Shown: positions 1 through 64,000 of the stretch, piece after piece | Numbering within the stretch: the first letter of the stretch is position 1 | Layout of the letters: each line of letters starts with the position of its first letter | Assembly (NCBI GenBank): GCA_019973155.2 | Contig: BPQB01000029.1 | Location: forward strand, 248,001-312,000 | Source: Phanerochaete sordida | Taxonomy: Eukaryota; Basidiomycota; Agaricomycetes; Polyporales; Phanerochaetaceae | DNA: 64,000 nt | Reading direction: 5' to 3' | Program-made: the position numbers and the translations under genes | Notes under the pieces: model-generated | Database searches by the model: none | The model's input: only the letters and a program-made list of their open reading frames with translations | Told to the model about the DNA's origin: nothing

Positions 1-999
1 CACGGTGTACTAGTCGACTTGGCTCGCAATCCGATTCATAGAAACAGGTGCGTGGCGTCCTATCTATACCGCTCAAGATCTTGACCGCAGACGTTTATAA
101 TCATTAGCATGCCCTCTGCATCTGGGAACCCGCAGGGAGAGCGTCAGCGTCGAGACCGGCTGGTGCGCGTACGGTGCGCGGGCTTACAGGGATCGAAGTC
201 GATCGCGGACAGGCATAGCGACTACGACATACACCGGTATATCATTGCGACAAAATCGGATGGTGGTATGGCAGAGACAAGTACGCCCTGAGAAGGGTCT
301 GAATTTGGCCTAGATGCCATCTTTCAGGGCATACTGAACGCGTAGCGGTGCCCCGGGGCGTAGCCAGGGCGCAACCGAAAGGAAGCCAACCCTCCGACTA
401 GGTCGCAGCCAGGGCGTGCGCCATGGTCCCGGTACTCTGCCCATGACATAATTTCCGCGACCAATCGGCCAATATCCTTACAGTATCAGGGTCCCACATA
501 CACCGGTTCACTGATAGCCTGTCGTCTCGGCCCTGCCCAGGGCGCCGCGGACGCAGATAGTCCCATCGACACCATTCTAGATCGTTATGTGAGGCCACAC
601 AGGATCTCTGGGTCTTGCCGGAGCGTTGGTGGATGTTAGGTGCGTCGCGTCATAGTAGTACTTTACGCTGGCACTAACTTTGCAGATTATCACAGCCTTC
701 GAACAGATCTGTACGTACTTGGCGCGTGGCGCGGACCGATGCAAGTGAACCACCAGAAAACGCTACACAGCTGCAACGTGGATACTAGACCCTGTGACAT
801 GTACCTCATGAAGGTATCGGCGGCGGCTAGCCATCGAGCCTGCGTCTCCCAATAGTGGTTTGTTTCCAACACGGTGCCGTGTGACAAACGCTAACCCCGA
901 ACGATCCTCGCGCCCTCAGTTCTTCCAACGCGCATTGCCACGCGACCCCACAGATTGGCTGCTGGCTCTCGGAGCGCAGTGGGCTTTCGCTCTCCAGGC
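1..999. other. No recognisable gene
   Basis: I see no open frame with convincing splice structure or a recognisable domain on either strand. Short frames here (under 75 codons) overlap each other on both strands and have the low-complexity look of chance frames. The last stretch before 1,000 is probably the promoter of the gene starting at 1,070. Confidence 0.5.
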
Positions 1000-1000
1000 T

Positions 1001-1006
1001 TATAAA
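1001..1006 (+). promoter_or_regulatory. TATA box of first zinc-finger gene
   Basis: TATAAA lies 69 bp upstream of the ATG at 1,070. The paralogous gene at 4,266 has TATAAA at 4,197, also 69 bp upstream, so the core promoter spacing is shared between the two genes. Confidence 0.6.
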
Positions 1007-1069
1007 GTGACGGGCGACGACGGAGTCTGTTCGCCATTAAGCCCCTCCAAGTCGTAGGCCTTCCCCGCC

Positions 1070-2486
1070 ATGAACGCCTCCTCCCACTCTTGCGATGGCC
1101 TCTTTGCCCCGAAGCACGGCTGCAGCAGCTCCGCGCTAGGACAGGGCGAATTGCTTTGCCCTCAGCTCACCTCCGATCTCAGCAACGCGTTCGCGCAGGA
1201 CTCTGTCCCGCCTTGGGCCGCGATGCAGCTCCCGGAGGACATCGGCAGCGATGCCGCTGCTCAACCTCCCTGCATCGTGCCATCGCTCCAGGACAACGGG
1301 TATGTTCGCGCGCGTTCTGCAAGCGTATGATCAAAGATTGATTTTTTTTCCCTTGGGCAGTGATTACGTTGTGGGCGGCTCTACCCCGATTGCTCAGGAG
1401 ATGGGAATCTTCTCCGCCGCTCAAGTTCCCGGCGAAGACGACTGGAGCGCGCTCTTCGCTGGCGTACCTGGTGGCGCTCCTCCGTTCCCTTTCGATGCGT
1501 CGCACCACCCGTGTGGTGCGCGCTCTCATCCGACTCTCTCCCAATCGTGCTACGACGTTTCGACGAAGCTTGGCCATCCTCACGCTTCGGTTCCATCTCC
1601 CGGTATCTACGGGGTAGCTCCCAACGCGCCCATAATGTTATCCAGCTCCCTTCCGACAGACGTTCACCTTGACCCTCTAGAGCCCAGCTTGGGCTCTCAA
1701 TCTGGTCCCGAGCCTTGGAATATGCCGGACTCCATCTCATCCCATCCGAACAATCCGTACCTCACTCCCCCACTCAGCCCCTTCCCGCTACCTTCCGCCC
1801 AATTCGCAAATTCTGTCGCAGGCGGTAGCACCTCATCGATGTCTCTCGATCTTTCGTCAACTCCGTACTGGCTACCCTCGCCCGTGCCCACGGCGCTGTC
1901 TCCATCGATCCCCAGCGATGCCTTCAGCATCACCACTGACCCGGAGGCATCCTCGTCCCCAGCGAATACGATGTGCGCGTCGGGAAAGCGCAAGAGGAGC
2001 CCGTCCAGGTCGTCCAGCGAGCGCGCTCCGCGCAAATCGTCCCCCGACTCACCCGACGCACCGCCCTCGTCTCCGCCATCACCCCCGCAGTACACCCCCT
2101 CGCAGTACACCGGCCGCTTCAGGCACCTCGCCATCTCGCGCCACACATCGCGCCTCGCCCAGCTCACGAGCACCTCCCTGCCCGCGCCGCTCAAAACCGG
2201 CGACGCCTACGCCTGCCCGGTCTGCGCGCGCCCATGCAGAGATCGTTCAGGCGCCCAGCGGCATATCCGCGCGCACTTCCGCGGGGAGCACGCGGGCTTC
2301 GTGTGTGCGGGCGTGCGCATCGCGGCGGACGACCCGCGCACGCGCAGCGCGGCAGAGCGTTGCTGGGAGGACGACGCCGGGCAGGTGTGGTTCGGCGGGT
2401 GCTGGAGTGAGATGTCGCGCCGCGATGCGCTGCGGAGGCATGCGCGCCTCAATCCTGTGTGTCGGCAGGGCTTGCCGCCAATTTAG
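1070..2486 (+). CDS. C2H2-like zinc-finger protein, likely transcription regulator
   Basis: Two exons, 1,070-1,299 and 1,361-2,486, joined across a 61-nt intron (GTATGT...CAG), give 451 aa. The N-terminal three quarters are Ser/Pro-rich and low-complexity, as in many fungal regulators, with a basic GKRKRSPSR patch that could be a nuclear signal. The Cys/His module occupies about residues 362-451: CPVC, then H-x3-H (HIRAH), then a second half with C-A-G, GGCW and a SRRDALRRHARL helix ending in Cys, so the second finger is C2HC-like rather than classical C2H2. Four loci in the window share this architecture, and exon 1 is exactly 230 nt here and in the gene at 4,266. DNA binding is inferred from the finger; targets are unknown. 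Confidence 0.8.
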
Positions 2487-2624
2487 TCGTGTTTTTGGAG
2501 CTTGATATGCTAGTGTGCTGTCGTTACATACTATTGTACAATCCACTACAATACCTATGCACAATCCAATACCCCGGATCCCAGTCTCCCTGCTCCTGCG
2601 CCCAAATTGAATGCTCCCTTAAAG

Positions 2625-2735
2625 TACCCGCCCCCAGAGGGACTCGAACCCGCGCCCCGGCCCGATCCCCCGACGGCGCATCACCGATCGGCAGTCGGGT
2701 GGCAAACTTTGTCCGCCACCGGGCTTCCGCAGGTG
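2625..2735 (-). tRNA. tRNA-like sequence, probably degenerate
   Basis: On the minus strand GGTTCGAGTCCC matches a tRNA T-loop/B-box, and a stem (GTGGC...GCCAC) with an A-box-like sequence lies about 70 nt upstream. The acceptor halves pair at only about four of seven positions and I cannot assign an anticodon without forcing an intron. It could be a tRNA pseudogene or a tRNA-derived SINE head. Confidence 0.3.
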
Positions 2736-2739
2736 TCGC

Positions 2740-4190
2740 CCACCGAGCCAAACACCGACAGTTTGCCAGCTGAACGCGCACGCGCGGCCTGCGGCGCCCC
2801 GGGTCTGCCTCTGCCCACGACGACGCACATCCGGCGCACACCCGACGTGTTGTTCACTGCGTGGAACGGCGCTCGGCGATGCTGGTGTTGGGCGGGGATG
2901 GTCGAGCGCGCGCCGGCGGGGCGGCGGCGGTGAGTGGTGGGCGATGAGGTTGCCACCCGAGAAAATGCCACCGACGTGGCTTTGGTAGGGTATATGTTAT
3001 TGGTCAGAGGCCGCGCATGAACGGCTTTCCTGTTACCCTCGAGCTGTGAGTACACCCCTGTGTCTCGTACGCGACTCGAATCCCGCTGCTGACCGCAACT
3101 GTGCCGTCCCACAGTGTGCGCTTGTGACGCTGGCGAGCTGTAAGGTAGCACGAGTCGAAGACTGTGCACCGCGGCCAGCATAACCCGCCGCAGCCTGAAG
3201 GCAGATCCGCCGGCCAATCAAGGCGGACTCCTGGCTTCGCGGCACATCGACCGTGTACCGCGCGCGACCTGTCGTTCGGTACGCCTAAGCCAACCATCAT
3301 GGGCGTCGAACGAGCGAGCTTATGGACCTCACACAGCTTGGCATACGTCGTCTGCATCTGCCAACGAAAGAGCTGAAGTCTAGGTCATGAGGAGCACGCG
3401 CTGCCTGTGGGGTATCCAGCCCAGTACGCACCCGTTCCTTTACACGCATATATGCTGCTGAAATGTCGCCCAGCAGCTCATATCCACGGACACGAGCCTT
3501 CAGGACAGGCGGCAACATAGCAGCCACCCGAGAACACGCGTGTTGTTTGCGTAGCCTTGCTGCGGCGAGCGACCTTTGTCTGCGACTGCATATAAGGACT
3601 AAGAGCGAGCAGCTGGTCAGTCCCTGTCCCTTCCTCGCCCCAGCTCCGGTACTCACCTCACTCGCGCAGCCCAGTTGAAAGAGCACGACATGCATTGAGA
3701 CGCTCAACTTGCGCAAGGGCACGAGCGTCGTACGCGGTTGAGCCACGTCCAGCGCACGGTCGCCGCCGTGTCCAACGTCTTGCAGCTGCGCTCGCGGTGC
3801 GTCCACAAGACCATCGCGAACGCGATGTCCCGGGCTCACTGTCCTTGTGCAGGTCATGCGACGCGCCCCGCAGGACGTACGTCAGTGACGACGGCGGGGC
3901 CGGGGATCCGCCGCGCGAGACGCGGGGCACTCTGGTGTGAAGGAGGTGTGAAGAGTGTGAAGGGCACTCGTCACACGGAGGCGCACGTCAGGAACACGAG
4001 GCGGCGGGCAGGAGCCAATCAGGAGCGAGAATTCGCTTGAGTTGCCGTGAGGCGAAGTTCCCACGGGCGGCCCCCCTCGCTGTGATCACACTCTTCACAC
4101 AGCGCCCCCTCGTGCGGGCCCTTTGTAACCTTCTTTCGCCCGCCGGGCTTGTCCTCGACCACCCGCCAGCCAGATGGACCCTGGACGCGA
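2740..4190. other. Intergenic, no gene seen
   Basis: About 1.45 kb with only overlapping GC-rich frames on both strands and no domain or splice-supported frame. The region just before 4,197 serves as promoter for the next gene. Confidence 0.4.
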
Positions 4191-4196
4191 CAGCCG

Positions 4197-4202
4197 TATA
4201 AA
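4197..4202 (+). promoter_or_regulatory. TATA box of second zinc-finger gene
   Basis: TATAAA, 69 bp before the ATG at 4,266, identical in spacing to the element at 1,001. Confidence 0.6.
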
Positions 4203-4265
4203 GAGGCCTGCGGGGCTGCCGCATCCTCACCATCGCAGCCCCTCGCCCCGCACACCACTCTCGCC

Positions 4266-5506
4266 ATGAACGCCTCTGCTCCCTCCTTCGAGATGCTCCC
4301 CGCTGTCTCTGCCTCCGCCTCCGGCACGGATGTGCTCGGCGTGCATGACATGGGCGAGTCCTTCGACCTGGAGGCCTTCTTGAACGAAGTCTACCTCGTC
4401 TCTTCGCCCTCTGTCTCTCTTGCCATGCTGCAGGTCGACACCTACCCTGATGTCACCGATCTCGGTCAGGACTATACGCTGGCTGGTTCACTCATGTACG
4501 TTCACTCGCACTCACACTCGGTCTCGTCGTCTGACACTTTATCACCAGGCCTCAGGACACGAGCTACTACAACCAGGATGCCACCATCGCCTCGTACCCC
4601 GCCACCCTGGACGAAGCCAACTGGGCCATGCCTTCCTTCACCATGCCCTACGCGACGATGTCCCCTACCTTCAGCCCCACGTCCTCATCCCTCTACAACG
4701 CGCTGCAGGAAGCCCCAAGCACCCCTCCCCAGCCCCAGCCGCAGTCCTTCATCTCTCTCGTAGAGTCAGTCGCCGCGGGGCTCTCCCTGACCTCCAACAA
4801 CACGGTCGCCCCGGCTCAAGTCCACATCTCCCCCAACGAAGTCGCGCTGCCGCTGTCGCCAGAGTTCCAGTACTACTCCAGCCCCTCCCCGCCCTCCAGC
4901 CCAGCCGCATCTTCCAGCAGCGCCAGCTGGGCCGGCGACTCGGACGCGAACTCGGACACAGACTCGGACTACGCCCCCGCCCCGAAGCGCACCCGCAAGA
5001 GCACCAAGGCGAAGCCCCCCGCGCGCTTCGCGCCCTACGCCGCGCCGCCGAGCCCCGCGAGCTCCTCGACGAGCGTCGACAGCACGCCCGTGCGGCGCGC
5101 CGCGATCACGTACACGACCGCGCGCACCGCGCAGGTCGCGGGCCCGATCCCCGCGCCGCGCACGCGCGGCCCGCGCGCGTGGCACTGCCCGCACTGCGCG
5201 CACGTCCAGCGCAACCACCACCTGCCCGACCTCCGCCGCCACCTCGCGACGCACTACGCCGCGAGCCGCAGCCACGTGTGCCGCGGCGTGCGCGCGGGCG
5301 CGTTCGCGCCGGACGCGCTGCCGGGCGCGCTCGCGCGTTTTGGTGGCGCGGTGCAGGAGGAGGATGGTGAATTGTATGTTGGCGGGTGCTTCAAGGCGTT
5401 CTCCCGCCGCGACGCGCTCCTGCGCCACCTGCGCAACGCGAACCTCGAGTGCTGCAGCGAGTACACGCCGCGCGCGCGCCGGGCGCCCGCGAAGGCGCGC
5501 AAGTGA
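4266..5506 (+). CDS. C2H2-like zinc-finger protein, likely transcription regulator
   Basis: Exons 4,266-4,495 (230 nt) and 4,549-5,506 flank a 53-nt intron (GTACGT...CAG) and encode 395 aa. The N-terminus starts MNAS like the gene at 1,070, and the exon junction follows a DLGQDY motif that recurs as AGQDY/AGQNY in the genes at 47 and 54.8 kb. The middle is Ser/Pro/Ala-rich with an acidic SDSDYAP stretch and a basic PKRTRKSTKAK patch. The Cys/His module covers about residues 290-380: CPHC, H-x3-H (HLATH), VC-RG, then GGCFKAFSRRDALLRHLRN and a closing CC. With the gene at 1,070 it forms a tandem pair offset by 3.2 kb. The role as a DNA-binding regulator is inferred. Confidence 0.8.
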
Positions 5507-6128
5507 GGCTTGGGGGTTCCCTCCGGACATTTCGTTTCCTTCCATATATGCATCGCGCTTTGCTTCCTTCTCCTCATATCTCTATCTGTTCATCGTTTAT
5601 GCGTCGACTTCCGCCAAGTGTCTCCGCCTGTACTGTTTGTCATACCCGCAATCGGATCCCAATACCATTTCCTTCCTACCAAGCCCTCCCTGCGAGCAGC
5701 GGAACCTGAGAGACACAAGCCCCGCAACGCTGCCAGCAGTACGTCCTCCAGCATATTTCCGCCCAGCGATTTTCAGCCTTGACCCGGGCGCCGCGCCTCC
5801 GACGCCACCGCACGACAGTCATCCCACAGGCGCGTGCGCCGCGCAGCCTGCAAAAAGTCGAATACAGTCTGGCCTTTTCGTAGGCTCGCGCCGCGGCGGG
5901 CCGCAGGGACCCTTGGCAGCTCGTGCGGCGCAGGCGGGGGGCGCGGGCACAGGACTAGCACGGGACACCGCGGGCAAAGTCCATCTCGCCGGCCATCTCG
6001 CCATCGCGCCGCACAGTTCGCAGGCCAATTCACTGGCCACGGCAGCCCAATACGCAGCGCAGCCCAAGCGCCACCGGCCAATTGTTCCGCGCCCGGGCAC
6101 CAGATGGGTGGCAGGGCCCGCGCGTACT
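5507..6128. other. Intergenic, no gene seen
   Basis: Contains the 3' flank of the preceding gene and the promoter of the next. A TATAGG sequence near 6,129 sits about 60 bp before the ATG at 6,189. A long plus-strand frame crosses this region but is a read-through of GC-rich DNA. Confidence 0.4.
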
Positions 6129-6188
6129 TATAGGGCGCGCGGCGCAGGGGCAGGTGCACAGACCGCGCCCTCCACAAGACGAACCGCC

Positions 6189-6959
6189 ATGGTGCGCACT
6201 GCGCCGTCGGGAGAGGAGATGGCGCTGACGGGCTCGCAGATCGCTGTCCCGCGCGCGATGCCGCTCGAGCAACCACACTCGCTCGCCCAACAGCTCGCCC
6301 AACAGCCTGAACGCGACCAACATCATGCCGAACAAAACGCGACCAGCACCCCGCCCGCCCCGCCCTTCGACGCCTACCACACCTTCCTCGACGTCCCCTA
6401 CCCCACACCAGGCATCGTCGTGCCACAAGCCGCACACGCCAACACACCGCGCGCCAGCAGCGCACACGTCGTCCCGCTCGCGCCGCCCCTGCGCCTCACG
6501 CGCGACCGCGCCGCGCTCCGCGCGCAGCTCGCGGCGCTCGCGGGTGCGGAGCGCGTCGTGCCCGTCAGTGCGTCGGGGGAGTTCAGTGTTGTTATCAAGG
6601 TGCGTTTTTGGTGGGAATTTGGGTGGGGGGGAGGGGCTGATGAGGGGTGGCGGATAGTGGCCCGGGTACGCCGAGTGGCGGCGCACGACGCCGCTCGCGG
6701 GCGCGGGGCACGTGCAGCCCGTGTGGCGCCTCGCGGTGCTCGTCGTCGCGGCGGTCGAGGCGTTCGTGCGGGTTCGTCCTGCGCTTGTCGTGTGCGCGCG
6801 TGTGCTGACGCGGTGCAGGAGATGAAGGACGCGGCGTCGAGCGAGGCGCGGCCGGACTGGTGGGTGGCGGGCATCGATGTGGAGCGGCTCGTGTTGTTGG
6901 AGGTGAGGAGGACGGGCGCGGGGACATGGCAGCCGGTGTTGTGTTTGATGGTGGAGTGA
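6189..6959 (+). CDS. Small WPGY-motif protein, function unknown
   Basis: Three exons, 6,189-6,599, 6,658-6,771 and 6,819-6,959, give 221 aa with all junctions in frame; the second intron is 47 nt with a GCTGAC branch-like site. Exon 2 begins exactly with WPGYAEW after a short beta-strand-like segment (EFSVVIK). Exon 3 ends with VERLVLLEVRR...TWQPVLCLMVE. The gene at 58.5-59.1 kb has the same layout: exon junction directly before WPGY, then a final exon with W-x-LEL-x...W-x-AVL. I recognise this as an agaricomycete-type small-protein family but know no function. Proline-rich N-terminus, no signal peptide or membrane span. Confidence 0.65.
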   Translation: MVRTAPSGEEMALTGSQIAVPRAMPLEQPHSLAQQLAQQPERDQHHAEQNATSTPPAPPFDAYHTFLDVPYPTPGIVVPQAAHANTPRASSAHVVPLAPPLRLTRDRAALRAQLAALAGAERVVPVSASGEFSVVIKVRFWWEFGWGGGADEGWRIVARVRRVAAHDAARGRGARAARVAPRGARRRGGRGVRAGSSCACRVRACADAVQEMKDAASSEARPDWWVAGIDVERLVLLEVRRTGAGTWQPVLCLMVE

Positions 6960-9900
6960 CGGGCGGAGGGCGGGGGATGGCGGGGCCCGGGGCGGCGGCG
7001 GTGGCTGCCAAAGGGCGTTATTAAAAACCAAAGCTGTTGGGGCTTTGGTAGGGTCTTTTGTCAATGTGTGTTTTGTGAAGGAGTACACCGGTGTACATAC
7101 CGATCGACTGCCATAATTTCGATCGAGGGCTTTGTTTGACCACAGCGTGCCATTGCGTCAAAGCAGCGAATGAAATAATGCACCACAGGTATTTCTGACC
7201 GGAAGCCTGGTTACGGTTCCCGGTGGTTCTTGGTGGGTCCATGATTGCACATGAGGGTAAGACGAGGTGCATGAGGGAGTTTGGTGTACCCAGTTCCCGG
7301 AAAACGAGCGCCATCTGCGCTGAACATTGGGACAAAACGCGCGCTGTTTCGCAAGGCATTAACCTTATCCTAAGATATTTCCCGAGCTGATCTTTGTTTC
7401 GACATAACCTGACGCGGTCGCCGACGCCAGCGCAGGCCATGCCTGTGGGCCATGCCATGAATTCTGCAGTCACCAACGACTTTTTACCCATACAAATGAC
7501 AGGTATATTGCCCATCTACGATCTGAGTCCGTATCATAAACTGTTGACTGTAAGAAGGGTAACTCTAAGCACTTACCGACTCGTCGAGCCGTGGTGAGGT
7601 GGCAGTTCGCGACGAAGCAGGGAGCCCAGAAAGGCAGGGCGCATCACGCTGGTGGCGTTTGATGCGCCATCATGGCGCCAATGGCCTCGGGCCCCGCGCG
7701 CTCGAGGCAGCCTCGTGTCGTTCGTTCCCGCCGCCATCCACGTCGTCCTCGGCCCCTTCCTCGCCGTCTCCACACGACAAATCTGGGTATTGTGCTTGTC
7801 CCAGATACTGCGATATGCTCAGCGCTTGCGTTGTTGCTCGTCTCAGTCATCGCCAAGATGCATCGTGATCCTCTCGACAAGGCTGCCGCTGAACAGGACC
7901 ACCTCGTAGGCGAAATCCCGCGATTGGAAAGCTGGCGACCTTGTGGCCCCCTTCAATGTTTTCTTTCTAAGGGTGAGAAGCTGTCAGAATGGGGTGGGAG
8001 CGTGTGTGTTGGCGAGCCACGAGGAACAGGGCTCCAGGTGCGTGACCAGTCCTCGCTCACTTTCTACGGGATTGATGAGGAATCTATCTCTAGATCGCAG
8101 ATCTTACAGCGTATTTACGCTCTGCTTGAGCTCATACACGGTGCTTTCAATGCTGCTTACGCCGGGCGATGTCGAGTTTGGTAGCCTCCGACACGCACCG
8201 CGATCAACTTGCTTCTACACACCCCACGTTCTGGAAGAATACGCTGGAATTGCTTCCTAGGTACGCTCGCTATGTGTTCATATGCGTACACATCTAATCC
8301 TTGGCTTGGACACTCCCCGCACGTCTACCCGCGTGACCGACGGTCTTCCTCGACACTCAGTCGCGGGGTAACTGCGTCGCCAATTAGAAGTGCAACTAGG
8401 CTGGGAATGGAACATCTGGAACTCCATGCTTCCTCGTTTCTAGCGTCCCTAATGTCTTCAGCTGCAGTCAAGCTAGCACATTCGTAGTACGGCTTCGGAG
8501 CACGTCTGCGACTATATATGCCTGTTTCCTTGCAGCCTGCTTCCAGAACCAGGACGTCCCACAGCGACGATGTGTGTTCCAGAGGTATGCGCAGACAAAA
8601 TGAGCTAGGCCATAGAGTTGATAATAGGTGCGCGTCGCGGCGTACGCATCCATCGTATCAGCGTGTCGCGACACGCAGCGTCATGCAGCGCAGCAAGACG
8701 CCGCCCCCCGGCGTGCTCCGCACGCAAGGGGGCCCAGACACGATCTGCCACTCGAACTGCAGGCACCGCATCTTCCAGGACGTTCTGGGGCCTCCGCCTC
8801 CTCCTCACAATAACGCGTCCGCTTTTGGAAACAATGCGTCGAGACCCGCGCGTACCCTCGGCGCGGCGTCTCAGCGTTGCGCACCGCCCGCTGCGCCACC
8901 GCCTAAAGGTGATCGAGGGTGCATCTGTGTCCGCCTTGTCGAGGATCTGGTGGGAGTCGCCGCGGGTACGGGATGGCTGCGCAGGCCGTGGATCAAGGAT
9001 CGTTGGTAACGGAGGAGCTGCCGGGCTAAAGACTCGACAAACGGGCTCGATAGGGACGGATCAACGAGGCCTGTAAGTCAAAGAGGGATAGTCACCGCCG
9101 GAGTACGACTCTACCGCCGGCGATGACCCGACAACGGCGAGGCGGACCTCTCTGGGAGCCCTCCGCAAGGATAGCCTCGAGGCGACGGCGTCTGCGGGGC
9201 GGCGGATTGGGATTTTCGGCGGCTTTGCAGGGTCTCAGAACGTGGGCCCCGCGCATACGTGGAGACAAAGCTCTCTGCGCGTGCCGATGCACCATCGCAC
9301 ATCGCGCTACGCTTCTGTGGCCGTCTGCCCTCCTTATTCTGTTGCGTCATCTTTCCGTTTGTTGCTCCTCGGCGTTCGCACGCCACGAGCGTGCTCGAAG
9401 TGTGTCAAACGCTGTAAACAGCCACATATTGTTACACATATTCATGCCGGCTGACGCAAAATACCGTAGGTGTCCTAAATAACCTAATGGAATTCTGGTC
9501 GCAGTCGTGAGGGACCCAGAAACGTACCATATCGAGGACGAGCAGGTGCACTCTGACAGCCCTACATCATAATGTATCTGCGATCCCGCAAATGGCTTCG
9601 GGACGGACGACGTTCACGGAACGCGCAGATCCCGGCATCCGGTGCATATTCTCCACGCTAGTCATTGCGGACAGACAGTATGTTGCGAGCCGGAGATATG
9701 GCCCTAGCCCGACCGCCTGTGTCTGCGGAGCGCTGCAGCGCCATGTTCCGCAACTCTCTTTGAGGGCTGATGACTCAGAGTGCGCGAAGCCAGGGCAGTC
9801 GTCAAGCGGACAAACGTCAGTGGGGAGCGCGGCAGGAGCGTGCTGATCGTTGGCAGGCTGGTGGTACACGAGGCTACCGTACGCATTCGGGAGGTGCTAG

Positions 9901-10551
9901 CGCCGGGCTGTGCGATCGCGAGGGTTTCCAGCCTTGGCGCACGGGACGTTGGGCTCTCGGAGAGCTCCGTTTTTCTGGGTGTCGCCCCGATGGCCAGACC
10001 GTGCGCCGAGGGATGCCAGTTCGCTCCCGGCGTTCCTGACCGACTTGTGAGCGCGCTGGGCCGACCAGCTGGTAGCCCGTCCTCAGTCTTCGATGTATTT
10101 GCTGGATTTATATTGGCAGAAGCATGCCTCTGGCATATCTGTCTTGGAAGGGATAGATAGCTGAAATGCTGTAAAATATATCGATACGCAAGGGAGCGAC
10201 GGGAGCAGAGGCAGTCGTGTGCTACGGACCTAAGAGGATCTTCCAGCCAGTGATCCGCACCGGACACCCCGGATCCAGCTCTAATTTTAAGGTTAGATTT
10301 TCTCCAGGCACTCCGAGCTCATCTGTAGCTCTTAATTGTCTTCTCGAGCCGCATCGCTGGCGCAAGCCAGATGCTGCCGGCGGCCCATGCTAGTGCTTCT
10401 CGCTCCTCCGGGCGCGCAGCACATGTACAACATGTACCGTTTGACAAAGCCCATCCAGACCCACACTTCCTCGACAAAGGCCATGGTATGCGCTCGCGTA
10501 CCCTCGTCGATCTGGCGAACAAAATTTTGGACAAAAAGGATGCTGGGGGTT
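6960..10551. other. Long stretch without a supportable gene
   Basis: About 3.6 kb in which I find no frame with family resemblance. Frames at 7,672-8,184 (plus), 8,518-9,009 (plus), 9,704-10,267 (minus) and 9,780-10,160 (plus) are long enough to notice but overlap on both strands, lack splice-consistent partners and show no motif. Decayed gene remnants are possible. Confidence 0.35.
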
Positions 10552-10606
10552 TATAACCCGGGGAGGAAGAGGAGACTCTCATCACAAACACAAAATAAAA
10601 ACGAAC

Positions 10607-11135
10607 ATGGTGAGAAGGACGTGGGCTAGTCGCCGCGGTCGCTGACTGCGCCGACGCAGGTCGCGCCCACCTACCGCTTCGACACCATCGTCGCCTTCGC
10701 GCCCAACGGTGCCCCGCAGCTCGCCCCGGGGTTCCTCATCATGTACGCTCGTGGGCCCCACTCCAATTATCTCAACAACGCGTCTGGCGTGCTCGACCTC
10801 ATCTTCGGGCACGCGAGCATTCGGTTCGAAGTGAGCCCTCGCGTTCGGCGCTCGCGCGAACCTGACTGACGCGCACCCCGCAGCAGCGCGCCGCGAGCCT
10901 GAGCTTCCCGCCGATGGCGCTCGCGCTGGGCACCCACACGCGCGGCCAGCTTGCGGCGGACATTGCGGACCACGTCAGGGATCACTTGCAAGTGCGTCGC
11001 GGGATACAGCTTCGTTTCGACTGTGACTGACCACCCGCTCCGCAGGGTCATGACATCGCGTTGTTCGAGCGCATTAGGCTCGTGGATGTTCGACAGGGAG
11101 CGAATGGCATATGGACCGTGTCGCTGGACATATGA
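10607..11135 (+). CDS. Small four-exon protein, function unknown
   Basis: Exon 1 is only the start codon (10,607-10,609), followed by 10,660-10,830, 10,884-10,991 and 11,046-11,135, giving 123 aa with phase-0 junctions. The introns carry GCTGAC or CTGACT branch-like sequences and clean GTGAGA/GTGAGC/GTGCGT donors. A TATAAC box at 10,552 lies 55 bp upstream. The C-terminus (ERIRLVDVRQGANGIWTVSL) resembles the last exons at 6.9 and 59.0 kb, where a hydrophobic strand, a short turn and a Trp precede a final strand, so it may be a divergent member of the same family. No signal peptide or known domain; function unknown. Confidence 0.65.
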
Positions 11136-12295
11136 GCTCACAACCGACCTCTCTTCGTCTTCATAACCACTCTGACCATTTCGCATCCACCCACACGGAC
11201 TGTGCTGGCCCGTCGGGCATTCAACGCATCCAGAGAATTAGCATAGCACTCTAGGTAACTTGTATAGTCATTCCACTGTATACTTCGCACCCGTACCACC
11301 AGTTATGTAGCCTATAATCGTACGCTATCCCCATGACCCGTATGTGCAGTCACGCCAGAAATAGGCGGAACGTCCGCAATCTGCGTAGCACGCCAAGCTT
11401 CTGAGCTTGCGGTCCCGTTGTACCCTCATACAGTGGTGATTCCCCCAGTTCGCGAGTTCACGCCACAGGCAGGTCGATCAAATGTCTCGTGAGCATCGCG
11501 CCCCACGATGATCAGCCTCCGCCTCGACATCTGTGCCTCAAACTAGAAGCTCGGATTCTGATTTCAGTTAGCCGTGCATAGCGGAGGATGCCAGAGACAG
11601 CGAGGGGCGACAAGAGATAGCGCGGAAGGTTCATAGTGCGTCTTCGGCTTCGTCCCGCGCTCACGAATAGGAAGAGGGGAGAGTGCGAGGCTGCATTTGT
11701 GGAGCAGGCATGTCGAATACTTGAACTCACTTATGTCACCAATCTTGGGACCTTAAGTATCGCCTCATGCGCTGGTTCAAGCCAGATTGGTTTGGAGGTG
11801 TAAGCTGGCCTGCAGAGTCACGGCGGACGGTTACACAGAATCACTTAGAGTGAACCGGACTCACCAATATCGGCGCACGCAAAACCCAACCCAAGTCCCA
11901 TCGTCTCTCCACCAGGTATCCCTTGAATAGAAGAGGAGTTTAGCAGTCTTCTCATTGCTCGCCGGGGGGCTCGATGCAAACTATGGGCGTCATAACACTG
12001 CGTTGAAGGGCAGCGCAGACATTTGCGCGCGCGACGGCATGTCGGATGCTTCAGCGGTAAGGCGCATAAGTCTCTGAGCAAGAAAGGAAGGCAAATATTG
12101 CAGCAAGGAGTTGTGAGGCAGGGTACGAAGGAGAGTGCGCGGTTAATGTGCGCGGCACGCCTTTGAGCACGGGAAGGGCGCTCTTCGCTGATGGCGAGTA
12201 CAAGGGCTACCGTCTCGGTGCACAACGACGTCGCCACCGCAGTTGGTATTCGCAGAAGCACACGGTTACATACCGAAAGAAATATTTCGTATTGC
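11136..12295. other. Intergenic, no gene seen
   Basis: No supportable gene. A minus-strand frame at 11,845-12,336 reads 163 codons but is Cys/Arg-rich without domain or homologue in the window and overlaps the end of the F-box fragment. Confidence 0.35.
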
Positions 12296-13344
12296 CTAAT
12301 AAATGCTGAAGTCCGACAGCAGGCGGATGCTCTCACAGTCTACTCTGTACCAAACCTCGCGCACGATATTCTCATAGCACATCGAGTTGTCCATCGTATA
12401 CTCCATAGTCAGGCTCGTGACCGCCTTGAGCTCCTCCGAGAGGCAGGAACGCATGCGCTTCTGGTTGCTCTCCAGAAGCGCGGCGATGTCCTGGAGGTGC
12501 ACGGCCTGCTGCGCGCGTGGAGACAGATGCCCTGAGGGGCCGGCGCCTCCCCAGTACAGTCCGGCGTTGCACTGCAGCTGCACCTCGAGTGCGCGCAGCG
12601 CCGTGAAGCGCGAGAGGCCCTCTGCGAGCGTCGACCACACCACGTGGTCCGTGAGGCTCGTCACGTAGGGGGAGCATTTCATGCGGATGTGGATGCGGAT
12701 GCGCGGGATGTCCGGCGGGAGGCAGGAGAGCACATCGTGGCAGAGATGCTCGAATGACCACTGGGAAAGGCGTCAGCCGGGACGAAATGGACAAGTGGGA
12801 ATGGTACCTACCGTGCTGTTCCACCAACGCACTTCCACAAGATCAAGCTTCGTGCAGCGCGCCAGAGCGTGGAGTCTCGTGAGCTCTGTGGTATTGCCGT
12901 GGCCGTTGTCAGTGAGGTCCTTTCAGCGCGTGACGAGGCAAACTGACCGCCGTCTTGCGACACAGTCTTCGTCCGAGGAGCCATGCTAAACAGCACGAAT
13001 GTCTTCAAGATATCGCGACGGCTCTCCAAAAAGTCGTTCAGCGCCTTTATACCCAGCGGGTTATCTCCCCATTCCTTGATGTACGTGATCTCCAGCGCCG
13101 AGATCGACGATGGCGTGAAGATCTTCGCGAGAGCGCCCAGGACAGTGAGACCTGTACTGTCGATCTTGAGCGACTCCACGTGCAGGTGGTGCGATTGAGG
13201 CATTTGGGTACTGTCCAATATTTCCTCCGCGTAGTAAATACTGAGCCGATCTGCGCGCTGGAATAGGCGGAGATGTTCGAAGAGCCAAGCCTGTGTTGGT
13301 GCAAGAGATGAAGTGCCCGAGGTTAACCTTTGTCGATGGTCCAT
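12296..13344 (-). pseudogene. 3' half of an F-box-type gene, cut at the transposon terminus
   Basis: Exons 13,344-12,948, 12,885-12,812 and 12,760-12,296 remain in frame for 311 codons. From AWLFEHLRLFQ onward it matches the C-terminal half of the intact gene at 60.5-62.4 kb (NWIFEYLRLFQ...), including the same three-exon tail: a short exon ELTRLHALARCTKL, then one starting WSFEHL. The N-terminal F-box half is missing. The first residues (MDHRQRL) are encoded by the terminal repeat at 13,320, which supplies the ATG. The missing half is found on the same strand and in the right order at 38,689-39,494. Whether the remnant is transcribed is unknown. Confidence 0.8.
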
Positions 13345-13375
13345 CGTACAAAGGTTAACCTAGAGGGGTGGCGCC
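13320..13375 (+). repeat. Left terminal inverted repeat
   Basis: Reading inward, this end gives AGGTTAACC followed by a 19-bp block CTTTGTCGATGGTCCATCG (13,328-13,346), then ACAAAGGTTAACC, AGAGGG and GCGCC. The right end read inward from 38,695 gives AGATTAATC, the same 19 bp without mismatch, ACAAGAGATTAACC, AGAGGG and GCGCC. The core is itself nearly palindromic around GGTCC, but the central T/A asymmetry and the shared AGAGGG...GCGCC extension fix the relation as inverted. Confidence 0.85.
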
Positions 13376-13614
13376 TAATAAAGGTTAACCCGTAGGCCTG
13401 TGGGGTATATTCAATGATTAATTCCTACCCGGCTCGGAGTCGAACGCAGGCCAAAAAAAGGTCACAGCAAGGAGCAGAAACCACTGCACTACTCAGTTCT
13501 CCATAGATCTCTAAGCCATGGCTATCCAATTCGATGTACCTTGCACCGCTCCGCCTTTTGGCGGCGCCAGGCCCTCGGCTTCCGCGGATTAACCTAGGCT
13601 TCCATAGATTAACC
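13353..13614 (+). repeat. Left subterminal GGTTAACC motifs
   Basis: Perfect GGTTAACC copies lie at 13,321-13,328 (within the terminal repeat), 13,353-13,360 and 13,383-13,390, with GATTAACC variants at 13,587 and 13,607. An 8-bp palindrome is expected about once per 65 kb by chance, so the cluster is meaningful. By analogy with other DNA transposons these are candidate transposase-binding sites. Confidence 0.7.
13425..13505 (-). tRNA. tRNA-like module inside left end
   Basis: On the minus strand an A-box match TAGTGCAGTGG (13,481-13,491) is followed about 45 nt later by a B-box match GCGTTCGACTCC (13,436-13,447). The stems are imperfect and no anticodon can be assigned, so this is a tRNA-derived or TFIIIC-binding-type sequence rather than a functional tRNA. 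Its B-box is about 120 bp from the outer terminus, close to the spacing of the mirror copy at the right end. Confidence 0.45.
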
Positions 13615-13861
13615 CCGGCGGCCGGTCGCGGACACCTTTGTGGCGTTCAGATACAGCCACGCCGCCAGCGTAGCATCAGTGAGGATATATTACAGACAGT
13701 AGCGAGGCGTGAATAGCATAACAAGACAAGAGCAGACAAATGAGCTCCAAGAGCCCAGCAGTAAGCAGCGAAACCAAACGAGAACATAGGTCAGCAATTA
13801 TGTACCAGAAAGCATAAGTGTTCCAAGATCCAGACACGACGACAGCGAATCAAAGTCCAAA

Positions 13862-14470
13862 CTACAAATGCACCTCAATGTGCACGACCTCCTCAATCGA
13901 CCAGGGCCCGAAGTTGAAGAACACCACATTAACGTGCTGCCGGGTGTCAGCCTCCCGTCCAAGGCTAGATCCAGTGTGGTGGGTTGCTCTACGCCCAGTA
14001 AGGTCAGTTCAAGTGCGGTACCCTGAAGCGCGAGATACTTGCACGATGCACGCTCTACGCATGCCTCTCCTCCTCGCGTCCAGGGCCTCAGGCGAGTTCT
14101 TGACCTGCCACCAAATCTTGCGTTTCTTCTCCACGTTCCTGCTGTACATGCTCGGCCACCTGAATATAACTTCGAAGTCGCCTCTGAAAGCATGTTAGCA
14201 CTGGAAAACGACGGCCTAAAGGTACGTACGGCCTTGCGTTCAGCCTCTGTTCAGCCTTGGCTGCCAGCATCTCCAAAAACAAAGCACGACGCATGGCGCC
14301 GAAGTGCAGGCCCGGTGGGGAGAGGCAGTCGGAGCAGATGTTCTCAAGAGACCCAAGAGAGAGTGAGGATGGTGGACGTTGAGAATGGCGTACTGGGCGC
14401 CCGCTTGGCGCCGCGAGAACAGACTCTCGCGGTTGGACTGCACTCCCTCCACACCCTTCCACTCTCCTCT
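13862..14470 (-). CDS. Possible spliced hypothetical gene
   Basis: A minus-strand chain with credible introns: an exon containing ENICSDCLSPPG and LFLEMLAAKAEQRL, an intron GTACGT...TTTCAG with a GCTAAC branch site, an exon with DFEVIFRWPSMYSR and KRKIWW, and a last exon 13,988-13,862 ending VVFFNFGPWSIEEVVHIEVHL. The 5' end and one middle junction are unresolved, so the span is approximate. The RWPSM segment and strand-rich ending are faintly like the WPGY-motif proteins elsewhere in the window. It lies just inside the left end of the element. Function unknown. Confidence 0.4.
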
Positions 14471-14824
14471 GCACTTCATCCTCGACCACACCGCTGATGT
14501 CGCCCATCCTTCGCGTCCACTCTCTGTACCCACCCCCGGCACTCACCACCACGCAACCGGAGACGACGGGTCCACACAGGGTCGGCAGTACACGAGGTGA
14601 GTGCACTGTTTCCTGTCTCTCCTCGACCCTCGCCCCTCCACACCGCCGTATACCACGCCAGCCGCGATCCTCGAAGACGAAGACCCCGCGCGCGATCACC
14701 ACGGCCCGCCAACAACCCCTCCCCTCCCCCTTCCTCCAACCCTCTCGTGCACGCCCGCCCTCCCTGTCACCCGCACCGCCGCTGCCCGTGCACGCGCGCC
14801 GTCGCCGTCACCCGCACCGCGGTC

Positions 14825-15450
14825 GCCCTGCAGCGGGAGGGCCTGAGCGTGCACCTGTCGCCCTGCAGCGGGAGGGCCCGAGCGTGCACCTCGGTCGCGA
14901 GCCGCGTCGCGCGACGCGTGCAAGGCCCGACGTCTGCCATCGTGCAGGCCTAGCCGCGGCGTCGCGCGACCGGTGCAAGCCCGACGTCTGCCAGCCAGAC
15001 GCCGCGCGCACCGCCAGCGTCGTACAGGCCTAGCCGCAGCGTCGCGCCGAAGACCTCGCGCGCATCCACCGCGGCCTTCCACCGTCCCTCCACCTCCACC
15101 TCCCCCACTTCTCGTGCACGCGCCCCGTCACACACAGCGCCGCTGCGCCGCTGCACACTGCACACGGATTGCTTGTGCAGCGGGCGGGCCCCTGCGCGTC
15201 GACTGCCCTGGCGTGCACTGCTAGTCGCGCGCCGCTTTCAGCCGCGGCGTCGCGACACGGCCACCGACGTGCAGGCTGCTGGTCGCAAGCCGCCGACCTT
15301 CGCGGCTAGCTTTCAGCCGAGGCGTCGCGCGACGTGCAAGGCCCGACATCGGCTGGTAGACGTCGGGCTTGCCATCGTCCAGGCCTAGCTACGGCGTCGC
15401 GCGACGTGCAAGGCCCGACGTCTGCCAGCCGCCAGCAAGCCGCGGCTTCG
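14825..15450. repeat. GC-rich degenerate tandem repeats
   Basis: Two copies of a roughly 42-bp unit (CCCTGCAGCGGGAGGGCC core) at about 14,828-14,905 are followed by four to five diverged copies of a unit containing GTCGCGCGACGTGCAAGG and CCCGACGTCTGCCA up to about 15,445. The spacing is irregular. No coding role is apparent. Confidence 0.6.
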
Positions 15451-18040
15451 CTCCACCCGTCGGGCCCTCGCACACACGGCCAGCTTCGTGCAGGCCGCTG
15501 GTCGCGGGCCGCCGCTTCACTCGACGCACGCGGTGTCGCGCGACGTACAAGCCTCGACCTCCGCAGCAGCGATGCGCGCGCGGCCACGCTGCGCGTCGAC
15601 CGGTCGGGCACTCGCGGGGCACGGCCAGCGTCGTGCATTGCCGCAAGCCGCCGCTGACTAGCCAACCCGTCCTGGCGTAGAAGCCCGAGCCGCGGCGGTG
15701 CTGATCACCTGGACGTCGTTCGTGCGACACGAGCTCCCGGTGGCGCCCTCTCACTCCCTGCCGCAGATGCACGCGAACGCGCAACACTCGTGGTACGGCT
15801 GACGTTGAGATAGGCCCCGAGCCTCGCGCGATGGCCTCGCGTTGCCCTGCCCCGTAAGCAGCTGTCGCCGCACGGTTCTCGGCGGCGGCGGACAGGTACG
15901 CACCGGGCTCTCGTAGACGACTCTGTACATATCTAATATCAATATATTTACTTCCGATGAACCTTGGATATGCAGTGTCTGGAAGACCAGCGGCGTCCAG
16001 TGAACACCCAACGCGAGTGAACGCGCTGCGGGCGTTGACCTCTCGCTCGAGTACGCGGCGCCGCGGAATGTTCTCCCAGCCACGAGGTCAGCGGCGCCCG
16101 TCGAGTAAGAGGACATACCAAGGTACAGCGACACAGCCGCATGCTGCGAAATGGTCGCGCGTCGCTCGCGATGCAGGCGGAGCTATGTAAATAATGAGCT
16201 CGATGCCGGAAACACAAGATTAGCTACTTACAGGCATCGCGCAGGCGTCGCAGCCGTGCCTGCTTCCCGTTCGCGGCTGTGAGCTGTGAGCGGCATTTTG
16301 CCATGCCTGCGCACGCGACAGAAGCGATAGCCGTCAGCCTCTACGCGTGCGAGCCTGGATCAATTGCATAACAGACTTCAAAACGAATGAATCTCGTACC
16401 TTTTGCCAGCCGAGCCTCGGGACCCGAGGTGTACCGTCGTTCGAGGCTGACGAACTCGCCAACCGCAGCGCGATCGTGCGAGGGGGACTGAGGCCCGCAA
16501 CCTGTCAGAATAAAATGATCGCCTCGATGAGCGTTCGCACACACTGCGGCCGTGAACGCACCGTAGGCGATCGCTCAGGACGCGGATATGTGGGCGTTCA
16601 TGCAGTCGGATCGGCCAACAGGGCTCGTGCCAGGGTCAGGATCACCTGTGAAGCATAGTCAGATATCAAGATTGGCCCCGAGTCACTGCAAAGCGAGCAG
16701 GCACGACGCGATGATGATAGACTCACGATGGAAATGCCTGCGTTTGGGCCTACGGCAAAATATCGAGCAAGGCAGCGTACCTTGAAAGCGACTGGCTAGG
16801 CCCCAAGGCCGCAGCGCTCGCCCTGTAATAAACGCAGGTGGTCAGCAATTATTCTGCGTGGACGAAGCGACGCGCCACGCGAAGCTCGTCGAGCCCCTCG
16901 CAGAACAGTCGGCGGCCGCACCCTCATGAATTGTGCTGACGCTGCGGCGCAGGTTCGACATCATCTCCGACGCGCAGTGTGGCGGGAACCGTGCAATGGG
17001 GTGGAGGGGCTGAGCGTGCGCACACGCTGGCGAGCCGCCGCAGCACGAGCGAAACACCGCCTTGCGGCACGCGTTCACGGCCAATCCCGCGCAGCGGCGC
17101 GTGCGCGGCCAGCATCGTGCAGCCCGCTGCCAACGCGCCCGGCGTGCTTCGCCGAATGCTCATCGCTGCGGCGGAGATGTCGCCCGGCACCGCCAGCCTC
17201 GCGCGTACGGCCAGCGCCGTGCAGCGCATCCCCGCCGTGCAATACGTGTCGCGCACGCTCTCATGCGCGCGAGGCCGCCGCGACTGGCCGTGTCGCCCGC
17301 CAGCACCGTTGCACACCTGCGGAAGCCTATTCGTAGCGCGCCACGCCTCGCGCACGCTTTCGTGCGCGGGCGCCGCCTGGGTCTTCGCCGCGGATACAAC
17401 CGGGACCGTCCAGGTCGCCGTACCACGCGCTCGGCTTCTGTTGAGGGTGCGCGTTTCTGCCAGTTGCGCCCAGACGGCCTGCGCACGGGGCACTGCCTGC
17501 AGGCGTCCAGCTGTGACTGGCACGCACCCGCCGTCCTCGTCGAGCAATCCACGCTGCCGCGGGAAGCCGCGCCGCATCAGTGGCGAACGGGAGCGAGTCG
17601 TCGGCGGTGTAGCCATTCCGCAAGAACCCGGCGTACGCGTCGCGCAGCTCGGCCTCGCGGTTGCTGTGGCGGTTTGGCTGCTGGTACCGCTCGCGCGACC
17701 GCCTCCGACACGAACCTGTCGTCCTGGTTGTGCCTGTGCATGTTCGACTGCACTGCCAGTCGCCCGCCGCCCCTCGTGCCTTCCTACAACCCACACCCAC
17801 GACGCCGCGCTCTCCATGCTCAGTACCGCGCTAGCATGTGCCTCCGCGCCATCGCCTTGGGTTGTCAATGTCGTAGGAGATGTCCCAGCCGCGCTGCCGA
17901 CGTCAAGATCAACGCCCTCCACGACTCCTCTTTCGTATGGCCGATCGTCCTACGTGGTGTCCGTGTCCGTGTATGATAGTTTTATTTTCAATAAATAAGA
18001 GAATATTGTACGCCTTCTCCGTTGACGCGGCCCTGCACGG
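15451..18040. other. GC-rich region without assignable gene
   Basis: Three frames of over 300 codons overlap at 16,924-17,998 (two plus, one minus). Simultaneous long frames in three registers indicate few stops in GC-rich DNA rather than a gene, and none shows a domain or introns. This is the least gene-like part of the element, comprising about 2.6 kb. Confidence 0.4.
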
Positions 18041-19782
18041 CTACCGGAACTCTGCAGCCCTTCTGCGATCCTCGGGGGCCGGAAGATATCCCAGCTCAGC
18101 TCGGCGGGCGTAATACCCGAACCTGTAGCAATAGCCCACAGACCTTTTCTTCATGACCATGAACACCTCATCGGGCAAGGGCGTGTCCTGTCCGTAGGTT
18201 ACCCAGTCGCAGCTGTTGGCGTCCCATACGCGAAAGCTTTCCGATTGCCCGATGCCCATGTACTCCCGAATTTCTCCGATGTCGGCGTGCGAGCGCAGGG
18301 TCATCGGCTCGACGACGCTGATCTTCATCATGACGGGCTCTTCGCGCGTGCCCCTGCCCACGATCTACGATATCGCGAGGTCAGTATTTTTCGAAACTTT
18401 CGGATGGCTGTGGGCGCTGTACCTCTCGGTAAAACGCAATCCAGCGCCATTGCATGCTCCGGCTCCCCGTGATGACCACATCGCTGTCTCCATCGTCATC
18501 GCGTACGTCGTCGTCCAGGCTCGTGCGCGTCGTAGTCCCGCGATCGCCCTGCGTGTACGGTTAGTCGTGTTCTACGAGTCACGCAGCATACTCACGTTTC
18601 TCGCTGACTCCCCACTCATCGCCGCGGCAAGCTGACGCGCGACCGGCTCAGCTCCTTGACGTCCCGGACCGTCGCCGCTACCGTCCCGCGCGCCGCTCAT
18701 CGCCGCGGCCATCGTTGAGGTGCGGGCCTCACGGTGCCTGCTCTCGCGCGGCGGTGCCCCGTCAAGGTCGTCGAGCACTTCCACCTCGTCGTCGTCAACC
18801 TCCGGCCGTGGCTGGAGGAGCACCGGTGAGTCGAATGTTCTCCGTCTCCAGACTGAGCGACCGCTTACCACATGAGGAGTCGCGCGCGGCGGTGCCCGAT
18901 TGGCTCCATCCTCCTGCTTTAAAACGCCCTGAGAACCCGAAGTCAGCTCACGATTCCGAACCAGAGCATGCGCTGCTTACCTCGTCGTCAAGGTCGTCGA
19001 GCACTTCCACCTCGTCGTCGTCAACCTCCGTCTTGGGCCGTGGCTGGAGGAGCACTGGTGAGTGGAATGTTCTCCGTCCAGACTGAGCGACCGCTTACCA
19101 GATGAGAAGTCGATGGCCCTGCCCTAGAATCTTCTTGCGACCGCACTAGCGCCGATGACTCTCGCAAGGCCCATTCCAGTGCTTCGTTTTCCTCGGTCGC
19201 AGAGCTTGGCCACATCTGTCCGCCGTTCAGTCGATGTCCGCCCGATAGCCATCATGTGAATCACGTACCTGGGGCTCAGAGCCCTGAGGATAATCGAACG
19301 AACCGCCGATTTGTCAGTAACGCCTTGTGGGACGATAGCTTAACCACGTACCCCGGAGTCTATGCCGAAACCGTCGTCATCGCCATCTGAGTCCTCCGCA
19401 CGCTGTTTACCCCTCGCCTTCTCGGATAGCGGAGCAGTCATAGAACCACCTATCACGCTGAAGGCCCAGAGTATCTCAGTCCGTGAAGGATCAACGCCCA
19501 CAGACCCGCAAAACGTACTTGTGAGGAAGTGATCCAGCCTGCCGGGGCCTTTTCGCGGCAAGTCCGGCCGAGGCGTCGTCGACCGCTTTTCGCTTCCCAC
19601 CGGCTACGGTCTCGTCCACCTGCGATTGCGGTGGCGAAGCCCAAGTCGCAGCGAATGAGACAAGCCCCGCCTGCCGATGTCATGGAAGGACGCACCTTTG
19701 ACGATCGGCTTGCATCATCTTTCGCCGCCTGTGCCTCCAGCTGCACCTTGCGAGGTGCCTTGCCTCCTGTGGTCATGCGCAT
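18041..19782 (-). CDS. Acidic/basic nuclear-type protein of unknown function (399 aa)
   Basis: Nine exons close in frame: 19,782-19,696; 19,619-19,519; 19,457-19,352; 19,215-19,099; 19,043-18,981; 18,928-18,869; 18,811-18,596; 18,548-18,423; 18,364-18,041. The N-terminus has basic stretches (GGKRKAV, AAKRPRQ) suited to a nuclear signal, then an APLSEKARGKQRA motif that I associate with agaricomycete mobile-element proteins. Two acidic segments (VDDDEVEVLDDLD) come from duplicated exons. The C-terminal 110 residues look globular and aromatic-rich (SFRVWDANSCDWVTYG). The last gene of the minus arm of the element. No domain recognised; accessory role inferred from position only. Confidence 0.65.
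18755..19106 (-). repeat. Duplicated ~120-bp exon-intron unit within a gene
   Basis: About 18,755-18,875 and 18,980-19,106 are near-identical: both carry the 3' part of an intron (GTAAGCGGTCGCTCAGTCTGG), the CTCCTCCAG acceptor and an exon starting PRP and encoding EVDDDEVEVLDDLD. The copies differ by small indels (a 6-bp deletion keeps the frame). The duplication created two acidic repeats in the 399-aa protein. Confidence 0.75.
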
Positions 19783-19842
19783 ACCACGACTTGCCCGCGC
19801 GGCTGGGCTGGGCTACGGTCATCGTTAGGTCCCTGTATCGTT

Positions 19843-20838
19843 CTATAACCCCAGGCTACGCACTGAACTAGGGGGAGAACTGAGATCCATTATCTCGTCT
19901 GCTACTCGGGGAGGCGGCCATCGGCGACTGGTAATTCTCTCGTTGCTACTTCCCTGTTCCGTAGGCTTCGTGTCAGAGCGATCGGGCGGTGGAGCTGGAG
20001 CGGTTAACGTCGAAGGGGACGAGTCGGACGGCCGAGAACGTGAAGACGCCGCCCTCGACGTCGACGGCGACGACTCTGCCGCCAGCGAGCCCAACGGCGA
20101 CGAAGACGACGTGCCCTCTGCAGGAAAGTCGCCGTACATCAGCTCGTAGTTTTCGTACCGCAGCCCGACACCTGCCGCCTTCCGACGCTGAGATACAAAC
20201 ACATCAGAACTATGCAGAAATACCTACGGGGATCATACTCACCAAGCGATCGGCACACTCATAGCTCAGGCGCGCCCGCCATTCATGTTTTTCTTTCGCT
20301 GCAAGAACAGCTTTCTGAAGCTCCTGCAGGACTTCGTCGTCCAACTCGTCCCCTGCCGCGTACTCCTCCTGCTCGACGGTCAGCGTGGTGCTAGATACCA
20401 CATCGAAAAGTCGACTCACCCTCGTCTGTACAGCCGCTTCCCATACTGCCTTAGCCTTCTCCTCCCTTTCCTTCTTGGGAATCAGGTCCTTTGCCGTCTG
20501 GTACTCTACCTCTGCCGCAGTCTTTGTTCGTTTGGCGTCCTCGTCGGCTTTCTTCCGGGCGTCCTCGTCGGCTTTCTTCCGGGCCTCATCTTCCGCGCTG
20601 AGGATAGTGTGATGCAGCGCCAAAAAACAGTTCCTGCACTGCAGCCAAACAGTCAGACGACCCCAGAGACATGGGAGACTTTACTCACCTGATGATACCA
20701 CTTGCCCATATTCTTCTTGCTTTTGCCCAACCCACGGTTCAAGTAAGGGCCGGAGAACGGGATGCAGCCGCAGCGCGGACAACGTTTTGGCGGCTCCAGC
20801 CCCGCTGGGGGCTTCCCATCGAGAGGCGTCGTGTCCAT
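19843..20838 (-). CDS. Zinc-ribbon plus coiled-coil protein (296 aa)
   Basis: Exons 20,838-20,689, 20,638-20,243 and 20,187-19,843 join in phase 0 to 296 aa. A four-cysteine module, CPRC near residue 20 and CRNC at residues 51-54, is formed across the first intron, with GKWYHQ between; the pattern recalls GRF-type or zinc-ribbon fingers that bind single-stranded nucleic acid, but I would not claim that family. Then comes a charged helical segment with a tandem EARKKADED/DARKKADED repeat, likely coiled coil (about 70-180), and a Ser/Pro-rich tail. The first exon and intron were duplicated upstream (see 20,606-21,900). Part of the element's minus arm; nucleic-acid binding is inferred. Confidence 0.65.
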
Positions 20839-21900
20839 AGGAGCCAAGAGGGCGAGCAGGAATCCGCGGTACGCGGGAGGAGGTGTGAGTAGGTTATGCA
20901 CGGGTGGAAGCCGGTGAAAGAGGGTGAGGGGCAGGCAGGCAAGAGAGACACACTTCGTCCGGTCCTCGCTGAAATTTTAGGATCGCCGCGCAATTTTCAT
21001 CACTCGTAGCCGCCCCGTTTCCTCATTGTGGCGTCCCGCCGTTACGTCGGGTCTGGGCCACAAGAGCCGTTTTCCCAGGCGCTCATTTCAGGATGACCAT
21101 TGTCGTACGCGCCGAGATCTCAGGCCGAGGAGGATGGCGCCATTCGGCCGTCGTGTAAAGCTGACAGACTGTCTAACGTTCGTGCCTAGGAATCTACCAC
21201 GATATCGGGTCCCTCCTCTACGTCTCACTGGCCATGTTATGTCCTCGGCCTCTAGTGTGATGCACCGCCAAAAAACAGTTCCTGCACTGCAGCCAAACAG
21301 TCAGACGACCCCAGAGACATGGTAGACTTTACTCACCTTATGATACCACTCGCCCATTTTCGTCTTGCTTTTGCCCAACCCAAGGTTCACGTAAGGGCCG
21401 GAGAACGGGATGCAGCCGCAGCGCGGACAACGTTTTGGCGGCTCCAGCCCCGCTGGGGGCTTCCCATCGGGAGGCGTCGTGTCCATAGGAGCCAAGAGGG
21501 CGAGCAGGAATCCGCGGTACGCGGGAGGAGGTGTGAGTAGGTTATGCACGGGTGGAAGCCGGTGAAAGAGGGTGAGGGGCAGGCAGGCAAGAGAGACACA
21601 CTTCGTCCGGTCCTCGCTGACATTTTAGGATCACCGCGCAATTTTCACCACTCGTAGCCGCCCTGTTCCTCATTGTGGCGTCCCGCCGTTACGTCGGCTC
21701 TGGGCCACAAGAGCCGTTTTCCCAGGCGCTCATTTCAGGATGACCATTCTCGTACGCGCCGAGATCTCAGGCCGAGGAGGACGGCGCCATTCGGCCGTCG
21801 TGTAAAGCTGGCAGACTGTCTAACGCTCGTGCCTAGGAATCTAACACGATATCGGGTCCCTCCTCTACGTCTCACTGGCCATGTTATGTCCTCGGCCTCT
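20606..21900. repeat. 648-bp tandem direct duplication
   Basis: Copy 1 is 20,606-21,253 and copy 2 is 21,254-21,900, joined head to tail with about 98 % identity by eye. Each copy holds the promoter-proximal region, exon 1, the first intron and the start of exon 2 of the zinc-ribbon gene. The near-identity points to a recent event. Confidence 0.9.
21218..21486 (-). CDS. Stand-alone zinc-ribbon microprotein from the duplication (72 aa)
   Basis: Exon 1 (21,486-21,337) and exon 2 (21,286-21,218) repeat the first 60 residues of the neighbouring 296-aa protein, including CPRC and CRNC, then the duplication boundary replaces the coiled coil with about a dozen unrelated residues ending TRGRGHNMASET. 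Donor, acceptor and all four cysteines are intact, so this could be a truncated pseudogene or a short zinc-ribbon protein competing with the full-length one. The full upstream region is shared with copy 1. Confidence 0.45.
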
Positions 21901-21983
21901 TGCGCGGCGCTCCGCCAATGATCTCGCTGTCCCTAGGGAAGGATTGCGTCAGGCCCTCTCCGCACTCGCGCGCAGATGATGAA

Positions 21984-24197
21984 CTACCTTTCCAGCCGAT
22001 CGACAGTCCTCTTGCTTATCCGCGACGGACGACCGGGTTCGTCCCCGCCCTGTTTGGCAGGTTCTGAAAGCTGTTGGTCCCTAGGGGCGCTATTTTTACG
22101 CCCTGCCTTCGCCGCCGTCGGCTCGCCTTTCGCCCGTCCTTTGGCCCCTTGGTGAGACGCAGAGACCTTCGTAACTTGGTTACCCTGGCGTCCACCTCGA
22201 GTCCTCGCCCCTCGTCCACCTCGAGCCCTCGTCCCTCGCGCGCCACGACCCCTGCCCCGGCCTCGGACAGAGCGAGCGATAGGCACGTCCTCGGGATCTT
22301 CGCTGGGAAGTCGAAGATCACCAGGTTGCTGAACGGGCATGAGGGGTGAATCCAGGTTCTCTGCGTTGGTGACGGTCAGATAGCTCGTTGCCAGAGCTCG
22401 CCGCGTGCGTGCTCACCGATTCCGCCCCACTCCTCCTCGAGCTCGCTTTGGCCTACTTCGCCGCCGAGCTGCGCTTCGTCCTGCTCGTCATCAGAGCCAC
22501 GACCACCGCCCTGCGAATCTTCGGGCAGCGGCTCCGTCTCCTCGCCGAACTGTACTTCATCCTGCTCGTCGTCCGAGCCACGACCATCGCCCTGCGAATC
22601 TTCAGGCGGCGGTTGCGTCGGCGTAGGGCTGGCTAGAGCAGGGCCTGTATAGACGATTCCCGCCGCTCGACACGCCCGGTAGATGTGGTATCCAAGAGAC
22701 TCACCCGCTTCGTTGCTATCCTCTGGGATCGAGGCGTCGTCCCCCTCCGGCGAGCTCCGCGGGCTCGGACGGTCTGCCAACAGTATCAGATGTGTGCGAG
22801 ACGAACGAAGTCCAAGTGGGCTTGCCTTCTTCACCTTGCTCGTCGTCGCTCGGCTCCAGCTCGCTGCCTTCGGGATTTTCTACGGAGTATACGTTAATAC
22901 GCTGGCCTCCCCCACATTGAACGACGTACCGAAGACGTCGTGGCCCCAGCCCAGGATGACGTGGTACAGCTTGGCCTCGCTCCAGCCAGTCGCATGCAGG
23001 AGCCGATCTTTGAGTCCCTCTCCCTCGGATGTCACGCCAGCAGTTTCTCTGTGCATTCGGCTTAGCGTCACTTGAATTCCTATCGTGATCAAACGGTAGC
23101 TTACGCAAAAACAGCTACTGCACCGGTCTCGTCCAGTCCCGCTAGCAGCACGACCCCAGCAGCGCCCGTGGCCTGCTGCCACGCCGCTAGAGAGCCCTGC
23201 ATATGCTCTGACAGGCCAGCAACATTGCTTGAGGACAAGTCAGCCGACATCCGTGGCCCCAAGCGAAGCACCGCTCACCGGATTCGCTCGGCCTCTGTCG
23301 CCGGCCCGGGATTGTCCTTCGCCGCCCTCTCGCGGGCGGCCATCTGCTGAGCGTTTCTCTCGTCGGCGAGCTTCTGGTACTGCTCTTTGCGATCCGCAGG
23401 CAGCGCATCGTACGCCTTCGATATCCTCGCACGCCACGCACCGATGTCGCTCTTGTCGGCACGGCCAGCCGCGGTCTTCTTCCTGGACGGCACGTCGTCA
23501 TCCCCGGACACCATGAACATGTGAGAGCCCGTGTACACGAAGTCCTGGGCCGGTCGCACAGGTGGGATCGAGCCCCGCTCCTGCTTCGAGATCCTCTTCC
23601 AGTAGTTCTTCACCCACGTCACAATCCTCTGCTCAAACAGTATGAGTCCTGCAACGCGCTTATAGATAACTCGAGAATACGCACACGTCCCACACTTTTG
23701 AACCGCGCGGCGTAGTCCTGGCAGCTCTCGCCCTGCTTGATGGGCAAAAACCTGGCGTCCTTAGAGTTCCCGTACTTGTAGATGCGGCCCTCATACTCCT
23801 CCTCCGTCTCCATCGCCTTGTCCTCGCGCACCAGACCAAGCTTGGCTTTCAACTCCTCGAAGAGGGCGGCCGCCGCCCTTGTATGGGTGCCCCTCTCCCA
23901 CGCCATCTTGTTCTTCTTGTTCAGCTGGTACTTGCTCGGGTCGTAGAACTTCTGGACTGATGGCAGCTTGCGACATTCCTCCAGCAAGGCGCTCTCAAAC
24001 TCAGTCCACTCCCTGGAAGGTCATGTTCAGCGCGTTCACCGCATGCTCGCCGGTCTCGACGTACTGCCTTGGCTTCCGCTCATCTTCTACCTGTGCGCTT
24101 TCGGCGGGCATGGCGGACCGAACCAAGTCTCGCGAATCCAGCAGAGGCGCGCTGCGCGACTACGCTGGCTCGCCACACTTCTTCCCGAAGACCGCAT
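21984..24197 (-). CDS. Nine-exon protein with acidic and RG-rich tail (578 aa)
   Basis: Exons 24,197-24,091; 24,012-23,694; 23,628-23,279; 23,227-23,105; 23,048-22,930; 22,879-22,835; 22,773-22,705; 22,644-22,417; 22,360-21,984 close in frame. An alternative in-frame ATG lies at 24,368. Residues about 35-260 are helical and charged (WTEFESALLEECRKL; ISKAYDALPADRKEQYQKLAD, vaguely HMG-box-like), followed by a hydrophobic segment GVVLLAGLDETGAVAVFA. Then come twin acidic repeats (PEDSQG-GRGSDDEQDE) and a C-terminus rich in RG repeats (RGRGRGRGARG) and lysine. The composition fits a nuclear nucleic-acid-associated protein. Second gene of the element's minus arm; family not identified. Confidence 0.7.
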
Positions 24198-24316
24198 GGT
24201 CTCTTCTTCGTGAGGGCCCAGTCCGGCGGTAGGAAAGTTCACCAGGGAGAAGGGTCTGCCAAGAAAAAAGACATGGTAATTATCAAGAGCCGGATTACAT
24301 AGTGGAAATTCAGGGG

Positions 24317-26698
24317 CTATTGGAGAGAAACCGGCGGCTGCCGCGGCACGGCTGCCGCCCGGCCCCATTTGCGATACGCTACCCGACAGTAAAACTTTGC
24401 TGCCTCCTTTTCAAACCAGTCCAACATTGCTCCTGTGGTGCGCTCGTCGAACGACTGGCCGAACGACGCAGGACACCCCGGCCAGCGGAGAAGCAAGCGC
24501 CGAAATGCGTCCAAGCGCAAGGTTCGTGCCGGAGCGTCCTCCGCCTGCAGTCGATCAGGGTACAGAGGAATGACGGGTCTGGACCAATGTTCCCCGGGAA
24601 AGACCTGGCCCAATAGCTGGCATCGTTCCGTGTATGCGTCAGCCCCAGCCGCCGACGTGACACAGCGATCGAGCTCGTGGAGCTCCACCCGGAACGCCAC
24701 CTCCGACAGCTCCCAGCCAATCTCCTGAATGACTTCCGCGGCCAGCGGCTCACGGCCTGCTTTCGCGTCCTCAAGGTTGAGAGGGAGGACCCTGCCCCGC
24801 CAGTAGAACGAGGCCACGGGAGGGGTACGAAGCGCGAATGGTTGCGAGCCACGGTCAAGCAGCGCTCCGAAGTAAGCGCAAACGCGCTGCTTGTGATCGT
24901 AGCGTTTTTTTTCCTGTCCCTGGTGAGCTTCGGCGCGGTCGGGGCGCCTTTTTTTCGAGGTGCCCGCGGATGCCGATGCCGCCAGGCCAGCTTCGCGTTT
25001 CTTCTGGCTTTGCTCCGCCTCTTCGGGGGTCTGCTCCGGAAACCGAGTGAGGAACACGCGCCAGCACTCTGGACCGACAGGATGAAAGAGGCTCCGCCGG
25101 CCGAGCTTGCTGAAGAGGCTGACGCGGATGCTCAGCCAGTTGGACAGATTGACTAGCAGCCGGAACGGCTGCGCTGAGGTGACGACCAGTTCGGGCTCGG
25201 GGAACCAGAAGCCGATTCGGGCCTCACACGACTGCGTCAGGTCGACGGCTTCCAGTGCGGTCTGCCAAACAGGCAGCCTCACAGGGACCAGGGGATGACC
25301 GGAAGCGCGGAAGCGCTCGGTGCCGCGGACGCGCTGTGACCCTGTGTAATACTGGTCAGACTGAATTTCAAGGTCTAAAGACCGAAGCCTTACCTTGACC
25401 TTTTCCCTTGTGCTGGCTGTACAACGTGTGCGACGCTGAATTCTCGTCTTCAAGCGCAAAGTCCGCGGGTAGGGGGTTGCGCTCGATGTCCAGCACGGTC
25501 TCAGACTCCCTCCAGATGGCATCGATGTGCTGAGTGCCTGCGGTTGCCCAGCCGCGCATCTCTCCGCGCACAAGCGCCGTAGCCGTCTCGACATGAGAAG
25601 GTTCCCGCAGAGATAGCAGCGGAGTGTTGCGCAGCTGTTCTGGGCTGACAGCGTGACGGAGGACGAGCCACCACACCGGTACCCCTACGGCCATCCACTT
25701 TTGCGCGATGGAGGGATCGTTCGTGATTGTGCCGATAACGCCGCCGTTGTTGACACCAGGCTCCGCGACGATATCGACTAACTTTTCGACGACAGCCGTC
25801 TCGGACCTCGGCCTGGAGTGTTCATGCCATCTCATGAAGGCCCAGCACTCAGCCCAGCTGCGATGGAAGCGCGACCATAGGCGTATCAAGTCGCGAAAGG
25901 TTGAAGGCACGCCAAAAAGCGTGAAGGTGCTGTGCAGGGTGGCGACCAGTCTATTGAGATCATCGACCACGGCGACCTTCGCGAAAGGAGAGAAATGTCT
26001 GAACCGCTGAGAGGTCTGTCGCGTAGACTCTACCACTGTACGAAGCCTTGCAACTTTGTCGGAGGCGAGGTAGCCGTACGCTGCGCCGTTCAGGTCTTCG
26101 TTCGCACGAACAAAGTCCTCGGGGCGAAGAGCATCCCACAGGAAAGCAAACGGCGTGCCGGGCGGCGGCCTCCTCGGAACCAAAGCAAGGTAAGGGCGGC
26201 GTGGACAATATAGCTGGGGCCAATTCAGAGGGTCCTCCGGCCCAAATCTGCCGTCATCGCGCAGCATGATCCCAAGCCGGCCGAACATGGGGCGAGGGAT
26301 CCAGTCAGTGTTGATGGCGACCATGATGTATCTGTCGTCGACAGCGGCACGGGCTTGCCCAGCGGCCCACTTCAATGAGTCGTCGTACAGCACGTCTGCG
26401 GACCCAGTATGTCAGCAGATGCGATTTTCTCCAAGTGTCGATGCTTACCCTGTCCAGAACGCGCCACAGTGACGTCTGATAGGGCAGGAGAGTCCCCCGT
26501 TGCGACTCCGCTGACACTGGCACTGCGTTCAGAGAAACCGGCGACTTGAGGGACGACTTGCTGAGGCTTTGCAAGAGCCCAGTCTTGCAGTCGGATCCGC
26601 TTCGCTGGGCGTATGTTCGCCGGGCTGGACGGCTCAGGGGTGTTTTCTGAGCAAGGGGCCGCGGGGAGGTCTTTGGGAGAACTTTCATCGGCTGGCAT
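24317..26698 (-). CDS. Large hypothetical protein of the element (758 aa)
   Basis: Exons 26,698-26,449, 26,395-25,394 and 25,341-24,317 give 758 aa; both introns are about 52 nt with CTGAC branch-like sites. The N-terminal 85 residues are Ser/Pro-rich with PAKRIRL as a likely nuclear signal. The rest is globular: a Trp- and Arg-rich region with GVPVWWLVLRH and a second half with CRVAYRK near the end. A basic Lys/Arg/Gln insert (around residues 545-580) may be a linker. I associate the layout with hypothetical proteins found beside KDZ/TET clusters in agaricomycetes but cannot name a domain. It opens the minus arm and is transcribed divergently from the TET/JBP gene. Confidence 0.75.
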
Positions 26699-27772
26699 AG
26701 CGGCTGTTGAGTGCGATGGACAGGGGACAAGGCGGCGGCTGGGTACGGAGAGGCGGGGAGAAGGGTGGTTCGGTAACCGGCAGGGATGCGGGGGCGGTCC
26801 GTGAGGATCCTCGAGGTTCTGTCTTGTGCAATGTGTGCGGGGTCCGCGTCCTGGGTCTTGCAGTGTCTGCAGAAGTACTTTGTGCACTCTGACAGGCACG
26901 CTATGCGGCCAAATGTGGCTGGCACGGCACGTGTTGAAGTTGGCGAGGTGTCTGATGCCACGGCGAGTGTGGTAGTTCCGTTGTCGCCTTTGTGGCGTGC
27001 AACAGTATCCGAGGCAAGGTGGAGGACAGACGCGCGTCTTTAGGGTCGCGGAGCCGTGGGAATGTTGAGCTCATCACGTGAGCGCTCCTGTCCAGCACGC
27101 GAAGTCGGACAGTCTCTGAAGATGCTCTCCTCCTGCTTCCCCCCACCAACCAAGTCTCCTCTCTAGCCTCCTTAGGCCGAGGGCATTCCGTGTAACTCGA
27201 ACACGGAGGCAGACTATCGCGCTTGCACCCCTCAAGATAACCTTCGACCCACAACCTATGTAAGCCGCAACTCATTGCTCGGTCGTTCTGGAGTGCTCGC
27301 GTATGTATTACGTCCTACACGCTCAGTCTGGTTTGTCCGCAACGAGCTTGATGCAGAGTCGAGAGCCCGCAGGCCATCTACTGCTCAGTCGAAGTGGCAT
27401 GAACGTGACTGCAAAAAAGCAGCTATTTGTTTCCTCGGTGTGTGGATCGGCCGTCGCCCCTTCCAACTAGATGCAGTGTCGAGAGCCCGCAGGCCATCTC
27501 TGCTCAGTGGATGCGGACAAAGACAACCACATGCCGCTGGAGCTGGCATGTGTGCGAGATGCGAAGTCGAGAGTCCGCAGCCCATCTATCTGCTCCGCAC
27601 GCAGCGCCCCGGTACTCTGCTGTTCTTCGCTATGCCTGCTTGTGAATGTGACACCGCCCGAACTATGTGCTCACGGCCTGTTCTCTGCAGATCATATTAT
27701 CGGACGCTTCTCCATGCCGGTGGCAAGTCCTTGCAATTGTCACTTGTAGTCTGAGACTGACCTCGCAGGCAG
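26699..27772. promoter_or_regulatory. Divergent intergenic region between the two arms
   Basis: About 1.07 kb separates the start of the 758-aa gene (minus) from the first resolved exon of the TET/JBP gene (plus), so both promoters should lie here. It contains three imperfect copies of a repeat (see 27,349-27,597). An unresolved 5' exon of the TET/JBP gene may also lie here. No TATA box stands out. Confidence 0.45.
27349..27597 (+). repeat. Three imperfect copies upstream of the TET/JBP gene
   Basis: A 40-bp segment built around GTCGAGAGCCCGCAGGCCAT followed by CTGCTCAGT recurs at about 27,349-27,390, 27,469-27,510 and 27,560-27,597 (third copy diverged). The periods are about 120 and 88 bp. 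Position in the divergent promoter suggests a regulatory or binding role, which is inference. Confidence 0.6.
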
Positions 27773-29446
27773 TTGACGCGTTCCCGGGTCAAGTTGTTAC
27801 GCAGCGCCCAACTGGTCGCTCAAGATCTCGTTCAGCACCGTGTTCAACAGTGCCAGATCATCGAGACCTCCGTGGATTTCGACAGTTTGCTACAACAGGC
27901 ACTATCCGAGGACGCAGCCAGAGCGGCTCAAGACGACGACGACGACGCCGATGGATGGGAGGTAGAGACTCGCGAGGAAGAAGCTGCTCACTCCCCTGCC
28001 GATCCAGCCCCTACTCCTACGCCCGCCGCTGAGGTCAGGTCCAGCGCCTTCACCGCCAAACGTTCGGCGAGCTCTCCGCCACCTCTCTCCGTCTCAGAAA
28101 GCAGCTCGACGCCACCCTTTCGCAAGAAGGCTCGGCGCGGCAAGAAGAACCCCGAGAAAAAGCAGTCGGACGCGCGGATGGAGAGAAGCAGACAGGGGAA
28201 GGAGGCCAAGGCAGCGAAGAAGAAGGCGGGCGCGAGCAGCCTGAATCACCAGCCCTCTCGCCATGCCCTCGGCAAACGCACGGAGCTCGACGTGGTCGAC
28301 ACAGGGTGCGACCATGAGCCCACGCTGCATGTGTCGAAGCAAGGCTTCATAGGCCGGCGGCAGGGTGTCGTCGAGGCTTTCAGCACGGTGGAGGCGTACA
28401 TAGAGGCTGGCTACGAAAGGGTCTCGTGGGACGGGAGGTGCGTACCTAATCCGCGGACTGCATGTCGCCGTCGCTCACGAAACGCAGTACTACCCATGGT
28501 CTCGCAGGCTTCGGGAAACGAGTCTTTGGGCTGATGGTCGGGCGACCAGGGGAACCGACGTACATGGAGTCTGTCCGCCGTTTGGCCACTGCCATTACAA
28601 CTGCAAAAGACAAGATGGGTTTCGGGAACCGACAAGATCGACGGGGTACGTTTTCGACCATTGCGTACGGGATTTCCTACGGCGGCGGCCAGAAGGTGTG
28701 TGTGTCGGTGTCGACCCTTGGCCTGTCTGACAGCTTCACGCTCAGCGACCGGGCAATCTGCGGCACAGTGCTCAGAACATACGTGCGATGGAAGAACTTC
28801 TCGCAAATCCCGATATGCAACGGCAGGCCTCGTACGCGAAGAGTGCGTGTCCGTTTTTCCGCAACTAGACTATAGACTGACGCGCTGTGTACCAGGTATG
28901 TTTGCGACCTACTTTCCAGACCTGTACGACGAGTACGTGCAGACCCTGGAGAGTCTGCACGAGGACAATCCGCTGCTCCGTCCGCTGTTCGACGGGTGTG
29001 CCTGGCCAGCGGTTTCAGTCAATTTTCCGCCGAACTCCTTCTCGCACATTCACACCGACGCAGGGAACAAGGCCAACGGGCTATGTCCCATCTTCTCCCT
29101 CGGCGACTTCGACCATACGAAAGGCGGCCACCTAGTACTGCCTGACCTCAAGCTCATCATCGAGTTTCCGGCGGGTTGCATCATCTTCATCCCTTCTGCT
29201 ACGCTTCGACATGGCAATATTCCTGTGAGGCCTGGAGAATTCCGAACATCGTGGACATTGTACGCAGCGGGCGGACTGTTCCGGTGGGCACACTATGGAT
29301 TCCAGACCTGGGCCACTTGGAGCGCGAAGAACTCGAAGAACACGGAGATCTTGGACGCCGACAAGAAGGCGCAAGGTGAGAGGTGGTGCCGCGCGCTGGA
29401 GATGTTCCCTACTGTAGACAATCTTCGAGCACGAGCAGATAGATAG
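27773..29446 (+). CDS. TET/JBP-type 2-oxoglutarate/Fe(II) DNA dioxygenase
   Basis: Exons about 27,773-28,437, 28,488-28,695, 28,746-28,842 and 28,896-29,446 join in frame (506 codons); the 5' end is open, since no ATG suits the frame before an intron acceptor near 27,770. The N-terminus is acidic (DDDDDAD) then basic (FRKKARRGKKNPEKK), fitting a nuclear protein. The catalytic core has the fungal TET/JBP signature YGGGQK-RPGNLRHS, iron ligands His 29,051 and Asp 29,057 (HTD), distal His 29,210 (RHGN) and the 2-oxoglutarate-type Arg 29,243, followed by YAAGGLFRW. All ligands are present, so catalysis is plausible. The family oxidises 5-methylcytosine or thymine in DNA; the substrate here is unknown. 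First gene of the plus arm. Confidence 0.85.
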
Positions 29447-29975
29447 CCGTAGGATTAACATGTTGGATGTGGCACGCAATAAATGACCGTAATTCCTGTT
29501 TTTACTACTGCTACAGCTGCGCTTGTGTGAACGCTTTCGGCTCAGTGGCCCACGGTACGCGCAGGTAGTAGACGGACGTGGCGAATTCGTATTCAGAGAA
29601 ACTGGCCCGGGGATATCTCATGGGCGTCTCCCAGCCCAGGCCCAGGGCGTCTCCCAGCCCAGGCCCAGGGCGTCTCCCAGCCCGGGAAGGGCGTCTCTTG
29701 CTCTGGGGTTTTAGGGCGTCTGCCAACCTGAGGAGTGCCACGATATTGGCTCGCCACATCTGAGCCAACAGCAGCGGTGAGCGAGTGTCTAGACCTCTTG
29801 GGTCGAATTTTCTCATATAGCAGCTGTTTTTGAAGTCTCATACACACGCTGAAATCGCCGAGGGCATTGTCGATAAGTACCAGCTACATTTAGCCGTACT
29901 GTGGGTTTTGTCAGAGTACACGCAGTACTTCTACAGCCCTTCGAGAATCGCTGGCTCCTGGGGTGTCTCTTCGAC
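29447..29975. other. Intergenic with a minisatellite
   Basis: Separates the two oxygenase genes. Apart from the GC-rich minisatellite at 29,622-29,720 I see only short frames. Confidence 0.45.
29622..29720 (+). repeat. Minisatellite, ~23-bp unit
   Basis: The unit GGGCGTCTCCCAGCCCAGG plus CCCA is repeated twice perfectly from 29,622, then three more diverged GGGCGTCT starts follow to about 29,720. Confidence 0.8.
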
Positions 29976-32900
29976 ATGAGTTCTGCAGCCGATAGCCGAG
30001 CCGACGAGGTCACAAGGGGGAAAGGCCCGGCAGAGGGACAGTTCAGCTCCGATAGCCACGAGGAAGGTATGGCGGAGAAATTAAAGGAGAGAACCTGGGC
30101 TAACCCATGGTGAGAAGTAGCGGCACGCGGTAATGGTATCAAGTTGCATTTGGGAAGTGGAGAGTACGTCATGGACGTAGACGACCCACGTAAGAGCATG
30201 AAACGCTAGTCGTTCGGTGCGGAAAGCTGATGTAGGATCGGGGCTATAGAATTTGTGACAGCGCGCGAACACGGCTGTCTGCGAGGCATTTGGCTGGTGT
30301 CAAGAATCAAGCAGCCCTTGGACAAATGGACCGGCCTGCCACCGTCATACTTTACAAGAAGACCCATAGGGCCTAGCCATCAGTCGAAGAGTCGACAAGC
30401 CTCACCGACAGAGTTCAGGAATCTGACGTTTGCAGTATTCCTTGCGGAACAAAAAATCGACCCGGCCGTCACATCCGTGGGGCTCAGCGGTGATCTGTGG
30501 ATTGCGAGGAACACGGCCCAGTTTTTTGACGGCACTCGATGGATCGACTGGCAATCAGGCGCACTTCACCAGCATCCGTGGCTAGACGCTTGGCTGTTGT
30601 GGAACACAGCAACCCATCGGCTTGTCTATGCCAGTAAGCCTCAGGGGCAGCTTGATTGGCGTCGGGAAGGCGAAATAGATCAGCTCGAGAATGGCTTCCG
30701 GACCCGAATGGACGGCATCGGCGTCGAGCAAGCACTTCGGGGAGTCCTTGATCTGATCCCGGCGGCTGGTCTCGCGCGGGAGCTTCCTGGGCAGATTTTA
30801 GCGGCCATGCTATTTCTTGTATACAACCCTGACTGCGCTCTGGAGCAGCCCAAGGTAGGCTTGCCTGTCAATCAACCCGGGATACCGACTGACGGTGGGC
30901 GACAGAGCGGCAGCAAGAGATCGACTCCCGGACGAATCCATCCACCGGTCTGGGATCTCAAGAGAGAACCTCCGGAGCTGTCAGCGATGTACAAAATAGA
31001 CGGCTCTCCCGCACCCGAAAAACCACGAGAACCGGCGAGAGCTGACAGCTCTCGGGACACGAAGCCAGACTGTGCAGCGCCGGTATATGGGCCGCTCAGA
31101 AAGGGTGAACTGAGACTTAACGGAGAGGTGACGATGACCGCTAAGTACATGCACATCCCCGGGGTACGCTAGCATCAGACGCAGTCGAAGCGATGGCGCT
31201 GATGCGAAAGAGCAGGACTCAGACGGCGATATGGTCAGGAACATGACGGAGGCGGAGCCGGGGCATCTTCCAATTCCGGACAATCCCCTTGAAACCCATC
31301 TGCGCGCCGCTGGGGCTCCGATATTCGTGTTTGATCGCCACGATCCCAGTGTGAAAGACCGGTCTGACATCGAGGTGGCCAGATTGATCATGGAACAGTT
31401 GCAAGACGGGCGACTGGTGGTGATGGACGGATGCGATACTCCGAACTTGCCCTGGACGGACGAGACGTTTGCGCGTCTCTGCGGAGGCCTGACCACGAAA
31501 GGATGCAGCGCAAACGTTCCAGTTGAGTGGCAGTGTGCGTGGGCTGGAATGTAAACCCAACTGCGGGAGCTGAAATTACTTCCAGCGAGCGACAAGCGTC
31601 AGGAAACGCGAGCAAACCCGAAGGCGGGGCTTCACGAGAAAGGCCTACTTAGCGAGCTAGTGAAGCGGATTCAAGAAGACCAATCGGGCGACGCGCCACT
31701 CAACCTACTGGATTTGCACACGTCGGAAGATTGGGCGACGGAAATCATAAGGTAAGACAGTGCTCCGTTCGCCCGACAAATGCCTGAATGGCATCGTGCA
31801 GGTATCTCCGCCACAATGTCCTCGCGTCGACTCCTCTGCACGGGATGCCAGCGGACACGTACTCGACACACGTGAAAAAAGGCCAGAGCTGGGCACTGGT
31901 GACGGGGAAAGGTTACTTCACTTATCCTCACGCCGACGGATCTGGCTTTGCCACCTTCGTCATGGTGACCCATGGGCGCAAGTTCTGGTGCATCCTGCAG
32001 ATGAAGTCGAAGACACCGAGCGCTGAGGACGTGGCCACGGCTCAAAGCCTGGCGGATGAGGCGTTCCAGCAATATCTAAAAATTGCTATGTACTCGAATT
32101 CGTACGAAGATGCACCAATCGAGCTTCCGGGCCTAGCGACTCTGCACTTCATCACATTGAAGCCCGGAATGATTGCGTAAGGCCCTGCTGCTGCTGTTGT
32201 TCCGCCATATATCGCTGATCGCTTGGCTTTGAGCAGCATCCAACCTCCTGGGCTGTTCCATCAGGTGTACACACCGGTAGATACCATCACCGTTGGCGGG
32301 CATTTCCTCGCAGAAGACACGCTGCATCTCACTCTAGTATGCCGACTGGCAGTGAATCGTGCAGCCGGAGCAGGGGTAAACAACTACCACGAGGGTACTT
32401 GTCGAGAGATTGCCCGTATGCTTCTTGCACAAGTAGCAAGAGGGGAACCGTTCAGTGAGTGGCGCAGTTCAATCAACGTCGTGAAAGGGCTCACACCAGG
32501 AACTGTCTAGTGAATAAGCGTGGGTTCATTGCCTTATGGCAAATGATCACGCAGCGCAAGCTGTTTGCGCTGGCCGACGAAATCAAGGAGGATCCGGACG
32601 ACGACGACTTGGTGTTTTTCGACACCGAGTTCGAGGTCAAGCTAGCGGCAGACTTGGCAAGACGGGTGTTCAAGCACAACGGGCTGGAATGCGAGACGTA
32701 CCAGCTGAATGAATCGAATCCCGTGCCTTTCTTCGGGGACGATCTGCCATGGTACAAGCGCGGAGACGAGACCGTGAAGCTGCCAAGTAGCTTGCGGGAG
32801 TTCATGGAAAACCAGGTCTTAGAGCACTTGGAGGGGCAAAAACAAGCACTTCTAGCCAGGCAGATCGAGCGGGATAGAAAGAAACAGGCCGAGATGGAGG

Positions 32901-33130
32901 CCGAGATGGAGGCCGAGATGGAGGCCGAGCGCGAGAAGAACAAAGGCGCGAAGGGCAAGAAACGCGAAATGGGACAAGCCAACAGTGCTGGACAAGCAGC
33001 TGGGGCCAAGGGGAAAGCGAAGCAGACAAAAGGGGTCAACTCCCGGAAACGGAATGTCCAGGAGCCCAGCGACACCGATGAATCGCCCCCTACGAAGCGG
33101 ACGCGGGCACGAAAGCCAAAATCTGGGTAG
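29976..33130 (+). CDS. JmjC-type 2-oxoglutarate/Fe(II) oxygenase
   Basis: Eight exons (29,976-30,066; 30,115-30,189; 30,250-31,163; 31,216-31,521; 31,570-31,751; 31,802-32,176; 32,237-32,454; 32,511-33,130) close in frame at 926 aa. The JmjC core lies at about residues 550-680: HADG gives iron ligands His566 and Asp568, GRKFW supplies a lysine (583) suited to 2-oxoglutarate, and the distal ligand is His656 in GLFHQVYTP, completed across an intron. The N-terminal 350 residues are of unknown type; the C-terminus has a 12-bp-repeat-coded EMEA run and basic nuclear-type sequences (GAKGKKREM, TKRTRARKPK). JmjC enzymes hydroxylate or demethylate proteins such as histones; the substrate here is unknown. 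It sits between the TET/JBP and transposase genes on the same strand. Confidence 0.8.
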
Positions 33131-33565
33131 TGCCAGCGGGGAATGCCAAGCGGTCGCGCCAGATTTGGTTTTGTACATGGAACCAGACATTGAATAGCAT
33201 ATCATTCTAGCGGGATACTGTTGCAAAGAACGCGCCACGTCCATATATGGCTTGTGTCGATTCGGGACGGTTCGGCCGGATTTGGTAAAAGAGTGCTTAC
33301 ATAATTTTCGCGAGGAGTCTTCGCGCTGAGGATTTTCATCCTGACTCTTACACCGACTGGACAAGCACTCGCCGCACTGGTACGTGTCCCGCTATCAAAT
33401 GGCCACTAGACCTCATGTGCATAATCTGTAGCCGGCGAACGTCCGTACCACGACCCACACCTCACCGTTCACCACGGGTCGCGGCACCTTTGCCCACCCT
33501 GCGACTGCTGACAGGCACATTTGCCCTCACCAGAAGCAAACGTGAGCCAGGAGGGCTTTTCGAGC

Positions 33566-36500
33566 ATGTCCGGTGCGAAATCGAAGCCGAAGAGATCGAA
33601 GAGAGGGGCGACGTTCAGCCTGGCGGGATCGGGAGCCGTGCGCTCGATGTCGGGGACCTTGTCCAAGCTAGCCACAAAGCCGGGGGACGCGTGGGCGGCT
33701 TTGAAGCGGGGAAAAGCAAGCGCTCCCTCGTCTGCTAGCAAAGAGGATGCTACTGCTCCACCCGAGGGTGTCGTTGGCGACCCAGCGCAGACGGAATCCG
33801 TCCCACTGCCTGCGTCAGGGGCTGCGGAAGGCGACGAGACGGAGGAGCAAGAAGGCGAACGTCAGGGGGTTAAGAAAGCAAAGGTTAACAACACTATAGT
33901 ACGTAATCATGCCCCGGCAGCTTGTCATTCTTGATCTGACCAACGTGCACAGCGACCTTCGGAATACATGAGAGAGTTCGTGGAGAAGCACGCGAAACCG
34001 GCACTATACGCTATGCTGAGGCGCGAGCAGGGACCGTGGAAGGGCTTTGTGTGTCGGGGGAAAGAGTGTACCTCTTCGGGCGAGCAGAAGAGTCAAGCGT
34101 ATCGGTGTTTTGACTGCCACATGCCCCCTACGCTATGTCGGGCTTGTCTGCTCGCATCTCACACCCATACCCCGTTTCACTTCGTGCAAGAGTGGGACCG
34201 AAAGAGGGGATTTTGGCGACGGAAGCCGTTGACGGAGCTGGGAGTCGTTCTTCATCTTGGGCACGAAGGTCGGCGCTGCGAGCACCGGAAGCGGGATCCA
34301 CGGCCGATGTGCATCGTGTCCGAGGAAGGGATCCATCAGCTCCGCGTCCAATTGTGCGAGTGCCCAGATCCGACAACCAGTCTGCCGCAGCCAGATTCGA
34401 TACAGCTTCTACAACACGGGTTCTGGCCTGCGTCCTGGAACGAGCCCCACACCGCTTTCACCATCAGTCTATTGAAGACTTTTAGTCTGCTCGCGAACAC
34501 GGCGCATGTCAACTCGTATGACTATTTCCAAGTCCTCCGCCGCAAAACAGACAATGTTCGCCCAAAGGATGTGCTGGTGAGTGTCAAATGACCAGATACG
34601 GCAAGAAAAACCATACTAACAGCATGTTTGTAGAATCGCTATCGGGAGTTCATGACAGCGTCGCGGACCTTCAATCACATCACCTCGCTCAAGCGGCATG
34701 GAAAGGATGTCCGAGGCCTGGTGTATGCGTCCTTGGCAGTGCTTTGCCCTGCCTGCCCCCAGCCGGACAAGAACATGAGTCCAGGATGGCGACAGCGGGA
34801 GCCAGGTCTCCGGTAAGACAGCCAAGTTTCTGTTCTTCCTGAGACCGTCGAATCTAACGCAAGTGTCAGGTTCCTGGACGCGCTGTTCTACGCGATAGAT
34901 GGGAACTTCCATGCGAATCTCCGGGACAAGCCGATGGACCTCGAGGACGTTCCTCTGTCGCAAGGGGCGGCTTACTTCGCGGACGAAGAGGCCTTCGCGG
35001 CTTACCAAGAACACCTAGGGCCTCTGGGTCGAGAGGTACGCGTCAACGCGAACCTGGTGAACCGCGGACTGATTTATGTGTTATAGCCAAGCACGTGTCA
35101 CAAGTTCGGCGCTATGGGATACGGTCATCACTGGGGCAAAGTGTCTGGAACGGTGGGCGTTTTTTGTGCGCGTCACATGATGGCTGTTCCGGGAGGACAG
35201 GTCGATCTGCAGAAGGGCGAGCGGTGAGTCCAGGTCCAGACTGGGAGCAGCCGGTAGGAACTGAACGGATCTTGAGATTCAAAAACGTCGACTTCGCGGT
35301 GATATCGGGGCTGCAGGGCTGGATGGATCTCTTGATGCACGTCTCAGCGTACGACATTCAATGTCAATATCGAATCAACTTCGATAAGCGCATGAAGGAG
35401 TTCAACAAGCTGCGGAAGAAAATAGGAGAGCTCGAAATCATTCCCAAGAGGGAGACGGAGTTCCCGTGGACGCTTCCAGGCGTAGGCAAATTTCATCTAG
35501 CAGGACATAAGCTCGCGTGCCGTTTCAAGTTCTCGTTCAACCTCTTGCCGCAGTCAACGATGGTCGACGGAGAAGCTGCAGAGAGAGTGTGGCCTACGAC
35601 GAACGGCATGGGACAGCGCGCGCGCGAGATGAACCCAGGCAATCGGCACGACACCTACAACGAGCTCTACAGTGATCAAAACTCCAGACGCGAGCATGAC
35701 ATGCGTAAGTACATTTCGAGGACGGAAGGGACGATGCTGATGCTGGTCCCGTAGCCAACACGTTGAAGGCAAAGTTCGTGACCGCCAAGAAATACCTCAC
35801 GTTGGCGACGGACCACCTCAAGGTGCTAGAGGAGGTCATCACAGAGCACGACCGCGAGAAGGGGGCGAAGCTGCTCGGATGGCAGGCGGAAGAAGCGGAG
35901 TGGAAGAGGAAGGTAGTGGACCTGAAAGAGCACGCCGCGCTGTGGAACCCGTATGATCTTCCGAAGCCAGCAGGTACGTTTCAGGACCTTAGGCCAGAGC
36001 GAGTACGTCTGATTGATGGCTACCGTGCAGCGAAGATGCAGAAGGATATTGAAGACGAAATTCGCGGCACCTTTGAGCGGCCGGAGTATGGGCTCAACCT
36101 CGCGGGAGCTATCGAGGAGGGCATTGCACTCGAAGCGGACAAGTACGTGTGGCCGATTGTCTGGGTTGTCGTACAGGATGCTGACCGTGGTGAAAGGTTC
36201 GACCTGATGGCGGCCATCGATCGCGACGCGACGGAGGAAGAGTCCTCGAAGGCACTAGAGAAGCTCGAGAAGTCCGTCGCCGCGTGGGATGAGAAGAACG
36301 CTTTGATACTGTCTCCAATCATCACGCAAGCCACGTCAGAAGCGCATGAGGCAGCAAAACGCCTGCAGGCGGTCCCGAGCGCCACACCGAACCCCGACCC
36401 GGACGCGAGCTCGTCCGGAGATAGTCAGGCGAACGTCCAGTCTGCGAGTGGCCCACGAGGCCAGAAGCGCAAGCGAGACGCAAGCGAGAAGGATCCGGTA

Positions 36501-37533
36501 CCGGAGAAGAAGTCTAAACGCTGGCTCCAGGTCGAGAGCGTCACTATCGTCCTACCATCCTCATGCGAGCCGAACGTGCGCCAGCAAGCATGCATGGAGA
36601 CCGCCATAGCATTGGAGGTCAAATTGCGAGTGGCTCAGGCCGAAGTGGCGCTTGACACCGTACGGACCCATCTCATCACGGCTCACTCGTGGAAAAACCT
36701 GCTCAAGAAGGGAGACACTCGATCAGAAGAGAGCACGCGCGAGACAAGACAGTCGAAGGCTGTGAAGGTCAAGGATCGCCGCGTGCACGACGCAGCGCGC
36801 CAGTATAGACAGGCGTACAATGCGCTCATGGCTCTCGGCTACAAGAGCGACAAGTACCAGCCTCTTGAGAGGGGAGACATCCAGCCGTTTGAGGTAAACA
36901 TTGTTGATACTGCGCTGGGCCAGAGCAGGAGGCAGGCGTCGTGGATCTGGAACGAACTGAAATTCCTAGACAATGAAGACGTCGCCAAGAACTTCACGAA
37001 GTACGCAGAGAACGGTATGGCGCCATGGTTTTGAAACGAGCATGTGCTGATCATGACTTTGCAGCGGTCAAAGTACACTGGTTCAGGACGAGCGCGACGA
37101 AGAGCAGGTGGGAAGAGGAGTACGGAGCTGTTTTGGAAGAAATGCGCCGGTCAACGCGGTTCTACAAGTTCAAGCATCATGAGTGGCTCGACGCCGGCGA
37201 CAGCCAGGAGGCTGCTGGAAATGCTGGCCATGCTGCGTACGCGCGCAAGTGAGTGACCTACTGCTGGGGCCTACGCGCTGCGTCTGATGGTGATGCCTAG
37301 GCAAGCATACAGATACGAGCGACTCATCGAGCTGTGTGCCGAGCGCTTCGAGGGCATCGAGGGCGTCGACGTCGTGAGTGCTTCAATCTGCTTGGCGTAA
37401 GCATAACCTGATGTCTCGTAATCTCAAGCCTTCCATCCGCCACTTCCGAAAGGTGTGCGATGTCGTGCAGCCCATGTTCTTCTGCGAAGAGAAGTGGCAG
37501 TACTACCCTGACCTGTCGGAGGACCTTGACTAA
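33566..37533 (+). CDS. KDZ-family transposase with CxC2 cysteine cluster
   Basis: Ten exons (33,566-33,898; 33,953-34,576; 34,634-34,812; 34,870-35,035; 35,087-35,223; 35,277-35,704; 35,755-37,014; 37,065-37,248; 37,301-37,373; 37,429-37,533) give 1,162 aa without a stop or frameshift. Exon 2 holds the CxC2 zinc cluster (CRGKEC, CFDC, CRAC). CPACPQP precedes the catalytic core. Candidate triad: Asp 34,898 in AIDGNFHA, Asp 35,353 in YDIQCQY, Glu 35,572 in VDGEAAERVW. The C-terminal third is helical, with WEEEYGAVLEEMRRS typical of the family. A 57-nt segment in exon 7 with perfect splice signals reads through in frame. The start is the first ATG in frame; an upstream exon cannot be excluded. 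It should cut and insert the element ends; completeness suggests recent activity. Confidence 0.9.
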
Positions 37534-38054
37534 GGCATCAGCTGTAATTGAATCGAGTGTCCCCAAGTGACTGAAATATTGTGGGCTCGAGGGCACGTCA
37601 TGTACGGGGGACTTCCCGTGGCGCTGTACGACGCTCTTCTGCGCCGCTCTCGTAGCGCACGGCACTCCGGAGCGCGGAGAACTACCCATCGCGGGCAGAG
37701 TACGATGCCTGCGCAATCGCACAAACTTCTACGTGGGTACGGGAGCAGCCCGCACCATTTCGGACGTGCGCCACTCCCGCTGACCATGAGACGTACTGTG
37801 TCTGAGCTGGGGTCGCTCCCTGCGACATTCGCTGCTAACGGCGAACGTCGATCATCGCCATATCGCCATGCGTGTCAGGAGGAACGCCAGCGGTGTCCGC
37901 ACAGATCGACGCGGTCCCCGCGACCGCCGTGGCCTGTCGCAGCGCCACGCGAACCACCGCGACGCGACGAAGGTCGAGTATCGGGCGTGAGATGTGCCGC
38001 GTGAGGACAGCAGCAGCTCTTGGGCTAGGCTGACCAGCGCGAGAAGGTAGAACG
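37534..38054. other. 3' flank of transposase, no gene seen
   Basis: About 0.5 kb between the transposase stop and the subterminal motif array. Only chance frames. Confidence 0.5.
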
Positions 38055-38301
38055 GGTTAACCTGTCCGGGAAGTAGGACAGGTTAACCCATGCCGTCAGG
38101 TTAACCTGAGACAACGGGTTAACCCGTTCCATGAGGTTAACCTGACGGAATGGGTTAACCGTATGGAACGGGTTAACCCGTTGTAATTCTTGGTGGTGAG
38201 CTTAACCTCACAGAACGAGGTGACGCGATGGAAACACAGAGCGCGTCGACCCGATCATGGGTTAACCCGTAGAATAGGTTAACCCGAACAATAGGTTAAC
38301 C
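38055..38301 (+). repeat. Right subterminal GGTTAACC array
   Basis: Ten perfect GGTTAACC palindromes at 38,055, 38,081, 38,099, 38,117, 38,135, 38,153, 38,171, 38,260, 38,277 and 38,294, plus a GCTTAACC variant near 38,201. Five consecutive intervals, from 38,081 to 38,171, are exactly 18 bp, and two others are 17 bp, so sites fall on similar faces of the helix. The same motif marks the left end. Candidate transposase-binding array. Confidence 0.85.
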
Positions 38302-38499
38302 CGGAGCGACTTCGCTCAGCTAGAGGGGATGGTGGAGAGTGGCGCACCAGTCACGGCGTGTGAAGAATAGGTAGCGCCACTTGATTGACGTTCAAAAGAC
38401 AGAGCGCCACAAAGGACTCGCCGCAGCGACGCCACAAAGGGCAACCCTTGACGGTGTGAAAGGGGAATCAGAAACGGTGATAATGGCTGCACTTGACTG

Positions 38500-38585
38500 T
38501 ATATACAAGCGGTGGTGGTGTAGTGGATGTCACACAGTCTTTGGTCGATTATGGCAGGGGTTCTAACCCTGGCCGCGGCCATTAT
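38500..38585 (+). tRNA. tRNA-like module inside right end
   Basis: An A-box match TGGTGTAGTGG is followed about 45 nt later by a perfect T-arm-like hairpin CAGGG-GTTCTAA-CCCTG (B-box GGTTCTAACCC at 38,559-38,569), and TTTT occurs shortly after. The acceptor arms pair at about six of seven positions with one bulge; no anticodon arm is convincing. It lies about 130 bp from the outer terminus, mirroring the module at 13,425-13,505. Confidence 0.5.
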
Positions 38586-38639
38586 TTTGTGACCATTTAA
38601 TTTATGCCTGAAGCCATTGCTGCGTTCTGATTGGCTGGC

Positions 38640-38695
38640 GCTTCGGCCCTCTGGGGTTAATCTCTTGTCGATGGACCATCGACAAAGATTAATCT
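38640..38695 (-). repeat. Right terminal inverted repeat
   Basis: Mirror of the left terminus: the perfect 19-bp block is the complement of 38,669-38,687, bordered by GATTAATC outside and GGTTAATC inside. The outermost bases provide the stop codon (TAA) of the interrupted F-box gene. Confidence 0.85.
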
Positions 38696-39494
38696 GACCA
38701 ACTGAAGTCGCTCGTTGGTGGGGCAGGCTCGCTGTACATGATTTCCAGAGCGTCTGTCTCGCATCGTAGTTCTGTACTTGGCAGTTCGATGGCAGGATCC
38801 GGCAGGGACGGAGCTCCGTGGAAGCGAATCATTGCCAGGCTGGGCAGCGCGGAGAAGATAGAGTGGTGTAGCTTCAAGTCCAGTGGTACGTCCATGCCCG
38901 GGCACCAGTACACCCAGAGGCCGGTCACAGTGGACCTGATCCTCTCGCTGTGCTCCTTCGCATACCTGAGGAAGTCTTGAAAGCGGGCTGCGACTCGTTT
39001 TCCCTCTTCGACCGTTTCGACGCGGTACTTGGGTCCGAAGCGCATGCGCCCTAGGAGATGTTGAGAGCTTCGCGGGAGCCAGGCACGGCTTACGAGACAG
39101 CAGCTGCGAAGGTCGTTCACCCAAAGCCACGGAAACTCGTGGTCGAAGTTTCGGGGTATGGCGATGTAGTCGATGATCATGGCGATCAGCTCGGTGGGCA
39201 GCCGGCTGGAAGCAGTAGACGGCGAGAAGGATGGCCTCATGATAGGGCTCGTTGGAAAGGTAGGAATATGACAGTCCGAGCCTTTACCCTTCGTGCCCTT
39301 TATGTATCTCTGGGGCGCACCCTTGGTGGCACCAGGAGTGGCCTTTGACTGTGGCGCCAGCTTGACATGGAAGAGGAGCTGGGACCCGTAGCGTTGTTTC
39401 GAGGCTAGTGCTTTGACCCTGCATGTCGATGTCAAACCAGTTAGAATGTCTTTGTCAATTTTGTGCCATCCAAGACATACCTTGCTTCGGACAT
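38689..39494 (-). pseudogene. 5' half of an F-box-type gene, cut at the transposon terminus
   Basis: Exon 1 (39,494-39,481, MSEA) and exon 2 (39,418-38,689) give 247 aa before a stop in the terminal repeat. The tiny first exon ending in phase 2 is the layout of the intact F-box genes at 44.7, 52.5 and 62.4 kb. The F-box-like region reads RLPTELIAMIIDYI...SCCLVSRAWLPRSSQHLLGRMRF, followed by the start of the repeat region (FSALPSLAMIRF). It stops after TSDFSW, next to where the fragment at 13,344 resumes. The two halves add to about 545 residues, within the 498-597 range of the intact relatives. F-box proteins recruit substrates to SCF ubiquitin ligases; this copy is presumably inactive. Confidence 0.8.
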
Positions 39495-41942
39495 CGTGTC
39501 AGTAGGACAAAGGCAAAGCCAAGTGGCGATACCCGTGTCAGAAGGCGCTTTACCCGCCTCTACCCGATTGGTCGTGATACTACGCTAGCGCGGACGCTGT
39601 CGGTCGAATAATAAACGCGCTGTCTCAGGGTCTCATATTCGGACGCTTCATCCATCGCGACCACCACCTTATACGTCAAGCTTTCGACTAGAGGAAAAGG
39701 TAAATGGGACACAAATGGAGTGAGTCCCAGACGTCAGCAAGCGCAGATTGTAATTAAATTCCGTCGTATCTCCGTCATCTGCGTCATGAATATTTCAGAG
39801 GGCCTGCCATTATTTTTATCGCTCGCCACGAGCCTCAGCACTCACTCTCAGGTATGAACGCAGGCTTGTATGCATGGTTAAGGACAGCGGAAACATTTGC
39901 GTGTGCGATCGTGGGCCTGCGTTGCAGAGATGACATATCGAGGTCCCTGAGGTCAATCAGAGACGGTCTTCGCAAAAGACCATACAAAAGACCCTCAATG
40001 AGCCGCGGAATAATCGCAGCGGTGCGCAGAGATGCAAAGCGATTGATTGGTGGCAAGCTTTGTCCTGTTGTCGCCTATTAATATTGTCGCTCGCTCGGCC
40101 AGAACGCAAATCGCTTGTGCCAGACAATCGACCCCGCAGCTGCGATGACCGACACAAAGCCTGTTGTGGGTCCATCTCGTATTTGTAGGAGGGCTCCGGT
40201 GTTAGTCCGCGTTGGTCCACTTTGCAAGCTCTGTAGCGGCAAAGTGAGATCGTCGACGGCTCGATACACTACTATTAGACTTATATTGCCTTTGTCGTCC
40301 ACTGTAATGCTTCCAGGTCCTAGAGTTCCAAGCGTCGCTTGTGCGGTGAACGATTAGCACGCAGCGCTGCGAGCGCGAGCTAGCCGGGCATCATCTGAGC
40401 ATAAGGTCAATAATACCACGCAGCGAAAGCAAAAGCGGTCCCAAACACAACGTACTATCTGCTTGAGGTACAGTAGTCGTTTTCTGCAAGGCACCTTCGC
40501 CACTGAAGGTGCTGGATGCCGCTGAACGCGTCCGGCAGAGGCATGACAGGTCCATCTATGGTAACTTCGTGCTAGGCCAATCTTAGCGTACGAGCAACGC
40601 CGGAGACCGTACGCACTGTAATGTAAGTGCTGCGCTGCGTATTGCTGCCGCAGGTGCGGTCCTTTGCATAACTTATCAAAGCGACCATCCGCCGCTCGCG
40701 GGGTCGATTACCCAAGCGAGCCTAGAAGCTCGCGGAAGGTCAGCCTATTTTAAAGGAGAAAAGTAAACGCATATTACAGTCAGCAACCTGCTCATGGACA
40801 AACATGCCTTGCGAGACTTCGGGAGAGCGGGAGGCGAGTCGCCAAATCGAGAACAAAGCAGTTTTTGACCTCTGCTTTGCGCTCGACCTTCCGGCGCAGT
40901 GCGACGGCACTTTGAGCCAACTGACGTGCTTTAAAAGGCGTCGAGTCTGTACAGGCTTGGTGTGGAGACTATGGAGTCTGCGGGCAGCAGATGGTGGTCA
41001 GCAGGAGAAAGGGTCCTCAGAGCGCTACGGGCTGCGGCGCGTGGTAGCGGGCTTCTGCGTGATAACCTCACCTGCGAGGCGTCTCCTCTCTTTCCCTCCT
41101 TACCACCACCTCCGCCACTCCCTGCTCCCCATCCGTTCCCTCCGCTACTGCTTTCCAGCGACAGAACACGTCGACGGCAGCGCAGAACGGCTCGAACATG
41201 GAGCGCGCGCCAACGCACGCGACTGACGACGTTAGACGCTCGCGAATCGAGGCGGGACGGCGGGGACGAGGGCGGGGTGGTGTGTCGGGCTCAACGTCGT
41301 CCGGAGGACGCTAGAATATTTTTACTTAACATGGTGAGCTCTTCCTATGAGTAGACTCGCGATCTGTTGGCGGGGCTCAGCCTACTCCGGGGCCCAGAAC
41401 CGCCCTTGACCTCCCCAAGCCGCGCGATGTTGAGACGTCCATCGACGCGCAAAACGCGTCAAATACGCGTCGTTTATAATAGGTATGTCTCTCTTATATT
41501 TAAAGAACTGACTTTCTGCGTCAAATTAGCGCGATTTGGGACGACCGACGCGATGCCGCTCCGGCGAAGTTGAAGGCGTGTCGAATGACCGGAGCAGCGT
41601 GCATGACGACCTTCTCTACCCCTCTTCTCCTTCCAAAGGTGCTACTCCACACTTACGGTAGTTCTCGACCTTCCGTCTTCGTCAGTTGACAGCTGGACAG
41701 CTCCCACACGTCCCAAACGGGCCGGAGGGTGGGTAGTACGTCTATGTAATTATAGGTCTACATTACTACACTAGATATGATACATGGGTCGATAATAGCG
41801 ATAAAAACAGGGGCAGAAGTGACCAGAATGGGTGCTTGAGCAGCCTTGCTGGCCATCGAGAGGTCGGGCGTGCGGCCAGCGCGATGCGGCCTCTGACATG
41901 GAGACGGCGACCGAATGCTTGCTCGGGTTTTGGAGCGGAGGG
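39495..41942. other. Intergenic, no gene seen
   Basis: About 2.4 kb with no supportable gene. A minus-strand frame at 40,078-40,302 and plus frames at 40,804-41,226 lack domain or splice evidence. Confidence 0.4.
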
Positions 41943-42470
41943 TCACGCCCTCGTGCATGATACGTGAGCAAGCCATATTTTGGTCTCCTTGACCATGGTC
42001 ATCTTCGTGAGCTTCAGAGAAGCTCCATGGTTTTCTGCTAGGAACCGCCGCACTTCGCCGTTCTCGATCTGGAACCTAAGATGAGCGTGTGGCCCATCGA
42101 GCATGATGCGCGCACTAACGCGGTCTTGCGCGATCTTCCCAGTAATTACAGTCACGAGGTTCTCGCGAGTGTATTTCAGCACTTGGCCGGTTTTCTCGTC
42201 GTGGGAGGAGATGGTAGTAATGAAAGTTCGTGCTGTGCCATCACGCGATTCGATCTGGGAGAAGGTACGGAAGAGGTTGGGAATTCAGGGGAGAGGACTA
42301 AGTCCTGCACCCACCTCGACCCCAAGTCTGTAGCAGCCATGCAGATCCATAGGGTCTGCGTGACCTTCAAGCTGGGATGCGAGGTTGGCCACATAGCCGA
42401 GGCTGAACCCAGGCCGGGTGCAGCACACGGGAGTGAATGTGTAGCACGGGAGGGGTTGAGGGATGTGCAT
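41943..42470 (-). CDS. Small two-exon protein, function unknown (155 aa)
   Basis: Exons 42,470-42,315 and 42,254-41,943 join in phase 0. The sequence is evenly mixed and globular, with a beta-rich look (TFITTISSHDEKTG; LVTVITGKIAQDR; HAHLRFQIENGEVRRFL), and no signal peptide or membrane segment. Both splice sites are good (GTGGGT, CTCCCAG). It lies outside the duplicated blocks. I do not recognise a family. Confidence 0.6.
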
Positions 42471-42982
42471 GTTTGTCTGAGTGATATTGAAGAGAGTAAA
42501 GAGGAATAGTCGCGGTGTGGTGGTGGTGTATGTTGAGAAGGTGTAGGGTGCAAGCGTGGAATATTTCGCATTTATACTCCCTCTTGGTCGTGTCTCGTGA
42601 TCGAAACTCAGCACCTCCAGGGCAGAGTCCCCCAGCAGAATGACTCTCTCAGCTACATTACATAGCCCGACACTCTACTAATATTTCTACGCGCGAATTG
42701 CTTCGTATCTGCCCACAGGGAATTCGCTACGGGGCGCTGGAGAGGAGCGGACATCCCCGTGGGAAATGGCGCCACGAACGCCACGCGAGAAGACGCTCTC
42801 CCAGCGTTCACGGATGACCATCGTTCACCGCCATCAAACTGGACATCTATAGAGACATAAGCTCGTTCCGAGCATGCATCTGCATCCCATGCGCACGTAA
42901 ATCACTCCTGCAACCGGACTACTAAGCCTATCGGAGGTCTCGATAAATTGTCAAGTCCCTAGATTATACATGAAGTAGTACA

Positions 42983-44745
42983 TCAAAAAGCATGTGTTAC
43001 GTTCCAACCTGCCAGCTTCCATACCACATGTCGCCTGACCTCGTCAGTCTCGTGCGCCCGTATCATAATCAACCGTACATCGAATGAGATCAACCTCTTG
43101 TGTTTGGGCGAGAGTTCCAAGCAGATTGCAAGCTGCTGCTGCGTCAACCAGTTGTCCATGCCTCCGATGAAGATTGCCTCCTGCTCCTCGTATGTCTTAT
43201 GTAGCTCTGGGTTCTCGCTGACCGGCCACCACTCGAGCGCGTCCACTTCGATCATAATATCGAAAGCTTCCAGGCGAGGCAGATGCGCGAGGTAGCCTTC
43301 GAGTTGGCGCCAGTCAATCATCTGTCGTAGACGTGTGTACACTTCCGATAGGTACGCGGTATACTTGAGGCGGATCCTGCGGACGCTGGGTGGCAGGCAT
43401 GATAGTATGTTGTGGCAGATCTGGCTAAATCGCCACTATCGAATACTTCAGTTTTAGGAGATGAGACGGATTAAGGCTTAGTAGAAAGCTCACATACCCC
43501 TTTCTCGCGCATGCGGAGAGTCACGATGTCTAATCGGGTGCAGGAGCGCAGCCCCAGGAGCCTCAGCGTCTCTACAGCCCCAGCTCCTGTCAGTGCTTTG
43601 AGGCTCATGCTAGTCAAATACTCACTCCCTGTCTCCGCGGAGGTCGAGCACGACCCAGATGATATCACAAAATGGTCGAGAGCCGGGCCGCAGGCCTCGA
43701 GCAGCTCGTTTACCGCGTCGGCATTGTTATCCATTGTGGTCCACGTCTCGCAGTGCTTGATAACGAGCGTGCGCACCGCCGACGGCCGCACCACGCGCTG
43801 CACCACGCGACAGACGTCCAGGCGCGATCCCTCAATCTCGAGACGGGGAACCACGAGATGCCGCGTCTTCGGGACGAGCTCGTAATCCGCGATCTCCCGC
43901 ACGCATGCCACATACAGGTTCTGTATCCGGCGGAAGAAGCGCAGTTGCTCGTAGACTCGGCTCCGCTCTGTGCCCTCGCTGTCGCTGGAGTCGAGCTGAA
44001 GGCTGTGGATGTTGTGCCGCGCGTGTTCTGGCGGGAGGCGTACGAATTGCTCCGGGCATCCGGGAGCGCGGAAGAAGCGGAGGAAGACCAGGTTGGGCAG
44101 CGCGGCCAAGATACGCTCGACAAGCGCGAGCGTCGGCGGGGTGGCAGCGCCGCGCTTCCACTGGAGGGATAGGCCCGTCACATATTTCTGGAGCCTGTAG
44201 CTGGACGTCCTGCAGAAGGCGAGGAATGCCTCTACGCGGTCGAGCGCGGCTCCTGCGCCATCTCCGTCCTGACCGGGAACGAGGACGAATCTCGTGCGCC
44301 GGAAGAGGTGATGCGAACTCCGCGGGAGAAAGGCCCGAGATATGAGCGAGCAGGCCGCAAGATGCTTCCAAGGAAGCTTTGGAAACTCGTCAGGCTCGCT
44401 CGTGAAGGCAATCGAGTCGATGATGTGGTCGATAATATGCTGGGAGAGAGGGAAGCTGCGGCGCTGAGCGGAAGCGGTGCCGCGTCGGCGGCGCGTCGTC
44501 ACACGTACGTCCTGTGAAAGCACGGCTGGCCAGGTCGGGATATCGAATGTCTTGCCAGGGTGTGTCTGCATGGCCCACGGCGCCGAAATCTGGAAGGTGA
44601 TGGACGGCATTGCCACCGCCCCGCCCGGGCGACCGAGCGTCGGCCCTGGTACGGGACGGATCTCTCTGTACTTTCTGCATCATAAATATCAGCACGCGAG
44701 GTATGCAAGGCGACGTTGTTGCACTCACCTTGCCTTGGTCGTCAT
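42983..44745 (-). CDS. F-box-type protein (535 aa)
   Basis: Four exons, 44,745-44,729, 44,674-43,626, 43,586-43,498 and 43,435-42,983, close in frame; the 17-nt first exon (MTTKA) mirrors the paralogue at 52,522. An F-box-like helix pair lies near residues 80-140 (FPLSQHIIDHIIDSI...ACSLISRAFLPRSSHHLFRRTRF). The remainder is a leucine-rich-like region of repeated strand-turn units (ILAALPNLVFLRFF; QLRFFRRIQNLYV; AVETLRLLGLRSC), likely for substrate binding. The last exon starts WRFSQICHNILSCLPPSVRRIR. Expected role: substrate receptor of an SCF-type ubiquitin ligase; targets unknown. First member of the 7.7-kb duplicated unit. Confidence 0.8.
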
Positions 44746-45877
44746 GGTCAGAAGAAAGCGCGGCGATTGGGCGTCTCGAACGAGTGGCACAGGGTCAGGG
44801 ATGTGAACCGCGGCTTGATAATGCTATCGCAAGACGCATTGAACATGGAAAACGCATGTATTAGAGCAGCGTATTGAGCTCAGTGCCAGAAGAGTGAACG
44901 CTCTGCGACAAACAAATATCAGAAAGCTTTTAGAAAGACAACAGGGCGGCAGGGAGACCTAAATGTAAGGGTGCATGCCAAGACACTGGTTTAGCACCTT
45001 GAAGTCTACTGTAGCATAAGTCAGAAGAGCAGATTTGGTGCGTCGCTTGAGCTTTGGATTGAAGGGTCCCCCGTGCCTCGATAAGTCTTCGATAGTTTAG
45101 TAGTGGTATGATTTTTGTACGAGAGATATTTCCTTCACATAGCGTACCGCTGAAGGCAGATGCCATATACCATGATGTGGCGCTCCAGGCCTCAGGCCTT
45201 AGGTCTGATGAGTCCCGGCCAATGTAATGGCACCATACTACTCCTGCACGTCAAGCCATCGAGATAGATCCGAGTCGATGTGGGAATACGGCCTCGTACC
45301 TTGCTGTGGACCACAATTCGCTGTTTGGAACACACACCATCATATCCATGCATCAGTCCGTAATTCTTGTGAGCTCTGTGAGGGACGAGATGTCGCAGAA
45401 ATATGAGAAGCGTCCGGTCCGGGAGAGAGTAGGCAATCGCGAAGCGCCCCGCCCAGCCGTCATAGCGTCGCTTCCAAGCGCCATCACGACTTTTGCGCAG
45501 AGAGTGTGCAGCCGTCACTCGGATACCCTTTAACAGCGATAAACATGCCCATGGCATTTACCTGACTCGTCATCAGGGGCTGTTATACGCTCGTGTCGGC
45601 TATTTGGAAGATATGTCTAGCTGCACAGCTGCGTCCTTGTGCCGTGGTCGACTCTTGAGCTCTTCATGCTCGACTATTGAACATGTGAATCAAGAGGTCC
45701 AAGGCGTGATGCCAGTTGTAGGAGATGAGAGCAAAGACTTTGTAGGCGATGAGGATACAAGAATAATAACCCGACGAAATCCCAAGCTCCGACGTGCGCG
45801 CATATAACGAGCAACAATTCTGATGGAAGCTGCGCGGTCCTGAGAGGAATAAAAATTGGAGAACTTATCGGCTACGG
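44746..45877. other. Intergenic, no gene seen
   Basis: About 1.1 kb between the F-box gene (diverging leftward) and the 3' end of the zinc-finger gene. A minus frame at 45,192-45,557 has no support. Confidence 0.4.
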
Positions 45878-47149
45878 CTACGGAGCGAGGCACCCGCCAA
45901 TCTTGAGACTCTCGTTCTGCAGGTGTCTCTTCAGCGCGTCCTGGCGGGAGAAGCGCTGCCTGCAGCCGCCAGCCCAGACGCGACCGTGTTGCGCGTCGAC
46001 ACAGCGGTCGGAATGCACGAGCGCGTACGGTGCGTCGCGCAGCATCAGCCGGCCGGTGCAGACCACCTCCGTCAGGTGCGCGTAGTGCTGCTTGATGTGC
46101 CGCGAGAGCCCGTCGGGGATGTCGCAGTGCGGGCACTTGGGCGCGCCGTCTACGATTACTGGCGGAGGGACCGTGTCCCCCGGGAATTGGTCGAGGCGCG
46201 ACGTGACTTTCCTCGGCCTCGTGGGGCGGGAGAGACGGCGTGTGGAGCGGGTGCTCGAGGTTGGGCCCTGATGGGTATGGTCGGGACGTTGATCGTAAGC
46301 AAAGACGGGAGCGAGTGCGACAGGGAACGCTGCTTGCGCGTCGTTCAACCACGCCCAGTCTCCGTTCGAAGATGCCGTTGGGAAGGAAGCGGCCGACGCT
46401 GGAAAGCGGGGTGCGGAAAGTTCGGAAAAGCTCGAGGTGGACTGGGATGGGGCGGAGCGAGGGTAAGATGAGGCAGAATGCGGCGGAGGGAACGACACGG
46501 GGAGCGGACTGCCCGGCGCTGTAGAGTATGCGATGGCGCCTTGAAGACCAGAGGGGTCGGTTCTATTCCAGGGCTGGGTCGTGATATTGAGGTACGTCTC
46601 TGAGGGAAGAGAGTATGACGGCACCACAGACGGGCTGAAAGCGGCAGTGTGCTCGAAGGAGATCGACAAGTCGTAGCTCCATTGCGTCGGAACTGGGAGC
46701 GGAGCACTCCTGGGCACGGTATATGCGCTCATCGTATTGCCCGAGAACGCGACAGCGGACGTTCCAGGCTCTTCGTAGACTGAGCTGGTGGCAGTATAAA
46801 CGTTTGCTGTAGCGTTTACGTGACTACGGTCCACGGACGCATCCCTATTCGCCGCTTATTAGACAATACTCTTCAACACAAGTAGCGCAAGAGCATACCC
46901 CGAAAACGCAACGGCGTTCGCGTAATTCTGTCCCGCGACGTCGTCGGCGCCTTGGAAGTATTGTGCAGTCGTCCTGGAAGATGCGACGCCAATGTCGGCG
47001 AACTGCGTCATTCCTGGATCTGGCCAGGAATCGAGCTCGGACAGGGCGGGGACATCCTCTGGGCCTGAAGCGCCATCAGACGCACCGGCCGCAGAGTAGC
47101 GAGTGTTTGAAGGATAAGTGGGGATGGGCGAGAATGGAGGCTTGCTCAT
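45878..47149 (-). CDS. C2H2-like zinc-finger protein (405 aa)
   Basis: Exons 47,149-46,899 and 46,844-45,878 join in phase 2. A TATAAA-type box (complement of 47,196-47,202) lies about 50 bp upstream. Ser/Pro-rich N-terminus, then from about residue 321: CPHC, H-x3-H (HIKQH), VCTGR, GGCRQRFSRQDALKRHL and a final Cys. The second half therefore provides Cys-Cys-His-Cys rather than C2H2. The paralogue at 53.6-54.9 kb has its finger starting at the same residue number. Regulator role inferred. Confidence 0.8.
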
Positions 47150-48512
47150 GAGGAGGAAGGCTCTGCTGGTAAGTGTCTGCCATACGTGCGACCCCTTTTA
47201 TACAGCGGGCGAGCCATGGGTCCATACCACTCGGACGGCGTGCCCAAATGCTTCGCGCGAGCCGCAGGGCATGAAATCAGCATTGCCCTGACAGCTCGCC
47301 CGTCCCGCGAGTGGCATGAACCTTGACTGCGAGCGAGGGGACAAGATCGTGCTTGAGGAGCCAATCGGTGACCGGGTCGTGGAAACTAGATACCATACTG
47401 GATGGGCGCGCGGTATGTACGGGAACACCGGACCAACAGCAACCTATAGGTGTGAGAAAAGGGGAAACGGAGAAGCGTTACCCCTGAATCGCATGTAGGG
47501 ATTTGTATGCAGCCGACGATCGACGGCGTCGTGGGATACCAGGAACGTAGAGGGGAGCTCTGTCCCAGCGGCTTGGTGCAGAGTACGTATCGTTGGTTTC
47601 GATTTTCTTGTTAGAGCCCATGAAGGGTTCGGCGAGCGACAGCTGAACTTTGATTGCTCGCCTGGCACCCTTGGCCTTCGCGCGCACGGTCGACTCGTTC
47701 ACAAGAGCGGAAGCTCCCAACCCAGCGCGGCTATCCGAGCATCAGTTCTTCGTCAGGCCTGGTGAAGGAGGCCCAGAGGCACAATAATTCAAAGCCAAAA
47801 ATACAACGTCGGCCGCACACCACCTTGAAGCACTCACCGACACATGCGCATTGCGTGGGGCATGCCGATCGTTTGTCGAACAAGAACCCAAGCTCTCGTT
47901 CGTATGGTTCTTGACACGATCCGTCGTGTATCAAATATCGAGACAGGAGCACACAAGGGCCATTGATACCGGCCCCGCTGTTTGAGTGTGTTCCATGTTC
48001 TTGCCTGTGTCTGCATATGTCAGCGCGCGACACAAGATGTACCACCCAGCTAAGCGTTTGGCCCGGTCACGGTCGACCTTCTGGATGATTCCGCCACGCC
48101 GCTCGCGCAAACTGAGTGTCTGAGACTCTGAAAAGGATATGCCGCAGGATCTGGTTCATTTTGAAGCGAGTCCGTGGCTCTACTTTCGAGCCAAGCCTCG
48201 CTTGTCAAGGCGCGACCGAGCTCGATGGCATGTCTATACCTGTACATAGAAATCGCAGGAGAGGAGGAATACTATGCATTCAGCAATTCAATAAGCACAG
48301 ATATGTACTGTATATTACGCACAATTTTGCTATACTTTAGGCTCACGCACTGGAGTTTTGACTAGAGCCGGGACCTAGCCGGTCCTGCCTAATCTTCAGA
48401 TCGGACGCGTCATCGCACAGAACTGATTGTTGAAGAACACGTATACGCACCATAGTCTAAGATGATAGAGTTATAGAGCAATGTTCGCGTTCAATGGAAA
48501 CTATGCTGAGAC
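47150..48512. other. Duplicated intergenic segment
   Basis: No gene seen. Matches 54.9-56.2 kb at several points, for example CATGCCGATCGTTTGTCG near 47,861 and again near 55,588, and the stretch containing ACTATGCATTC near 48,270 against GTATGCATTC near 56,012. It is thus part of the 7.7-kb duplicated unit. Confidence 0.6.
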
Positions 48513-50106
48513 TTACCGTGGGCGAGAAGTTGCGAAAACGTCGATGACGTCGACGCGGGAGGATTGAAGGAGAGCGGCGCTAATTCCGGCGCGCCCCCGC
48601 CTTCGCCTTCTGTGATGCGCCATCACGGACGCCGCCGACAACGCGGAGAGAGGGCGGGCGTCGCCTGGAGACTCTTCCGCGGCGACCACCATGCTCACGT
48701 CCATCCGCCACTTGTCCCAAACCCCTACCGTCCTGCCCTGGATATTCTCCAAAATATTCACAGGCTATCTCCCCCGTCCTCCAGGCCTTGAGGCCAGCAG
48801 GTTGCTAGCCAACGCGCGGCGCGGGAGCAGGGCGGCGATGTGCGGAGGACGTTGAAGACGACAGATCAGGACAACAATTTGCGTCTTCGCTTCCATGCAA
48901 GAGGCGATGGCCGATGACGACGAGGATGGGCAGCTCGAGGAGGTGACGCGATCTCGGTGAGTCGACGACTTCATGTAGGCTGCTGATCGCGGTAGGTTTG
49001 GGTTCTGCGACATCCAATCCCTCGTCCCGGGCTCCTTTCTCTGTGACACCCGCGAACTTCAGGCCTCTGTATCCTGGCCTCACCAACGTTCGCAAAACCC
49101 TTTCACTCGCGAGTATCGCGCTGGGCGACCCCGTTGGACCGCGTTCCTCGGCGATCTTGAAGAGTACGTATGTCAATCCCTGCCCTCCGGTCTCACCAAG
49201 CTCACGCCCAGGCATGCAGATACCTGTATATTTGAGTTCTACGGCGATGCACAACAGTCAACAACGTGCCGAGTCTCATGTCCGGATTTCTGCAACATCG
49301 GCTGCAGCGCGCAGCACGTCGTGTGCATGCACCACATCCCGTTACGACGATCCGGTGTACAAGACACTTCGTGGACAATATATGGCTTTCCCTCTCACTC
49401 CACCAAGTCCTATCTCGAGCGTCATTTGACTGAAGCCCAGGCGAACTGCCTCGCGCGCCGGCGACTGTAGCGGGAACCTACGTTACACCGACACACGCCA
49501 TATTCCTCAGCGAATACCGCGTCTCCTGCTAGATACAAGCCCGGAGAACGGCAGTGCGCTCGGGGTTGTGGGCTAGCGGGCAGTATATGCAGGTTCGATG
49601 AGTGTCAGCTGCCTTCAGGCAACGTTATTGCTGGCTGATGGGCAGTCGTCCTGCGCAGCGACTCAAGCTAGTACATGATAGCGAATGTCATATCTTTCAG
49701 CCAAGCGAGATATTTCGCTGTGTGCCCTAGAGACAGTATGTCTGATATGAGTACACTCGCGATCCCTCCCGATGGCGGAGCATACTGCACGTCCGCGGAC
49801 ACATGGACAGCAGCTGGAATGCTTGACGATGCTGCCGCTGCACGAATCGGACAGAGGGTCGCTTACCAACTCCTTCAGCTGTTTATATTCCGCGATCCCT
49901 GAAGCGACTACTGCTTCATGTGTTGCTGCCCACAGTAGACGTCCAGACGCGAGCCTTCGGCCTAGAGCCAAGGTCTCGCGAGATACTGCTCCCGCGGTAT
50001 GAGACAATACTCTGCGAGATCCAGTGCGGGAGTGACGGGGAGATTCTGACTTCCATAGAAGAGACGCAGCTGCTCGAAATAAGCGCACAAACTTGTCAGT
50101 GAGCAA
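48513..50106 (-). pseudogene. Decayed F-box gene remnant
   Basis: On the minus strand, 50,080-49,940 encodes YFEQLRLFYGSQNL...LAEYCLIP, a stop, then AEGSRLDV, clearly aligned with YEQLRFF-RIQNL...IADYELVP and IEGSRLDV of the F-box gene at 44 kb. Further down, RVLRTLVRPG near 49.1 kb resembles RVLRPGTLKKLV of the 52-kb gene, and 48.5-48.8 kb retains an open frame. In-frame stops and frame changes break it. The part from about 48.5 to 49.9 kb recurs at 56.2-57.6 kb. Confidence 0.6.
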
Positions 50107-50860
50107 TGCTCACCACATTGGGCACGCTTCTCTAGATGTGCACCTCGCGACTAGGCCTCTCTATCGTCTCTAGGCCTCGGAACCTCAGAATCGCCCCACT
50201 CCAGGCTCTGCGACGCAAATGGTACGTGTTGTGCTCGTCGGTTTCGTACAGAGCGCCATTGCTAGGTGTCTCCATCGTACGTGCACCGTGATCGTTGCTC
50301 TTTGTCTACCCGGCTGATAATAGTCCATCTGTTAGATGTGGTGTAGTCCGTAATTATCCAAAGGGCTCGACAACACGCTGGCCTTGCGCGCTACCGTAGT
50401 GTTCGCCGCTGTGGTCGCCCTCACGGTCGATGGCCCTGTGTAGTAGACCAGCCGTGCACGAAACAACCTTTGACTGATCTGCTGAGAGAATTACAGCTCC
50501 AATCGCACCCTGCGTCTCTCGCGCTGGCGTGTCGTGCCAGAATCAAGATTGGGACGCATACATCGCACTGCAGGCCTGCTTATGACAACAATGCACCACA
50601 GAGGACGCCAGCAGAAATACCGCACGAGGTTCGGCGAACAATTGCGCGTCCATCCTAGGTGGGCTAAACATTCGCCATTGATGTACAGATTATGCGAACG
50701 TTGCGAACCATGGAAAATGTACAGGATAACTCTACGATTGTTTGAGTACCGTCATCTGCCTGAGCGTCGTCGTCGTGCTTTCCAGCATCTCCCAGCTACG
50801 ATGCCCACAAGTTCTATGGGAGATAGATATGTTCGACAGGACGTCGTAACGTTACAAGGG
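50107..50860. other. Intergenic, no gene seen
   Basis: Junction zone between the two duplicated units. Plus-strand frames at 50,534-51,028 are the antisense of the F-box gene end. Confidence 0.4.
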
Positions 50861-52522
50861 CTAAGTCACATTCCAGGCCGGTATCTTCCATCTCGCCTGC
50901 CGGGTAATCTTCCAACGCGGCCTGTCCCGCAAAACCAGCCGATAGTCGAACGAGGCGAGTTTTCTGAGATTTTTTGGCATCATATTTTGCTGTGCGAGCA
51001 GCCAGTCCTCCGCAGCGTCTGTATGTAGCTTCTCGAAGATGTGTGTCGGCTCTTCATCGTCGTTCTCCCGTGTGACGTCCACGATAATTTCGACGCTCTG
51101 CAGGCGGGGCAAGGGTGTGAGGTACCTCTCGAGTGCATTCCAGTCGACTTCCACGGCACAGGGTGCGGATCCAATTTCAACGCACTCAAGCTGCACGCGC
51201 AGCTTCCGTACACTGGGTGGCAGATAGGTCAGAACACCCTGACAGATCCTTTCGAAATTAGGCTGCTGAAGAAGGTGATATAAGCCCGCGCCAATGAATC
51301 AAGTGATCGGAGCTGCACGTACCACCCTGTCGTACCCCACAACAAGCTCTACGGTATGCAACTTAGCGCAGGACTGTAGCTCGAGTGGTCTCGCATTCTC
51401 TGCAGACACAGCCTGTCAGCGTCATACAGTACACCCCGACTGAAGACTCACGTCTATAATAGTCAATCCCAATGATTAAACGGCCAAGGTTCTGTGCACA
51501 GGCCGCCAGGAATTCATTCGCAGCATTGATCGAGTCGTCATCTTCCAGAAGGTTTGAGCTGTCCATGACGAGCTTCTTCAACGTTCCGGGACGGAGGACG
51601 CGCTGGAGCGCGCCCAAAGCGTACGGATCGACCTCCTCGATCTCAAGATGCGTAACCGCGAGGTGCCGCGACACTGGCTCGAGCGCAGTGGGCACGATCG
51701 AGATCAGAATGAGTTTTTGGATGCTGCAGAAGCCCTCCAACAGCGCCAACGGAGACGTGCCGCAGAACTCCAAGCAGTCGATGGTGTGACGCGCGTGCGA
51801 CGCTGGGAACTGCGCTGAGAGCATTGTAGAGCTTTCAACGTCCATTTCCGAAAAAAACGATAGGAGGTTCAGGTTGGGTAGTGCAGTGATGATGCGGTCG
51901 AGAACCGGCCGCGCCGACGCGACGTCAAAGGTTTCAGTAGGGACGACGCGCAGGCCTGCGACATATTTGCGAAGCCTCGGGCTGGAGTTTGCGCAGAAGG
52001 TGAGGAATTTCTCCCCAAGTGCCCAGATGGCGTCTCCCGAGTCGTTACCTTCGACATCAAGGTCTATTTTAAAGGTAATGCAACGAAAAAGATGGTGCGA
52101 GCTGCGATGGTGAAACGCTCGGGAGATGAGAGAACAGTGCGCGAACCACTGTGCCTCGCGTTTTGGCAACCATTCGAGATCGATCACATCCTCGGCGATG
52201 TGGTCGACGATACGGTCGATGATATGCTGGGGTAAGGGGAAGCTCCGACTTTCGATGAGGGACGTCTCATCCCGCCGGTGCGTAGGAGCAGCGACCGCTT
52301 GAGGCTGCACTGCAGGTGCAGTAGGGATGTTGAACGTGTTACCAAAGGGGTGGTATACAGGCCGCGTACGTGCGGGCTGGATGATGATCGGGGGCTCCGC
52401 CGCGGCGGCGGCCCTCGTCGCCTTTGGGGCTGGCTGTAGCTTTCTGTGCTTTCTGCATCGCTGGGGTCAGCGCGACGGTGTGCGAGATGGTCGAGGAGCA
52501 CGCACCTCGCGTTGGTCGACAT
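50861..52522 (-). CDS. F-box-type protein (498 aa)
   Basis: Exons 52,522-52,506 (MSTNA), 52,452-51,452, 51,399-51,323 and 51,262-50,861 close in frame. Same design as the gene at 44.7 kb: F-box-like FPLPQHIIDRIVDHI...HCSLISRAFHHRSSHHLFRCITF near residues 70-125, then leucine-rich-like units (ITALPNLNLLSFF; LELQSCAKLHTVELVVG) and a last exon starting PNFERICQGVLTYLPPSVRKLR. Probable SCF-type substrate receptor. Paralogue arising from the 7.7-kb duplication; protein similarity is moderate, suggesting functional divergence. Confidence 0.8.
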
Positions 52523-53568
52523 GGGAGAAGGAAAGCGTGAGGATTGGGCGTCTCGAGCGAGTGGCTTCATAGCATTCGCCCGTCAAACGTTAATGGGCAA
52601 ACGCTGGTCGCTGGACAATATTCGATCGGAGGCGGTCAAACTTCTCCCTATATTCATTGCTGCATTTACAGAGGTCCTGTACGGCCTGTAGCCCGATTTA
52701 AAAAGTCTTGTGGTAATGCCAGCCTTTGGCGAGCTCCTTCGCGATGGCGCAGTCCCGTGTCTATCTGCAGTTCAACGATCAGTAGCTACACCATGATATG
52801 ATTACGTACGCACCTCGCGCTGAATGCCCCGCTGCGTATACGTCACAGCAGACCAGTCGGACCAGCACCGAGCACCTGCCCAGCACTTAATAATGCTAGC
52901 CGCGCTAGAACCTCAGCCTCGATCCGCACACGAGATTGACATCGATGTGCGTTGGTGACAGCATGGTATGGCGGCTTTCTGGCGGTGGAGATTTAAAGTG
53001 ATGTAGGTCGCACTCTCTCTCGCCACGCCGAATCCTCGGGTGCAGCTCCGTTACGGTGCTGGGGCTGCCACTCTGGAGCCGCGAGTCGCACACATAGTGG
53101 TACGTATCGCAAGCATCACCAGAAAAGTCCTGTAGGACCCCCGGTAGGGCACAATAAATATTTGCTTGAGTGAAAAGTGTATTAGAGCACATCCTAACAT
53201 CGCGTATACTCGCACCTTGTGCATCATCAAGCAATCACACAGTGCTCAACGCCGCGCGCGGTAGACTGTGCTGCTACCGCGGAAACGATCCGACTGAGAC
53301 GTTGACCAAGCTGATCTCGCCCATACTGATACCTTGGTATTGATGTTGCTCTGGGCTCGTGTTTTGGTCCTGCAAAACAGCGCAAAACGTGTCGTTATCA
53401 TACATTTGAAGGGGGAGAGAAAGTACAAAAATCCAAGCCTGTCGATGCGGCGGAATACGATGAATCTGCGAGTCTACGCCGCGCGTCGAATACACGGCGC
53501 GTGTGACCGTAAATAATGGGAGGCCGGGCAGCACAGAATAGAAGACACGAGTCCTGCGTTCTCGTTGG
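52523..53568. other. Intergenic, no gene seen
   Basis: About 1 kb, equivalent to 44.75-45.88 kb in the duplicated unit. No supportable gene. Confidence 0.4.
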
Positions 53569-54852
53569 CTACCGCAATCTCTCTGGGGCGAGGCATCCGT
53601 CTGACTTGAGGCTCTCGTTATCCAGGTGTCTCTTCAATGCATCCTTGCGGGAGAAGCGCTGCCCGCACCCGCCGACCCAGACGCGACCGCCGCCAGCGTC
53701 GGTACACCGTTCGGGATACGCGAACGCGTACTCAGAATTGCGAGGCATCAGCCGGCCGGTGCAGGACACCTCAGTCAGGTGCGCGTAGTGCTGCTTGATG
53801 TGCCGCGATAGCCCTTCAGTGATGTCGCAGTGCGGGCACTTGGGCACGCCGTTGACGCGCACTGGCTGGGGGATCGTGCCCCCCGGGAACTGCTCGAGGC
53901 GCGACGTGACTTTTCTCGGCTTCGCCGGGCGTGAGGAGGCGCGTGCGGAACGGGTGCTCGCGGCCTTGCCCTGGTAGTTTGGATGGAAATCGCGTCGACA
54001 GGCTGCGGTGTACGCGAGCGGGGCAGGAGAGGCATATTCCGTGCTCGAGCCCCACGATCCGCTGCTGTTGGAAGTGGGTAAAGCGGGAGAGGTAAGCGAT
54101 GCAGGAGATTGGGAGGTTGGAGGACTGTATGCGCTCGACATGAAAGAACTGGATGAACTGCGCGATGGAGCGAAGGGTGGGCGGCTGAACGCAGCCAGGA
54201 GCGGGCTGCTGACAGACGCGGGAGGAGGGATATCGTTGACGGAAGCGGGGCCGGGCTTAGCGCAGTGCAGGAGCGTCGAGGCGAAGTGCACCTCTGCGGG
54301 AAGAGGGTTCAAATGGGGAAGAGGGTACAAATGAGGAAGAGGGTACGAAGGACGCGCAGCGGTGCTGTAGGTGGTCGCATTCTCTGCGGGAAAGTGACTG
54401 TTTTGGGGCCACTGGGCGTGCTGAGGGAGGTGGAAGTCTGTAGGTGTACTGTATCCGCCCACCGCGACGGACGGGAGAGCGCTGAGAGGCGCTCCGTATG
54501 CTTCATCGGTTGAAGCGTGGAGGTCTACTGCACCGCCTGTAGGCTGGACGGTCGCGCTGTTCGCCAATGATCAGATATATTCTTGACGTGATACTACCCG
54601 GGGGACATACCTCGAATATAGAAGTCCATCCGCGGTGTAGTCTTGCCCCGCGACGTCGCCGGCATCCTGAAGGAGCTGTGCTGCCTCGGGAGACGTGACG
54701 AGAAGTTCGACAAGGTTGGCAATCGCTTCCGCGTCGGCCTCGGACACGGCGGGATCGCCTTCCGTGCCTGAAGCGCTAGGATAGCCGCCGTCGGCGACGG
54801 AGAAGATGTCGGCGGGGTAGGGAGGGATGTTGGAGTTGCGGGGATCGCTCAT
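53569..54852 (-). CDS. C2H2-like zinc-finger protein (409 aa)
   Basis: Exons 54,852-54,611 and 54,556-53,569 join in phase 2. Exon 1 ends after AGQDYTADG, like AGQNYANA in the 47-kb paralogue and LGQDYTLAG at 4.49 kb. The middle is Ser/Pro/Tyr-rich with LYPLPHLYPLPHLNPLP repeats. The finger starts at about residue 321: CPHC, HIKQH, SCTGR, GGCGQRFSRKDALKRHL, final Cys. The finger is much better conserved between paralogues than the rest, consistent with retained DNA binding and drifting partner regions. Confidence 0.8.
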
Positions 54853-55269
54853 GAGGTGCAGGGCTCTGCTGGTGAAAGCTCGCCATCTCCCCAGGCCCTT
54901 TTATGCCGCAGGAGAACGAGGAGCCCATACCGCTCGGATGACCTTCCCAGGTAGCCCGCGCGCGTCGCGCATCATGGCTCGGTGAGTGGCTTGTGGCTTG
55001 ACTGCAGAAACTTCCAATGGTAGGCAGGGCCGTGCGAAATCGTGAACATCGGGGAGGAGCGCCTGCGCTGCATGTCAAGGGCAACCAATCGGCTTCCATG
55101 CCGCGGGACAGAAGCAGGCGGAGCGGCGCCCGCCCCAGGATCTGCACCGTACCGCTTGCAGACAGAGACGAGCGACCAATCAAAGACTGCGTCGTGGGAT
55201 ACTAGGGATGTGGATGGGCGTCCGTGCTGCTTGTGGAAGGGGGTTTATTCCAGTTTTGGTGCCAGATAT

Positions 55270-55425
55270 CCTACGCATGTAACACCCGAGAAACCCTAGG
55301 TTCGAATTTCTAGTCAGGATGGGTGACGAGTCGAGCGCGCGGTGGGTAATTCCTTACCTGCGTTTGGCCTTTACAAAGTGTCGTCCGGACAAGAGTACCT
55401 TTGCGCGTTCGAGTCCAGGATGAAG
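55270..55425 (+). tRNA. Two B-box-like tRNA-derived sequences
   Basis: GGTTCGAATTTC near 55,300 and GCGTTCGAGTCC at about 55,407-55,418 match the tRNA T-loop/B-box, with a GCGCGGTGGGTAA A-box-like sequence near 55,340 before the second. No complete cloverleaf can be drawn. Likely SINE or tRNA fragments. Confidence 0.3.
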
Positions 55426-56199
55426 CACGTAGCCTCTCGGTAGACTGTCAAAGGTACGTTATTCGACGAGATGTGTAGCTGAAGCGGGACAGAGATCTCG
55501 AAGTACGATTAGTTAGATACCGTACAACAGCGCCGCCCACAACTTACCTTGTTCCACTCAAACATGCACCCCCAGTAAGATAGGCATGCCGATCGTTTGT
55601 CGGGCAACAGCCCAAGCTTTCGATCGTACGACTATTGACACGATCGATCGCGTATTATGTGCCGAGACATAAAACGGGGACCCACACCTGGCCACCATAG
55701 TCGGCTCTATTGTATAAGAACGCTGTTAATGTCTGTCTGTGTATACATATGTAAGCGTGCGATGCAAAGTGTGCCACCCACCTGGAACGTTAGCCGGCTT
55801 AACCTTATGTGCGATACCCGCTACCGCCATGCCGCTCGCGCGTCACGAGTGATACTAAGATTTGACTAGCATATGCCAGAGGATCTGGTCCACTTCATAA
55901 TAAACCCGAAGCTTTTGCTTCTGGGCCAAGTCTCGCGTCGTTCCGCCGGTCAAGGCTCGGTCGAGTTTCGAGAGTCATGCCTGTTCGAAAAATTGCGAGA
56001 GTGGAGGGGTAGTATGCATTCACGGCATCGCTAAGATCATGTACGTGTATTTGCGCACACATTCTGCCATATGTGACACGCAGAGGAGGTCCCAGCAGTC
56101 TCGAGACCAAGTCGAGACCGACCTGATGTTCTGACACGTCATCTCAGCATCAAAAAATAATAGTCGTTGGGCAGGTCTACGCACCGGTAGACCATTGGT

Positions 56200-57600
56200 G
56201 AGGCATTGGTGGTGAATCTAACATCCACCTCTGAACTTGAATTATTTTCAGGCCTGCTCAGGGCGAGAGACGTCGCGAGAATATTGATGACGTCGAGGCG
56301 GGGAAGAAGGAGAGCGGCGCCAATTAGTGAGCGCCCCGCCCTCGCCTCGTGGCGTCGCCCTTGTGATGCGCCATCATGGACGCTGCCGACAGCGCGGAGA
56401 GAGTGCGGACGTCGCCTGGTGACCCTTTCACAACAACCACCACGTCCGTGACCACCCGCCACTCGTCTCAAAACACTATCTCGCTCCGTCTGTATAATTC
56501 TGAACATATTTCTGACCGGTCTTGCTCGTTCGCCCGAACGTCAGGCCAGGGGGCTCGAGGTGCAGGATCAAGAACGACGATGAGCGGGGCTTGGTAACGA
56601 GGATAGAGCAAGACGACCGATGTGCGTCCAGGCTTTTATGCGAGCAGCGAGAGGTTGGACACTGAGAGGAGGTGGCGCGGTCTCGGTGAGTCCACAACTT
56701 CGTGTAGACTGCTCATCACAGCAGGCACGGTTTCCGTGGCGCGAACCCCATTCCTCCCGGGCTTCCTCTTCTACGACACTCGCAGGACTCAAGATTCCAG
56801 GCCATATCTTGGGCAGCATCTGCGAACTACTTTCACTCGCGAGTGGCGCGCTGAACGTCCTCGTCGTACCACGTGTTCCGGCGACTCGATGCTGTCGTGC
56901 GTACGTCCATACCGGCTGTCCGTCATCCCCGAACTTACTCCCAGGCATCTAGATATTCATATGGTTGAGTTTTCTGGTGCCTCAGAGAGGTCACTCGGCG
57001 CGCCGGTTCACATGCTCGATGTCCGCGAAATTGGTGGCGGGAAATACTACGTCGGGGCGTATCCACCGCCCTCAGGTACAACGAGCCGGTTTAGCAGACA
57101 GTTTGGGGCCAGTAAACGACTTATCTACCACCCTCACTCCGTCGACTCTCGTTCCGACTGTCACTTAGCTGCAGCCCAGGCGATCCGCTCCGCGCGCCAG
57201 CGATTGTGGCGGGATTCTACGTTCGTCCGACGCCCGCTACATCTCTCCGCGATTGCGAATGCTGCGCCTCTCAGAACGCTGTTTCAGAGGTTGTGGATGC
57301 GCTCGAGTATGTGATTTGGGTGGCGCGCCGTACGGCCTCGGCGGGCTCGAGGCGACGTCCTCCCTGGCTGGCGGGGCAGTCATGATCCCCCTTGTGTAGG
57401 GACCGAAGCTAGTACATGATGGTCAATACACTATTTTTGCGCCCAAATAAACATGTCGTAGAGTGCGTTAAGAGTGTGTCTGCCATATGCGCGCCCGCGA
57501 TCCTTGCCGATGGCGGGGCGGGGCGCTGCGTTCGCGGTCACATGAGCCGCGCGACCGAACCGTGCTCGCTCGGGTTCCGTGGACATCTACCCAGCATCCA
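56200..57600 (-). pseudogene. Second copy of the decayed F-box remnant
   Basis: Matches 48.5-49.9 kb, for example GGAGAGCGGCGC near 48,570 and 56,312, CTTTCACTCGCGAGT near 49,101 and 56,830, and GCTAGTACATGAT near 49,669 and 57,409. Frames are open on both strands but inconsistent with a single gene. Its polarity is inferred from the better-preserved copy at 48.5-50.1 kb. Confidence 0.5.
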
Positions 57601-58477
57601 CGCCAAGTGCAACGATGCCGAAGAGTCAAACGGGTGGCAACGCGCCTGCGGCCGCCGCCTCGAGTGATGGGGGGCCGCACGCCTGGTGCGCCGGCTACAA
57701 AGAGCACACGCCCCGTCGCACACCCTGATATTTGCACCGCCTCACAATGTCGTCCATCAGCAGCAGGAGCTGCTTTGTAGCCTGGGAGACAACGGCGGGA
57801 ATGGAGAGCGTGATGCACGCGCGGCGCAGGACCCTGAGGGCAAAGGCGGAGCACGAAGTGCACAGGGCGAGAGGTGGGTTGGTATATCTCTTTGCATCCT
57901 CGGTATGGCGTAGCACGTTCTGGAAGCCATAGAAGCTGTGCCGCATGTATTTTGTAGGACTGATGTGGCAGGTGGTCGCTGCACCTCGGCAGTGTCCGAC
58001 CTTTGTGTGAGGCACAACGCCTAAGTCGCGGAGGCGCGCGCTGAGGCCACCAACGCCACGGTACACCAGCGCCAACACGCCACATAGACCATTGGATGCG
58101 TCTGCTGCGTCGTGCAGACCTCCTAAATTCATGAAAATATTACTAAATGTACCAGACAGCCATGCGCATCCAACAATACCCAAAATATTGTGTGGACGGT
58201 AGGGAGGAGTGACTGAAGACCCGTTGTCTCTGGGGGCAAATGGCCACCTTTGACAAAGCCTTTGGTAGGACAACCTCGACGTGGCCCTCAAGTTGTTTTG
58301 TCCTCGCAGAGTATTTCAGGCTCGCCACAATGGCCTCCTCCTCCTCTCAAACATACACCTGTACCCACTGCTCCCCTCCCCTGCATCCAAGCGAAACGCA
58401 TCCTCCGAGAATATTCACTCGCATCTAGACTGAAACATGGTCGTCCTGGTGCGCTAGCGCGTACAGATTGTGGCGGC
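57601..58477. other. Unassigned region with one long minus frame
   Basis: A minus-strand frame at 57,695-58,291 runs 198 codons and includes a moderately hydrophobic stretch (GIVGCAWLSGTFSNIFMNLGG) and many Cys and Leu residues, but its first codon is not ATG and I find no family or intron. It may be a fragment of an unknown gene. Confidence 0.3.
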
Positions 58478-59080
58478 TATGGGAGACTCATATATTATTG
58501 CAAGCTTCACTCGATTCGCATCGTATCTTCGCACCGCCCGCTGCCTGGGGAGATTGTTCCTCAACTTTACATCGAGCCTGAGGAAGAATACAAACGCGCG
58601 AAGTGCATAGAGTTCTCCGACAATCTCAAACACGCGGGGACTCTCGTAACGCATCGCTCCCAACTGGAGAACCCCAGGCTACCCGCCCCATTTGGGGCGA
58701 CCGGAGCAACACAAACAATTGCCATTACAGTGAGCTTTCACGCCTCAAAAACGTGATATGTGCTAAACGGACCTGAAGTGGCCTGGGTACCACGAGACTG
58801 CGCTCTACGTAACAGGCGGGGACTACGAGCTTTCCGAGCTCGCGAACGCAGTCAACGCGGAGCTCCTCCGGTTTAGATTGGTAAGGAGGTAGCGAGCAGG
58901 TGTGACGCAGGCTAATGAACTCGACCATCGCAGCTCATGCAGAAGAAGACTTGCACGGACCTGTCGTGGCGGCTCTTACCAGCGGACACACTCTGGCTAC
59001 TCGAGCTTCGTCCGATCGCTCATGGCCTATGGCAAGCAGTACTCTGTCGCCGCAGGAACCATAGTGAGATCATCCCGTAG
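58478..59080 (+). CDS. Small WPGY-motif protein, 5' end unresolved
   Basis: The last three exons are clear: one ending at 58,729 (ATQTIAIT), 58,779-58,880 starting WPGYHETALYV, and 58,934-59,080 ending with LWLLELRPIAHGLWQAVL. The junction directly before WPGY and the form of the final exon match the gene at 6,189-6,959. The start codon is uncertain; the ATG at 58,478 is in another frame and would need an extra intron. Function unknown; no membrane or secretion signal in the readable part. Confidence 0.55.
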
Positions 59081-60493
59081 CTCACGGGCCGCCGTAGAGT
59101 ATAATCCACGACGTCACACTAAAGTAGGCACAATCTCCCATTTGTCATAGACCTGTAACACTAGTGAGTATAATTATGGGTGACGACGCGCCCCTTGCCA
59201 CACCAAGCTACACTTATCCTGGAGGCCGCTTGGACAGCCGCTGATTCCTGCTAGACACAACGTCAATTACTACCAAGTAGTCTACTCACGAACGAGTGCA
59301 CGGTTGCTCGATATTCTCGAGACGCGTTCCTCGGCAACAGTATATGTCCTGCTAGGCGTACTATCTGCGTCGTGTGGGTATTGTGAATACGGGCATCGAA
59401 CACGGATCCGGGTGCGACGCCTGGAAAACGTACAGAACGATGAGGTTGAGGTGGTGCGGGAGTACGAAACTGCTTCGACTTCATCCCGCAAAAGCAGTGC
59501 AAGCTGATGAACGTCAGGTCTCGCTCAAGTATTTCTAAAATATACGACACCTTGGCAGCTCAGTGTACCTGGCAGGACTACAACATGCCGTCTATCCCAA
59601 TCCATTTGCTTCCCATCTCCAGGCCTTCAAGTAAAACCTTCGTCTGACAGGTCGGGCACGCGATGAAAATCTGTCTGCGACGGAGCGAGGTTAATTAGAT
59701 CGTTGTACTATCATAAAAGCCGCAAATTGGCCTGGTAATATGGTACAGTAAAGCTCACAGCAGCGGTAAACGATCTTTTCTTCGTGCTTTATACTGCCAC
59801 TGTGCCGAAACCTCCACTGCTTTATTGAGGTGACCTTTGGTCCTTCCGTCTCAGCACTTGCGTAGGGCAATAAAGCTGGTGATAACTCGCCTTTTAGACA
59901 ATAATTTCTCTGCGCTCTTCTCGCCGCGCCGTCATCGAGGTGCTTGCCTCAATCTGTGGCGCGCTCGAAGCCTATCTCCAATGCCGCTCAAACATCTGCG
60001 TCACCCTGCCCCCCGGACTTAGGTCCAAGGTAAGACTAAAGCGACGGCGGAATTGAAAAGCAAGTATGCGGTCATCGAAGTGGACATTGCGCGCGCAAGC
60101 GGCAGAAAGGAGATAGTGGTGGTTAGAAAGAAATAATGCTAGCGCCCCTACCGGGAGGGGCGCCAGCGACAGGCGGTATTAGGCGCCATGATAGTGCATC
60201 GCTGAATTTCCGCCAGAGTTACATACTTCGTCCGCCTCACTCGTCTTCTCTGCAACCACAAAAAATACCATAGATTGCTTGCCACAACGTATACCTAACC
60301 TTCTATTATGAAAAAGTGCCTGCAAAACTCTTGCTGTCACACCCATCGAGCTTGCCTCATATGCGCCGGCTGACTGACGTCTACGTTAGACGAGACCAGA
60401 TAAAACTACGCCTTGGCAAATTTACAGAAGCGCAGCAGTACATGCGTGAGCTATGAGCTACTTTGTAGAGCAAAAGTGTTAAAAACGTCATTC
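59081..60493. other. Intergenic, no gene seen
   Basis: About 1.4 kb, AT-richer than its surroundings, with only short frames. Confidence 0.45.
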
Positions 60494-62449
60494 TCAAGGT
60501 CCGAATCGCAATACCTTGCCCTGACGCGTGTCTAACTGCAAAGTCACCACACGCCTGCCCTCGTCCCGACACAACTTGCGCCTCAGCATAAGATTCAGAA
60601 GGACGTTCACCTTTCTTCTGTCGTTTCTTGACATGTAATTTCGCATCGATTTGTATTGCGCCTCGACCCATCCAAAGTCGCGCTCAATCATCCGCCGCTC
60701 CATGGCTGCACAGCGAGGAGGGTCGGCTCGAAGCGCTTCCGTCGTTGGGTCATCGTCAGCGAAGTGTTGAGAGATTACGTCAACTAAGACGTCTACTCTC
60801 TCCAGGGCAGGGCGGGAGGCCACCCATTCAGCAAGAGCCGGCCAGTAAATGAGGTCTGGGCCGCGTCGCCGCTCGCTTGGAGGGATAGGACTATCGGCGG
60901 TGAAGCAGATACGCCGGATGCTGGTTGGCATCCAGCGCAAGAGATCGTCGTATATCTCTTCAAATTCCCACTAAGCAGATAGGTATTAGTCAACAATGTT
61001 TCCAGCGACGCACATGGTCGCACGTACCGCTTCGATGATGTTCAGCTTCACGCTCACGAGTTTGTTGCACTTAGAGAGGTTCTCCAATCTAGTCGGCTCT
61101 GCGACAACTGATCAATACAATGCAGCTTTTTCTCATATGGGAACACTTACTAGGACTTTTCCAGTGCGGTCTCCGCTGAGTTTCGCAACTCAGCGAAAAA
61201 TGCGTCAACGTAGCGCTACAAGTCTCCAGGAATTGATCGAGGGTGTAGATAGAGACAATCTCCGGGTCCCACGAGCTGGGCCAGTCGATGGTCAAGCTAG
61301 TCAACGATGACAGCGCCAGGGTGCGTTTCAGCGCTCGGAGAATGTCGAATGCTGATTCACAGAGCTCGAGATGCTTGACGTGCAGGTGAGAACTCCTTGG
61401 GAGATACTCTGTCTCGTCGAGACGACTAGCGGCGACGATTCGCAAGTGATCCACGCGTTGGAAGAGGCGCAGGTATTCGAAAATCCAATTCTGTGAGGTG
61501 TACTGGCCCCGTCGCATCCACAGATCGAAGCACTTGACGGAGTAGTGTTTCCGAGTACGTAACTCGGAGATACTGAGATCGGGGGAAGGGGAATTCTGGA
61601 AACGCAAGTAGGCAAGGTTGGGGAAAGCGAGCACGATGGTATCTACCATGATGACCGTGGGGGGCATTCCTACGCTCCACCAGATCGAGGCGCCTGTGAT
61701 GTACGTCGTGAGTCTGCGAGACTGCGTCGCAGCCAGCATCAAAGTCTCCAGTCGCTCGTAGGCCTTCTCGCCCTCTTCCATTGAAGGCTCAGTGCTTGAA
61801 GCCTGGAAGCGTAGGCGTCGAAACAGATGATGGGAGCTCCTATCGAGCCAGCCGCGGCACGTCAGGGAACAGCTGGCGAGGTCGGTCAGCGGTATAGTTG
61901 GAAACTCGTCGAAGTCGTCAGTGTAGGCGACATGGTCGATTATCATAGCAATCGCTTGCTGAGGGAGTGTGGGCGGGGAGGATGGTCGCGATTGAATACG
62001 CAAGCTGGTGTCGCTTCGCGCTATGGAATGAGGAACGATGCGAGGATACTGCTGCTCCTGTATGCTAGCAGCGACATATGATGTATGGAAAGGAATTGCA
62101 AAATGGGAGACATAGGGAGGGCCGAGCGGCGGGCTTTTGAACAGCGGCACAGTCGGAGACGAGCTCGCTGAAGGGGACGTCGCCGAGCTCGAAGGCGAAG
62201 CGAGGAGTGATTGGGTGCGTCCGGCGCGCGACGATCGTTGCGCTTTGGGCTTTGGTTCTACGCGCTTGGGTAAGATAGGCTCTGGTTGCGGGGTGCGTCT
62301 GACTGCGATCTTCCTGTAAACCCTCCGCTCCGGGAGAGGAATGGTCGCAGCCACGTTTCTCTTCCCGGTAGCCCGCCTGCCGAGCGTCAAGAGTCCGGTC
62401 AATGCATCGTAGTGCATAGCAGCGTGGATTGCAAGTACCTTTCCCCCAT
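60494..62449 (-). CDS. F-box-type protein (597 aa), closest relative of the split gene
   Basis: Exons 62,449-62,439, 62,376-61,151, 61,107-61,028 and 60,970-60,494 close in frame. A basic and Ser-rich N-terminus of about 140 residues precedes the F-box-like segment (LPQQAIAMIIDHVAYTDDF...SCSLTCRGWLDRSSHHLFRRLRF, about 150-210). Leucine-rich-like units follow (VLAFPNLAYLRFQ; IFEYLRLFQRVDHLRI; VKHLELCESAFDILRAL), and the last exon starts WEFEEIYDDLLRWMP. It aligns with both halves of the interrupted gene (12.3-13.3 and 38.7-39.5 kb), including NWIFEYLRLFQ at the break point, and so serves as the reference for that gene. Probable SCF-type substrate receptor. Confidence 0.8.
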
Positions 62450-64000
62450 TGCAGATGCTCAATATCAGCTCGAAGGAGGTGAACCGGCGCGCAGTGGCGT
62501 GAACAGGTCCAAGCTTCACAGGCGCCGTGTTGGTCGGTGGAATCCCGGAGACAGCGCAAGACGCGCGCTGTCGCAGAGCGTTCCGACGGGCAGGCTTTTG
62601 CTCATCCGTCTCCGAATTTCTAGCACGATCAATTCACAGCTGCGCTGGGAGAGGGGAATTTTGAATGGGCCTCCAGGTTGAGAGAGAAGTGAGGGTGCGA
62701 CCTCCAGTTCGTGAAGTCGTGCCCTTAGCGGACAAGCGCCTACGGCGGGCTGGGCTCCGCGCAGACGCGCGCAGAGGCCGCCGTTTCGTTTTCAAGCACG
62801 ACGTCCACCACAGCCCGACCCTCATGGCAGCGCTCAGGATCCATCCTGCGACAGCGATGCGTGCCATATCTCAGAACGCTTCAGGAGATATGCCCGGGCG
62901 ATCGTCTGGCCATATACGTGGCCTGTCCTGGGGTGAGAAACTGTACTATCCGTGACCTGACTTGCCTGCAGGACGCCAGCGCAAGCTACGATATGGGGCT
63001 CCTGGTAAGCTCACAAAAAGCATCGTTGATGAGACGTAAGCTAGAACGAGAATAATCAGGCCCTCGGCGACCTTATATATCTGAACCGAAAACTCACTAC
63101 GCGCACTCGTGTCAGGTCCAACGTCAACGATGGTGTTGTTGACAGTAGAGGTACATCTGTCACATTAAACACGTACCTTTTCGAGCTATGCGATACCTCA
63201 GGGAAAACCGTGGTACGTGCAGTGATGTGGACATCGCTGTGGAGCCACACTCCTATCAAACTAGTCCCCTGCAGTGCGCCATAGCACATCTATTAGCGAT
63301 GTCTCAGGCAAACTCTAAGATCCCGCGAGTCGATCGTTTGTCACAGCATCTCCCCAGGAGGGATACAACGGGCGTCACAGCACTTTCTCTGCGCACACTC
63401 GTTGTACATGCCCAAGGATAAAATATATTTCCTCCTCGCCCACCGTGGAGTTCTCCTTGCACACAGACATCAGGCGTAATCTCAAATTCGGTGTGCTCTG
63501 GCGGGCCTGAACAGCGGCCATCTGGCTTCATCGTGCGCCCTAGCGAGGCAGGCTCTAAAGCGAAGTAAGCAGCCGTTTCTATGTCCTTGTCTGTGGATGG
63601 CTATCAAACCAGATTGCTCCACGTATCGGCTACAAAATCACATCAACTGCATAGGGACAGGACTGCAGGCGTTTTACCTCGGTCGAAAAAACTGCGCTTT
63701 CGTGGAACACAGGTCAGTTCCTGATCAGTCACGGCAATCACGGGTGTGCTTACCGGCGTTACCGCACCTTTGCAAGGTATGTAGTACACCAGCAGCCGTA
63801 AGGCCGAGCGTGTGACATCGCAGGGCTGCTGAGACTGCATCTTGACTTGGCGACGACGGCTCGGTGAGTGGTTGATTGGAATGTTCAGGCGGTGCTCACG
63901 ATATGAATGATCTGCTCGCCTTTGTTTGCAGAGCGCGAACACGCGTAGCCTCGTTGAACTGACACCTAGAAGTCAGACGAGCGTGGACAAATTCACGTCT
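62450..64000. other. No assignable gene to window end
   Basis: About 1.5 kb. Around 63,090-63,260 the plus strand reads a plausible beta-rich segment (SNVNDGVVDSRGTSVTLNTY and following) without a start or partner exon; it might be an exon of a gene continuing elsewhere or decayed. Otherwise nothing supportable. Confidence 0.35.

Follow-up and report, generated by a model that had tools for sequence, protein, structure and literature searches.

The window analysed here, a 64,000-nt stretch of the Phanerochaete sordida genome, contains a KDZ transposon with six gene models: three uncharacterised genes on the minus strand, followed on the plus strand by a TET-like gene, a JmjC-like gene and a CxC2-KDZ transposase gene. 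This divergent two-arm gene set had been recognised in the initial annotation, which also counted at least four accessory genes; we find three uncharacterised genes in addition to the two oxygenase-like ones. The ends of the transposon were set by homology to other loci and, because this homology extends 18 nt outward on both sides of the interval originally proposed (13320-38695), the bounded 25.4-kb unit stands but its limits move to 13302 and 38713. A direct repeat, GTTGGTG, lies flush with these homology-defined ends as an intact 7-bp target-site duplication (TSD; 13295..13301 on the left and 38714..38720 on the right), and the match becomes shorter when the ends are shifted by up to 3 nt. 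Removal in silico of the element together with one TSD leaves an open frame of 423 codons running through the junction, in which the 3' part of an interrupted host gene (12296..13301, minus strand) is continuous with its 5' part (38721..39494, minus strand), the frame resuming at 38721. The transposon sits as a single unit of 25,412 bp in this host gene. The interruption agrees with the initial annotation, but its F-box label for the host gene holds only as F-box-like, by a motif; Pfam gave no match to it at E 0.1. A second full-length copy of the element was not found in this assembly, which counts against the main explanation proposed below.

The element begins with CA and ends with TC. Its left tip (CAAGAGATGAAGTGCCCG, 13302..13319, plus strand), where homology ends at 13302 or 13301, recurs at the loci C180 and C132 with no mismatches to a degenerate pattern; two-mismatch left tips at C1, C11 and C139 are at chance level, since the reversed control gave 8 matches. 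The right tip (GACCAACTGAAGTCGCTC, 38696..38713, plus strand) has an exact copy at C180 and one- or two-mismatch relatives at 8 further places, against none in the reversed control; of the 10 matches to the right-tip pattern, six were read (C29, C180, C12, C22, C38 and C64) and C5, C40, C45 and C108 were not. Directly inside the tips lie palindromes at 13320..13361 (single-strand DNA fold z -7.13; common to C180 and C132) and 38655..38695 (z -5.99). These had been taken for inverted terminal repeats, a reading that is ruled out: the outer 18 nt of the two ends are not inverted copies of each other, the best local match begins 18 nt inward, and the matching arms (13320-13360 and 38655-38695, complementary at 83% of 41 nt) are palindromes inside the tips. 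Because each arm is itself a palindrome, inverted and direct repeats are indistinguishable at these terminal blocks. The subterminal palindrome arrays, by comparison, are borne out: besides the palindromic terminal blocks, the window holds 13 copies of GGTTAACC, where 0.40 would be expected; every one of them lies within the element, and ten of these sites form an array at 38055..38301 that contains a hairpin (38099-38184, z -11.36). Rfam microRNA matches in this array fall below the family cut-offs and reflect the hairpins.

Further inward, both ends carry outward-facing pairs of Pol III-type A and B boxes. The left module (13437..13491, minus strand) lies 190 nt from the tip; a T7 run separates its two boxes, and the B box is not followed by a T4 run. 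The right module (38516..38588, plus strand; kept at C180) lies 198 nt from the tip and has an A box, a B box 44 nt on and a T4 run 16 nt past the B box. Of the right tips read, six out of seven have such outward boxes 168-198 nt inside, as does one left tip out of three, against 48 of 30,000 control segments with a pair. The controls were taken from the window and from already-sampled loci rather than from the genome at random, and the pattern was loosened once the first modules were known. The loci C22, C38 and C64, chosen by the 18-nt tip pattern only, each carry the pair 168 nt in, followed by a T4 run 16 nt past the B box, and a pair is also present near the proposed right end of the diverged locus C88. 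The modules had initially been described as mirrored and tRNA-like. Their outward orientation is confirmed, but true tRNA genes near the ends are ruled out: ARAGORN (bacterial settings) reported no tRNA in the window or in 20 loci scanned, Rfam found none in the window ends, and its one tRNA match in any scan was weak (16.1 bits, cut-off 29, E 0.83). Nor is the alignment of the left and right modules better than chance: it scores 17, and 500 shuffles gave a mean of 14.8 and a maximum of 29.

The gene models were built with a splice-aware gene finder that imposes open frames by construction, and that all genes are in frame is therefore not independent evidence. The transposase (G6; 33566..37533, plus strand; 1132 aa model, 11 exons) matches Pfam CxC2 (98.7 bits, cut-off 27, 2.7e-28) and KDZ (89.7 bits, cut-off 26.6, 2.9e-25) well above the cut-offs, in agreement with the initial annotation. 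On the minus strand, G1 (18041..20838; 687 aa model) has a Cys-rich N-terminus, and a tandem duplication of about 650 bp (20605..21918; 97% and 95% over two parts) covers its start and holds a second copy of that N-terminus; its C-terminus is conserved at C88 (E 5.7e-7 over about 100 aa). G2 (22016..24111; 555 aa model) also has a match at C88 (E 2.6e-4 over about 105 aa); neither protein had a Pfam match at E up to 1. G3 (24317..26698; 758 aa model) is a conserved uncharacterised protein found at eight loci in this genome, the window included; six relatives are present in the database, and three of these are assigned to P. sordida. Its dN/dS is 0.13 against C20, with dS near saturation, and 0.13-0.25 across copies, many likewise with dS near saturation. 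At four loci outside the window (C88, C183, C210 and C2) G3 and TET-like genes are no more than 10 kb apart, against 0.06 expected under a uniform distribution; of the genes of the element, G3 accompanies TET-like genes most constantly. The predicted fold of a G3 relative (pLDDT 45) was too poor for use.

The two oxygenases hold only as TET-like and JmjC-like, because both fall below the Pfam curated cut-offs, and the initial assignment to TET/JBP and JmjC is kept in this weaker form. The TET-like protein (G4; 27714..29446, plus strand; 501 aa model) keeps the HxD...H...R residues and scores 17.2 bits with Tet_JBP (cut-off 34.9). This profile matches four of five aligned members weakly (best E 1.9e-4), and the H and D of HxD and the later H are invariant in all five. 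Compared alone with the sequences of solved structures, the protein had no match at E 0.001, and the predicted fold of the TET core exon (pLDDT 39) was too poor for use. Among C29, C88, C153, C170, C183 and C210, dN/dS of the TET-like genes is 0.09-0.25 where dS was computable, with many pairs near saturation; like the G3 values, this points to constraint. TET-like and KDZ genes occur together at 2 loci against 0.16 expected, and other TET-like genes sit on contigs that show no KDZ match, for example C13, C6 and C9 (41 of 78 candidates scored). The JmjC-like protein (G5; 29976..33130, plus strand; 854 aa model) keeps HxD...H, and its 3' exons are uncertain, differing between two gene-finder runs. 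It scores 14.3 bits with Pfam JmjC as a whole protein and 18.4 for the domain alone (cut-off 24); JmjC and JmjC_2 each match three of four aligned members (best E 1.6e-3 and 1.4e-4), all four of which have the HxD...H triad, and the four-member profile matches KDM2A at E 2.9e-5 over the whole chain, the best single stretch reaching 0.021. No database relatives of the JmjC-like protein were found among 7,995/7,997 candidates sharing most words. Outside the window, no TET-like gene has a JmjC-like gene within 30 kb.

The expectation of copies with the same ends and the same cargo holds in part. At C88, G1, G2 and G3 on the minus strand and TET-like and KDZ genes on the plus strand stand in the same order as in the element, so that five of the six genes are kept and the JmjC-like gene is absent; a right tip chosen there by eye matches at 13 of 18 positions, a value reached in 23 of 300 shuffles and weak alone. 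C180, by contrast, is a 7.1-kb copy with both element tips and mostly other contents, and no matching 7-bp repeat was found in its flanks. C132 has only the outer 61 nt in common, its contig running out after a further 1.7 kb, and C12 matches over only 36 nt of the 251 bases read. By the initial annotation, short cargo-free elements made of the terminal repeats by themselves would speak against a large unit, and these three loci partly correspond to that description. In our view they are derivatives or fragments, or mark where another element begins, since the large unit is established independently by the empty-site test.

We consider it likely that the locus holds a large cut-and-paste KDZ transposon whose cargo counters silencing, with the A/B boxes as barriers or transcription units and the G1-G3 proteins as partners. 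The CxC2-KDZ transposase would act on the 18-nt tips and the adjoining palindromes, the TET-like enzyme would oxidise methylated bases on the element and the JmjC-like enzyme would remove or counteract histone methylation there, so that the two erasers would keep the transposase expressed under host silencing. The outward A/B boxes may bind TFIIIC and act as barriers or small transcription units, and the G1-G3 proteins may work together with either the transposase or the TET-like enzyme. Read from its predicted proteins, the cargo suggests anti-silencing as its likeliest function. Counting against this explanation are also the Pfam scores of both oxygenases, the C180 flanks with no matching repeat, and the JmjC-like gene, which C88 lacks, which does not recur near other TET-like genes and whose protein found no database relative among the candidates compared.

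Several other explanations bear on parts of this proposal. The interval might consist of other repeats into which a smaller KDZ element is nested, the end motifs being accidental, as the cargo-free tips at C132 and C12 and the different contents of C180 between the same ends would allow; with a flush 7-bp TSD and a host frame restored exactly at the common ends, we regard this as very improbable. It is also conceivable, but clearly the lesser probability, that the Pol III-like boxes of the same transposon are relics or chance occurrences and that only the tips and palindromes matter for transposition. The tRNA searches, the left module with its T7 run and without a T4 run after the boxes, the tips without a pair (two of three left, one of seven right) and the relaxed search pattern fit that view, whereas the tip-selected loci C22, C38 and C64, each with the pair and the T4 run, and the diverged C88 speak against it.

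As for the cargo, the oxygenases could be passengers or domesticated genes serving the host instead of the element's escape from silencing. TET-like genes on contigs without a KDZ match and the absence of the JmjC-like gene from C88 are in line with this, but the order with the transposase is conserved at C88 and that of G3 with the TET-like gene at all four paired loci, and we think such a role unlikely. Somewhat less doubtful, though still tentative, is the view that the TET-like protein has RNA or a different base as its substrate instead of oxidising 5-methylcytosine. It has Asn and Cys at the positions of Gly331 and Asp337 of CcTet in a weak alignment (E 0.3), which counts against the main explanation, since this Asp is reported to be indispensable for activity on 5mC (PMC12730594); the alignment itself is poor support for a different substrate, however, and the HxD...H core is kept. 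The anti-silencing transposon remains our preferred reading.

The KDZ group was reportedly defined in a 2014 PNAS paper, and TET-carrying KDZ transposons are already known. The element is most like the TET-carrying Kyakuja transposons, which according to Kojima 2025 (PMC12730594) have a KDZ transposase, a TET-like gene, a 7-bp TSD and no terminal inverted repeat (TIR), and are reported from Polyporales hosts. It shares these features and a 5' CA; its 3' end is TC, in contrast to the 5'-CA..TG-3' ends reported there for L. bicolor Kyakuja families, and on the weak alignment the AG-type residues (Asp337 in CcTet, with Gly or Ser at position 331; PMC12730594) are absent from its TET-like protein. 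It further differs in adding a JmjC-like gene, three uncharacterised genes, end-proximal palindromes and Pol III-type units. Zisupton belongs to the same KDZ superfamily but has an 8-bp TSD and TIRs, according to the same paper (PMC12730594). KDZ1-3 of Cryptococcus neoformans resemble the element in a KDZ transposase with a CxC domain and in insertion into genes, but are described (PMC12810828) as about 9-11 kb long, with TIRs of 139-241 bp, TSDs of 4-8 bp and CxC1 instead of CxC2. A CxC2 cluster precedes the intact KDZ transposons of Pleurotus ostreatus, as it does in the present element, in a description whose excerpted part names no TET-like or JmjC-like gene (PMC7641404). In the open-licence PMC literature, neither 'KDZ transposase' with 'JmjC' nor Kyakuja with tRNA and terminal was found together, and no such element appeared among the matches listed in a broader search of that literature.

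The fission yeast heterochromatin boundary, as described in PMC4502379, involves the JmjC protein Epe1 and TFIIIC sites; the element supplies both a JmjC-like protein and Pol III-type B-box sites, and the likeness is no more than an analogy. We offer, as a speculation of rather low probability, a self-insulating transposon with TFIIIC-type barrier sites at its ends that encodes JmjC-like and TET-like erasers. If true, such a unit would combine boundary components of the fission yeast type with a DNA-methylation eraser and would keep its transposase expressed wherever it is inserted. An element whose limits are known to the exact base from its empty site here brings together two 2-oxoglutarate oxygenase-like genes, three conserved uncharacterised genes and Pol III-type units, and the opposition of a transposon to silencing through its own chromatin erasers would be directly testable in this white-rot fungus.

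Pack-type transposons and Helitrons capture genes. The C180 derivative resembles them in carrying pieces that match three or more other loci, and differs in having KDZ ends and in being seen as a single copy, for which we infer the direction of capture; on this evidence, gene pieces captured from elsewhere may be carried between KDZ ends.

The giant KDZ transposon in the window (contig C29, 248001-312000, of an assembly of 40.84 Mb in 222 contigs) spans positions 13302-38713 (25,412 bp) and is flanked on each side by GTTGGTG. The end blocks of the initial annotation are real, but homology with other loci places the true ends 18 nt farther out on both sides. When the element and one GTTGGTG are removed, one stop-to-stop frame, 423 codons long, runs over the junction, and a junction-spanning model of the host gene scored 43.9, compared with 22.7 for the left part alone, in runs whose start penalties differ by 2. 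Because the target-site duplication and the restored frame are two independent signs, we regard the ends of the element as fixed. The interrupted host gene, which looks F-box-like by motif, had no Pfam match at an E value of 0.1.

Six gene models were placed in the element by a splice-aware gene finder. Three on the minus strand (G1, G2 and G3) have no Pfam match at E values up to 1; the three on the plus strand, named from a Pfam search, are a TET-like gene, a JmjC-like gene and a CxC2-KDZ transposase. Of the scored candidates, only those at C29 and at C88, a diverged second locus, matched G1 and G2. G3 is present at eight loci of the P. sordida genome, window included, and its six database relatives comprise three from P. 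sordida (one being PsYK624_147050), one from P. carnosa, one from Cytidiella melzeri and one without an organism name. With many dS values close to saturation, dN/dS was 0.13-0.25 for G3 and, among the close TET-like copies, 0.09-0.25; TET-like comparisons with C13 and C6 gave up to 0.22-0.55. The start of G1 is duplicated in tandem (about 650 bp, 20605-21918), and the duplication is probably young, because its copies are 95-97% identical.

The TET-like protein has an HxD...H core and scored below the Pfam Tet_JBP cut-off. Its nearest solved structure is CcTet (E value 0.3), and because Asn and Cys stand at CcTet Gly331 and Asp337 in this weak alignment, the protein appears not to belong to the AG type described in PMC12730594. 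According to the same paper, TET+ Kyakuja elements, whose hosts include Polyporales, have 7-bp target-site duplications, CA..TG ends and no TIR. Among the features tested, our element differs from them in having neither the TG end nor the AG-type residues, and on account of these two differences we class it as a KDZ element whose closest counterpart is Kyakuja, rather than as a Kyakuja itself. Cryptococcus KDZ elements are described in PMC12810828 as 9-11 kb long with TIRs. HxD...H is also present in all four aligned JmjC-like members, that of the element among them; their profile matched KDM2A over the whole chain (E value 2.9e-5), with no single stretch below 0.01, and single-sequence Pfam scores were below the cut-off.

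At C88, most of the gene set recurs, with G1 (88391-90091), G2 (90401-92792) and G3 (93109-95139) on the minus strand and the TET-like (100163-101672) and KDZ (104370-108255) genes on the plus strand. An unrelated predicted gene (C88:101828-103837) occupies the position expected for the JmjC-like gene, and a doubtful model lies between G3 and the TET-like gene. A TET-like gene stands no more than 10 kb from G3 at C88, C183, C210 and C2, compared with 0.06 pairs expected under uniformity, and no more than 10 kb from KDZ at C88 and C86 (0.16 expected if uniform). G3 and KDZ are this close only in the window, JmjC-like genes lie near KDZ once (C141) and near G3 once (C20), and outside the window none was found near a TET-like gene; these G3-KDZ and JmjC-like linkage counts speak against a fixed six-gene set. 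At C20:137463-149018, a G3 relative (66% identity) lies close to JmjC-like fragments, as if this were a former site of another such element. Two KDZ copies on C19 (255771 and 355123) lie 99,352 bases from each other and score equally in 4 of the 5 stretches matched; this reflects either segmental duplication or an assembly effect.

Each tip of the element consists of 18 nt without inverted repetition and is adjoined by a roughly 41-nt palindrome. The window contains 13 copies of GGTTAACC, compared with an expectation of 0.40, and ten of them fall in 38055-38301. The palindrome core with up to two mismatches was found only at C29, C132 and C180 (six matches; control 0), where the left tip pattern also occurs without mismatch; three further two-mismatch places for the latter are at control level (control 8). 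The right tip pattern was found, with up to two mismatches, at ten places, compared with none for the reversed control. One right-tip variant, repeated at C22:317809, C38:287849, C40:46413 and C64:123996 and near-identical at C45:238547, is the mark of a second family; at C22, C38 and C64, a palindrome and a Pol III-type unit are common to all three places read.

In 6 of the 7 right tips examined (C29, C180, C88, C22, C38, C64 and C12) and 1 of the 3 left tips (C29, C180 and C132), an A box and a B box in outward orientation, spaced by 42-46 nt, stand at a distance of 168-198 nt from the tip; these cases amount to three lineages rather than seven independent ones, as C29 and C180 are mutual copies and so are C22, C38 and C64. 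The box pattern was loosened once the modules of the window were known; C22, C38 and C64 were selected on the tip alone. The right tips of C38 and C64 allow an additional 36-nt reading of the pair, and a T4-T6 run follows 13-16 nt after the B box in all six right tips with a pair. Control segments of 240 nt, from 266,022 bases comprising loci examined here and the window, contained a pair in 48 of 30,000 cases; of 20,000 segments of that length drawn from the window beyond the element, none contained one. No pair was found at the C12 right tip (36 nt of tip match in the 251 bases examined), the C132 left tip (61 nt common, the contig ending 1.7 kb beyond) or the C180 left tip, where the boxes are degenerate. 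The cloverleaf of a tRNA is not preserved in these modules: an Rfam tRNA search gave one weak match, for the C22 unit (16.1 bits against a cut-off of 29), and none for the C38, C64 or C88 units.

In fission yeast, boundaries make parallel use of Epe1, a JmjC protein, and of TFIIIC sites (PMC4502379), and tDNAs are barriers (PMC2040200). Modelled on these systems, the boldest reading of the element would be a self-insulating transposon, possibly bearing its own TFIIIC-type barrier sites at the ends together with JmjC-like and TET-like erasers.

Both tips also bound a 7.1-kb derivative at C180:1687-8782, which may be rearranged, because its flanks show no 7-bp duplication. It shares 13302-14797, parts of 16908-17647 and 38434-38713 with the window at 85-91%, and its interior matches C56 (81%, 1.6 kb), C27 (86%, 0.7 kb) and C6 (73%, 0.9 kb). 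The interior pieces may have been captured by the element, and in having pieces that match three or more other loci the derivative resembles gene-capturing Pack-type elements. Its gene-finder models include Glycos_transf_3 (8.2e-18) and Cu-oxidase_2 (20.2 bits, slightly below the cut-off of 20.4), as well as words that we take to be P450-like.
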